Shown one piece after another: positions 1-37,248 of a stretch of 37,248 bases of DNA (positions are counted from its first letter, which is position 1; each line of letters opens with the position of its first letter). The notes below the pieces were generated by a model. It was given only the letters and a program-made list of their open reading frames with translations, was not told where the DNA came from and searched no databases. This DNA is from Wenzhouxiangella sp. GTDB taxonomy: Bacteria > Pseudomonadota > Gammaproteobacteria > Xanthomonadales > Wenzhouxiangellaceae. The position numbers were made by a program, and so were the translations under genes. The stretch lies in assembly GCA_007135935.1 (NCBI GenBank), contig SLIA01000253.1, positions 1 through 37,248 on the forward strand, written 5' to 3'.

Positions 1-91
1 CCGAAGTTATCCTGGTTCGGGAAGGCAGTGAAGGCCGCTCCGTGCAAGATCCCGCAGCACTCGAATGCCAAGGACTTCATTCCTCATATCC

Positions 92-126
92 TTTCACCCT
101 TCACCTTTCACCTTTTGCCTTTCACC
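92..126. repeat. Degenerate heptamer array at the DUF1295 3' end
   Basis: Five consecutive 7-base units read TTTCACC, CTTCACC, TTTCACC, TTTTGCC, TTTCACC. The array covers the stop codon and last few codons of the minus-strand DUF1295 gene, so its C-terminal residues (VKGKR) are encoded by repeat sequence. Bases 1-91 hold no gene that I can support. Confidence 0.75.
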
Positions 127-896
127 GCTTTTTTCCACGGCCAGGGGAAAAAAGCCGACGTCGTTCGCTGGTACTCCCGATACGCCTCGCCGCGCGATTT
201 CAGCGCCTGTTTTTCGGTATAGGGAATGCCGCTGAGTCGATACAGGAAAACCAGCATCACCACCGGGGCCAGCCAGGCCAGCCAGGCGTTGGGTGCGCCG
301 ATGGCGACCAGCGGGTAGCTGAACCAGTGCAGCCATTCGAAGAAGTAATTGGGGTGGCGTGAGTAGCGCCACAGGCCGACAGTGCAGACCTTGCCGCGGT
401 TGTCGGGATCAGACTTGAAGTTGGCAAGTTGCCGGTCGGCAATCGATTCGCCGGCCAGGCTGGCGAACCACACGGCCACGCCGGCAATCACCCAGCCCGA
501 CAGGGTCGGCGAAGGGTCGTGGGCCACCACCCAGGCCGGCAGGGCAAACAGCCAGGCGATTACGGCCTGGACGATGAAAAAGAAGAACAGAAACGACTGC
601 TGGCGACGGCCGAAGTGCTCGCGCATGGCGCGATAGCGGCCATCCTCGTTCGTCTCGGCCGCCAGGCGCGTGACCAGGTGTTGCGTGAGACGAAACGACC
701 AGGTACCGGCCAGCAGCACGACCAGGATGCGCTTTTCCAGCGCACCATCACCGACCACTGCCCAGGCCAGCGCCTGCAGGCCGATCAGGGCCGCCCAGGC
801 CGCGTCGACCCAGTCCGCGCGGCCCGAACGCCGCTGCCACAGCCACAGCGCGATCATGGTGGCAAGACAGAAGAAGAAAGCGATCAGGAGTTGCAT
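108..896 (-). CDS. DUF1295 domain membrane protein
   Basis: A 262-residue integral membrane protein with about six hydrophobic segments. The C-terminal half carries the DUF1295 / steroid 5-alpha-reductase-like signature: GLWRYSRHPNYFFEW around residues 174-188, then IPYTEKQALKSRGEAYREYQ near the end. Family members sit in the inner membrane and resemble NADPH-dependent lipid or steroid reductases and isoprenylcysteine methyltransferases; the substrate here is unknown. The start at 896 gives an immediate N-terminal membrane helix (MQLLIAFFFCLATMIALWLW), but no clear Shine-Dalgarno sequence precedes it. The last codons fall within a heptamer array, so the tail is probably not conserved. The gene stands alone. 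Confidence 0.85.
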   Translation of the reverse strand: MQLLIAFFFCLATMIALWLWQRRSGRADWVDAAWAALIGLQALAWAVVGDGALEKRILVVLLAGTWSFRLTQHLVTRLAAETNEDGRYRAMREHFGRRQQSFLFFFFIVQAVIAWLFALPAWVVAHDPSPTLSGWVIAGVAVWFASLAGESIADRQLANFKSDPDNRGKVCTVGLWRYSRHPNYFFEWLHWFSYPLVAIGAPNAWLAWLAPVVMLVFLYRLSGIPYTEKQALKSRGEAYREYQRTTSAFFPWPWKKAVKGKR

Positions 897-1099
897 CGAG
901 ATCGCGGCTGGTCCGAATCATTCATGAACCTGCGTGATGAGCGCGCAGGGCATTGTCCGTACAGGGCGTTTTTCGATGGCGCGGCGTATCGGGCCATACC
1001 ACCGACTGAAAAGAATTTCCGGTGCGAACGACAGACCAGCGAAGGTGCGCGCAACTTCATGTATCATTCGGGCAGGTGAATCATTGCCCATGATTTTAG
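897..1099. other. Intergenic stretch without a supported gene
   Basis: About 200 bases between the DUF1295 start and the terminator of the small sigma-54 gene. Short open frames exist on the minus strand (for example from an ATG at 1091) but none has a convincing ribosome binding site or recognisable product. It presumably carries the DUF1295 promoter, which I could not identify. Confidence 0.4.
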
Positions 1100-1102
1100 C
1101 GG

Positions 1103-1133
1103 AAAAACGAACGCCCACCGTGAAGGCGGGCGT
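1103..1133 (-). terminator. Intrinsic terminator of the small sigma-54 gene
   Basis: Positions 1111-1119 (ACGCCCACC) pair with 1125-1133 (GGCGGGCGT) around a 5-base loop, with one mismatch. Read on the minus strand, the stem is followed by TCGTTTTT (1110-1103), the usual T-run of a factor-independent terminator. It closes the transcript starting near 1440. Confidence 0.7.
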
Positions 1134-1139
1134 CGATTG

Positions 1140-1160
1140 TCAACCGGCGGTTTCGGTTGA
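1140..1160 (-). other. Hairpin in the 3' part of the small transcript
   Basis: TCAACCG at 1140-1146 is repeated as its exact reverse complement CGGTTGA at 1154-1160, separated by 7 bases. A further imperfect hairpin lies at 1219-1239 (ACACCCGCC against GGCAGGTGC). With the terminator, these give the untranslated 3' region three stem-loops in about 130 bases. Confidence 0.5.
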
Positions 1161-1253
1161 CGGATCAGGTGTCGATTATTGCTGACACCACGGGTTCCCC
1201 TTCCCATGTTCGGGGCGAACACCCGCCCTCGGCAGGTGCTCGGGGCCGAAGTA

Positions 1254-1412
1254 TCAGTCGGTCGCGTGGAGGGTTTCGCTGGCTTCCAGGCTGCGCAGCC
1301 ACTCGACCACGACTTCGTCGGCCAGAAGGCTTTCGAATTCGCTGTCGTCTACGGGCTGGTCGACTTGCAGGTCGGGCCCTTCGCTGACACTGATGAGATT
1401 GAGTTCGGCCAT
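1254..1412 (-). CDS. 52-residue acidic protein under sigma-54 control, unknown function
   Basis: The frame runs from ATG at 1412 to TGA at 1254 and encodes 52 residues beginning MAELNLISVSEGPDLQ and ending SLEASETLHATD. The product is strongly acidic, has no cysteine, no membrane helix and no signal peptide. A near-consensus sigma-54 promoter (1451-1466) predicts a start site about 28 bases upstream of the ATG, with a weak purine-rich element (GAGAACAGA) in between, and an intrinsic terminator follows at 1103-1133. Promoter, frame and terminator together argue for a real gene although it matches no family I know. It could be a regulatory or precursor peptide, or the RNA itself may be the product; no modifying enzymes lie nearby. 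Confidence 0.6.
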   Translation of the reverse strand: MAELNLISVSEGPDLQVDQPVDDSEFESLLADEVVVEWLRSLEASETLHATD

Positions 1413-1450
1413 TGTTCTGTTCTCGGTTGTGTTGTCTTCGGTAGAAGCAA

Positions 1451-1466
1451 TGCAGGAATCGTGCCA
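1451..1466 (-). promoter_or_regulatory. Sigma-54 promoter of the 52-residue gene
   Basis: Minus-strand reading TGGCACGATTCCTGCA matches the RpoN consensus TGGCACG-N4-TTGCW at every position except one (CTGC for TTGC), with the invariant GG and GC in correct spacing. The predicted start is near 1440, 28 bases before the ATG. Confidence 0.75.
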
Positions 1467-1532
1467 AGGCGAGTGATTTCACGGTAGGAAGGGGGCTGCA
1501 ACGCGAATGACCGGAGTCCACGCCCCGTGGAA

Positions 1533-1559
1533 GTGACACAAATCGTCAGTTCGGTGACA
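1533..1559. promoter_or_regulatory. Possible enhancer-binding-protein site
   Basis: Two direct copies of GTGACA start 21 bases apart (1533 and 1554), with a GTCA half-site between them at 1545-1548. This yields two overlapping dyads, TGAC-N7-GTCA and GTCA-N6-TGAC. The cluster lies about 95-120 bases upstream of the predicted sigma-54 start, the usual place for an activator site. The regulator is unknown; this is inference. Confidence 0.35.
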
Positions 1560-1623
1560 GCCTGCGTCGCCTCCGGTCGCGTTTCTGGGGCACAATGTGT
1601 CCCCCTTTCAGACCACCTCCGCC

Positions 1624-2523
1624 ATGCCAGCCGCCCACTTCCTGCTGCTGATGTTCATCTGCCTGATCTGGGCGGGCAATTTCATTGCCGCGGCCTGGGC
1701 GGTACAGGCCATGGAGCCGGTCACCTTCACGGTGGTGCGGTTCGCGCTGGTGCTGCTGCTGTTGCTGCCGTTGTTGCGCATTCCGGCGCGCCGGCAGTGG
1801 ACGTTGCTGATCGCCTGCTGCTGGACCATGGGCGCGGTCCACTTCGGGCTGGTGTTCTTCGCCCTGGGCCGCTCGGCCGACGTCTCCTCGATTGCGCTGC
1901 TGATGCAGGTCTACATTCCCATGTCGACCGTACTGGCGGTACTGGTGCTGGGCGAGCGCATTGGCTGGCGGACCACGACCGGCATCCTGGTTTCCTTCGG
2001 CGGCGTGCTGGTAATGGGGCTGGACCCGCTGGTACTGGCGCAGCTCGATGTCCTGTTGCTGGTGCTGGTCTCGGCCCTGTCGCTGGCCACCGGCACCATC
2101 CTGATGCGCCGGCTGGAAGGCATCAGCGTGCTCAATTTCCAGGCCTGGAATGCCCTGCTGTCGATCGTGCCGCTGTCATTGCTGGCATTGTGGCTGGAAA
2201 ATCCACTGCACGGCATTCCGGCCACCCTGGAAAAACCGGATGTCTGGTTGGCGGTGACCTACTCGGCCGTGGGCGCCTCGATCATCGGCCATGGCGGTTT
2301 CTACTGGCTGATCCAGCGCCACGAGGTCAATCGCATCACCCCCTACCTGCTGCTGGTGCCGGTGCTGGCAGTCCTGCTGGGGATCGTGTTCTGGGGCGAC
2401 CGGCCCGGGCCGCGACTGATCGGCGGCGGCTCGCTGGTGCTGGCCGGCGTGCTGTGGATCACCCTGCGTGCGCGCTGGCGCCGCAAGCCGGTCCGGCCCC
2501 GGGCCGCCCCGCCGCCGGCCTGA
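1624..2523 (+). CDS. EamA family (DMT) transporter
   Basis: A 299-residue protein made almost entirely of hydrophobic segments, with about ten predicted helices in two homologous halves, as in the drug/metabolite transporter superfamily. The start MPAAHFLLLMFICLIWAGNF and the GLVFFALGRSADVSSIALLMQ region are typical of EamA proteins that export amino acids or metabolites; the substrate cannot be read from sequence. A GTG at 1597 is in frame and has GGGG upstream, which would add nine residues; I prefer the ATG at 1624 because it places the first helix at the usual distance from the N-terminus. It is divergent from the small sigma-54 gene. Confidence 0.85.
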   Translation: MPAAHFLLLMFICLIWAGNFIAAAWAVQAMEPVTFTVVRFALVLLLLLPLLRIPARRQWTLLIACCWTMGAVHFGLVFFALGRSADVSSIALLMQVYIPMSTVLAVLVLGERIGWRTTTGILVSFGGVLVMGLDPLVLAQLDVLLLVLVSALSLATGTILMRRLEGISVLNFQAWNALLSIVPLSLLALWLENPLHGIPATLEKPDVWLAVTYSAVGASIIGHGGFYWLIQRHEVNRITPYLLLVPVLAVLLGIVFWGDRPGPRLIGGGSLVLAGVLWITLRARWRRKPVRPRAAPPPA

Positions 2524-2570
2524 TCTCCCGGGTTCAGAACGTATTCAGGGTGGGCAGGGACAATACCCCC

Positions 2571-2951
2571 ATGAAGGCAAGCTATCTGATACTGGTCTGG
2601 TTGATGCTGGTCCCGTTCGCGGCCTCGGCACAGCCCGGGCCACCCCCAGCGCCACCCGGCGGCAATCCGGATCCCTATTACCGGCACTATCAGCACGAGC
2701 ACCCGCAACATCGCCTGGCGCACTGGTACGCTGGCGAATCCATGCGCCAGAACGAGGATGCACGGCGCATGATGTGCGGCTTTTCCGGCCAGCGCTGGGC
2801 GCTGGACTGGGACATGCACTACCGCTGGGCGCTGCGCGCCAACCCCAATCGGGTCTACCGCGAAGTCGAAGAACGCGACCGCCACCTCGCCCGCTGCCGC
2901 TCCAGCAAGCTCCGCGAACACCGCCGCCCGCCACGCGGGCGACCCTACTGA
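2571..2951 (+). CDS. Small secreted protein, unknown
   Basis: A 126-residue protein with a clear signal peptide (residues 1-21, MKASYLILVWLMLVPFAASA then Q). The mature part opens with a proline/glycine stretch (PGPPPAPPGGNPDPYYRHYQ), has two cysteines (in MMCGF and LARCRSS) that could form a disulfide in the periplasm, and ends in an arginine/proline-rich tail. I do not recognise the family. GGGTGGGCAGGG about 15-20 bases upstream is a distant ribosome-binding candidate. It lies 47 bases after the EamA gene and may share its transcript; it converges with the GST gene, ending 8 bases from its stop. Confidence 0.65.
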   Translation: MKASYLILVWLMLVPFAASAQPGPPPAPPGGNPDPYYRHYQHEHPQHRLAHWYAGESMRQNEDARRMMCGFSGQRWALDWDMHYRWALRANPNRVYREVEERDRHLARCRSSKLREHRRPPRGRPY

Positions 2952-2959
2952 ATGCTGAA

Positions 2960-3640
2960 TTACGCTTCGGCCAGCACCTTGCGCCGGATCATCTCGGCCA
3001 TGGGAGCGGGCACCGGGTAGTCCTCGATCAGGCGGTAGGCTCGCTGCACGGCCTCACGCTTGCACATCCGCTGAAACCAGGTTTTCAGGGCCGGAAAATC
3101 ATCCATATTCTGGCCCAGCATTTCCGACGGAAGGATCCACGGATAGCAGGCCATGTCGGCAATGGAATAGTCACCGGCAATCCAGTCCCGGTCCGACAGG
3201 AGGCGGTCGAGCACGCCGAACAGCCGGCGCGTCTCGTCGACAAAGCGATCAATGGCATACGGAATCTTCTCCTCGGCGGCACGGGCAAAGTGGAAATTCT
3301 GCCCCGCGACCGGACTCAAGCCCGCCGCCTGCCACTCCAACCACTGCAGCGCCTCGTAGCGCAGCCGGCCCTGCAGGGGCAGAAAGCGCCCGGTCTTGTC
3401 AGCCAGGTACTGGAGAATCGCCGATGACTCGAACAACGCCATCGCCTCGCCACCATCGGCCGGCGCATGATCAACCAGCGCCGGAATCTTGTTGTTCGGC
3501 GAAATCTTCAGAAATGCCGGCTCGAACTGCTCGCCCTCCGAGATGCGTACCGGATGAATCGTGTAGTCCAGCCCGGCCTCTTCAAGGAAGATCGTCACCT
3601 TGTGTCCATTGGGTGTGGGCCAGTAATAAAGATCGATCAT
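2960..3640 (-). CDS. yfcG: YfcG-like glutathione S-transferase / disulfide-bond oxidoreductase
   Basis: A 226-residue two-domain GST. The N-terminal thioredoxin-like domain begins MIDLYYWPTPNGHKVTIFLE and contains SPNNKIPALVDH and the FESSAILQYLADKTG glutathione-binding segment, closely resembling E. coli YfcG, which reduces disulfides with glutathione. The threonine and asparagine of the TPNG motif, used by the Nu-class enzymes instead of a catalytic cysteine or serine, are present. The helical C-terminal domain includes GDYSIADMACYPWI. GGAGGAG lies 7 bases before the ATG and fixes the start. It is a cytosolic enzyme for thiol homeostasis. The gene is divergent from the his operon. Confidence 0.9.
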   Translation of the reverse strand: MIDLYYWPTPNGHKVTIFLEEAGLDYTIHPVRISEGEQFEPAFLKISPNNKIPALVDHAPADGGEAMALFESSAILQYLADKTGRFLPLQGRLRYEALQWLEWQAAGLSPVAGQNFHFARAAEEKIPYAIDRFVDETRRLFGVLDRLLSDRDWIAGDYSIADMACYPWILPSEMLGQNMDDFPALKTWFQRMCKREAVQRAYRLIEDYPVPAPMAEMIRRKVLAEA

Positions 3641-3696
3641 CAGCGTCTCCTCCAGGCGTTCGGGACATTTATATATTCGATAGCGCTAATTCTAGT

Positions 3697-3739
<43 letters not shown>

Positions 3740-3782
3740 AAGCAAAGCTTCACTCCCAGCACCCAAACCACAAGCCCCTGGT

Positions 3783-3838
3783 CCCCCAATCCCGTTTACC
3801 CATTCACCCGTTCCCCCGTTAACCCATTAGCCCATCAA
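3783..3838. repeat. Degenerate octamer array, consensus CCCRTTNN
   Basis: Seven 8-base units in strict phase: CCCCCAAT, CCCGTTTA, CCCATTCA, CCCGTTCC, CCCGTTAA, CCCATTAG, CCCATCAA. The same consensus recurs at 22446-22485. No gene occupies 3641-3899. Confidence 0.75.
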
Positions 3839-3859
3839 TCCCTTGCCCTTCTTCACGCC

Positions 3860-3899
3860 AACGTGTTAACGTACTAACACGTTAATACACTCACACACC
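3860..3899. promoter_or_regulatory. Octamer array with a perfect dyad directly upstream of the his operon
   Basis: Units AACGTGTT, AACGTACT, AACACGTT, AATACACT and CACACACC run with period 8 up to the ATG at 3900. Within them AACGTGTTA (3860-3868) and TAACACGTT (3875-3883) are exact inverted repeats spaced by 6 bases. The dyad could be an operator for the TrpR-like first gene, or simply a by-product of the repeat; the sequence cannot separate the two. No Shine-Dalgarno sequence is visible before 3900. Confidence 0.35.
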
Positions 3900-4214
3900 A
3901 TGAAACACCACGACCCGGAACACGTTCGCGCCAACCGCGCCGCCCGCTCCAGCCTGGCCGAGGCCTTTCTGGCCATGCGCACGGCCGAGGAAATGCGCGC
4001 GCTTCTGAAAGACCTGACCACGCCGGCCGAGCTGGAAGCGCTGGTCGATCGCTGGCGTGTGGTGAAGTTTCTCGAACAGGGGCTGCCATACCGCGAAATT
4101 CATGATCAGACCGGCGTGAGTGTCACCACCATCGGCCGCGTAGCCCGCTTCCTCGAGCAGGGCAACGGCGGCTACCGGCTCGCGCTGGAACGACTCAACA
4201 GTGACGACGAATAA
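3900..4214 (+). CDS. TrpR-like regulator of the YerC/YecD family
   Basis: A 104-residue all-helical protein of the Trp-repressor superfamily. The helix-turn-helix is visible as LPYREIHDQTGVSVTTIGRV (about residues 62-81), preceded by the TTPAELEALVDRWRVVKFLE helix pair. YerC/YecD proteins are small DNA-binding proteins, and position as first gene of the his operon suggests that it controls histidine synthesis, possibly autogenously through the adjacent dyad; that role is inference. Its stop overlaps the hisG start (TAATG), so the two are translationally coupled. Three of the first eight codons are histidine (MKHHDPEH), which could make its translation sensitive to charged tRNA-His. Confidence 0.85.
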   Translation: MKHHDPEHVRANRAARSSLAEAFLAMRTAEEMRALLKDLTTPAELEALVDRWRVVKFLEQGLPYREIHDQTGVSVTTIGRVARFLEQGNGGYRLALERLNSDDE

Positions 4215-5104
4215 TGGACAGACTGCAGATCGCCATCCAGAAATCCGGTCGCCTGGCCGACAAGTCCCTGAGTCTGCTGGAAGGCTCGGGCCTGCAATTC
4301 GCGCGCAGCAAGGACAAGCTGTTCTGGTTCGGTCGCAACCTGCCGGTCGACCTGCTGCTGGTGCGCGACGACGACATCCCGCGTTTGCTCATCGAAAACG
4401 TCTGCCAGCTCGGCATCGTCGGCGAGAACGTGGCCGAGGAAAAGTTGCTGGAAGTGCGCGAAACCAGGCCCGAGGCCCGGCTCGATTCGCTGCTCAGGCT
4501 GGACTTCGGACACTGCCGTCTGAAACTGGCCGTGCCCGAGGACAGCACCATCGACTCGATCCAGGGGCTGGCCGGCGGCCGCCTGGCAACCAGCTACCCG
4601 CAACTGGTCAGGAGCTACCTGGCCGACAACGGCGTCGATGCCGAGGTGGTCACGCTCAACGGTGCGGTCGAAATCGCGCCCAGCCTGGGCACGGCCGATG
4701 CCATCGTCGACCTGGTTTCCACCGGCACCACGCTGCGCGCCAACCACCTCAAGCCCATCTCCGAGGTGCTCGCCAGCCAGGCTGCGCTCTACCGCTGCCC
4801 GGCCAGGCTTGATAACGCCGGCGAAGAACTCATGGCCAAGCTGCTGACCCGCATCCAGGGCGTGCAGCAGGCCGCCGAGAGCAAGTACGTGATGCTGCAC
4901 GCGCCGCGCGCGCGGCTGGCCGAGATCTCGGCCATTCTGCCCGGGGCCGAATCGCCCACCGTGCTGGCACTAGAAGGTCAGGACGACCGCGTTGCCATCC
5001 ACGCCGTGTGCACCGAGCAAGTGTTCTGGGAGCATCTCGAGGAACTCAAGGCCGCCGGCGCTTCGGCCGTGCTGGTACTGCCGGTGGAGAAGATGCTGGC
5101 ATGA
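4214..5104 (+). CDS. hisG: ATP phosphoribosyltransferase (long form)
   Basis: Catalyses the first committed step of histidine synthesis, joining ATP and PRPP to give phosphoribosyl-ATP. At 296 residues it is the long, homohexameric type with a C-terminal regulatory domain (about residues 215-296), which in this class gives feedback inhibition by histidine. The start MDRLQIAIQKSGRLADKS, the ATSYPQLVRSYL segment and the PRPP-binding region DAIVDLVSTGTTLRANHL are family hallmarks. The start overlaps the regulator's stop by one base, and its own stop overlaps the hisD start (ATGA). Cytosolic. Confidence 0.97.
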   Translation: MDRLQIAIQKSGRLADKSLSLLEGSGLQFARSKDKLFWFGRNLPVDLLLVRDDDIPRLLIENVCQLGIVGENVAEEKLLEVRETRPEARLDSLLRLDFGHCRLKLAVPEDSTIDSIQGLAGGRLATSYPQLVRSYLADNGVDAEVVTLNGAVEIAPSLGTADAIVDLVSTGTTLRANHLKPISEVLASQAALYRCPARLDNAGEELMAKLLTRIQGVQQAAESKYVMLHAPRARLAEISAILPGAESPTVLALEGQDDRVAIHAVCTEQVFWEHLEELKAAGASAVLVLPVEKMLA

Positions 5105-6411
5105 AGATCATCGCGCTCGACACCCTCGATACCGGCGAGCGGGCCCGGCTGCTGGCGCGCCCGGAAATGGAAACCGGCGAGGAACTACGCGCGACCGTGG
5201 CAGACATCATCGCCACGGTGCGCACCGGCGGCGACAGGGCCGTGATCGAACATGGCCGGCGCTTCGATGCCTGCCCGCCCGAGTCCCTGCTGGCCACGGC
5301 CGAGGATCTGGACGGTGCTGCCGACGAACTCGACGACGAGCTGATCGCGGCCATCGACACGGCCATGCAGACGGTCGAAACCTTCCACGCCGCCGCCAGA
5401 CCGCGCGACCAGATCGTGGAAACCGCGCCGGGCGTGACCTGCCAGGCGCGCTGGCGAGCGATCGAACCGGTCGGCCTGTACGTGCCTGCCGGCAGCGCGC
5501 CCCTACCATCGACCGCCATCATGCTGGCCGTGCCCGCCCGTCTGGCCGGTTGCCGGGACATCGTGCTGGCCACGCCACCGGGCTCCGACGGTCGCGCCGA
5601 TGCCGCCGTGCGCTACATTGCCCATCGCCTGAATATCGACACGGTGCTGGTCGCCGGCGGCGCCCAGGCCGTGGCCGCCATGGCCTGCGGCACCGAATCG
5701 GTGCCGAAAGTGGCCAAGATTTTTGGCCCCGGCAATCGTTTCGTCACCGAGGCCAAGCGCCAGATGGCCGAATCGGCCAGCGGCGCGGCCATGGACCTGC
5801 CGGCCGGCCCGTCGGAGGTCATGGTGATTGCCGACGAGTCGGCCGAAGCCGAGTTCGTTGCCATGGACCTGCTCAGCCAGGCCGAGCACGGCCCCGACTC
5901 GCAGGTCTTTCTGGTCACCGATTCCGACCGCATCGCCCGCGAAACCGCCTTCGCCCTGGAAGCGCTGCTGCCCAGGTTGCCGCGGGCCGAAATCGCGCGC
6001 ACCGCGCTGGCCTCCGGCGCCATCTTGCTGACCGGGGATCTCGAGCAGGCCGTCAGCGTAGCCAACGAGTATGCGCCCGAGCACCTGATCATCGCCACGC
6101 GCGATCCCGACCGCCTGTGCCGCGACATCACCAGCGCCGGATCGGTGTTTCTGGGGCACTACACCCCCGAGGCGCTGGGCGACTACATTTCCGGCACCAA
6201 CCACGTGCTGCCCACCGGCGGCTGGGCACGTTCGATCGCCGGTCTGTCGATCACCGACTTCATGCGGCGCATGACGGTACAGCAGGCCACCCCCGAGGGC
6301 CTCAAGACACTCGGCCCGGCGGGCGCCCGGCTGGCCGCCCACGAGGGCCTGGACGCCCACCGCCTGGCCATCACCCTGCGCCTGGACCGGCTGGCCGCGG
6401 AGGGACAATGA
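5101..6411 (+). CDS. hisD: Histidinol dehydrogenase
   Basis: A 436-residue zinc- and NAD-dependent enzyme that oxidises histidinol to histidine in two steps, the last of the pathway. Recognisable segments are PVGLYVPAGSAPLPSTAIML, VAGGAQAVAAMACGT, KIFGPGNRFVTEAK, DLPAGPSEVMVIAD, SQAEHGPDSQVFLVT and GSVFLGHYTPEALGDY, with the zinc/catalytic glutamate and histidines within them. I chose the ATG at 5101 because it forms the ATGA overlap with hisG and starts the conserved fold; a longer in-frame start lies inside hisG. The stop overlaps the hisC start. Confidence 0.97.
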   Translation: MKIIALDTLDTGERARLLARPEMETGEELRATVADIIATVRTGGDRAVIEHGRRFDACPPESLLATAEDLDGAADELDDELIAAIDTAMQTVETFHAAARPRDQIVETAPGVTCQARWRAIEPVGLYVPAGSAPLPSTAIMLAVPARLAGCRDIVLATPPGSDGRADAAVRYIAHRLNIDTVLVAGGAQAVAAMACGTESVPKVAKIFGPGNRFVTEAKRQMAESASGAAMDLPAGPSEVMVIADESAEAEFVAMDLLSQAEHGPDSQVFLVTDSDRIARETAFALEALLPRLPRAEIARTALASGAILLTGDLEQAVSVANEYAPEHLIIATRDPDRLCRDITSAGSVFLGHYTPEALGDYISGTNHVLPTGGWARSIAGLSITDFMRRMTVQQATPEGLKTLGPAGARLAAHEGLDAHRLAITLRLDRLAAEGQ

Positions 6412-7469
6412 ACATCCAGTCCCTGGCACGAGCGGAAATCCTGGCGCTGGAACCCTACGCCTCGGCCCGGCGCCTGGCCGACAGCGCCGGGGTGCTGCTC
6501 AATGCCAACGAGAACCCCTTTGCGCCCAACGCCAACGGTCCGGCGCTCAACCGCTACCCCGACCCGCAGCCGGACGCACTCAAGGCCGCGCTGGCCTGCG
6601 AGTATGGCGTTGCCGCCGACCGGCTGCTGGTCACGCGCGGCAGCGACGAGGGCATCGACCTTTTGGTGCGCGTGTTCTGCCGGCCGGGCAAAGACCGCGT
6701 GCTCATCTGCCCGCCGTGCTTCGGCATGTACGCGCTCAGCGCGCGGGTGCAGGGCGCGGCGGTGACCGAGGTGGCGCTGATCGAAACCGAGGCGGGATTC
6801 ATGGCCGATTTCGACGCCATCGCCCAGTCGCCGCCGTGCAAGCTGTATTTCCTGTGCACGCCCAACAATCCAACCGGCAACGAACTGGCTGCCGACGACA
6901 TTCTCGCGCTGGCCGAGCACGTGGCCGGCCACGGCCTGGTGGTGGTCGACGAGGCTTACGTGGAATTCGGCGAGCGGCCTTCCCTGGCCCGCCGCGCCGG
7001 AGAAATTGCCAACCTGGTCGTGCTGCGCACCCTGTCGAAAGCCTTCGGCCTGGCCGGCTGCCGCATCGGTTCGGTGATTGCCGCACCGGAGGTCATCGGG
7101 CTGCTGCGGCGCATCATCGCACCCTACCCTCTGCCCACCCCGGCGGTGACCGCGGCAATGCAGGCGCTGTCGCCGTCGGCGCGCAAGCGCAGGCAAAAGC
7201 AGCTCGCCTTGCTCACCAACGAAAAGCCCGGCCTGGTCGCCGCCCTGGGCAACCACCCGGCCATCGTCGATGTCTGGCCGGGTAAGGCCAACTTCGTGCT
7301 GGTCCGCACCGTGCCGGGCGCCGGCCTGGTCGAGGCGGCCGCGCTTGCCGGTATTCGCCTGCGCGACCAGTCGGCCCAGCCCGGCCTGGCCGATTGCGTG
7401 CGCATCACCCTGGGCACCCCCGACGAGAATCGTCGCCTCATCGCCTTCCTCAAGGAGTGGCAACCATGA
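6408..7469 (+). CDS. hisC: Histidinol-phosphate aminotransferase
   Basis: A 353-residue fold-type I PLP enzyme that transfers the amino group of glutamate to imidazole acetol phosphate. The sequence shows LLNANENPFAPN near the N-terminus, RGSDEGIDLL, the CTPNNPTGN loop, VVVDEAYVEF with the PLP-contacting aspartate and tyrosine, and the Schiff-base lysine in RTLSKAFGLAGCRIG. The start forms an ATGA overlap with hisD; the stop overlaps hisB in the same way. Coupled translation should keep HisD, HisC and HisB in step. Confidence 0.96.
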   Translation: MNIQSLARAEILALEPYASARRLADSAGVLLNANENPFAPNANGPALNRYPDPQPDALKAALACEYGVAADRLLVTRGSDEGIDLLVRVFCRPGKDRVLICPPCFGMYALSARVQGAAVTEVALIETEAGFMADFDAIAQSPPCKLYFLCTPNNPTGNELAADDILALAEHVAGHGLVVVDEAYVEFGERPSLARRAGEIANLVVLRTLSKAFGLAGCRIGSVIAAPEVIGLLRRIIAPYPLPTPAVTAAMQALSPSARKRRQKQLALLTNEKPGLVAALGNHPAIVDVWPGKANFVLVRTVPGAGLVEAAALAGIRLRDQSAQPGLADCVRITLGTPDENRRLIAFLKEWQP

Positions 7470-8533
7470 GTCAACGCAAGATCCTGTTTGTCGACCGCGA
7501 CGGCTGCCTGATCGAAGAACCGGCCGACGAACAAGTCGATTCCTTCGAGAAATTCGCCCTGATGCCCGGTGTCATCCCGGCGCTCCTCAAACTCAAGGCC
7601 GCCGGCTACCGTTTCGTGCTGGTCTCCAACCAGGACGGCCTGGGCACCGAGGCCTTCCCGCAAGAACAGTTCGAAGGCCCGCACCGGCTGATGCAACAGA
7701 TACTGAGCTCACAGGGCATCACCTTCGAGGCCGAGCACATCGACCCCACCCTGCCCGAGGAGAATGCGCCGACGCGCAAGCCAGGCGTGGGCATGCTGCT
7801 CGATTACCTGGCCGACCCCAAGCTCGATCGTGAACGCTCGGCGGTGGTCGGTGACCGCGAAACCGACCTGGCGCTGGCGCGCAACATGGGCCTGCCCGGC
7901 TATCGCGTCGGCCCGGAGGGCGGGAGCTGGGACGAGGTGGCACGCGCCATTATCGATAACGACCGCACCGGCAAGGTTTCGCGCACCACGCGCGAAACCG
8001 CCATCGACGTCAGCGTCAATCTCGACCAGGGCAAGCCGGTCGTCATCTCCACCGGCATCGGCTTTTTCGATCACATGCTCGAACAGATCGCCGCGCATGG
8101 CGGCTTTGCGCTGGAGCTGACCTGTACCGGCGATCTCGAGGTCGACGAACACCACACCGTCGAAGACTGCGCGCTCGCGCTCGGCAGCGCCATCGACCAG
8201 GCCCTGTCGGATCGCTCAGGCATCGGCCGCTACGGTTTCACCCTGCCCATGGACGAGGCGCTGGCGCAGGTGGCGATCGACCTGTCCGGTCGCCCGGCCT
8301 GCGTGATCAACGGCGAATTCCCGCGCGAATCGGTTGGCGGTCTTCACACCGAGATGGTCACCCACTTCTTCGCCTCGCTGGCGCAGACCCTGCGCGCCGC
8401 CATCCATATCGACGTGCGCGGCGAGAACACCCACCACATGGTCGAGGCCTGCTTCAAGGGCGTCGGCCGGGCACTTAGACCGGCGCTTGCACGCACCGAT
8501 TCCGGCACGCCGTCGACCAAGGGAATGTTGTGA
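7466..8533 (+). CDS. hisB: Bifunctional histidinol-phosphatase / imidazoleglycerol-phosphate dehydratase
   Basis: A 355-residue fusion typical of gammaproteobacteria. Residues 1 to about 165 form the HAD-type histidinol-phosphatase, with the DRDGCLIEEP catalytic loop (nucleophile and acid aspartates) and VVGDRETDLALARNMG. The rest is the manganese-dependent dehydratase, with STGIGFFDHMLEQIAAHGGF, the EVDEHHTVEDCALALGSAI metal-binding motif and ENTHHMVEACFKGVGRAL. It carries out the sixth and eighth steps of the pathway. The start overlaps hisC (ATGA); the chain of coupling ends here, and a folded spacer of about 225 bases follows before hisH. Confidence 0.97.
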   Translation: MSQRKILFVDRDGCLIEEPADEQVDSFEKFALMPGVIPALLKLKAAGYRFVLVSNQDGLGTEAFPQEQFEGPHRLMQQILSSQGITFEAEHIDPTLPEENAPTRKPGVGMLLDYLADPKLDRERSAVVGDRETDLALARNMGLPGYRVGPEGGSWDEVARAIIDNDRTGKVSRTTRETAIDVSVNLDQGKPVVISTGIGFFDHMLEQIAAHGGFALELTCTGDLEVDEHHTVEDCALALGSAIDQALSDRSGIGRYGFTLPMDEALAQVAIDLSGRPACVINGEFPRESVGGLHTEMVTHFFASLAQTLRAAIHIDVRGENTHHMVEACFKGVGRALRPALARTDSGTPSTKGML

Positions 8534-8540
8534 TGAGAGC

Positions 8541-8722
8541 AAATTCGAAATTCGAAATAGCAAATCCGAAACAAGCACGAAGCACGAAACACGAAACACG
8601 AAACGGCCGACGTGCTGGCACACCTGGCAGGCGACACGACAGCACCGCTGCGGCCCTTGCGAGTTTCGAATTTCGGATTTCGAATTTGTTTCGCATTTGG
8701 TGCTTCGGATTTCGAGTTTTTC
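8541..8722. repeat. Heptamer-periodic inverted-repeat element between hisB and hisH
   Basis: The left arm (8541-8603) is nine in-phase heptamers: AAATTCG, AAATTCG, AAATAGC, AAATCCG, AAACAAG, CACGAAG, then CACGAAA three times. The right arm (8660-8722) is again heptameric and largely complementary: CGAGTTT, CGAATTT, CGGATTT, CGAATTT, GTTTCGC, ATTTGGT, GCTTCGG, ATTTCGA, GTTTTTC. Between them, GTGCTG at 8612-8617 and CAGCAC at 8640-8645 pair. The arms are far poorer in GC than the neighbouring genes. No coding frame is convincing here. Confidence 0.8.
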
Positions 8723-8759
8723 CCTGCACCCAAATCAATCACCTCAAAAAGTCCGTGCC

Positions 8760-9353
8760 ATGACCATCTCCATCATCGATTCCGGCGGCGCCAATATCGG
8801 GTCGGTGGTTCATGCGCTGGGTCGGCTCGGTGTCGAGAGCGTGCTCACGCGCGATGCCGAGGAGATTCGTGCCGCGTCGCATGTCATTCTGCCGGGTGTG
8901 GGCGTGGCCGCCAGCGCCATGGCGGCACTGCGCGAGGCGAAGCTGGTCGAGGTGATCCGCTCGCTGACCCAGCCGGTGCTCGGCATCTGCCTGGGTTTGC
9001 AGTTGCTCTACGAGTCGTCCGACGAGGGCGGGGTCGAATGCCTGGGCATTCTGCCCGGGCGCGTTAAGCGGCTTGCCGGCGGAGAGGGACTGAGACTACC
9101 GCACATGGGCTGGAACCGGTTAAGCTGGCGGCAAGACGATCCACTCGCCCGGGGCCTGGAGGGCAGCGAATGGTTCTATTTCGTCCACAGCTTTGCCGCA
9201 CCCACCGACCATGCCGTGGCCACGGCCGCGCACGGCCAGACATTTGCCGCCGTGGTCCGCCACGGCAACTTCGCCGCCTGCCAGTTCCACCCGGAGAAAT
9301 CGGCCGGCCCCGGCGCCCGAATCCTGCGCAATTTTCTCGGTCAACCCCGATGA
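8760..9353 (+). CDS. hisH: Imidazole glycerol phosphate synthase, glutaminase subunit
   Basis: A 197-residue class I glutamine amidotransferase that supplies ammonia to HisF. The nucleophilic cysteine is in the PVLGICLGLQLLYE elbow, and the catalytic His-Glu pair is in FAACQFHPEKSAG near the C-terminus; PHMGWNRL and FYFVHSFAA are further family segments. The start MTISIIDSGGANIGSV fits the family, although no clear Shine-Dalgarno sequence precedes it. Unlike the genes before it, hisH is not coupled to its upstream neighbour, and a second repeat spacer separates it from hisA. Confidence 0.96.
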   Translation: MTISIIDSGGANIGSVVHALGRLGVESVLTRDAEEIRAASHVILPGVGVAASAMAALREAKLVEVIRSLTQPVLGICLGLQLLYESSDEGGVECLGILPGRVKRLAGGEGLRLPHMGWNRLSWRQDDPLARGLEGSEWFYFVHSFAAPTDHAVATAAHGQTFAAVVRHGNFAACQFHPEKSAGPGARILRNFLGQPR

Positions 9354-9392
9354 GCAGCCCAATTTGCCAACTTTCAGTCTTCCTAAAGAATG

Positions 9393-9480
9393 AACCACAG
9401 AGGGCACAGAGTTCACAGAGAAGATCAATGATAAATCTTTTCTCTGTGTGCTGTGTGCTCTGCGCTCTCTGTGGTTAAGG
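9393..9480. repeat. Nonamer-periodic inverted repeat between hisH and hisA
   Basis: The left arm has CACAGAGGG, CACAGAGTT and CACAGAGAA (9396-9422) in strict period 9. The right arm (9442-9476) reads CTCTGTGTG, CTGTGTGCT, CTGCGCTCT, CTGTGGTT. The outer ten bases AACCACAGAG and CTCTGTGGTT pair perfectly. The final bases run into TTAAGGAG, so the distal edge of the element abuts or supplies the ribosome binding site of hisA. Confidence 0.8.
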
Positions 9481-9489
9481 AGAATCATC

Positions 9490-10224
9490 ATGATTGTCAT
9501 TCCGGCCATTGACCTGCGAGGCGGTCGCGTGGTGCGCCTGGAGCAGGGCGATTACGGGCGCGAACACCGCTACACGATCGATCCGCTGGCACTGGCCGAG
9601 CGCTACGCCACGGCTGGCGCCCGGCTCATCCACGTGGTCGATCTCGACAGCGCGCGATCCGGCGGCGAGGCCAATCTCGAAGTCATCGAACAGATCTGTA
9701 GCGAGATCGACGTGCCGGTGCAGACCGGCGGCGGCGTGCGCTCGCGCGAGGATCTCGACCGGCGGCTAGAAGCCGGCGCGAAGCGTGTGGTCATCGGCAG
9801 CCTGTGCGTGACCGAGACCGACACCGTCGGCCAGTGGCTGGACGAACTGGGGCCCGACTCCATCGTCGCCGGGCTGGATGTGACCCGCGGCATGGACGGC
9901 GGCTGGATGCCGCGCATCGCCGGCTGGACCCGCGAGGGCCGCGACGATCTGTTCACCCTGCTCGACCGGCTGATGAAGCACGGCCTGCAACACCTGCTGT
10001 GCACCGATATCGAGCGTGACGGCATGTTTTCCGGCCCCTCGCTGGGGCTGTACCGCGAAATCTGCGACCGCCAGCCGAAGCTCAAGGTGCAGGCCTCCGG
10101 CGGCATCGGATCGGGCGCCGACATCAAGTCGGTTTCGACCACGCGGGTCAGCGGCTGCATTATCGGCCGCGCCCTGCTCGAGAATCGCGTGTCCGTCACC
10201 GAGATTGCCCGATGGTCGCCGTAA
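9490..10224 (+). CDS. hisA: Phosphoribosylformimino-AICAR-phosphate isomerase (HisA)
   Basis: A 244-residue (beta/alpha)8 barrel that converts ProFAR to PRFAR, the fourth step. The two catalytic aspartates are visible in [14 protein letters not shown] at the N-terminus and [15 protein letters not shown] in mid-protein; both phosphate-binding half-barrel motifs (VQTGGGVRS and [13 protein letters not shown]) are present. AAGGAG 8 bases before the ATG fixes the start at 9490. The 3' end overlaps hisF by 13 bases. Confidence 0.96.
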
Positions 10225-10979
10225 GAATCATTCCCTGCCTGGACGTTCGCGACGGCCGGGTGGTCAAGGGCGTGCGTTTCCGCAACCACCGCGACATGGG
10301 CGATATCGTGGCCCTGGCCGAACGCTACCGCGATGCCGGGGCCGACGAACTGGTGTTCTACGACATCACCGCCAGTCCGCAAAAGCGCAGTGTCGATGTC
10401 GAATGGGTGGAGCGGGTGGCCGCGGCCATCGACATTCCCTTCTGTGTCGCCGGCGGCATTCGCGATGTGGCCACGGCCCGGGCCGTACTGCACGCCGGGG
10501 CCGACAAGATCTCGGTCAATTCCCCGGCACTCGAACGCCCCGATCTGGTCACCGAGCTGGCCGACGCCTTCGGTTCGCAATGCGTGGTCGTCGGTATCGA
10601 CTCCATCCGCGACGGCGATGAATTGCGCGTTCGCCAGTACACCGGCGATCCCGACAACATGGTCGACCCGCGCCGCGACACCGCCAGCTGGGTCGACGAA
10701 GTCCAGCGCCTGGGCGCCGGCGAAATCGTGCTCAACTGCATGGACGCCGATGGCGTGAGAACCGGCTACGACATCGACCAGCTCGCCGCCATGCGCAAGC
10801 GCTGCCGGGTGCCGCTGATCGCTTCCGGCGGCGCCGGCGCGCCCGAGCACTTCCTGGAGGTGTTTCAACAAGCCGATGTCGACGGTGCCCTGGCCGCCAC
10901 CGTATTCCATTCCGGCCAGATCGCCATCCCCGACCTCAAGGCCTGGCTGAGCGACCATGACGTGCAGGTGCGGGTTTGA
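10212..10979 (+). CDS. hisF: Imidazole glycerol phosphate synthase, cyclase subunit
   Basis: A 255-residue barrel homologous to HisA that uses ammonia from HisH to make imidazole glycerol phosphate and AICAR. The catalytic aspartates lie in [19 protein letters not shown] and [14 protein letters not shown]; phosphate-binding motifs are FCVAGGIRD and [13 protein letters not shown]. It starts inside hisA (13-base overlap), so the two barrels are coupled. A third folded spacer separates it from hisIE. Confidence 0.97.
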
Positions 10980-10992
10980 GCTTCAATCAATT

Positions 10993-11055
10993 AACACGAA
11001 GGACACGAAGAAGGCACGAAGGTAACCAGATCATTTCTTCGTGATCCTCCTGTTA
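10993..11055. repeat. Imperfect hairpin of CACGAAG words between hisF and hisIE
   Basis: The left side has AACACGAAG, GACACGAAG and AAGGCACGAAG (10993-11021), a CACGAAG word at spacings of 9 and 11 bases. The right side (11035-11055) contains TTCTTCGTG-A-TCCT, complementary to AGGA-CACGAAGAA apart from a one-base bulge, and then TGTTA against TAACA. No coding frame lies in this spacer. Confidence 0.7.
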
Positions 11056-11075
11056 CATCTCTTGCGAGCAATTGA

Positions 11076-11696
11076 ATGAACACCAAACTGGAACCAACAA
11101 GCGAACTGGACTGGGACAAGGGCGACGGGCTGCTGCCGGCCATCGTGCAGGATGCCGATGACGGACGCGTGCTGATGCTCGGCTACATGAATGCCGAGGC
11201 GCTGGACAAGACCCGCCGGACCGGGCAGGTCACGTTCTACTCGCGCAGCAAGCAGCGCCTGTGGACCAAGGGCGAGACTTCCGGCAACGTGCTCGAACTC
11301 ATCGACCTGGCCGCCGACTGCGACCGCGACACCCTGCTTATCCAGGCCCGGCCGGCCGGACCGGCCTGCCATACCGGCAGCGACACCTGCTTTGGCAACA
11401 CCACCTGGCCCGCGGCCGGATTTCTTGCCCGGCTCGACCGGGTGGTGGCCGCGCGCAGCGGCGCGGATCCCGAATCGAGCTACACCGCCCGGCTGCTGGC
11501 CGAAGGCACAGCGCGCTGTGCTCAGAAAGTGGGGGAGGAAGGGGTGGAAACGGCGCTGGCGGCGGTCAGCGGGGAAGCCTCGTCAATGGACAACGAGGCC
11601 GCCGACCTGCTCTATCACCTGCTGGTCTGCCTGCGCTCGGCAGGCAGTGATCTCGACCGGGTCATGGACGTACTGATCAGGCGGCACACAGGCTGA
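11076..11696 (+). CDS. hisI: Bifunctional phosphoribosyl-AMP cyclohydrolase / phosphoribosyl-ATP pyrophosphatase
   Basis: A 206-residue HisIE fusion for steps two and three. The HisI part (about residues 1-115) shows [31 protein letters not shown] and the metal-binding [10 protein letters not shown]...[12 protein letters not shown] region. The HisE part (about 120-206) shows [20 protein letters not shown] and [15 protein letters not shown], the MazG-like pyrophosphatase helices. It is the last gene of the operon and overlaps the convergent EAL gene by 20 bases, leaving no room for a dedicated terminator. Confidence 0.96.
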
Positions 11697-12495
11697 ACTC
11701 AGCACTTTCCAGTTCGTCGGCGCCGCCATGGATGGCTGCGGCCGTTTCTGCTGCCGGATGTGACAGCTTTTCCGGGCGGCCGAAGTAAAAGCCCTGGAAC
11801 TGCTCGATGCCGGTAGCGGCCAGCCACTCGACTTCGGCCAGGTGTTCGACACCCGCCGCGATCGGGGTGATGCCCAGCGCCTTGCTGGTCGCTACGATGC
11901 CACAGACCATGGCCTGGCGGCGCGAGCTGGCATGGACGTTGCTGATCAGCTCCCGGTCGAGCTTGACGAACTCCGGGCGCAGCACGGCCAGACGCTTGAG
12001 GCCGGCCTCGCCCACGCCGAAGTTGTCGGCCAGCACGCGGAAACCGTACTTGTTGGCCTGCGCACGCACCGAGGCAAGCTGGCGGGGACTGCCCAGCCGC
12101 GCCAGGGTCGAGAATTCCAGCACGATCTGACCCGGATTCAGCCGACTCGCGGCCACCGCCTCGGCCGTAGCTTCCAGCGCCATCGACAGCGTGTTGGCAT
12201 CGACCTCGGTGCAGTTGAGATGCAGCGTGCCCTGCAAGCCGGCACGATCGGCATCGGCGATGGCGCGCATGCGGCAGGCCTGGTCGAAGAAGAAGAGGTT
12301 TTCCGGCCGGACACCGGCAATGAGCTCGTGGGCAGACTCGCCATAGAGGCCGCGCACCAGCGCTTCATGACCGATCGTGACCTCCGAGTTCACCGACACC
12401 ACCCGCTGGAACGCGAAGCGGATTCCGACATCGATGACGTCGGCGTAGTCGCTGAGCCGGTTGCCGTAGTTCGTGGTGTAGTCGAGATCGTTCAT
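11677..12495 (-). CDS. Stand-alone EAL-domain protein, probably catalytically impaired
   Basis: A 272-residue protein consisting of one EAL domain with no sensor or GGDEF domain. The EAL motif itself is kept (GHEALVRG, residues 42-49) as are the lysine of FVKLD (177-180) and QGFYFGRP (234-241). Other sites deviate: LADNFG (155-160) replaces the DDFG motif, changing the second aspartate to asparagine, and AAGVE (213-217) replaces AEGVE, losing the glutamate needed for the metal site. EFSTLAR stands where EITE is usual. It may bind cyclic di-GMP or a partner protein rather than hydrolyse it; that is inference. AGGGAAAG precedes the ATG, and a consensus sigma-54 promoter lies 59-73 bases upstream. 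Confidence 0.85.
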
Positions 12496-12553
12496 GATGC
12501 TTTCCCTTTTTTTGATTGAACGCTGAAGCGTTGTGGTCTTTGCCTGTGTTCAA

Positions 12554-12568
12554 GCAAATTTCGTGCCA
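12554..12568 (-). promoter_or_regulatory. Consensus sigma-54 promoter of the EAL gene
   Basis: Minus-strand TGGCACGAAATTTGC matches TGGCACG-N4-TTGC at every fixed position and is followed by T, as in the extended consensus. The predicted start near 12542 leaves a leader of about 47 bases. Confidence 0.85.
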
Positions 12569-12667
12569 CAAGGGAAAGATGTGATCAACCTACCGCAATT
12601 CGGACAGAGGGCGCGCCCTGGCTCACGGAAAACCGGCGCGCCTCGAGCGGTCCAGCCAGTCAGCCGG

Positions 12668-13417
12668 TTACGCTTTTTGTCGTGCGCTTGCGCAAAATTG
12701 TCGGTACTGCTCCAGCGCATCGGCCAGGCCGGCCTCGTAGAAACGCCGGCCGAACTCGCGGCTGGCGCGCTGGGGCTCCGAACCGATGCGACCGTCGGGA
12801 AAGGAGGCGCGATAGCCGGCGGCATCGCGAATGGCCCCGTCGGGCGCGCGTTTGGGCGCCAGTTCGGCATCACGCTGCTGGTCGGGCCAGGCGTGCCAGG
12901 TCAGCGAGACTTCCGAGGCGGTGGCATGCTTGCCGTCGGCCTCGCCGAACAACTCGCGCGACAGTTTCGTCACCCGGGGTCCGGCGAACCAGTTGCCCAG
13001 CTTGAGATGCAGGCCGGAGGCTTGCCCCGCGAGACTGGCATCGGCCCACAGCTCGGCGAACGCCGCCTGGACAGTGGCGATGTTGCCGCCATGTCCATTG
13101 AGAAAGTAAAAGTGGGTGAAACCCTGGCTGGCCAGCGAGGCGACCACATCGCGGACCACGGCGATCAGCGTCGAGGGCTTGAGCGTGATCGACCCCGGGA
13201 AGGCCAGGTGATGCTGGGCCATGCCGATACTCAGCGTCGGGGCCACCAGAATGCCCTCCTCGGCCATGCCCGCGGCAATGGTTTCCGGGCAGATGGCATC
13301 GGTGCCGATCAGGCCGGTGGGACCATGCTGCTCGGTCGAACCGATGGGAACGACCACCCCGGTGGATTGCTTCAGGTAGGCCTCGACTTCGGGCCAGGTG
13401 GACAGTTGCAGACGCAT
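12668..13417 (-). CDS. Creatininase family amidohydrolase
   Basis: A 249-residue member of the creatininase / MftE-like family, zinc amidohydrolases that open cyclic amides or cleave peptides. The metal ligands are visible: VVPIGSTEQHGPTGLIGTD (Glu, His, Asp), FLNGHGGN, and the glutamate of GKHATASEVSLTW. The true substrate is unknown; relatives include creatininase, a riboflavin-pathway formamide hydrolase and mycofactocin protease, and nothing here indicates which. AAGGAGCCC lies about 8 bases upstream of the ATG. The gene follows the chorismatase-like gene by 36 bases on the same strand, suggesting joint transcription. Confidence 0.88.
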   Translation of the reverse strand: MRLQLSTWPEVEAYLKQSTGVVVPIGSTEQHGPTGLIGTDAICPETIAAGMAEEGILVAPTLSIGMAQHHLAFPGSITLKPSTLIAVVRDVVASLASQGFTHFYFLNGHGGNIATVQAAFAELWADASLAGQASGLHLKLGNWFAGPRVTKLSRELFGEADGKHATASEVSLTWHAWPDQQRDAELAPKRAPDGAIRDAAGYRASFPDGRIGSEPQRASREFGRRFYEAGLADALEQYRQFCASARQKA

Positions 13418-13453
13418 CGCTTGGGCTCCTTGTTTATGTGATTCAGAACGGTC

Positions 13454-14464
13454 TCAACCCGGGGCACCGGCCCCCGGTTCCAGGCCATGCCACGCCTCCA
13501 TCTCGACGAGCAGGTCACGCCGGCAGATATCGCCGCGCAGTCCGGCCAGCCGCACCCCGGGCCAGCGCGCGCGCAGGCGCTTTTCCACCGGCGGCCAGTC
13601 GCCCGGCTGGCGCACGTAGACTCTCACCAGGCTCCCGTCCCCCGGCAGGCGGGGGCCGGAAAGTTCCAGCCGGTCGGTCGCGGCGGCAATCAGGGCCTCG
13701 ACGTTGGCCGCCGCCTCGTCGGTCTGGGCCAGCACATCGCCCGGATGCGCCGTGGCATGACCGACCACGCTGGCGGTCCCGGAAATCAGAAGCCCGGTTC
13801 GACCATGGGCAATCGGCAATGCCGTGGCGCGCGCAAATGCCGGACTACGCGGGCCGTAGCGCCGCGGGTAGGCCCAGGCCGGCACCTGGCGCGGATTCTC
13901 GATGGCCAGTCCGGCGCGACGACCAGCCAGCGCAAACAGACGAAACCGCTTCTCGTCACTGCCGATGGCGGTGGCCGCGCACATCGCCGCATCTTCCAGG
14001 CCCGCCTCGCTCAACGCCCGGCCGCGCCCGACACAGAAGCGCCGGTAGCGCTCACGATCGCCGTCGCCATGGTTGATGCCCGGCATGAAGTTCCAGATAC
14101 GCAACAGCTCCGGGAAGCCGGCCGCGCGCACCTGCCCGATCAGATCGCGATACAGCGCATGGGCCAGCGGTTCGGGATCGGCCTCGCGATCGTCCGGCCT
14201 GGACAAGGCCACGCTCAGCAAGCCACCCCCCCGGGCCCACCAGCCATCCTCAGTCCTTGCCGTTTCGACCACCGAAGGAACCAGCCAGGACTCACGCTCG
14301 AAATCCCCGCCCAGCCAGACCAGCCCGGTGCCAACGGCCTGGCGCTCCATGCCAGGCGCGCCAAGATTGAAGCCGAGCAGCGGCTGTCCGGCAGAACGAC
14401 CGGAACAGACTTCAAGCGGGGGCTCGCGACCGACGCGGGAGGAACGAATCATGGTCGATGACAT
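13454..14464 (-). CDS. Chorismatase-like protein (XanB2/FkbO/Hyg5 family)
   Basis: A 336-residue protein resembling XanB2, which converts chorismate to 3- and 4-hydroxybenzoate for aryl-polyene pigment and ubiquinone, and the FkbO/Hyg5 chorismatases. Diagnostic segments are FPELLRIWNFMPGINHGDGD, RERYRRFCVGRGRAL, NPRQVPAWAYPRRYGPRSPA, LLISGTASVVGHATAHPGDV and QTDEAAANVEALI, the last two giving the YjgF-like fold. No other pigment genes lie in the window, so a role in hydroxybenzoate supply is inference from the family. The start at 14464 is uncertain by a few codons; another methionine lies four residues on. Confidence 0.82.
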   Translation of the reverse strand: MSSTMIRSSRVGREPPLEVCSGRSAGQPLLGFNLGAPGMERQAVGTGLVWLGGDFERESWLVPSVVETARTEDGWWARGGGLLSVALSRPDDREADPEPLAHALYRDLIGQVRAAGFPELLRIWNFMPGINHGDGDRERYRRFCVGRGRALSEAGLEDAAMCAATAIGSDEKRFRLFALAGRRAGLAIENPRQVPAWAYPRRYGPRSPAFARATALPIAHGRTGLLISGTASVVGHATAHPGDVLAQTDEAAANVEALIAAATDRLELSGPRLPGDGSLVRVYVRQPGDWPPVEKRLRARWPGVRLAGLRGDICRRDLLVEMEAWHGLEPGAGAPG

Positions 14465-14489
14465 GAACCCATTCTAACGCCGGCCATGA

Positions 14490-14511
14490 CAGGTGACCTT
14501 TGTCAGGTGAC
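14490..14511. promoter_or_regulatory. Direct repeat between divergent genes
   Basis: CAGGTGAC occurs at 14490-14497 and again at 14504-14511, 14 bases apart, between the divergent chorismatase-like and DUF418 genes. It may be a regulator site; no partner is identified. Confidence 0.3.
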
Positions 14512-14559
14512 TGAACGGCCCCGATGACCTAATCTGGGGCCAAAACCGGGAACACGAAC

Positions 14560-15777
14560 ATGCATCAGCCTTTGCAACCTGCCACCGATCGCCTCGAACA
14601 CCTCGACGTACTGCGCGGTTTCGCCCTGCTCGGCATTCTGCTGGTGAACTTCGAATGGTTCACCCGGCCGCTGCAGGCCATCGTGCTCGGCGCCGAGCCG
14701 GAACTGGCCGGGCTTGATGCCGCCGCCGACTTTCTGATTCAGGTTCTGGCCGAAGGCAAGTTCTATCCGCTGTTTTCCATGCTGTTCGGCGCCGGTTTCG
14801 CGCTGATGGCCGAGCGAGCCCTGAGCCGTCACACGCCGTTCTGGGGCATCTATCTCAGGCGGCTGTCGGTGCTGGCAGTGTTCGGTTTGGCCCACATGAT
14901 CCTGGTCTGGGCCGGCGATATCCTGCTGGTCTACTCCCTGACCGCTTTCGTCATGGTCGTGCTTTTTCGCAAGACGCCAACCCGGCGACTCTGGAAATGG
15001 GCACTGCCGTTCATCTTCCTGCCCGTGATCGTGATGTGGCTGGGCACGGTCGCCATCGAGGCCAGTCGACTCGATCCCCAGGCCCACGAAGCGGTGATGA
15101 CCGAATTCGAGCAGGACGAACAGGCGCATCGCGAACACATCGCTCGCGCCACGGCCATTCATGCCGAAGGCAGCTGGCGCGAGAACGTGGGCCAGCGCCT
15201 GGACGACATGCGCTTCACGCTCACTTACTTCGTTTTCTGGACGCCCCCGGTGCTCGGTTTCTTCCTGATCGGGCGGTGGCTGATCGCCAGCGGTCGGCTG
15301 ACGCGTCCGGCAGAGCATCGCATGTGGTTGCGCCGCTGGCGCTCGCGCGGGCTGTTCATCGGCCTGCCACTGGCCATCGCCGGAACGCTGCTCCTGCGCG
15401 AGGCGAACATGATGGTGCCGACTGTCACGGGCGCACTCGGCCTGACACTGGCAACGATTGCCGGCCTGCTGCTGGCGCTGGCTTACCTGTCGGTCGTCAC
15501 CCTGGGCGCAAGGCGACTGGCATTCCTGGCCCCGGCCGGCCAGATGGCGCTGAGCAACTACCTGGCCCAGTCGCTGTTCTGGACCTGGATGATCTACGGC
15601 CACGGCGTCGGCCTGTGGGGACAGTTACCGCGCTCGGTGCAACTGGTGCTGGCCCTCGGATTCTTTGCCGCACAGGTGGTCATCAGTGTCTGGTGGATGA
15701 GTCGCTTCCGATTCGGCCCGGCCGAGTGGCTGTGGCGCAGCCTCAGCTACTGGCGCCTGCAACCCATGCGGCGTTGA
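14560..15777 (+). CDS. DUF418 (YeiB-like) membrane protein
   Basis: A 405-residue integral membrane protein with about ten hydrophobic segments. The N-terminal RLEHLDVLRGFALLGILLVN and FYPLFSMLFGAGFALM, and the C-terminal LAPAGQMALSNYLAQSLFW and FGPAEWLWRSLSYW, are hallmarks of the DUF418/YeiB family, which is related to membrane acyltransferases. Biochemical function is not established. A short charged loop around residues 170-215 is the main soluble part. No strong Shine-Dalgarno sequence precedes the ATG. It is followed by a perfect 12-base palindrome and another hairpin before the next gene. Confidence 0.85.
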   Translation: MHQPLQPATDRLEHLDVLRGFALLGILLVNFEWFTRPLQAIVLGAEPELAGLDAAADFLIQVLAEGKFYPLFSMLFGAGFALMAERALSRHTPFWGIYLRRLSVLAVFGLAHMILVWAGDILLVYSLTAFVMVVLFRKTPTRRLWKWALPFIFLPVIVMWLGTVAIEASRLDPQAHEAVMTEFEQDEQAHREHIARATAIHAEGSWRENVGQRLDDMRFTLTYFVFWTPPVLGFFLIGRWLIASGRLTRPAEHRMWLRRWRSRGLFIGLPLAIAGTLLLREANMMVPTVTGALGLTLATIAGLLLALAYLSVVTLGARRLAFLAPAGQMALSNYLAQSLFWTWMIYGHGVGLWGQLPRSVQLVLALGFFAAQVVISVWWMSRFRFGPAEWLWRSLSYWRLQPMRR

Positions 15778-15778
15778 C

Positions 15779-15790
15779 GTGACGCGTCAC
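15779..15790. promoter_or_regulatory. Perfect 12-base palindrome
   Basis: GTGACGCGTCAC begins 2 bases after the DUF418 stop codon, about 170 bases upstream of the PAS-GGDEF-EAL gene. It has the form of an operator but could be chance. Confidence 0.3.
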
Positions 15791-15868
15791 AAGCGTACGT
15801 CCTCCGGCACGGCCCGGGCTGAACGACACCCGCTCCACGTCCGGCGATGCGCACTTGCCGGGGCAGCA

Positions 15869-15890
15869 CGTGTGCCGTTGCCGGCACACG
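15869..15890. terminator. Perfect 9-bp hairpin downstream of the DUF418 gene
   Basis: CGTGTGCCG (15869-15877) and CGGCACACG (15882-15890) pair exactly around a TTGC loop. There is no T-run, so it may be a factor-dependent stop, an operator or a leader structure of the PAS-GGDEF-EAL gene. Confidence 0.35.
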
Positions 15891-15961
15891 CAAGACTGCA
15901 ATGGCGATTGCATGTATGCTAGTGGGCCATGCTCCCAGACTGCTGACGAACGATACGCCCC

Positions 15962-18505
15962 TTGCCAGATACCCGCCATCGGCCACCCACCCCGCGAGAC
16001 GATCTGGCAACCGTCGCGCCGAGCAGTAGCGCAGATTCGCCGGCATTCGAGGCGAAGTCGGCCCTGTTCGAAAAATTCTTCAGCATCTCGCCCGACGGCA
16101 TCGTGCTGCTCGACAACCAGGATTGCATCCTGGAGGCCAACCCGGCCTTCCTCGACCTGTTCGGCTACACGCTCGACGAGGTGCTCGGAGTTCCGATCAA
16201 CGACCTGATCGTCGATCCGGCCTTTCACGCCGAAGCCAGTGAGCTGTCACGCCGCGCTCTGGGCTCGGAGGTCGTATTCCATGAAGCCCTGCGCTGTCGC
16301 AAGAATGGCGATCTGATCAGCGTCGAGATCTTCGGCACCCCGCTGATGCTCGATGATCGCCAGGTCGGCATTTACGCCATCTACCGCGACGTGACCGCCC
16401 GCCGCCAGGCCGAGGATCTGCTCGAACAGAGCGAGGCCAAGCACCGCACCATCGTCGAATGCATGACCGATGGATATTTCGAGATCGACCTGGCGGGCAA
16501 CCTGCTGTTCTCCAACCGCGCCCTTGCCGAGACCTTCGACATCGAACCCGACCGCCTGGAGTCGCTCAACTTCCGCAGTCATTTCGATTCCGAAACCAGC
16601 GAGCATCTGTACCGCCGATTCAATGGCATCTACCGCGAACGCGAAGGCGACCACGACTCGCGCGTGACCTGGCAATTCACCACCGCCGATGGCGCAACGC
16701 GTCACCTGGAAGCATCCGTGGCGCTGATTACCGTCGACGGCGGCGAGCCGGTCGGTTTTCGCGGCGTGGTCCGCGACATCACCGACCGCGTCGAGGCCCT
16801 CAAGGCCCTGCGCCGCTCCGAAGAACTGTTCCGCCTAGTGACCGAGCATACCGGCCAGCTGGTCTACGACTACGACCTGGCCAGCGGACACATCGACTGG
16901 TCGGGCGCAACGGCGTCGGTACTCGGCATGTGCCGGACGGAAGCGGCCACCTTCAATATCGATCGCTGGGCCGAGCGCCTGCATCCCGACGATCGCGCAC
17001 GCTGCCTGGAGTTGTTGACCGCGACCGGCAAGAGCGGCAAGCCCTATCGCATCGAGTACCGAATCAGGCGACTGGGCAACGACTACGTCCATGTCGAAGA
17101 CCGCGGCGCCTGGCTGCTTGACGGCAACGGCCAGGCGGTTCGACTGATCGGCACCCTGACCGACATCACCCAGCGCAAGCGCCAGGAAGAGGCCATCGCC
17201 TACCAGGCCACCCACGACGCGCTGACCGGCCTGGCCAACCGCTTCAAGTTCGAGAAGACCGTCAACGAACTCAGCCAGGACGCCACCCGCTCCGGCCGCA
17301 GCCATACCTTCCTGTACATGGATCTGGACCAGTTCAAGGTGGTCAACGACACCTGCGGGCACAACGCCGGCGATGAGCTGCTGCGGCAGGTCAGCGACCA
17401 TATCGGCGGCCTGGTTCGACGTGACGATCTGCTCGCCCGGCTCGGGGGCGACGAATTCGGTCTGCTGCTGGTCGACTGCGGCACCCAGGCCGGGGAGCGC
17501 ATCGCCGAAAAAATCATCGAGAGCATCAATGCCTTTCACTTCGACTGGGACGAGCACCGTTTCAGCATCGGCATCAGCATCGGCCTGGTCGCGCTCGACG
17601 GTTCGCTGGATTTCGTCGACCTGCTCAAGGCCGCCGATCAGGCCTGCTACGTGGCCAAGGACCAGGGACGCAACCGCCACCATGTCTACCACGAGGAAGA
17701 TCTGCTGCTGCGCCAGCGCAGCGCCGAGCTCAATGCCGTGGCCGACGTCCATGCCGCGATCGCCGAGAATCGCTTCGAGTTGCACGTGCAACGCATCATC
17801 GACCTGCATGACAACGACGCCCTGCCGGGCCACGAGATCCTGCTGCGCATGCGCAACCGCATGGGGCGGCTCGTTCCTCCCGGAGAGTTCATCCTGGGGG
17901 CCGAACGTTATAACCGCATGATCGACATCGACCGCTGGGTGGTCGACCATGCACTCGCGCAGGTCGGCCGCCTGTCGCGTGAAGGACAAGCTCCACCGGA
18001 CCACTGGTATTCCATCAACCTGTCGGGCGCGACCGTCGACGACTGCGGCTTCGGGGAGTTCGTTTGCAGCCTGCTGGACCGACACCATGTCGATCCGGCC
18101 CAGGTCTGTTTCGAGATCACCGAAAGCGCGGCGATCACGCATCACCGCAATGCCCTGCGCTTCATCCAGTCGGTGCGCGCCATGGGCTGCCGGGTCATGC
18201 TCGACGACTTCGGCAGCGGCCTGTCGTCATTTGCCTACCTCAAGACTCTGCCGGTCGATTTCATCAAGCTTGACGGTTCGCTGATTCACGACATCGCCTG
18301 CTCCGAATTCAGCCAGGCGGTGGTGCGCGCCATTCACGACGTGGCCCGGGCACTGGAGATTCCCCTGATCGCCGAGCATGTCGAAACCCGTGACGAACTC
18401 GCTCATTTGCGTAAAATCGGGGTCGAGTACGCTCAGGGGTTCCTGCTGCACAGGCCCGAACCGTGGGTGCGCTCCCCCGGTACAGACGGGACAGGGCCGG
18501 ACTGA
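15962..18505 (+). CDS. PAS-PAS-PAS-GGDEF-EAL cyclic di-GMP signalling protein
   Basis: An 847-residue soluble protein for making or degrading cyclic di-GMP. Three PAS sensor domains occupy about residues 30-150, 155-280 and 285-400 (first: SPDGIVLLDNQDCILEANPA). The GGDEF domain (about 415-570) has HDALTGLANRFKFEK, YMDLDQFKVVNDTCGHNAGD and an intact LGGDEF near residue 495, with an RxxD-type inhibitory site (RRDD) five residues before it. The EAL domain (about 590-835) has HEILLRM in place of EALLR, FEITESAAI, MLDDFGSGLSSFAYL, FIKLDGSLI and IAEHVET in place of AEGVE, with the glutamate kept. Both activities are plausible. The frame opens with a TTG and lacks a clear ribosome site, so the start is uncertain. 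Confidence 0.9.
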   Translation: MPDTRHRPPTPRDDLATVAPSSSADSPAFEAKSALFEKFFSISPDGIVLLDNQDCILEANPAFLDLFGYTLDEVLGVPINDLIVDPAFHAEASELSRRALGSEVVFHEALRCRKNGDLISVEIFGTPLMLDDRQVGIYAIYRDVTARRQAEDLLEQSEAKHRTIVECMTDGYFEIDLAGNLLFSNRALAETFDIEPDRLESLNFRSHFDSETSEHLYRRFNGIYREREGDHDSRVTWQFTTADGATRHLEASVALITVDGGEPVGFRGVVRDITDRVEALKALRRSEELFRLVTEHTGQLVYDYDLASGHIDWSGATASVLGMCRTEAATFNIDRWAERLHPDDRARCLELLTATGKSGKPYRIEYRIRRLGNDYVHVEDRGAWLLDGNGQAVRLIGTLTDITQRKRQEEAIAYQATHDALTGLANRFKFEKTVNELSQDATRSGRSHTFLYMDLDQFKVVNDTCGHNAGDELLRQVSDHIGGLVRRDDLLARLGGDEFGLLLVDCGTQAGERIAEKIIESINAFHFDWDEHRFSIGISIGLVALDGSLDFVDLLKAADQACYVAKDQGRNRHHVYHEEDLLLRQRSAELNAVADVHAAIAENRFELHVQRIIDLHDNDALPGHEILLRMRNRMGRLVPPGEFILGAERYNRMIDIDRWVVDHALAQVGRLSREGQAPPDHWYSINLSGATVDDCGFGEFVCSLLDRHHVDPAQVCFEITESAAITHHRNALRFIQSVRAMGCRVMLDDFGSGLSSFAYLKTLPVDFIKLDGSLIHDIACSEFSQAVVRAIHDVARALEIPLIAEHVETRDELAHLRKIGVEYAQGFLLHRPEPWVRSPGTDGTGPD

Positions 18506-18602
18506 GCGAGCTGCCCCTTCCGCCCATCCCAAAGCGAACCATTGACAGGCAAAACGGTCGATTGCTCGAAGTCGACCTGCCACCATATCCCGAACCCGGC
18601 CC

Positions 18603-19541
18603 ATGAAACCAACAACTTCGATCCTCACCCTCGGCGCCGCCCTGCTGCTGTCGGCCAGCTTTTCAGACGCCCGGGCCAATACCTGGCCATTCGAACCGGC
18701 CGACATGGAAGTCGTCGGCGAGATTCAGCACGAGCATGCCCGGCGCAGCGACACGCTGATGGACATCGCACGCTGGCTGGGCATGGGATACCGCGAGATC
18801 CGCCGGGCCAACCCCGACGTCGACCTCTGGATTCCCGGCGAAGGCACCCGCGTCCTGATTCCGTCGCAGTTCGTACTGCCAGAGGGACCGCGCGAGGGCC
18901 TGGTCGTCAACCGCGCCGAGAAGCGGCTCTACTATTTCCATGCCGATGCCGACAACGGCCGGCCGGCCGTGACCACCTATCCCATCGGCATCGGCAAGGC
19001 GGGGCGGGAAACCCCGGTCGGCAACGCCACCGTGACCCAGCGGCTGGAGAACCCGGCCTGGTATCCCACCGAAGGCGTGCGCGCCGACTATCGCGCGCGC
19101 GGCATCGAACTGCCGCGCATGGTGCCGCCCGGCCCCGAAAATCCGCTGGGCCGCTACGCACTGATTCTGGACATGGACGGTTACCTGATACACGGCACCC
19201 ACCGCCCCGACGGCGTGGGCATGCGGGTCAGCCAGGGATGCGTGCGCCTGTACCCGGAACATATCGAACGGCTGGTTTTCGATGTGCCCATCGGCACGCC
19301 GGTAGCCATGGTCGATCAACCGGTCAAGGCAGGCTACCGCGACGGCAAGCTCTACCTCGAAATCCATCCGGGCCACGACGACAGCGTGCCGGACATGAGC
19401 GAGGTGCGGGCAGTGGTGGAACGCGCCTGGCAACGCAACCGGGAACGGCTCGACCAGGGCGTGGATTGGCGACTGGTGGAAGAGGCCTGGGAAAACGCCG
19501 ACGGGGTTCCCCGGGTCATCAGCGCGCCTTCCAGATCCTGA
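18603..19541 (+). CDS. L,D-transpeptidase (YkuD family)
   Basis: A 312-residue periplasmic enzyme with a signal peptide (about residues 1-25, ending SDARA). The region 45-90 resembles a degenerate LysM peptidoglycan-binding motif (TLMDIARWLGMGYREIRRAN). The YkuD catalytic domain follows, with LVVNRAEKRLYYF and the active site YLIHGTHRPDGVGMRVSQGC, in which the histidine (about 197) and the cysteine of SQGCVRLYPE (about 212) are present. Such enzymes form 3-3 peptidoglycan cross-links or attach outer-membrane lipoproteins to peptidoglycan. It faces a convergent alanine-zipper lipoprotein gene of the kind that YbiS/ErfK enzymes can anchor; a functional link is inference. Confidence 0.92.
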   Translation: MKPTTSILTLGAALLLSASFSDARANTWPFEPADMEVVGEIQHEHARRSDTLMDIARWLGMGYREIRRANPDVDLWIPGEGTRVLIPSQFVLPEGPREGLVVNRAEKRLYYFHADADNGRPAVTTYPIGIGKAGRETPVGNATVTQRLENPAWYPTEGVRADYRARGIELPRMVPPGPENPLGRYALILDMDGYLIHGTHRPDGVGMRVSQGCVRLYPEHIERLVFDVPIGTPVAMVDQPVKAGYRDGKLYLEIHPGHDDSVPDMSEVRAVVERAWQRNRERLDQGVDWRLVEEAWENADGVPRVISAPSRS

Positions 19542-19545
19542 AACG

Positions 19546-19577
19546 AACAGCGGCCCTCGGGAGGGCCGCTGTTTTCG
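19546..19577. terminator. Bidirectional intrinsic terminator
   Basis: AACAGCGGCCCTC (19546-19558) pairs perfectly with GAGGGCCGCTGTT (19561-19573), followed by TTTC on the plus strand and flanked by AAACG on the other side. It can stop both the L,D-transpeptidase transcript and the convergent lipoprotein transcript. Confidence 0.85.
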
Positions 19578-19595
19578 ATCACTTTTCAGGCAATC

Positions 19596-19886
19596 TTACT
19601 TTTCCTGCATGCGCTCGAGCGCGCGGTCGAGCTTTTCATGCGCTTCGTCACAGCAGCGCTGCGAAGCATCGGCGGCCTGCTGGGCGGCGCGAGCGGCTTC
19701 CATGGCCTGGCGTGCAGCATCGGCTGCTTCCTGGGCGGCCTGCTGGGCCTGCTCGGCGGTCTGGTTGGCCTGCTCGGCCTGCTGCTGGGCGCGCTCCACC
19801 GAAGCGGTGCTGGCGCAGCCAGCCATCAGTGCGATAACGGCAGCGGCCATGAACAGCCGGGTACTGGAAAAAACGTTCTTGCTCAT
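19596..19886 (-). CDS. Alanine-zipper (Lpp/OprI-like) lipoprotein
   Basis: A 96-residue lipoprotein. The signal peptide ends in the lipobox LMAGC (cysteine at about residue 23), and the mature part is one long helix with alanine and glutamine at regular positions (EQANQTAEQAQQAAQEAADA), the pattern of the Lpp/OprI coiled-coil trimer. The C-terminus is KLDRALERMQEK, so it ends in lysine as Lpp does; that residue is the one joined to peptidoglycan in Lpp. I chose the ATG at 19886 because GGAG lies 8 bases upstream; an upstream GTG would overlap that GGAG region. Two adjacent cysteines (QRCCDE) are unusual for the family. Confidence 0.85.
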   Translation of the reverse strand: MSKNVFSSTRLFMAAAVIALMAGCASTASVERAQQQAEQANQTAEQAQQAAQEAADAARQAMEAARAAQQAADASQRCCDEAHEKLDRALERMQEK

Positions 19887-20044
19887 CTTGGTCACTCCAT
19901 CGGTTCAGGGTTGATTATGTCCACTTCCGGTCAGCAAACCGGCGTCGGCACCACCGACGGTCCGGGCCGCGACCGGCCAAATCCGGTTCGCGCCCTCCCC
20001 CCAGCGGGCACAAAGCCGCTTGTTGACACATCTTACAGCAGTTT

Positions 20045-22363
20045 TCACAAATGTGCTGCTGTGCGTTGATGATTATTATCGTCGTCTGATTCCTCGTCTT
20101 CGTCGTCGGCCTCGGCCGGCTCGTCGGGGTCTGTCGAACGACGTTCGCGCGAGTCGATCAGCCCGCGCAGGAGCTGTCGGCTGGTTCGCTCGGACTCCCG
20201 GGCGGGTTCGGCTTCCTCTTCGCCAGGAGGGGCATCGGGCTCTTCGTCTTCGTCGCGCTCGCCCTCTTCCTCGGGCGGGCGCTCCTCCGAGCGCGGTCGG
20301 TCAATGCGGTCAAGCAGCCGTCGTCCGATCTCGTCTCGCACCGTGCGCTCGGCAATGCCGGCCAGGTCGACGCTGACCACCGGCGCGGTGACCGGCCCGG
20401 CAATGGCCAGCGGAATGGTCCCGCCGGTGGCCGAACGCAGGCGCGAGGGCAGACGTTCGAGCAGGCTTTCTCCCAGTTGCAGATCCAGCCGGTAGTCGAC
20501 CTGGTCGGCCGCGAAATCAAGGCGGCCGGTGCCGCTGGCACCGAAGCCGGCGGCGGTCAGGTTCAGATCCGGCAGGGCGATCACCCCGTCCTCGGCGCGC
20601 AGGCTGCCGCTGAGCGAGCGGAACGGCGTCTGACCGCTGAAAGCCTGGCGCACGTTGCCCAGGCTGGCCACGGTGAGCTCCTGCTCGATCAGCTTTTCCA
20701 GGTCGATGCCGCGCACCGCGCCGTCACTGAGCTGGAACTGGCCACTGCCATCGAGCGAAGCGAGGATGTCGCCCGGGCTCAGGCCGCGGAAACGAAGATC
20801 GAGCGACAGGTCGCCGCTGCCGGCCACCGGTGCATGTTCGCTGAACAGGCCGGCGATCTGCTCGACCAGCACGCCGGAAAGCCGGGGCTGAAGGTGAACC
20901 GCCGGCGGTACCTCGTTGAAATCCACTTCGGCCAGCCCCTCGAAACCGCCACCGAACAGGCGCGCCTCGAGGGGTTCCAGACGCAACACGCTGTCGGCCA
21001 GGCGAGAGCCGGCGCGCACCTGCGTCAGGACCATGCCTTCGGCCAGGATGAGTTCATCCAGGCGCAGGTCGGCACGAAAATCGACCATCGCCAGGGGCGC
21101 GAAATCCGGCGCTTCGCCATCGGCATCCGGCCGCTCGTCCTCACCGCCCAGGGCCGCAAGTGCGCGCAGGTCCAGGCGCTCGCCGCTGACATCCAGCCGC
21201 CCCCGGATCGGATCGGTCAGCACCAGCTCGGCGCTCAGGTCCAGGCGCTGGTCGTCGAGGCGGAACTCGGCACCGGGCATGGCCATTCGAACCGGGTCGT
21301 CGAGGGTGACCGACAGCTCGTCGGTCAACACCAGGCCCAGCTGCATGTCGGGCAGGTCGACACGACCCTCGGCACCGGCCACGACCATGCGGGGCGGATC
21401 GTCCAGGGTCAGGGTCAGCGCGTCGGTCAGCAGCAGTTCGGCCTGGAGATCGGGCAGGTCGAGACGGATCTCGGCACCGGCCAGGGCCACGCGCGCCGGA
21501 TCGTCCAGGGTCAGGGTCAGCGCATCGGTCAGCGCCAGCGCCATGTGCATGTCGGGCAGGTCGAGGTCGAGATCCAGGCGGGGCACTTCGATAGCGAGGA
21601 TGTCACCGCTCAGATCGATCCACGCCTCGCCACTTGCGCGGGCTTGAGCCTCGGCGGCCGGGAGAGACAGGCTGGCCTGCCAGTCACCCAGGTCGATTCG
21701 CGACAGGTTGGCGGCCACGCGCAGGGTGCCGGAGAAATCCAGGTCCTCGAGCACGGTCTCGCCGTCGTCGATGACGCGCCCGCGCAGGGCCATGTCGATA
21801 TCGCGGTCGGCACGGAACGGTGCCATTTCGAAGGAGTCGACGACTACTTCCTGGCGCGTACCGGCCGCCAGATCCATCAGCACCACCGACACCGAGCGCA
21901 AGCCGATGGGGCCTGTCTGCAACCCGGACAGATCGGGCTCGCCGGGCTCGGCCGGATCCGGGTCGTCGGCAAACAGGCCTTCCAGGTTGCTGCGCCCCTG
22001 ACGATCGGTCACCAGGGTGAACGTGGCCTGCTCGAAATCGATGGCGCCGATCTCCAGGTCGCCGCGAATCAGCGGCCAGAGCCGGATGCCGGCACGGGCA
22101 ATGCCGATCTCGGCCAGGGGCGGAGCGTCCTCGAAATCCGGCGGATTGCCGACCGAGGCATCGCGGATATCGAACGCCAGCCAGGGAAACAGCCGCAACT
22201 CGATGGGTCCGTCCAGGCGCACCTCGCGACCGATCTGCTCCGAGGCGCGCTCGGCAATCTGTTCGCGGTAGTTGTCGGGATCGATGAACACGACCGCGGC
22301 AACCGCGGCCAGAACGATCACCACGATCAGGGCGATCAGAACCAACAGGATACGACGCAACAT
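20045..22363 (-). CDS. AsmA family protein
   Basis: A 772-residue envelope protein with one N-terminal membrane helix (about residues 4-27) and a large periplasmic part. DPDNYREQIAERASEQIGRE and LRLFPWLAFDIRDASVGNPP are AsmA N-terminal signatures; the C-terminal AsmA_2 region (SGDLSLDLRFRGLSPGDILA to DYRLDLQLGESLLE) is also present. AsmA-like proteins are thought to help move phospholipids to the outer membrane. Residues about 270-375 contain three copies of a 34-residue repeat (LTDALTLTLDDPARVALAGA and so on), nearly identical in DNA. The last 90 residues are a low-complexity acidic tail rich in E, D, P and R. Confidence 0.88.
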   Translation of the reverse strand: MLRRILLVLIALIVVIVLAAVAAVVFIDPDNYREQIAERASEQIGREVRLDGPIELRLFPWLAFDIRDASVGNPPDFEDAPPLAEIGIARAGIRLWPLIRGDLEIGAIDFEQATFTLVTDRQGRSNLEGLFADDPDPAEPGEPDLSGLQTGPIGLRSVSVVLMDLAAGTRQEVVVDSFEMAPFRADRDIDMALRGRVIDDGETVLEDLDFSGTLRVAANLSRIDLGDWQASLSLPAAEAQARASGEAWIDLSGDILAIEVPRLDLDLDLPDMHMALALTDALTLTLDDPARVALAGAEIRLDLPDLQAELLLTDALTLTLDDPPRMVVAGAEGRVDLPDMQLGLVLTDELSVTLDDPVRMAMPGAEFRLDDQRLDLSAELVLTDPIRGRLDVSGERLDLRALAALGGEDERPDADGEAPDFAPLAMVDFRADLRLDELILAEGMVLTQVRAGSRLADSVLRLEPLEARLFGGGFEGLAEVDFNEVPPAVHLQPRLSGVLVEQIAGLFSEHAPVAGSGDLSLDLRFRGLSPGDILASLDGSGQFQLSDGAVRGIDLEKLIEQELTVASLGNVRQAFSGQTPFRSLSGSLRAEDGVIALPDLNLTAAGFGASGTGRLDFAADQVDYRLDLQLGESLLERLPSRLRSATGGTIPLAIAGPVTAPVVSVDLAGIAERTVRDEIGRRLLDRIDRPRSEERPPEEEGERDEDEEPDAPPGEEEAEPARESERTSRQLLRGLIDSRERRSTDPDEPAEADDEDEESDDDNNHQRTAAHL

Positions 22364-22445
22364 CAGCCAGGCCTCCAGGCAATCTCCACCCCGAAAGCTT
22401 AGCAGCCCAGCATCACTTCAGGCACATTTCATCGCCCAATCTACA

Positions 22446-22485
22446 CCCGTTAACCCGTTAACCCATTTTCCCGTTTGCCCCTCAC
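22446..22485. repeat. Degenerate octamer array, consensus CCCRTTNN
   Basis: Units CCCGTTAA, CCCGTTAA, CCCATTTT, CCCGTTTG and CCCCTCAC run in period 8 and share their consensus with 3783-3838. The array lies between the AsmA gene start and the stop of the next minus-strand gene, which ends inside it. Confidence 0.7.
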
Positions 22486-23099
22486 AACCCAAACCAGGCA
22501 AACGCATAGCCCTCCAGCAACTCCTCGCGATGCGGGGCGACCATCTCGACGGTCTCGTCGGGCACTTCCCAGGTCTGCTCCTGCATGGCGGTGTCGCCGT
22601 AGGCCGCCACCGCGACTTCCTGCCCGATCGCCCGGAAGGTCTGGTTGCGCACGTACAGGTATTCCTTGAGCGAGAAGTTGTAGCGGTTGAGTGCGTCGAC
22701 CTGGGCGCGCTTGGCCTCGAGCAGCAACTCGCCCAGCCCCCGGTAGGCCGTGACGACCTCGGTGATGCTCGCCTCCCGGTCATCGCGGTCGATATCGTCC
22801 TGCATGGACTCGAAGGTGTCCTTCAGCTCGGTCATCTGTCCCTCCATGGACTCGCGCATGGCGCGCTGGGCCACGAGGAAGCGCTGGAACTGCTCTTCGG
22901 TGATGGAGCCGTCGCCCGGGGGCTGGAAATCATCGGATCGATCGACCTGTTCGTTGAGCTCGGCATATTCACGCACGAAGCTTTCCACATCGGTAACGAA
23001 CTCATAGGCCGGCTTGATCACGAAGAAGTAACCGGCAATGCCGCCGCCCCCGACCAATACCACGACCACCACCAGGCAACCAACAAGAATCTTCGGCAT
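22482..23099 (-). CDS. Membrane-anchored helical protein, unknown
   Basis: A 205-residue protein with an N-terminal membrane helix (residues 4-28, glycine- and valine-rich: VGCLVVVVVLVGGGGIAGYF) followed by a mainly helical, acidic domain with many E, D, R and Q residues (about 35-170). I do not recognise the family. The topology suggests a single anchor with the domain in the periplasm. No clear Shine-Dalgarno sequence is visible within 10 bases of the ATG apart from GAGAGGAAAATCCC slightly upstream, which is adequate. A sigma-54-like promoter lies 55-69 bases upstream of the start. Confidence 0.7.
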   Translation of the reverse strand: MPKILVGCLVVVVVLVGGGGIAGYFFVIKPAYEFVTDVESFVREYAELNEQVDRSDDFQPPGDGSITEEQFQRFLVAQRAMRESMEGQMTELKDTFESMQDDIDRDDREASITEVVTAYRGLGELLLEAKRAQVDALNRYNFSLKEYLYVRNQTFRAIGQEVAVAAYGDTAMQEQTWEVPDETVEMVAPHREELLEGYAFAWFGL

Positions 23100-23153
23100 G
23101 GGATTTTCCTCTCACATTTGATGTATTCGCTGCCATTGGTAAACGTGAAAGGC

Positions 23154-23168
23154 GCAGCAATCCTGCCA
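23154..23168 (-). promoter_or_regulatory. Sigma-54-like promoter of the membrane-anchored protein
   Basis: Minus-strand TGGCAGGATTGCTGC keeps the essential GG and GC at the right spacing and differs from TGGCACG-N4-TTGC at two positions. The predicted start near 23142 gives a leader of about 43 bases. Confidence 0.55.
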
Positions 23169-23242
23169 CCGCACCGTCACACCACCGCAGTGGAAACCGT
23201 CTAACATAGTGCGCTGCCTTGTCACCGCTTCGTTTCACGCCT

Positions 23243-24751
23243 ATGTCCGTCAACCCCGCTCCTGTTTCCCGCAACGCCCTGGCTGCCGTCGCGCTGGTGG
23301 CTGCAACCATCGTTCTGGTCGCCTGCCAGCCGGCGCCGGCCGATCCGGTCGAGCAACGCCCGACCCCATTGCTGCTGATTTCCATCGACGGTTTTCGGCA
23401 CGATTACTTCGAACTCATCGACAGCCCCAACCTCGATCGCCTCCTCGACGAGGGGCTGCATGCAGACAGCCTCCACCACGTCTTCCCGACCAAGACCTTC
23501 CCCACCCACTACACGCTGGTGACCGGTCGCCATCCGGGCACGCACGGGGTGGTCGCCAACAGCATGTGGGACCCCGAGCGCGATGCGCGCTTCTCGCTGG
23601 GCGACCGCAATGCCGTGGGTGACGGCTTCTGGTACCAGGACGGCGAGCCGATCTGGGTCACCGCCGAGAAGCAGGGCCTGACCTCGGCCACCTTTTTCTG
23701 GCCCGGAACGGAAGCGAAGATTCATCGCCTGCGCCCCACCCACTGGCGCCCCTACGACGGTAGCGTGCCGCACATGGAGCGCGTCGAACAGGTGCTGGAA
23801 TGGGCCGGGCTGCCCGAGAAGGAACGTCCCGACCTGATGACGCTGTACTTCAGCCGGGTCGATTCGCTGGGACATTCCCGCGGGCCGGCCGCACCGGCCG
23901 TGCTGCAGGCAGCCGAGGAACTCGACACCGAACTGGGCGAACTCTTCGAGGGACTCGAGCGCCTGGGCCTGTTCGATGCCATCAACATCGTGCTGGTGTC
24001 CGATCACGGCATGACCGAGGTCGATATCGAGCGCTACATCAAACTCGACGATTACCTCGACCTGTCGAAAGTGCGGGTATCGGACTGGGGGCCGGCCGCC
24101 CAGATCTGGGCAACCGACATGGAAGCCGAGGCCATCGTCGAAGCACTCGAGGGCGCCCATCCGCGCCTGCGCGTCTGGGCGCGCGCGGATATCCCCGAGC
24201 GTTACCGCTTCGGCACGCATCACCGCGTACCCGACGTTCTGGCCGAAGCCGACCCCGGCTGGATGATTTCCTCGGCCCCCTTCCTGGCCCAGCGCCAGCC
24301 GCCACGCGGCATGCACGGCTGGGACCCGGCCCACGGCGAACAGCACGGCATCTTCGTTGCCCGCGGTCCGGCATTCACGCCCGGTACGCGCAGCCCGGCC
24401 CTGCGCAGCGTCGATGTCTACGCCCTGCTCGCCGAACTGCTCGACGTAGAGCCGGCCGAACACGAGGGTTCAATCAGCCCATTCGCACCCTATCTGGTCA
24501 ACCGTCCCGAACCCGGCTACGAGCGCTTGCACTTCGACTGCAACGGACAGGCCGTTCAGGCCCGCATCGGACCGAACCACATGGCACTGCACATCGATGC
24601 CTACATCCACGTACTCGACCGCGTGTCCGACCCCGCCGATTCCCGGCAGGCATTCGAGGAAGTCGACCTGGGTTTCTGGATAGAGGGCGATCGCGCCGGA
24701 GGGCGAATCGACGGCAGCGAACTCGGAACCTGCCGCAAGACGGGATACTGA
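23243..24751 (+). CDS. Lipoprotein nucleotide pyrophosphatase/phosphodiesterase (ENPP-like)
   Basis: A 502-residue alkaline-phosphatase-superfamily enzyme. The signal peptide ends in a lipobox (TIVLVAC, cysteine 28), so it is probably membrane-anchored and faces the periplasm. Metal and active-site residues are visible: ISIDGFRHDY (Asp 49), the threonine nucleophile in FPTKTFPTHY (Thr 85), DSLGHSRG, SDHGMTEVD and HGWDPAHGEQHG. ENPP enzymes hydrolyse nucleotide pyrophosphate and phosphodiester bonds; the natural substrate is unknown. About 80 residues after the catalytic domain (from EPGYERLHFDCNGQ) form an extra C-terminal region. ATG at 23243 starts a typical signal peptide; an in-frame TTG lies 24 bases upstream. 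Confidence 0.9.
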   Translation: MSVNPAPVSRNALAAVALVAATIVLVACQPAPADPVEQRPTPLLLISIDGFRHDYFELIDSPNLDRLLDEGLHADSLHHVFPTKTFPTHYTLVTGRHPGTHGVVANSMWDPERDARFSLGDRNAVGDGFWYQDGEPIWVTAEKQGLTSATFFWPGTEAKIHRLRPTHWRPYDGSVPHMERVEQVLEWAGLPEKERPDLMTLYFSRVDSLGHSRGPAAPAVLQAAEELDTELGELFEGLERLGLFDAINIVLVSDHGMTEVDIERYIKLDDYLDLSKVRVSDWGPAAQIWATDMEAEAIVEALEGAHPRLRVWARADIPERYRFGTHHRVPDVLAEADPGWMISSAPFLAQRQPPRGMHGWDPAHGEQHGIFVARGPAFTPGTRSPALRSVDVYALLAELLDVEPAEHEGSISPFAPYLVNRPEPGYERLHFDCNGQAVQARIGPNHMALHIDAYIHVLDRVSDPADSRQAFEEVDLGFWIEGDRAGGRIDGSELGTCRKTGY

Positions 24752-24777
24752 TCGACTATCGTCGGCCCGGCCGCCGA

Positions 24778-25302
24778 TTACCCTTCAGGGGCGCGGTCGA
24801 GCAGATCGACGTAAGCGCCCGACACCAGGTGGTCCGGCTCGATGCCGAGCCGGCTCATCAGGTGTTGGGCAATGCTCCGGCCGGCTGCGCCATCGAGCGT
24901 CTGGTCGAGAACCACCTCCAGCTCGATGAACTCCCCCAGCCCCTCGACCCGATCGAAATGCAGGCGGGTCCTGCCGGTCAGCCAGACACGCCGCTGCTTG
25001 CGCACCACCGCGCGAACTCCCAGCGCCTCGGCCAGGGCCAGGCGCAAGCTGCCGGGCTCGGGCACGGGTGAAATGACGTAGCTGCTGGACTTCGGCCCGG
25101 CCACGTCGTCGCGTCGGTACTGGATCAGCTCGCCGCTGCCGTCGCCGAATTCGCGCAACTTCAGACGACGGCCATCGGGCACATTGAAAAAAGTATCGGT
25201 CTGCTCGAGGTCCCGAAACGGCCCGTCGGCCAGCGTCGCGGCGATATCCGCCTGCGCCTGGAAGTCACTGGCGCGCGCCTTGATCTCGATATTGGCCGGC
25301 AT
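24778..25302 (-). CDS. CYTH domain protein (CyaB / class IV adenylate cyclase-like)
   Basis: A 174-residue CYTH protein, a small beta-tunnel fold that binds triphosphates. It begins NIEIKARASD, the form of the EIK strand seen in many CyaB-like proteins, and continues with RRLKLREF, ELIQYRRDD, VRKQRRVWLTG and RLHFDRVEGLGEFIELEVVL, the alternating charged strands lining the tunnel. The family includes adenylate cyclases and thiamine- and inorganic-triphosphatases, so the reaction cannot be assigned from sequence alone. Its ATG overlaps the stop of the racemase gene by one base, indicating coupled translation. It converges on the phosphodiesterase gene. Confidence 0.85.
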   Translation of the reverse strand: MPANIEIKARASDFQAQADIAATLADGPFRDLEQTDTFFNVPDGRRLKLREFGDGSGELIQYRRDDVAGPKSSSYVISPVPEPGSLRLALAEALGVRAVVRKQRRVWLTGRTRLHFDRVEGLGEFIELEVVLDQTLDGAAGRSIAQHLMSRLGIEPDHLVSGAYVDLLDRAPEG

Positions 25303-26009
25303 CAGCTGCCGGCAGACTCGCCGACGGCGAAGCCCACCGCCGCCGCCGCATGAAGCTCGGTGGTGTCGTAGAGCGGTACCGGAATGTCATCGGGGCCGAC
25401 CAGCATGCCGATCTCGGTGCAGCCGAGAATCACCGCCCGGGCCCCGCGCTGGCTGAGGCTGGCAATGACCTGCAGGTAGCGGCGGCGGGAGGCGTCCCGG
25501 ATCACGCCGTGACAAAGCTCCTCGAATATGACCTGGTTGATGGCCGTCATCTCTTCGGGAGCCGGAATGATCGTCTCGATGCCGAAGCGTTGCTGCAGGC
25601 GTTCGCGCCAGAACCCGTCTTCCATGGTAAAGCGCGTACCCAGCAGGCCGACCCGTTCGATGCCGTCGCGCTCGAGTGCGGCGGCGGTGACATCGACCAC
25701 GTGAATCAGGGGAATGTCGATTGCCGCCTGGATCTCGTCGGCCACCTTGTGCATGGTGTTGGTCGCCACGATCAGGCCTTCGGCACCGGCCTGCTCGACC
25801 CGACGGGCGGCATCGACCAGCAGTTGTGTGAGCGCCGGCCAGTCGCCGCCGACCTGCAAGGGCTCGATCTCGGCAAAGTCAAGACTGTTGAGCACCATTG
25901 GCGCCGACCGCAGCCCGCCGAGCCGTTCGCGCACACCCTGGTTGATCAGGCGGTAGTACACCAGGGTCGACTCCCAGCTCATACCGCCCAGCAGCCCGAT
26001 GGTTTTCAT
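25302..26009 (-). CDS. ygeA: Broad-specificity amino-acid racemase (YgeA-like)
   Basis: A 235-residue aspartate/glutamate racemase family protein, PLP-independent and cytosolic. It begins MKTIGLLGGMSWESTLVYYR, as in E. coli YgeA. Where canonical aspartate racemases have two cysteines, this one has threonine 83 (IVATNTMHKV) and cysteine 197 (VILGCTEIG), the pair and numbering I recall for YgeA, which racemises several amino acids such as homoserine with low efficiency. D-amino acids could feed peptidoglycan modification. No clear promoter was found; the downstream CYTH gene is translationally coupled. The symbol rests on similarity and should be read as YgeA-like. Confidence 0.88.
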   Translation of the reverse strand: MKTIGLLGGMSWESTLVYYRLINQGVRERLGGLRSAPMVLNSLDFAEIEPLQVGGDWPALTQLLVDAARRVEQAGAEGLIVATNTMHKVADEIQAAIDIPLIHVVDVTAAALERDGIERVGLLGTRFTMEDGFWRERLQQRFGIETIIPAPEEMTAINQVIFEELCHGVIRDASRRRYLQVIASLSQRGARAVILGCTEIGMLVGPDDIPVPLYDTTELHAAAAVGFAVGESAGS

Positions 26010-26059
26010 TCTCGTAGTATCCCCTTTTTTGCCGGCGCGTGGTCAAGTCGTTTGTCACA

Positions 26060-26094
26060 AAACGATTCGGGGGCGGAAAATTTCCGCCCCCGAA
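26060..26094 (-). terminator. Intrinsic terminator of the beta-helix gene
   Basis: TTCGGGGGCGGAAA (26066-26079) and TTTCCGCCCCCGAA (26081-26094) form a perfect 14-bp stem. On the minus strand the stem is followed by TCGTTTT. It begins 16 bases after the stop of the 909-residue surface protein. Confidence 0.88.
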
Positions 26095-26110
26095 ACCACG
26101 TCCGCGCGGG

Positions 26111-28840
26111 TCAGATCCGGCGGCGGCGCAGGCCGAACAGACCCATCAGGGCCAGCAGGCCACCACCGACGATCAAACCGATGCGGTTGAGGGTCGGCAC
26201 CGGAATCGCCTCGATTTCCTCGTCGATATCCGTCACGCCGGTCCCCGACAGCGGGAAGTCGAACGGCTGGTCCAGGCCGGCCACGATGATCTGGGCACTG
26301 TCCTGGAAATCGCCCTCGTCGGTCGGTGCAAAGCCGAACACCAGGGTACAGGCATCGCCGGGGCTGATCACGAACGGCGGCTCGGCACAACTGCCGCCGG
26401 TCAGGCTGAACGGCGCATCCGGACCGACGATATCGTCGACCTGGACATCGTCATCGCCTTCGTTGCCCAGCGTCAGCTCCAACTCGCCGCTGTCGCCGAC
26501 CTCGACATCGCCGAACACCCCGGCATTCGGAGTGAGAACGAGATCGCCCTCGACGCCGCGGCCGGTGAGCTGTGCGGAAACCGGATCGGTCGTGGCGTTG
26601 CTGGTAACGGCAACGGCGTCATCGAACTGGCCGCTCATTGCAGGGCTGAAAGTGATCGACAGCGCGCAGCTCTCGCCCGGATCCAGATCGAAAGGCAGGC
26701 CAGCGGCACAGTCGGAGAAGTCGAGCGCAAACGGCGCGCTTGCCCCGGTGATGTCCTCGACCACCAGCACGGCATCGCCGTCGCTGCTCAAGGTCATATC
26801 CAGCGGCCCTGCCGTGTCGCCGACCGCTACGTTGCCGAAATCCAGGTCCGGTGCCAGTCCGATGCCAGGCTCGGTCATTTCCTGCAGCTCGACGCTGCCG
26901 GCGTCGCAGGCACCGCTGCCCGCGCCCGGACGCGGCTCTCCGCGCTGGTCGATGTCAAAGCTGTTGTCGCATCCGCCCTCACCCAGTGGCACCAGATTGA
27001 CCGCCGGGCTGGATGCTGCCGGCAGGTGAGTGGGGGTGGGGCCACCATTGTCAGCCAGGCCGGCCAGCTCGGGATCTTCACCCAGCACATCGGAACTTGC
27101 CGCATCCGGCTGGAACACACCGGTATCGGGCGCGGTGCCGATCAGGCTGAAGCTGACATCGAAAACGGTGTCTGCCGCCCCGCGTTCGCCGCGCGGACGA
27201 TCGCCGGCCCGCTCGGCCAGGCCAAACCGTTCGCGGATGCGCTCCATGATCCGGTTAGCCGCGGCCAGGCCAACCGGAGTCGGATCGCCATTGGCCTCGC
27301 CCAGCCTTGCACTGAGATCGGGCGAATCCACGGTGGCCGTGTTGCCGGCAATGATGCTGTTGGCGATGATCAGGGCCATGCCGTATGACTCCGGAGCTTC
27401 CGCCGCCACGCCACCGCCGCGACCGTCAGTCGCAGCATTGCCGGTAATGGTCGTGCCGACCAGTGCGGCGGTCCCATACGAACTGCCGGTCAGCGCCAGG
27501 CCGGCGGCCGCCTCGGCGGTGTTGCCGCTGACGGTCGAATTGACGACCTCGGTCTGCCCGTACTTGTTGAACAATGCCGCCCCGCCGCCGAGTTCGCCGC
27601 CATTGTTGTTGCTGATGGTGGTCGACGACACCGTGAAACTGGAGTCGTAAGCAAACAGGCCCAGCCCGCCGATTTCGTCGGCGGTGTTGTCGGCAATCAG
27701 CGAATCGGTGATGCTGAGTTGCGAATAATAACCATAGTGGATACCGCCACCACCGCCGTCAGCGGTGTTGCCGGTAATCGTGGAGTTGTGAATTTCCAGC
27801 CCGCCATAGCCGCCCGGGGGGCTGATGCCGCGCTGCTGGTCCAGACCCATGCCACCGACATGGATGAACCCGCCAGCAACCTCGGCGGTATTGCCGCTGA
27901 TGGTGGCATCTTCGATTACGAAACCGTACCCGCCGATACCGCGTGGCCCTCCGTAACCGGCACTGATCACCGCGAGTCCGCCGCCGGCTTCCTCGGCCGT
28001 GTTGTTCTCGATCACCGAACCGGAATGCACGCGCAGCCCGCCCTCGGCGAACACGCCGCCACCGGCATCGGCCGTGTTGTCGGATACGTTGACGCCGTCG
28101 AGTTCCGCACCAAAGGCGGTGGAAAGCGCCAGCCCGCCGCCGTTGCCGCCGGCGTCGTTGCCGCTGACGGTGGAATCGGCGATGGAGGCCTCGTAACCGT
28201 ATTTGATCTGCACCCCGCCGCCGTCGTATGCGGCCGAATTGTTACTGATGGTGGAGCCAACGATGGTGGTGTTGTAAATGGCCGTGGCAGCCACGCCACC
28301 TCCGGGCCCATCCGAAGCGTTGTCGGAAATCACCGAGTCCTCGATCAGCAACGAATTGGCATAGAAGACCTCGATGGCACCGCCGTAGGAAGCTGCGGTG
28401 TTACCGGTCAATGTGGCGTTCCTGACCACCAGGTTCCCGCCGTCAACGCCAATGGCCGCGCCGTAGCTGGCAAAGCAGTCCTGAATGGTCAGGCCATCCA
28501 CCTCCAGGTCGACACCGTAGGAATTGATGCAGGCATGCTCGCCCGCCCCGCTCAGGGTCACTTCACTGCCCTGCAGCGTCAGGTTCTCCTCGATACTCGG
28601 CAGGGACGATTCCAGCGTGATGGTCTCGCCGGCCAGCGCCGGGGCAAAGCTGATCGTATGCGGGCCGGCAACGTCGTTGGCATCCAGTATGGCCTGGCGC
28701 AGCGAACCCGGCCCACTGTCATCGGTGGTGGTGACCTCGAAATCATCGGCATGCACCATGCCGGAGGCCAGAGCGAAGCCGACGGCCACGGTCAGGGCGT
28801 GACGACGGGGGGTGACACGAACCTTGCGACTCACTTGCAT
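26111..28840 (-). CDS. Large beta-helix surface protein with choice-of-anchor D domains and IPTL-CTERM-like tail
   Basis: A 909-residue exported protein with a long basic signal peptide (about residues 1-29, MQVSRKVRVTPRRHALTVAV). A CSLREA-like segment follows (DSGPGSLRQAILDANDVAGP), then a right-handed parallel beta-helix (about 60-560) built of NSTVSGNTA-type turns with repeated IxNNTADxGGG. A DNGGPTPTHLPAASSPAVNL to FDIDQRGEPRPG module ends the helix, as in polymorphic outer-membrane repeat proteins. Two ASPM-SPD-2-Hydin-like (choice-of-anchor D) immunoglobulin modules come next. The end, IPVPTLNRIG, a hydrophobic helix, then GLRRRRI, matches the IPTL-CTERM sorting-signal layout. AAGGTAGGG lies 7-8 bases before the ATG at 28840. 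It is probably displayed at the surface or in an extracellular matrix. Confidence 0.88.
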   Translation of the reverse strand: MQVSRKVRVTPRRHALTVAVGFALASGMVHADDFEVTTTDDSGPGSLRQAILDANDVAGPHTISFAPALAGETITLESSLPSIEENLTLQGSEVTLSGAGEHACINSYGVDLEVDGLTIQDCFASYGAAIGVDGGNLVVRNATLTGNTAASYGGAIEVFYANSLLIEDSVISDNASDGPGGGVAATAIYNTTIVGSTISNNSAAYDGGGVQIKYGYEASIADSTVSGNDAGGNGGGLALSTAFGAELDGVNVSDNTADAGGGVFAEGGLRVHSGSVIENNTAEEAGGGLAVISAGYGGPRGIGGYGFVIEDATISGNTAEVAGGFIHVGGMGLDQQRGISPPGGYGGLEIHNSTITGNTADGGGGGIHYGYYSQLSITDSLIADNTADEIGGLGLFAYDSSFTVSSTTISNNNGGELGGGAALFNKYGQTEVVNSTVSGNTAEAAAGLALTGSSYGTAALVGTTITGNAATDGRGGGVAAEAPESYGMALIIANSIIAGNTATVDSPDLSARLGEANGDPTPVGLAAANRIMERIRERFGLAERAGDRPRGERGAADTVFDVSFSLIGTAPDTGVFQPDAASSDVLGEDPELAGLADNGGPTPTHLPAASSPAVNLVPLGEGGCDNSFDIDQRGEPRPGAGSGACDAGSVELQEMTEPGIGLAPDLDFGNVAVGDTAGPLDMTLSSDGDAVLVVEDITGASAPFALDFSDCAAGLPFDLDPGESCALSITFSPAMSGQFDDAVAVTSNATTDPVSAQLTGRGVEGDLVLTPNAGVFGDVEVGDSGELELTLGNEGDDDVQVDDIVGPDAPFSLTGGSCAEPPFVISPGDACTLVFGFAPTDEGDFQDSAQIIVAGLDQPFDFPLSGTGVTDIDEEIEAIPVPTLNRIGLIVGGGLLALMGLFGLRRRRI

Positions 28841-29005
28841 GTGATTCCCTACCTTGGTGAGGATTTTCTTGATCCGCGTGGATACAGCCAGTTCACGCAG
28901 AAACTTTTGTTGACAGAACATGATATTGGAAATGCCTGCCACTTGAAACCCCCACGCGCGCGATCCTGCCCGGCGGCTCGGAATCCGCCGCGCCAGCAGG
29001 CATAA
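28841..29005. promoter_or_regulatory. Divergent promoter region
   Basis: About 165 bases between the divergent beta-helix gene and the TIGR03032 operon. It is richer in A and T than its surroundings. A weak sigma-54-like element (minus strand TGGCTGTATCCACGC, 28876-28890) keeps GG and GC but little else; no convincing sigma-70 element stands out. Confidence 0.35.
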
Positions 29006-30157
29006 TTGGACGCTGACTTGCCATGCGGGACATTCACCATTTCCACGCCACCGGATCAACAGCAGAACGCCAGCGGCGCCACCACGGACGCCCTGCGCAG
29101 CGTCCACACCCGCAGCTTCGTCGATCTGCTGCAGAAACTGGGCTGCTCGGTGCTGGTCACCACCTACCAGGCCGGCAAGCTCGCCATCGTGCGCGAGAAA
29201 GACGGTGTCATCAACACCCACTTCCAGGTCTACCGGCGACCCATGGGCCTGGCCCATGAAGGCGGTCGGCTGGCGCTGGGCACGGCCACCACGGTGGAGG
29301 AATTCCGCAACATGGCCGATGTCGCCGCCAAGCTCGAACCGGCCGGGCGCCACGACGCGGCCTACCTGCCGCGCAACAGCCATATCACCGGCAACATCGA
29401 CATCCACGAAATGGCCTATGGCGGCGATGAGCTGTGGATCGTCAACACCCGTTTTTCCTGCCTGTGCACCCTGGACCGCGCGCACAGCTTCGTGCCGCGC
29501 TGGCGCCCGCCGTTCATCTCCGGCTACGCCCCCGAAGACCGCTGCCACCTCAACGGCCTGGAAATGGTCGACGGGAGGCCCAAGTACGTCACCGCGCTCG
29601 GCCAGACCGATCATGCCGGCGGCTGGCGCGAAAACAAGGCATCCGGCGGCGTCCTGCTGGATGTCGACAGCGGCGAGGCCATCTGCACCGGCCTGTCCAT
29701 GCCGCACTCGCCGCGCTGGCACGACGGGCGGCTCTGGCTGCTGGAATCCGGCAACGGCACGCTGGCCAGCGTCGACCCCGCTTCCGGCCGGATCGAAACC
29801 GTGGTCGAGTTGCCCGGATTCACCCGCGGCCTGGACTTCTATGGCCCCTTCGCCTTCATCGGCCTGTCGCAGGTGCGCGAATCAGCGACCTTTTCCGGCA
29901 TCCGGCTGACCGAACGCGAAGCCGAGCGTCACAGCGGCGTGTGGGTGGTCGACCTGCGCAATGGCCGCATCGTCGCCTTCCTCCAGTTCGAGGAAGCCGT
30001 GCAGGAGGTCTTCGCCGTGAGCGTCTTGCCGGGCCTGCGCTTTCCCGATGTACTCGCGGCCGACCACCCCCAGGTACCGAAATCCTACGCCCTGCCCACC
30101 GAAGCGCTGGCCGAGGTGCAACGGCCCGCTACACCGCCGGAGGACTCCCGCACATGA
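29006..30157 (+). CDS. TIGR03032 family protein
   Basis: A 383-residue protein of the TIGR03032 (DUF4915-like) family, function unknown. It has the repeated beta-strand layout of a propeller: TYQAGKLAIVREKDG, VYRRPMGLAHEGGRLALGTA, HEMAYGGDELWIVNTRFSCL, ISGYAPEDRCHLNGLEMVDG, KYVTALGQTDHAGGWRENKA, MPHSPRWHDGRLWLLESGNG and FTRGLDFYGPFAFIGLSQVR. No signal peptide is evident. The frame opens with TTG at 29006; another TTG lies 12 bases on, and neither has a strong ribosome site, so the N-terminus is uncertain. Its stop overlaps the next start (ATGA). The following two genes are coupled to it and probably act with it. Confidence 0.85.
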   Translation: MDADLPCGTFTISTPPDQQQNASGATTDALRSVHTRSFVDLLQKLGCSVLVTTYQAGKLAIVREKDGVINTHFQVYRRPMGLAHEGGRLALGTATTVEEFRNMADVAAKLEPAGRHDAAYLPRNSHITGNIDIHEMAYGGDELWIVNTRFSCLCTLDRAHSFVPRWRPPFISGYAPEDRCHLNGLEMVDGRPKYVTALGQTDHAGGWRENKASGGVLLDVDSGEAICTGLSMPHSPRWHDGRLWLLESGNGTLASVDPASGRIETVVELPGFTRGLDFYGPFAFIGLSQVRESATFSGIRLTEREAERHSGVWVVDLRNGRIVAFLQFEEAVQEVFAVSVLPGLRFPDVLAADHPQVPKSYALPTEALAEVQRPATPPEDSRT

Positions 30158-30666
30158 CGAGCACCTCGGCCCACACATTGCAACGCGTTCTCGGGCAACC
30201 CGACGAGGCCCTGGCGCGCGAATTGCTCGATTTCTGGAGTGCCCGCAACGCGCTGACGCCCGAGCAGGGCCATCAGCGACTGCCCGAAGTGGTGGCCCTG
30301 CTGCGCAATGCCGCCGGCGAAATCGTCGGCGTCAATTCCATTGGCTCGGCACGGCTGGCGCTGTTCGCCAACCAGCGCATGCACATCTACCGCTGCCTGC
30401 TCACCGAACAGGCAGCCGAACCGGCCGACTGGCTGACACTGCTGCTGGCCGGCTGCGACATGCTCGCCGAGGGGGTGCATCCAGCCGGCGAAGGCAATGA
30501 GATCGGCCTGCTGGTGCGGATTGCCCGGCCGGAACTGCAACGCGCCTGGCCCGAAGCGATCTGGCCGCGAACCGGCCTGGTGCATGCCGGCTTCACCGAT
30601 CGCGGCCACCAGCTTCGGGTGCGCTATCACGACGATGCCCGCATCGACCTGGAGGCCGCCACATGA
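30154..30666 (+). CDS. Unknown protein A of the TIGR03032 operon, paralogue of the next gene
   Basis: A 170-residue protein. I do not recognise a named family. The layout of alternating helices and strands (ELLDFWSARNALTPEQGHQR, EIVGVNSIG, HIYRCLLT, then the C-terminal HQLRVRYHDDARIDLE) suggests an acetyltransferase-like (GNAT-type) fold, which is only an impression. The tail VRYxDxARID is shared with the next gene, as is the N-terminal W-AR-AL block, so the two are paralogues. GGAGG lies about 12 bases upstream; the start overlaps the TIGR03032 stop and the stop overlaps the next start, both as ATGA. Confidence 0.75.
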   Translation: MTSTSAHTLQRVLGQPDEALARELLDFWSARNALTPEQGHQRLPEVVALLRNAAGEIVGVNSIGSARLALFANQRMHIYRCLLTEQAAEPADWLTLLLAGCDMLAEGVHPAGEGNEIGLLVRIARPELQRAWPEAIWPRTGLVHAGFTDRGHQLRVRYHDDARIDLEAAT

Positions 30667-31166
30667 ATGATCGCCGGCTCGACGATTTCAAAATCGACAA
30701 TGTCCGCGAGTCAGGCAACCGCGAATTGATCGACGGCGCCTTCGAACTGTGGCTGGCCGAGCGCGCCCTGCCGCGGGCGGAAGCCGAACGTCGACTCGAC
30801 CAGTTGCTGCTGGTTGCCAGCGAGCGCGACTCCGGCCGCGTCGCCGGCATGGTCACCACCTACCTGGAAACCAAGCCGCGCCTGCGCGTGCCGCTGTGGA
30901 CCCTGCGCGCCTACGTGGCCGCCGATTTCAGGCAGCGCGACATCGGTTTCCACATGCTGTTCGCCGCCCTGGACTACCACCAGGACCGTTTCACCAGCGG
31001 CCAGGACCGCTCCGGGCGCGGTCTGTACATGGAAATCGAGAACCCGGTCATTCAGCGCGCTCGCAACGAGGCCGTGTGGCAACGCTCACGCTTTGTCTTC
31101 ATTGGCGTCAACCCGCGCGGCGACCACTGCCGCGTGCGCTACTTCGACGGCGCCCGGATCGACTGA
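30663..31166 (+). CDS. Unknown protein B of the TIGR03032 operon, paralogue of the previous gene
   Basis: A 167-residue protein related to its upstream neighbour. Common elements are the N-terminal FELWLAERALPRAEAERRL helix block, a central strand pair (GRVAGMVTTYLETK, WTLRAYVAADFRQRDIG) and the C-terminal DHCRVRYFDGARID. The central segment RQRDIGFHMLFAALDYHQDR resembles the CoA-binding turn and following helix of GNAT acetyltransferases, but I do not see a firm signature. Protein B keeps IENPVIQRARNEAVW, which A lacks. It is the last gene of the three-gene operon and converges with the binding-protein gene, ending 2 bases from its stop. Confidence 0.75.
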   Translation: MNDRRLDDFKIDNVRESGNRELIDGAFELWLAERALPRAEAERRLDQLLLVASERDSGRVAGMVTTYLETKPRLRVPLWTLRAYVAADFRQRDIGFHMLFAALDYHQDRFTSGQDRSGRGLYMEIENPVIQRARNEAVWQRSRFVFIGVNPRGDHCRVRYFDGARID

Positions 31167-31168
31167 AA

Positions 31169-32344
31169 TCAGCGCTCGTCCCAGCCAGGCGTCGGGTAAC
31201 GCGCCTCGGCGGTGGCCAGCTCTTCGGGCCACACCACCACCTTCTTGCCGTCCTGCCACTGGATGAACAGGCCCTGGTTGGCGGTCTGGTAACCGCGCTC
31301 ATCGACCGCGAACGGGCCGAACACGGTCTCGGTTTCCAGCGCCAGCAACTCATCGCGAATGGCATCCTGCTCCAGGCTGCCGGCACGCTCGACCGCCTCG
31401 ACGAACAACTGACAGCTGCCATAGGCCCCGGCGGCATGGAAACTCGGCATGCGGCCGAAAGCCTGCTCGTAAGCCGTCACGAATTCCTCGCTGCCCGGAT
31501 TGGGCAGGCCCGGTTCCCAGGCCGACAGGCCATAGATGTACTCGGCTTCCTCGCCCAGGGTCTGCTGGAACTCGGCCACCGCCCCGGAGGTGCCGAACAT
31601 CTTCACGTTGACGTTCATCGCCTTCATCTGCCGGGTCAGGTCGATGAAGTTGTCCAGCGCCGAGGCGGCCATGGCCAGCACCTCGACCTCGCCTTCCTCG
31701 ATCGCCTCGATCAGCGCCGAGAAGTCCTCGGCACCCGAAGGATAGGTCTCGTGGAAGACCACGGTCATGCCGCGCTCGGCGGCCATGTCGGCCGCGCCGG
31801 TGGCCGCAGCACGCGGAAACAGCTGATCTTCGGCAATCACCGCGACGCGTTCGAGGCCATGGTCATCGGCCATGTCGATCAGCCCGGCCAGAAACAGCTC
31901 GGCCGGCGGCAAGACCATGAACAGGTACTCCCGGCCCTGCTCCCAGATCGAGGTGGTCGCGGCCAGCGGCGAGATCTGCACCATGCCGTGGCGTTCGGTC
32001 ACCGGGGCGACCGCCTCGGTCAGGGTCGAGCCATACGGCCCCATCACCGCGTCGACGCGGCCATCGGTCAGCAGTTCCTCGTAATGCGCGATGGCCGTGT
32101 CGGTATCGGACTCGTCATCACGGATGACGAATTCGATGTCGCGCCCGAGCAGGCCGCCGGCGGCATTGACGTCCTTCGCACACAGCAGGTAACCGTCTCG
32201 CGCCGGAATGCCCTGGGTGGCATAGGCCCCGGTCTCGGACATGGTCGCGCCGATCCGGATGGGCTCATCGTGCTGGCCGGCCACGGACAGGCCCGCGGCA
32301 AGGGCCAGCGACAGCGTGACGGACAAGGCGAATCGGCTTTTCAT
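31169..32344 (-). CDS. Periplasmic substrate-binding protein of the branched-chain amino-acid (Peripla_BP_6) type
   Basis: A 391-residue exported binding protein. The signal peptide is MKSRFALSVTLSLALAAGLS followed by VAG; the mature protein opens with PIRIGATMSETGAYATQG and has VNAAGGLLGRDIEFVIRDDE, DAVMGPYGSTLTEAVAPVTE and AYGSCQLFVEAVERAGSLEQ, all typical of LivJ-like type I periplasmic proteins. I start at 32344 because GGGAGCC precedes this ATG and it begins the signal peptide; a longer in-frame start is unlikely. No permease or ATPase genes are adjacent, so it is either an orphan that serves a transporter elsewhere or a sensor partner. The ligand is unknown. Confidence 0.88.
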   Translation of the reverse strand: MKSRFALSVTLSLALAAGLSVAGQHDEPIRIGATMSETGAYATQGIPARDGYLLCAKDVNAAGGLLGRDIEFVIRDDESDTDTAIAHYEELLTDGRVDAVMGPYGSTLTEAVAPVTERHGMVQISPLAATTSIWEQGREYLFMVLPPAELFLAGLIDMADDHGLERVAVIAEDQLFPRAAATGAADMAAERGMTVVFHETYPSGAEDFSALIEAIEEGEVEVLAMAASALDNFIDLTRQMKAMNVNVKMFGTSGAVAEFQQTLGEEAEYIYGLSAWEPGLPNPGSEEFVTAYEQAFGRMPSFHAAGAYGSCQLFVEAVERAGSLEQDAIRDELLALETETVFGPFAVDERGYQTANQGLFIQWQDGKKVVVWPEELATAEARYPTPGWDER

Positions 32345-32393
32345 GGTCTGGCTCCCGGGGCAGCAATGTTCGATTGGCAACCAGCATAAGCGA

Positions 32394-32425
32394 AGCAGCC
32401 CGCCGGCTGCACGCCGCGGGCTGCT
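32394..32425 (-). terminator. Hairpin downstream of the CDGSH/glutamate-synthase gene
   Basis: AGCAGCCCGC (32394-32403) pairs with GCGGGCTGCT (32416-32425) around a 12-base loop. There is no T-run, so termination is likely but not of the classic intrinsic form. Confidence 0.45.
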
Positions 32426-32461
32426 CGATGCATCGGCACCTGCCGGATTAGCGAAGCGGAC

Positions 32462-34009
32462 TCAGGGCTCGCCGACCCCGGCATAAGCGACCCCGGACAA
32501 GCGCGCCATGTCGCGATGCCAGGTGGCCAGATCGTCACGGTTGAACTCGGCCAGCGCCGAGTGCCCGCAGGCACGCGCCATGACCTGCATCAGGCCGACC
32601 GAGGTATCGAAGAAGTTCTTCAGCCGACCGGCGGCATGGTCCACGTCCAGGCGTTCGCGCAAATCCTCACGCTGGGTGGCGATGCCGGCCGGGCAGTTGT
32701 TGCTGTTGCAAATGCGCGCGCCCACGCAACCAATGGCCTGCATGGCGCTGTTGGCCAGGGCAATGCCGTCGGCACCCAGTGCCATGGCCTTGACGAAATC
32801 GATCGGCATGCGCAGGCCGCCGGTGATGATCAGCGTCACCCGGCCGCTGGCGTGCTGCTCGTCCAGGTAGCGCCGGGCACGGGCCAGGGCCGGAATGGTC
32901 GGCACACTGATGTGGTTGCGAAAGATCTCCGGCGCCGAACCGGTGCCGCCGCCGCGCCCGTCGAGAATGATGTAGTCGGCCCCGGCATCGAGCGCGAACT
33001 GAATATCGCGCTCGATGTGATTGGCGCTCAACTTGAAACCCACCGGCACACCGCCGCTGATCTCGCGTACCCGGTCGGCGAACTTGCGAAAATCGGCCAC
33101 GCTGGATAGATCCTCGAAGGTCGGCGGCGAGATCGCCGGCTCGCCCTCGGGAATGCCGCGCACCTCGGAGATCTTCTTCGTGTTCTTGCTGCCGGGCAGG
33201 TGACCGCCGGTACCGGTCTTGGCACCCTGGCCACCCTTGAAATGAAAGGCCTGGATATCGGCCAGCAGTTCTTCGGAATAACCGAACTTGGCGCTGGCCA
33301 GCTCGAAAAAGTATCGGCCATTGGCCTCCTTCTCCTCGGGCAGCATGCCGCCCTCGCCCGAGCAGATGCCGGTACCGGCCAGCTCCGCGCCCCGGGCCAG
33401 GGCCACCTTGGCCTCCGGCGACAGCGCACCGAAACTCATGTCGGAAACGAACAGCGGGATGTCGAGGGTAAGCGGTTTCTTCGCTTCCGGCCCGATCACC
33501 AGGCGGGTGTCGACTTCAGCATCCTCCATCAAGGGCTTGGTCGCCATCTGCGCGACCATCATCTGGATCTGGTCCCAGTGCGGCAGCTCGTTGCGCGGCA
33601 CGCCCATGGCCACCATCGGGCCGTGTTCGCCGATCTTTTCCGGGCCTTCCTCGGCCATGCGGTGAATGATCTCCACCGTGGGCTCTTCCGTGGTCGCCTT
33701 CGGCTTCGGCGGCTTGTTGCCGTCGTTGTCCCCGGATCCCTCCGGCGCCTCCTGGCCGACATCATCGGCATCGAACTGCTTGTGCGTGCCGTCGCAGAAC
33801 GGCGCATCCCCGGTCTGCTTGCACTGGCACAGGTAGGCATCGCCGTCTTCATCGGCCGTAAACATCTTCGGCTCGATACCGGTGCCGGCATGCGACCCAT
33901 CGCAAAACGGCTGATCCTTCGATCGCCCGCAACGACAGAAGGCATATTCCTTGCCCTTTTCCAGTGTGACCTTGGCCGGCTTGATGTCGGCAATGACAGC
34001 TTGGCTCAT
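32462..34009 (-). CDS. CDGSH iron-sulfur domain fused to FMN-binding glutamate synthase-like domain
   Basis: A 515-residue soluble protein. Residues 20-80 contain two CDGSH-type [2Fe-2S] motifs: C25-x-C27 with C36-D-G-S-H40, and C61-x-C63 with C72-D-G-T-H76. After an acidic linker (about 80-115), the rest is the FMN/[3Fe-4S] barrel of the glutamate synthase large subunit: DIPLFVSDMSFGALSPEAKV, GICSGEGGMLPEE, FHFKGGQGAKTGTGG, LDGRGGGTGSAPEIFRNH and the cluster cysteines in CVGARICNSNNCPAGIATQ. There is no glutaminase domain, so ammonia is not released here by the usual route. It is probably a redox enzyme; substrate and electron partner are unknown. ATG at 34009 has AAGGGAG upstream. Confidence 0.9.
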   Translation of the reverse strand: MSQAVIADIKPAKVTLEKGKEYAFCRCGRSKDQPFCDGSHAGTGIEPKMFTADEDGDAYLCQCKQTGDAPFCDGTHKQFDADDVGQEAPEGSGDNDGNKPPKPKATTEEPTVEIIHRMAEEGPEKIGEHGPMVAMGVPRNELPHWDQIQMMVAQMATKPLMEDAEVDTRLVIGPEAKKPLTLDIPLFVSDMSFGALSPEAKVALARGAELAGTGICSGEGGMLPEEKEANGRYFFELASAKFGYSEELLADIQAFHFKGGQGAKTGTGGHLPGSKNTKKISEVRGIPEGEPAISPPTFEDLSSVADFRKFADRVREISGGVPVGFKLSANHIERDIQFALDAGADYIILDGRGGGTGSAPEIFRNHISVPTIPALARARRYLDEQHASGRVTLIITGGLRMPIDFVKAMALGADGIALANSAMQAIGCVGARICNSNNCPAGIATQREDLRERLDVDHAAGRLKNFFDTSVGLMQVMARACGHSALAEFNRDDLATWHRDMARLSGVAYAGVGEP

Positions 34010-34252
34010 CTCTTGAACTCCCTTTCGAATGAATGGCGATCGCGGCAGACGCTCATCGATTGAATTCCACCATAACGAAGATACGTGAACTCTCAATCCG
34101 GCATCTCCATCCACCGCTCGCGCGACCGGACAGAAGACTGGCGCGGTGTGCCCGCCGGTCGAGCCGGCAAAACCGCCGAACCAGTCTGCACGGGCGCATG
34201 ATCCTTGCGCGACACTTGCGCTCGTAAAGACCAGTCGGCCGGTTGCCGGCGA
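34010..34252. other. Intergenic region without a supported gene
   Basis: About 240 bases between the CDGSH fusion gene start and the stop of the small membrane protein gene. No coding frame with a ribosome site was found. It should hold the promoter of the fusion gene, which I could not define. Confidence 0.4.
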
Positions 34253-34561
34253 TCAGGGATCCCCATCCCGGTCGCGGCCCGGCCTTTCGCCCGGCGCGGA
34301 AGGTGTCTGCCTCGGAGGCGTTGCCTGGTCCGGGCCCGGCGATTCGGCCAGCCGAACCACCATCGCCTTCAGGCGCAGGAAAAACAGGGGAAGCAATGCA
34401 AGGAATGCGACCAGCAGCGCGGCCCACAGCACCTGCTCGAGCAGCGAGGCCGGATCGGATGCAGGCACCAGCGCCAATGCCAACAGCGACGCCAGGAACA
34501 CGAACGCGCCGAACCCGGCCAGATAGACCGCCCAGCTTGGGTAACGACTCGAACTCATCAT
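34253..34561 (-). CDS. Small two-helix membrane protein, unknown
   Basis: A 102-residue protein with two membrane helices (about residues 10-32 and 42-65) and a charged, proline-rich tail (PRQTPSAPGERPGRDRDGDP) probably in the cytoplasm. No family is recognised. AGGAGGAG lies just before the ATG, inside the end of the EamA gene, and the ATG overlaps the EamA stop (ATGA), so it is expressed together with the transporter and may be an accessory subunit; that is inference. Confidence 0.7.
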   Translation of the reverse strand: MMSSSRYPSWAVYLAGFGAFVFLASLLALALVPASDPASLLEQVLWAALLVAFLALLPLFFLRLKAMVVRLAESPGPDQATPPRQTPSAPGERPGRDRDGDP

Positions 34562-35472
34562 CTCTTTCTCCTCCTGACGCGCAATTTCATTACGATCGTG
34601 ACCAGCATCCTGGATTGTAAGGTGAGCGCGGTCACGGTGACCAGAATCAGGCCCATGCCAAGCAGTTGCACGGCCTCCAGGCGCTCGTCCAGCACGACCA
34701 CACCGAACAGTGAAGCGGTCACCGGCTCGACCATGGCCACGATCGAGGCAATTGCCGGCGCAGTATGGTTCAAACCCACAATATAGAAAATGAACGACAG
34801 ACCCGCACCAATCACCCCCAGAACCAGGAACAGCGGCCAGCTCGAGGTGCTCAAGGCCGCCACGGTCTGTTCGGTATCAGACAGCAAAAACAGGATCAGC
34901 GCAAGAACCGCAAACGCGATCACCAGAATGGCCTGCGGACTGCCGTGCGGCGCGGCGTACTTGAAACCGAAAATGAACAACGCATAGGACAGCCCCGACA
35001 GCAGGCCGGCACCGGCGGCAAGCAACGTCACCTCTCCCGCTTCCACATCGTAGACGCCGGTCAGCAACACAACACCGATCATCACCAACGCGATCGAGAA
35101 CCACTTCAAAAGCGTGGGTCGTTCAAACCGAAGGGCAAAGGAAACCAGATAGACGAACACCGGGGCGCAATACATCAACGTCGCGGCAACCGCGACACTG
35201 CCCTCGGCAATGCTGATGAAATAGAATGCGAAGTTGCCCGCAACGCCCAGCCCGGCAAAGGCCGACCAGAACCACAAGCGGCCGCTGGCCAGCCCACTGG
35301 CACGCGGCTGCAAAGCCAGCCAGGCCAGCACGAACAGGAATCCAATGGCGCCGCGGTAGAACGACACGACGAGCGGTTCCCAGCCCGCACCGGTGAGCAC
35401 GCCGCCAATGCCGCCGGACAGGCCCCAGCAAAACGCCGCCAGGACGACCAGAAGGGCGCTCATGCTCTGCAT
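34558..35472 (-). CDS. EamA family (DMT) transporter
   Basis: A 304-residue permease with ten hydrophobic segments in two EamA repeats. Typical segments are LAAFCWGLSGGIGGVL, VVSFYRGAIGFLFVLAWLAL, ISIAEGSVAVAATLMYCAPV, IAFAVLALILFLLSDTEQTV and NHTAPAIASIVAMVEPVTAS, the last being the conserved EamA P-V-x-A region before helix 9. Export of a metabolite is likely; the substrate is unknown. The start is uncertain: ATG at 35472 and at 35463 both fit, and longer in-frame starts add a non-hydrophobic leader. It is a different subfamily from the transporter at 1624-2523. The downstream small gene is coupled. Confidence 0.85.
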   Translation of the reverse strand: MQSMSALLVVLAAFCWGLSGGIGGVLTGAGWEPLVVSFYRGAIGFLFVLAWLALQPRASGLASGRLWFWSAFAGLGVAGNFAFYFISIAEGSVAVAATLMYCAPVFVYLVSFALRFERPTLLKWFSIALVMIGVVLLTGVYDVEAGEVTLLAAGAGLLSGLSYALFIFGFKYAAPHGSPQAILVIAFAVLALILFLLSDTEQTVAALSTSSWPLFLVLGVIGAGLSFIFYIVGLNHTAPAIASIVAMVEPVTASLFGVVVLDERLEAVQLLGMGLILVTVTALTLQSRMLVTIVMKLRVRRRKR

Positions 35473-35768
35473 TCTGTTTGCCGAAATGAACCGGGCCACT
35501 GAGTGTCGTGACAACCAGGGTCGGTCAATGGTTCGGTTTCCTGCCGGCCAGTTGGTCCGCGCCACACGAGAAATCCAATGCAGTCACGCAGATCAACGAA
35601 GAAAGCAGGCGTGCCCGTCTTCCTTCACCAGGGCCAGGAACTTGCGCAGACGATTCACCCGGGCTCAGGAGAAAAACTGTGCCACTTCAAGTCGGCTCGC
35701 ATCCAGTAGAAGCGCCGGAGTTGCGGAACTCGCATATCTCCCTGTCACAACGGTCGTCCGGACCCGCA
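35473..35768. other. Intergenic region without a supported gene
   Basis: About 300 bases upstream of the EamA gene and downstream of the secreted-protein gene, both on the minus strand. I see no gene, repeat array or clear terminator. Its base composition is somewhat lower in GC than the genes to its left. Confidence 0.4.
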
Positions 35769-36272
35769 CTATTGAATTGAATAGGTTCCGCTGACATCGA
35801 GGTAGATATCCCCATGAGGAGGAAACCCATGACCTGAAAAACTGCCCTGGCCGCTGATGCCCTCGTAGCGTCCCGCACCACCTTCCAGGGTGAACTGGCC
35901 GGATTGTTCACCGGCCGGATCCCCGGAACCGATGAAACGGCCGACCTTGCTGGCACCATCGGGGAACGAGTAGACCGCATGGCCACGGTAACTGGTCTCC
36001 CCGGCGGCTCGCTCGAACGTAAGCCAGACATTCACCGTTGCCACCTGACCATCCTCGTAGAATGCGAAGCCGCGCTGTTGCATGACCCCTACAGCATGCC
36101 CCGCATGTCCTTCAATTTCGCGAAGGTCCGCATCCACCGTGACAAAGGCTTCGCGCCATTCGATCGGCGTCTCATCTCCTGCACTCGCGATGCGCGGTTG
36201 CAGGACAACGAAAGCCATCAACGCGATCCAAATGAAAGCGCGGCCGACAAAAATCGATCTTGAATCATGCAT
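35769..36272 (-). CDS. Secreted beta-barrel-like protein, unknown
   Basis: A 167-residue protein with a signal peptide (about residues 1-31, ending ASAG). The mature part is rich in beta-strands and glycine and has the EGGAGRYEGISGQGSF motif seen in allene-oxide-cyclase-like and related small barrels, where GGxGxYxGxxG forms a strand turn; I would not go further than that. TLEG and TYSIQ close the chain. GGGAGGG lies 8 bases before the ATG and fixes the start. It is a single gene between the EamA and VOC genes, probably periplasmic. Confidence 0.65.
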   Translation of the reverse strand: MHDSRSIFVGRAFIWIALMAFVVLQPRIASAGDETPIEWREAFVTVDADLREIEGHAGHAVGVMQQRGFAFYEDGQVATVNVWLTFERAAGETSYRGHAVYSFPDGASKVGRFIGSGDPAGEQSGQFTLEGGAGRYEGISGQGSFSGHGFPPHGDIYLDVSGTYSIQ

Positions 36273-36314
36273 GCACCAATCCCTCCCTGGTTAATCAACG
36301 GCCATGGCCGGCAG

Positions 36315-36725
36315 TCACTCATGCAGCCATGGCGCAAAACTCAGTCCGACCAAAACACCCTCGGGGCTCATGAACCTCGCCACGGTCTGCCCCCACGGTT
36401 CGGTGCGGGCCTCGTGAATAAACTCCTGTCCTTTGCCTTGCATCTCCCGCACCGCCGCCTCCACAGCCGCAGCATCCGCCAGCTCGAATTCGATCGTGGC
36501 AGTAGGTTCGAGTATATCCTCCGGCCACTCGTCCTGACCAAAACAGGACTGGGCAGCCATCGACAGTGGCCATACACCGAAATGGTGCGCCCCGGGAAAC
36601 TTGTCCATGAAACGATAATCATCCAACTTCTCCAGAGGCAACCCCAACATATCCTCGTACAACTGCGCACTCGCGTCCGGATCCTTGGTGATCGATGCAA
36701 AACCGGCGATGCTCTTGATGTCCAT
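36315..36725 (-). CDS. VOC (glyoxalase/bleomycin-resistance) family protein
   Basis: A 136-residue protein with two beta-alpha-beta-beta-beta modules: SIAGFASITKDPDASAQLYE, DMLGLPLEKLDDYRFMDKF and ATIEFELADAAAVEAAVREM, then FMSPEGVLVGLSFAPW at the end. Members bind a metal and act on small molecules as glyoxalases, dioxygenases or resistance proteins; which one is not clear here. The start at 36725 has GGAGGAG just upstream and overlaps by one base the stop of the preceding cysteine-rich frame (TAATG), so the two are coupled. Longer in-frame starts lie within that frame and are less likely. Confidence 0.85.
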   Translation of the reverse strand: MDIKSIAGFASITKDPDASAQLYEDMLGLPLEKLDDYRFMDKFPGAHHFGVWPLSMAAQSCFGQDEWPEDILEPTATIEFELADAAAVEAAVREMQGKGQEFIHEARTEPWGQTVARFMSPEGVLVGLSFAPWLHE

Positions 36726-37095
36726 TAACTCCTCCAACACTGATTGAACCTGATGCCGGCCTTGCCGCACCAACACGACTCATAGAGCGACCAGCTAAAC
36801 GGCTTGAGATGCTTACCCGTAAACTTTTTGGCGCACCCACAACAGGCGCAAACACTGTGGTTCAATAGCACCATCTTCCATGAGAGATACGAAAGAATCG
36901 CGATAGAAACAATGAACCCAAACCATCAATCAAGGAACCCAGGAACCAGAATATCAACCCCAGGAAAAACGTGGCGTAATCCATCGCTGCGAATACACCA
37001 AAAGCATTGGCAACATCAAAGAGAGATCTCGGCCATGCCAAATCCGTTCGTTCCAATTCGTCGTTGCATTCCGGGCATCGGAATTGAATTCTGTC
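36725..37095 (-). pseudogene. Frameshifted, 5'-truncated zinc-ribbon membrane protein gene
   Basis: Read on the minus strand, an open frame starts just after a stop codon at 37096-37098 with IQFRCPECNDELERTDLAWP, a zinc-knuckle motif, continues through a membrane segment (AMDYATFFLGLIFWFLGSLI) and stops at 36862. A second frame overlaps it and reads GFIVSIAILSYLSWKMVLLN, then VCACCGCAKKFTGKHLKPFS and SCWCGKAGIRFNQCWRS, ending at 36725. The two make sense as one protein, zinc ribbon - two helices - cysteine-rich tail, split by a single frameshift near 36870-36925. A start codon is absent after the upstream stop, so the 5' end is also lost. The alternative is two small genes, with the second (ATG 36874) coupled to the VOC gene. 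Confidence 0.55.
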
Positions 37096-37098
37096 TTA

Positions 37099-37248
37099 TT
37101 GGTGTAATCGGGATAGGGAGGCACCTCACGATGCCTCTCCTCCCACACCACCGGGCATACGGATCACGTACCACGGCGGTTCGATGAACATCACTACCGC
37201 GCCACCAGGCTCGGTAGTCCCAAGTCAGCAAAATACCTCGCGGGCAGA
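37099..37248. other. Right-edge structured DNA, possible mobile-element remnant
   Basis: The minus strand reads CCGGTGGTGTGGGAGGAG followed by a stem, GAGGCA-TCGTGAGG-TGCCTC. This word reminds me of sequence near bacterial group II introns, which is recollection and not proof. The zinc-ribbon gene loses its start exactly at its edge, which would fit an insertion. The element, if real, extends beyond the window. Confidence 0.2.

Follow-up and report, generated by a model that had tools for sequence, protein, structure and literature searches.

Arrays in the window

The 37,248-nucleotide stretch of Wenzhouxiangella sp. DNA analysed here (the window) carries, at several gene junctions, runs of short words that keep an exact period of 7, 8 or 9 nucleotides while their letters vary, raising the question of what these runs are and how a unit length can be held while the unit itself diverges. 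The original prediction listed eight sites as arrays. The intergenic DNA of the window (25 segments, 4,356 bases) was dinucleotide-shuffled 500 times and every site set against the top-scoring position of each shuffle; an any-lag test covered lags 6-10 in 200 shuffles (Table 1). Six of the eight exceed shuffled intergenic DNA at lags 6-10; 9396-9422 stands out at its own lag only and, given its any-lag result, is unconvincing by itself; and 3860-3891 is rejected as a period-8 array. The run at 92-126 overlaps the 3' end of a minus-strand ORF (108-896) and is therefore not purely intergenic. Rfam gave no matches above the gathering score in the window.

The rejected site is a palindrome upstream of a TrpR-family gene at 3900. 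By eye, a similar motif occurs in all 16 sister loci that hold this stretch, further upstream in one of them; four of 20 sister loci lack the TrpR-family gene start and were left out of this count. The palindrome is probably the operator of the TrpR-family gene.

Two facing arrangements had escaped the original prediction: 8541-8603 opposite 8660-8722, and 9396-9422 opposite about 9439-9476. The hisB-hisH gap, which holds the first, has a fold z of -5.0; the second pair has a fold z of -6.4, and its core recurs in other genomes.

Table 1. Positions of arrays, arms and flanking genes in the window, with the stretch tested and its result against shuffled intergenic DNA
Feature	Position	Strand	Basis	Shuffle test
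Period-7 array, CCTTTCA type	about 90..126		TRF; shuffle test; ORF overlap	92-126: lag 7, 22/28 matches; reached by no shuffle
Perfect period-7 array (CGGTTTC)6	about 3697..3739		TRF; shuffle test	3697-3738: 35/35 matches; no shuffle equal
Degenerate period-8 array CCCRTTNN	3783..3838		TRF; shuffle test	lag 8, 33/48; no shuffle equal
Palindromic conserved motif, not array	3860..3891		fails shuffle test; sister loci by eye	15/24; p 0.26 at own lag, 0.86 at any lag
hisB, upstream of first paired array	7466..8533	+		
Left arm, heptamers AAATTCG / CACGAAA, hisB-hisH junction	about 8541..8604	+	TRF; junction comparison; shuffle test	8541-8603: 43/56; no shuffle equal
Right arm facing 8541-8604, like heptamers	8660..8722	-	shuffle test; fold of hisB-hisH gap	32/56; p 0.0 at own lag, 0.005 at any lag
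hisH, between both paired arrays	8760..9353	+		
Left arm, three CACAGAG cores, period 9, hisH-hisA junction	about 9393..9422	+	TRF; junction comparison; weak alone in shuffle test	9396-9422: 14/18; p 0.022 at own lag only, 0.38 at any lag
Right arm facing 9393-9422, degenerate CACAGAG-type cores	about 9439..9476	-	sequence; fold; weak alone	9441-9475: p 0.058 at own lag, 0.515 at any lag
hisA, downstream of second paired array	9490..10224	+		
Three CACGAAG words, uneven spacing, hisF-hisIE junction	10992..11023	+	junction comparison	not significant, p 1.0
Degenerate period-8 array CCCRTTNN	about 22445..22480		TRF; shuffle test	22446-22485: 23/32; no shuffle equal

Enrichment in the genome and its relatives

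The arrays are real and extend beyond the window. In a 461 kb sample of the genome of the window (G000), restricted for the lag test and the array count to contigs with GC>0.60 and to gaps up to 600 bp, the autocorrelation test that the original prediction had asked for is positive, with z 16.7 at lag 7, 16.7 at lag 8 and 5.6 at lag 9. Sixty arrays were counted between genes, where a shuffle gives 0.2, and 58 of the 60 have period 7 or 8; a further 89 kb of contigs at or below GC 0.60, with 3 arrays, lie outside this count. Coding DNA is poor in arrays, with 10 in 416 kb of this genome and 4 in 359 kb of the congener G019. The predicted constancy of unit length despite varying letters was borne out, as was the presence of common words at unlinked sites.

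One could suspect that faulty assembly or binning of a fragmented metagenome-assembled genome has produced the arrays, since several contigs (L003, L006, L173, L181, L186) have an array at their end and ten sampled contigs have a GC of 0.32-0.48. Long repeats are, however, expected to end contigs anyway, and G019, assembled as a single contig, has 44 arrays against 0.4 per shuffle in 400 kb, which excludes an artefact as the main cause and leaves this reading scarcely credible. A further member of the genus, G028, whose genome like that of G019 is complete, is nearly array-free (2 arrays against 0.2 per shuffle in 400 kb sampled).

Neighbouring arrays tend to face each other, 7 against 1 in the genome of the window and 6 against 2 in G019, where four of the eight pairs lie in a single region. 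Regions between convergent genes make up 10 of 24 array-bearing but 18 of 176 array-free regions in G000 (p 0.0003); in G019 the corresponding figures, 6/24 and 23/161, show no significant enrichment (p 0.22).

Two pattern counts are of limited use. In G000 the patterns gave 147 and 196 matches and the reversed-pattern control 52 and 28, the control being an unclean null because arrays in another phase match the reversed pattern. The wide pattern CRCNRAD was found in 49 of 61 relatives, a count that we do not rely on because of background from coding DNA, the control columns not being empty. A lead only is the apparently fixed order of three word classes in G000, A (AGG heptamers), B (AAACGACC) and C (CAACGAAC): in nine clusters, A precedes B on the same strand in 7/7 pairs, B precedes C in 7/7 and A precedes C in 8/8, from patterns drawn up after the arrays had been seen and from pairs that are not independent within a cluster. 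Opposite-strand pairs comprise one A-C and two A-Z, and a hold-out of 20 further G000 contigs (176 kb) contained zero multi-class clusters.

Period-9 arms hold a core and free a spacer

The arrays are of two kinds. The first consists of facing arms of period 9, mostly of three units, in which a 7-nt core is held and a 2-nt spacer is free. Among arms of at least three units, exactly three are present in 37/37 (G141), 201/207 (viral contigs), 30/32 (Verrucomicrobiota) and 2/3 (G143), these loci having been picked by a three-unit pattern, and two-unit arms exist as well.

The spacer discriminates slippage, which would leave spacers alike, from selection or templating, which would leave them free. 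The two spacers within an arm agree in 0 of 37 arms in G141 (4.2 expected by chance) and in 33 of 207 in the viral contigs (31.9 by chance; 92 of these 207 arms are distinct), and within-arm agreement is at chance level in four sets. Slippage is thus unsupported as the source of the period-9 arms. In G141 and the viral contigs spacers are unrelated between facing arms too, so that copying of one arm from the opposite arm is likewise unsupported there; facing spacers agree slightly above chance in the Verrucomicrobiota (4/18 against 2.1) and the sisters (2/4 against 0.8).

The original prediction had named the recurrence of its arrays in distant genomes as grounds for refutation, and the period-9 cores do recur there: 13 of 142 other Gammaproteobacteria and 29 of 114 further Verrucomicrobiota genomes have related cores. 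Of six genomes reached through loci, G204 gave a match and five gave none, and the phylum of G204 was the one then searched. The two-process explanation set out below gives no reason for cores common to different phyla.

A protein or RNA process that reads sequence, such as the global DNA-binding protein suggested in Geobacter, may select the core words, with arms arising by selection at many sites. This would fit a held core beside a free spacer, the cores common to two phyla, and the similar arms with diverged loops: CACAGATGAA arms are near-identical in three species, and the loops between them do not align. Such a protein is putative only, several different words occupy the same junction, and G028 is nearly without arrays within the same genus, which makes this account unlikely.

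Heptamer and octamer arrays resemble slippage products

The second kind comprises the 7- and 8-nt arrays, with 2.6-18.6 copies, in which the closest units are most alike. Adjacent units differ by 0.75 against 1.47 for distant units in G000, and by 0.73 against 1.39 in G019; array by array, the likeness of adjacent units reaches p<0.05 in 6/16 and 6/15, respectively. In their broad copy number and the similarity of adjacent units these arrays resemble ordinary SSRs, a pattern that whole-unit slippage with point mutation would predict. The original argument that slippage cannot yield diversified units in constant phase therefore stands for the period-9 arms, whose spacers are free, and is unsupported for the 7- and 8-nt arrays, whose adjacent units are alike.

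Three families, RVT_1, Y1_Tnp and MutS, were searched against array content. Loss of MutS is rejected as a cause, array content not being tracked and MutS1 being present in 45/45 good genomes. Neither RVT_1 nor Y1_Tnp tracks array content, and both are rejected as drivers. The original prediction had suggested looking for an associated reverse transcriptase; such an enzyme might write tandem repeats from a template, as is reported for DRT10 (PMC12632851). RVT_1 has one match in G000 and nine in G019. It occurs in only 19 of 61 relatives, however, being absent from the array-rich G003, G013 and G026 (94-99% complete) and G014 and present in the array-poor G028, so we regard this origin as very improbable.

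Junction turnover in the his operon

In the comparison of relatives that the original prediction had proposed, the arrays at orthologous junctions differ or are missing. At hisH/hisA, sister species have different words. The hisB/hisH gap measures 109-551 bp where it holds paired or larger arrays and -4 to 40 where it holds none, and in L150 a CGCAAAG pair is nested inside a CGCAGAG pair. The tree and a run of hisA sites suggest, short of proof, a short imported tract at hisH/hisA; the tract is based on five hisA sites, of which three fall inside a four-base stretch, while other same-side runs lie further along (hisA 579-594) and the hisF sites split 16:16. The hisB/hisH flanks of G010 revealed no tract.

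Long array-bearing gaps, short array-free ones and the nested pair would also be expected of a MITE-like mobile element, whose facing arms would be terminal repeats recognised by a transposase encoded elsewhere, each site being a separate insertion; in G211, moreover, the arrays sit by eye in longer similar repeats at many sites. The transposase family tested, Y1_Tnp (PF01797), is nevertheless absent from G000 (85% complete), G003, G013 and G026, the loops of otherwise similar elements do not align, and a non-systematic look found no target duplication. We consider a mobile element of this sort rather improbable.

A proposed two-process explanation

The explanation that we favour, tentatively and at slightly less than even confidence, overlays two processes: facing two-armed intergenic elements exchanged as alleles, and whole-unit slippage of 7- and 8-nt words. 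The elements would be non-coding stretches of intergenic DNA whose arms, usually with three units, combine a held core word with a free spacer and may be under constraint. Because the arms face each other, a hairpin could form in RNA or in a single DNA strand, perhaps also in the cell. The elements would occupy junctions tolerant of extra DNA and be replaced as alleles among relatives, probably via short recombination tracts, so that the words at a given junction would differ between relatives. Wherever 7- or 8-nt words already stand in runs, whole-unit replication slippage may in addition lengthen and homogenise them and point mutation diversify them, phase being kept since each slippage step is a whole unit. 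MutS repair does not act on loops as large as 7-8 nt, which may favour this unit size.

Possible, but on the doubtful side, is that the period-9 and period-10 arms form one cross-phylum hairpin class (cores near CRCNRAD, two-letter free spacers, mostly three units per arm), which a putative sequence-reading protein would keep and copy into new junctions and which species would exchange as alleles, with the 7- and 8-nt arrays as slippage-expanded relatives. If a protein does read the cores, it would be a new factor at gene junctions in several phyla; if none does, the arrays show how far recombination and slippage alone can yield such order. Array-bearing and array-free sister species, with operon junctions that carry different words, provide a testable system.

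Comparison with known systems

REP and REPIN elements, with their RAYT transposases, are also short, intergenic and arranged in inverted pairs. They are not, to our knowledge, built from tandem words, and the Y1 transposase is lacking in the four genomes named above.

Scattered reports describe repeats like those of the window from Geobacter, Xanthomonas, Beggiatoaceae and Nostoc. The original prediction knew of no named family; no common name was found, yet close relatives are in print (PMC2700814, PMC4692102, PMC4679880), the closest being the tandem sites that Geobacter metallireducens carries in pairs (2009) and the GGGAATC repeats of Xanthomonas (2015).

The Geobacter metallireducens sites are multicopy, opposite-strand pairs at variable distance, built in classes 1-3 from four octanucleotides GTTGCTYN, three TCTCCGTS[Y] units or five heptanucleotides MTYCTGA (PMC2700814). 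Our arrays likewise have tandem 7-9-nt units paired on opposite strands, in many copies per genome among relatives and other genomes and with two pairs in the window, and the class-2 unit appears to be the reverse complement of the CACGGAG-type core, which occurs 44 times in viral-contig arms. The available text describes the Geobacter sites for one species, as putative IHF/HU sites (PMC2700814); the comparison across junctions, phyla and spacers is made here.

Xanthomonas, which belongs to the same order as the genome of the window, and Nostoc carry degenerate intergenic heptamers, GGGAATC and GGGGA(C/T)T, with broad copy number and 70-75 inverted pairs per genome, most of which two species retain at matching junctions (PMC4692102). 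Our arrays share the intergenic heptamers, broad copy number and many inverted pairs, period 8 being common here as well. As described, these repeats are a single word family that could form G4 structures and favours four units (PMC4692102), whereas ours comprise many words, periods 7, 8 and 9, and word exchange at a junction; GGGAATC / GGGANTN is not among the words of the window or the G000 sample.

TAACTGA repeats form intergenic heptamer arrays in Beggiatoaceae, Cyanobacteria and Bacteroidetes and so likewise span distant phyla, but their word is invariant and mostly stands immediately before a start codon, and one indirect repeat only is reported (PMC4679880). In the P6b region of the Nostoc tRNA-Leu intron, facing 7-nt repeats of heptamer classes I and II form a stem, and entire repeat classes have been swapped repeatedly while the fold stayed similar (PMC4476775); as reported, this concerns a single intron site with two classes. 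Set side by side, these systems and the arrays studied here suggest one phenomenon with two layers.

Intergenic arrays in the genome and the window

Intergenic arrays of tandem 7-9-nt words, which keep their spacing while the letters vary, are a genuine and striking feature of this Wenzhouxiangella genome (G000; 3.2 Mb in 325 contigs, 85% complete; the window is its contig C51). The original prediction called for autocorrelation at lags 7, 8 and 9, and all three are raised genome-wide (z 16.7, 16.7 and 5.6 against 20 shuffles) in gaps of up to 600 bp on sampled contigs with GC above 0.60 (461 kb). Several other lags rise less (z up to 7.5 at lags 4-6 and 11-15; 12.7 at lag 16), while the value at lag 10 falls below the shuffles (z -3.6). 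With genes called by a purpose-built small codon-usage caller, a search by local detector yields 60 arrays in the 45 kb of intergenic sequence versus 0.2 per shuffle, with periods of 7 (31 arrays), 8 (27), 10 (1) and 11 (1), and 10 arrays in 416 kb of coding DNA. Two one-contig congeners, each sampled over 400 kb, give a lag-7 z of 16.2 and 44 arrays versus 0.4 (G019), and -0.1 and 2 arrays versus 0.2 (G028); "array-poor" is a relative term for G028, because its whole genome holds 28 AGG-phase matches. This phase pattern (four AGGNNNN units and a final AGG), whose control is not a clean null, matches in 38 of 61 relatives, including G000. One 50-kb stretch of E. coli K-12 contains no arrays. 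Ten sampled G000 contigs (L004, L007, L018, L020, L180, L184, L188, L428, L438, L439) have a GC content of 0.32-0.48 versus about 0.64 for the rest, and are possibly foreign contigs in the bin.

Eight sites in the window had been listed as arrays. Six exceed shuffled intergenic DNA over lags 6-10, and 9396-9422 does so at its own lag only (p 0.022; 0.38 over lags 6-10). The eighth, 3860-3891, shows no excess over shuffles on either measure and is ruled out as an array; it is a palindromic motif that looks like an operator. By eye, a similar motif is present in all 16 sister loci holding this stretch, further upstream in L145; outside this count are L141, L148 and L151, which lack the TrpR-family gene, and L149, which begins inside it. 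Neither ARAGORN nor Rfam at gathering scores has a match in the window. Among the 80 loci kept, the closest HisB is that of Wenzhouxiangella limi (76% identity).

Features of the window and of the orthologous his junctions in sister loci
Feature	Position or loci	Remarks
Arrays above shuffles over lags 6-10	92-126, 3697-3738, 3783-3838, 8541-8603, 8660-8722, 22446-22485	
Palindromic motif	3860-3891	Ahead of the TrpR-family gene at 3900
TrpR-like gene, hisG, hisD, hisC, hisB, hisH, hisA, hisF, hisIE	3900-11696	Names by similarity and operon order
Facing arrays	8541-8603 and 8660-8722	
hisB/hisH gap		Predicted fold -77.6 kcal/mol, z -5.0
Facing arrays	9393-9422 and 9439-9476	
Stretch folded	9390-9480	Predicted fold -44.2 kcal/mol, z -6.4
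34-residue protein repeat	21254-21565	102-bp unit, about 3.1 copies, 75% matches; in minus-strand ORF 20045-22363 (772 aa)
hisB/hisH arrays	L133-L136, L141, L142, L144, L145, L148-L150	L144 and L148: short single GGTTCAG arrays
hisH/hisA CACAGATGAA	L134, L136, L142	
hisH/hisA CACCGAA or decayed forms	L133, L135, L138, L149, L150	

Two types of array

The 7/8-nt arrays (type II) range from 2.6 to 18.6 copies in G000 and from 2.6 to 17 in G019. Among arrays of five or more units that show some variation, neighbouring units in G000 differ by 0.75 letters, against 1.47 for units that are not adjacent (16 arrays); the figures for G019 are 0.73 and 1.39 (15 arrays). Six arrays in each genome are individually at p<0.05. 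Some arrays switch word midway. It had been argued that simple slippage could not hold phase while units diversify; for these arrays the argument fails, since whole-unit slippage with point mutation yields likeness between neighbours and keeps phase, and slippage explains them well.

For the period-9 facing arms (type I; a 7-nt core and a 2-nt spacer), the same objection holds in the larger sets. The loci were picked by a three-unit pattern, which imposes a lower but not an upper bound on unit count; among arms with at least three units, exactly three are found in 37/37 in genome G141, 30/32 in Verrucomicrobiota, 2/3 in G143, 4/4 in the sister loci, 1/1 in the window and, among the matches listed, 201/207 in viral contigs. 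Arms of two units also occur. The two spacers within an arm agree in 0/37 cases versus 4.2 expected (G141), 6/32 versus 4.3 (Verrucomicrobiota), 4/23 versus 5.4 (G211) and, among the viral matches listed (92 distinct arms), 33/207 versus 31.9. Such agreement, near or below chance, does not support slippage as the origin of the arms. Cores agree between facing arms in 35/42 (G141), 22/27 (Verrucomicrobiota), 4/6 (sisters) and 25/36 (viral matches listed), while facing spacers agree in 3/28 versus 3.7 expected (G141), 1/24 versus 2.7 (viral matches listed), 4/18 versus 2.1 (Verrucomicrobiota) and 2/4 versus 0.8 (sisters), so that an origin of one arm as a copy of its partner is likewise not supported in the larger sets. 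The core is held and the spacer is free; the paired arms therefore need more than slippage, which may be selection, a protein that reads them, or mobile copying.

Orthologous junctions

A comparison of sister junctions had also been proposed, and the same his junctions carry differing words or none. By eye, the hisB/hisH gap holds arrays in 11 of 20 sister loci (CGCAGAG, CGCAAAG, CACCAAT-like, AAATTCG, CACCGAA or GGTTCAG); the other nine gaps measure -4 to 40 bp. The hisH/hisA gap holds arrays in 8 of 19 (L137 left out). Arms of the three CACAGATGAA carriers are nearly identical, with 0-2 differences over about 35 positions, while their loops do not align. L150 has a CGCAAAG pair nested within a CGCAGAG pair, which suggests successive additions. 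In L145 (G034), the hisF-hisIE gap contains a stretch of about 1 kb that looks coding.

In a midpoint-rooted FastTree tree of eight His proteins from 21 genomes, G003 and G010 are sisters (0.995) inside a clade with G017, G025, G011 and G028, and their hisH/hisA words differ (CACAGATGAA in G003, CACCGAA in G010). G003 is closer to G010 or G017 over most of hisH and hisA: 23 of 26 informative hisH sites side with them, none lying in the last 75 bases. In hisA, the first five informative sites (4-68) group G003 with G025/G011; the seven that follow place it with G010/G017. This pattern suggests, but does not prove, a short imported tract across the junction, because hisA as a whole has 17 of 53 sites on the G025/G011 side, some of them in further runs, hisF sites split 16:16 (G017 alone representing the G010/G017 group there), and neighbouring informative sites are not independent. 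The hisB/hisH flanks of G010 show no imported tract.

Distribution and candidate agents

Similar arrays do occur in distant genomes, an outcome close to one that the original prediction had named as counting against it: period-9 cores are common to Gammaproteobacteria and Verrucomicrobiota. Three CRCARAKNN units match in 14 of 143 evenly drawn Gammaproteobacteria genomes, G000 among them (reversed-pattern control: one match, one genome), and, within the phylum to which G204 belongs, in 30 of 115 genomes, G204 included (control: three matches, three genomes). G204, Verrucomicrobiota from its locus L095 (Opitutia), was picked as phylum centre as the sole match among six genomes reached via loci. 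In viral contigs, which may contain host DNA, at least 120 stretches match three CACAGAGNN units; a plasmid collection gives two weak matches, both Gemmatirosa (E 2e-3 and 8e-3). G211 (Verrucomicrobiota, L403-L422) has 111 period-9 matches in the forward and 136 in the reverse direction, some adjoining CGCGCAGAGGCGCAGAGG runs; by eye, its copies sit within longer similar repeats at many sites. Among the matches listed, G043 and G053, of another family of the order, have many sites where period-9 runs of the CGCAGAT/CGCGAAT type face each other at distances of 50-280 bp.

The suggested association with a reverse transcriptase is not borne out: RVT_1, found in 19 of 61 relatives (one in G000, nine in G019, two in G028), is absent from array-rich G003, G013, G014 and G026 and present in array-poor G028. 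Y1_Tnp occurs in 32 of 61 (six in G019; none in G000, G003, G013 or G026), and MutS1 in 53 of 61, including all 45 of good quality. Among these three families in the 61 relatives, none is a candidate seeding agent. Contig C111 of G000 has a second, partial MutS match.

Comparison with known repeats

The best overall explanation, two-armed intergenic elements swapped by recombination together with slippage-expanded 7/8-nt arrays, is offered tentatively, at a shade under an even chance, since the recombination tract carried less weight on checking. Passages in published work describe arrays of this kind: multicopy sites of 3-5 tandem 7-9-mers in one Geobacter species, mostly in opposite-strand pairs, with IHF/HU proposed (PMC2700814); Xanthomonas repeats of the heptamer GGGAATC, many of them arranged as inverted pairs, the cause being unknown according to the authors, who cite earlier work on an excess of heptamers in bacteria for which polymerase slippage is one idea (PMC4692102); a heptamer common to distant phyla (PMC4679880); and heptamer hairpin classes replaced repeatedly in Nostoc (PMC4476775). 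Short tandem repeats are described as showing no average enrichment in bacteria (PMC12699852). The best literature matches listed include no common name for these repeats and none for CACAGAG-type words, which is weak evidence of absence, few subscription journals being covered. The kind is thus already described, without a name; what the window and its relatives add is several words and periods within one genus, arms that face each other and have free spacers, cores common to two phyla, and differing words at one orthologous junction between sister species.
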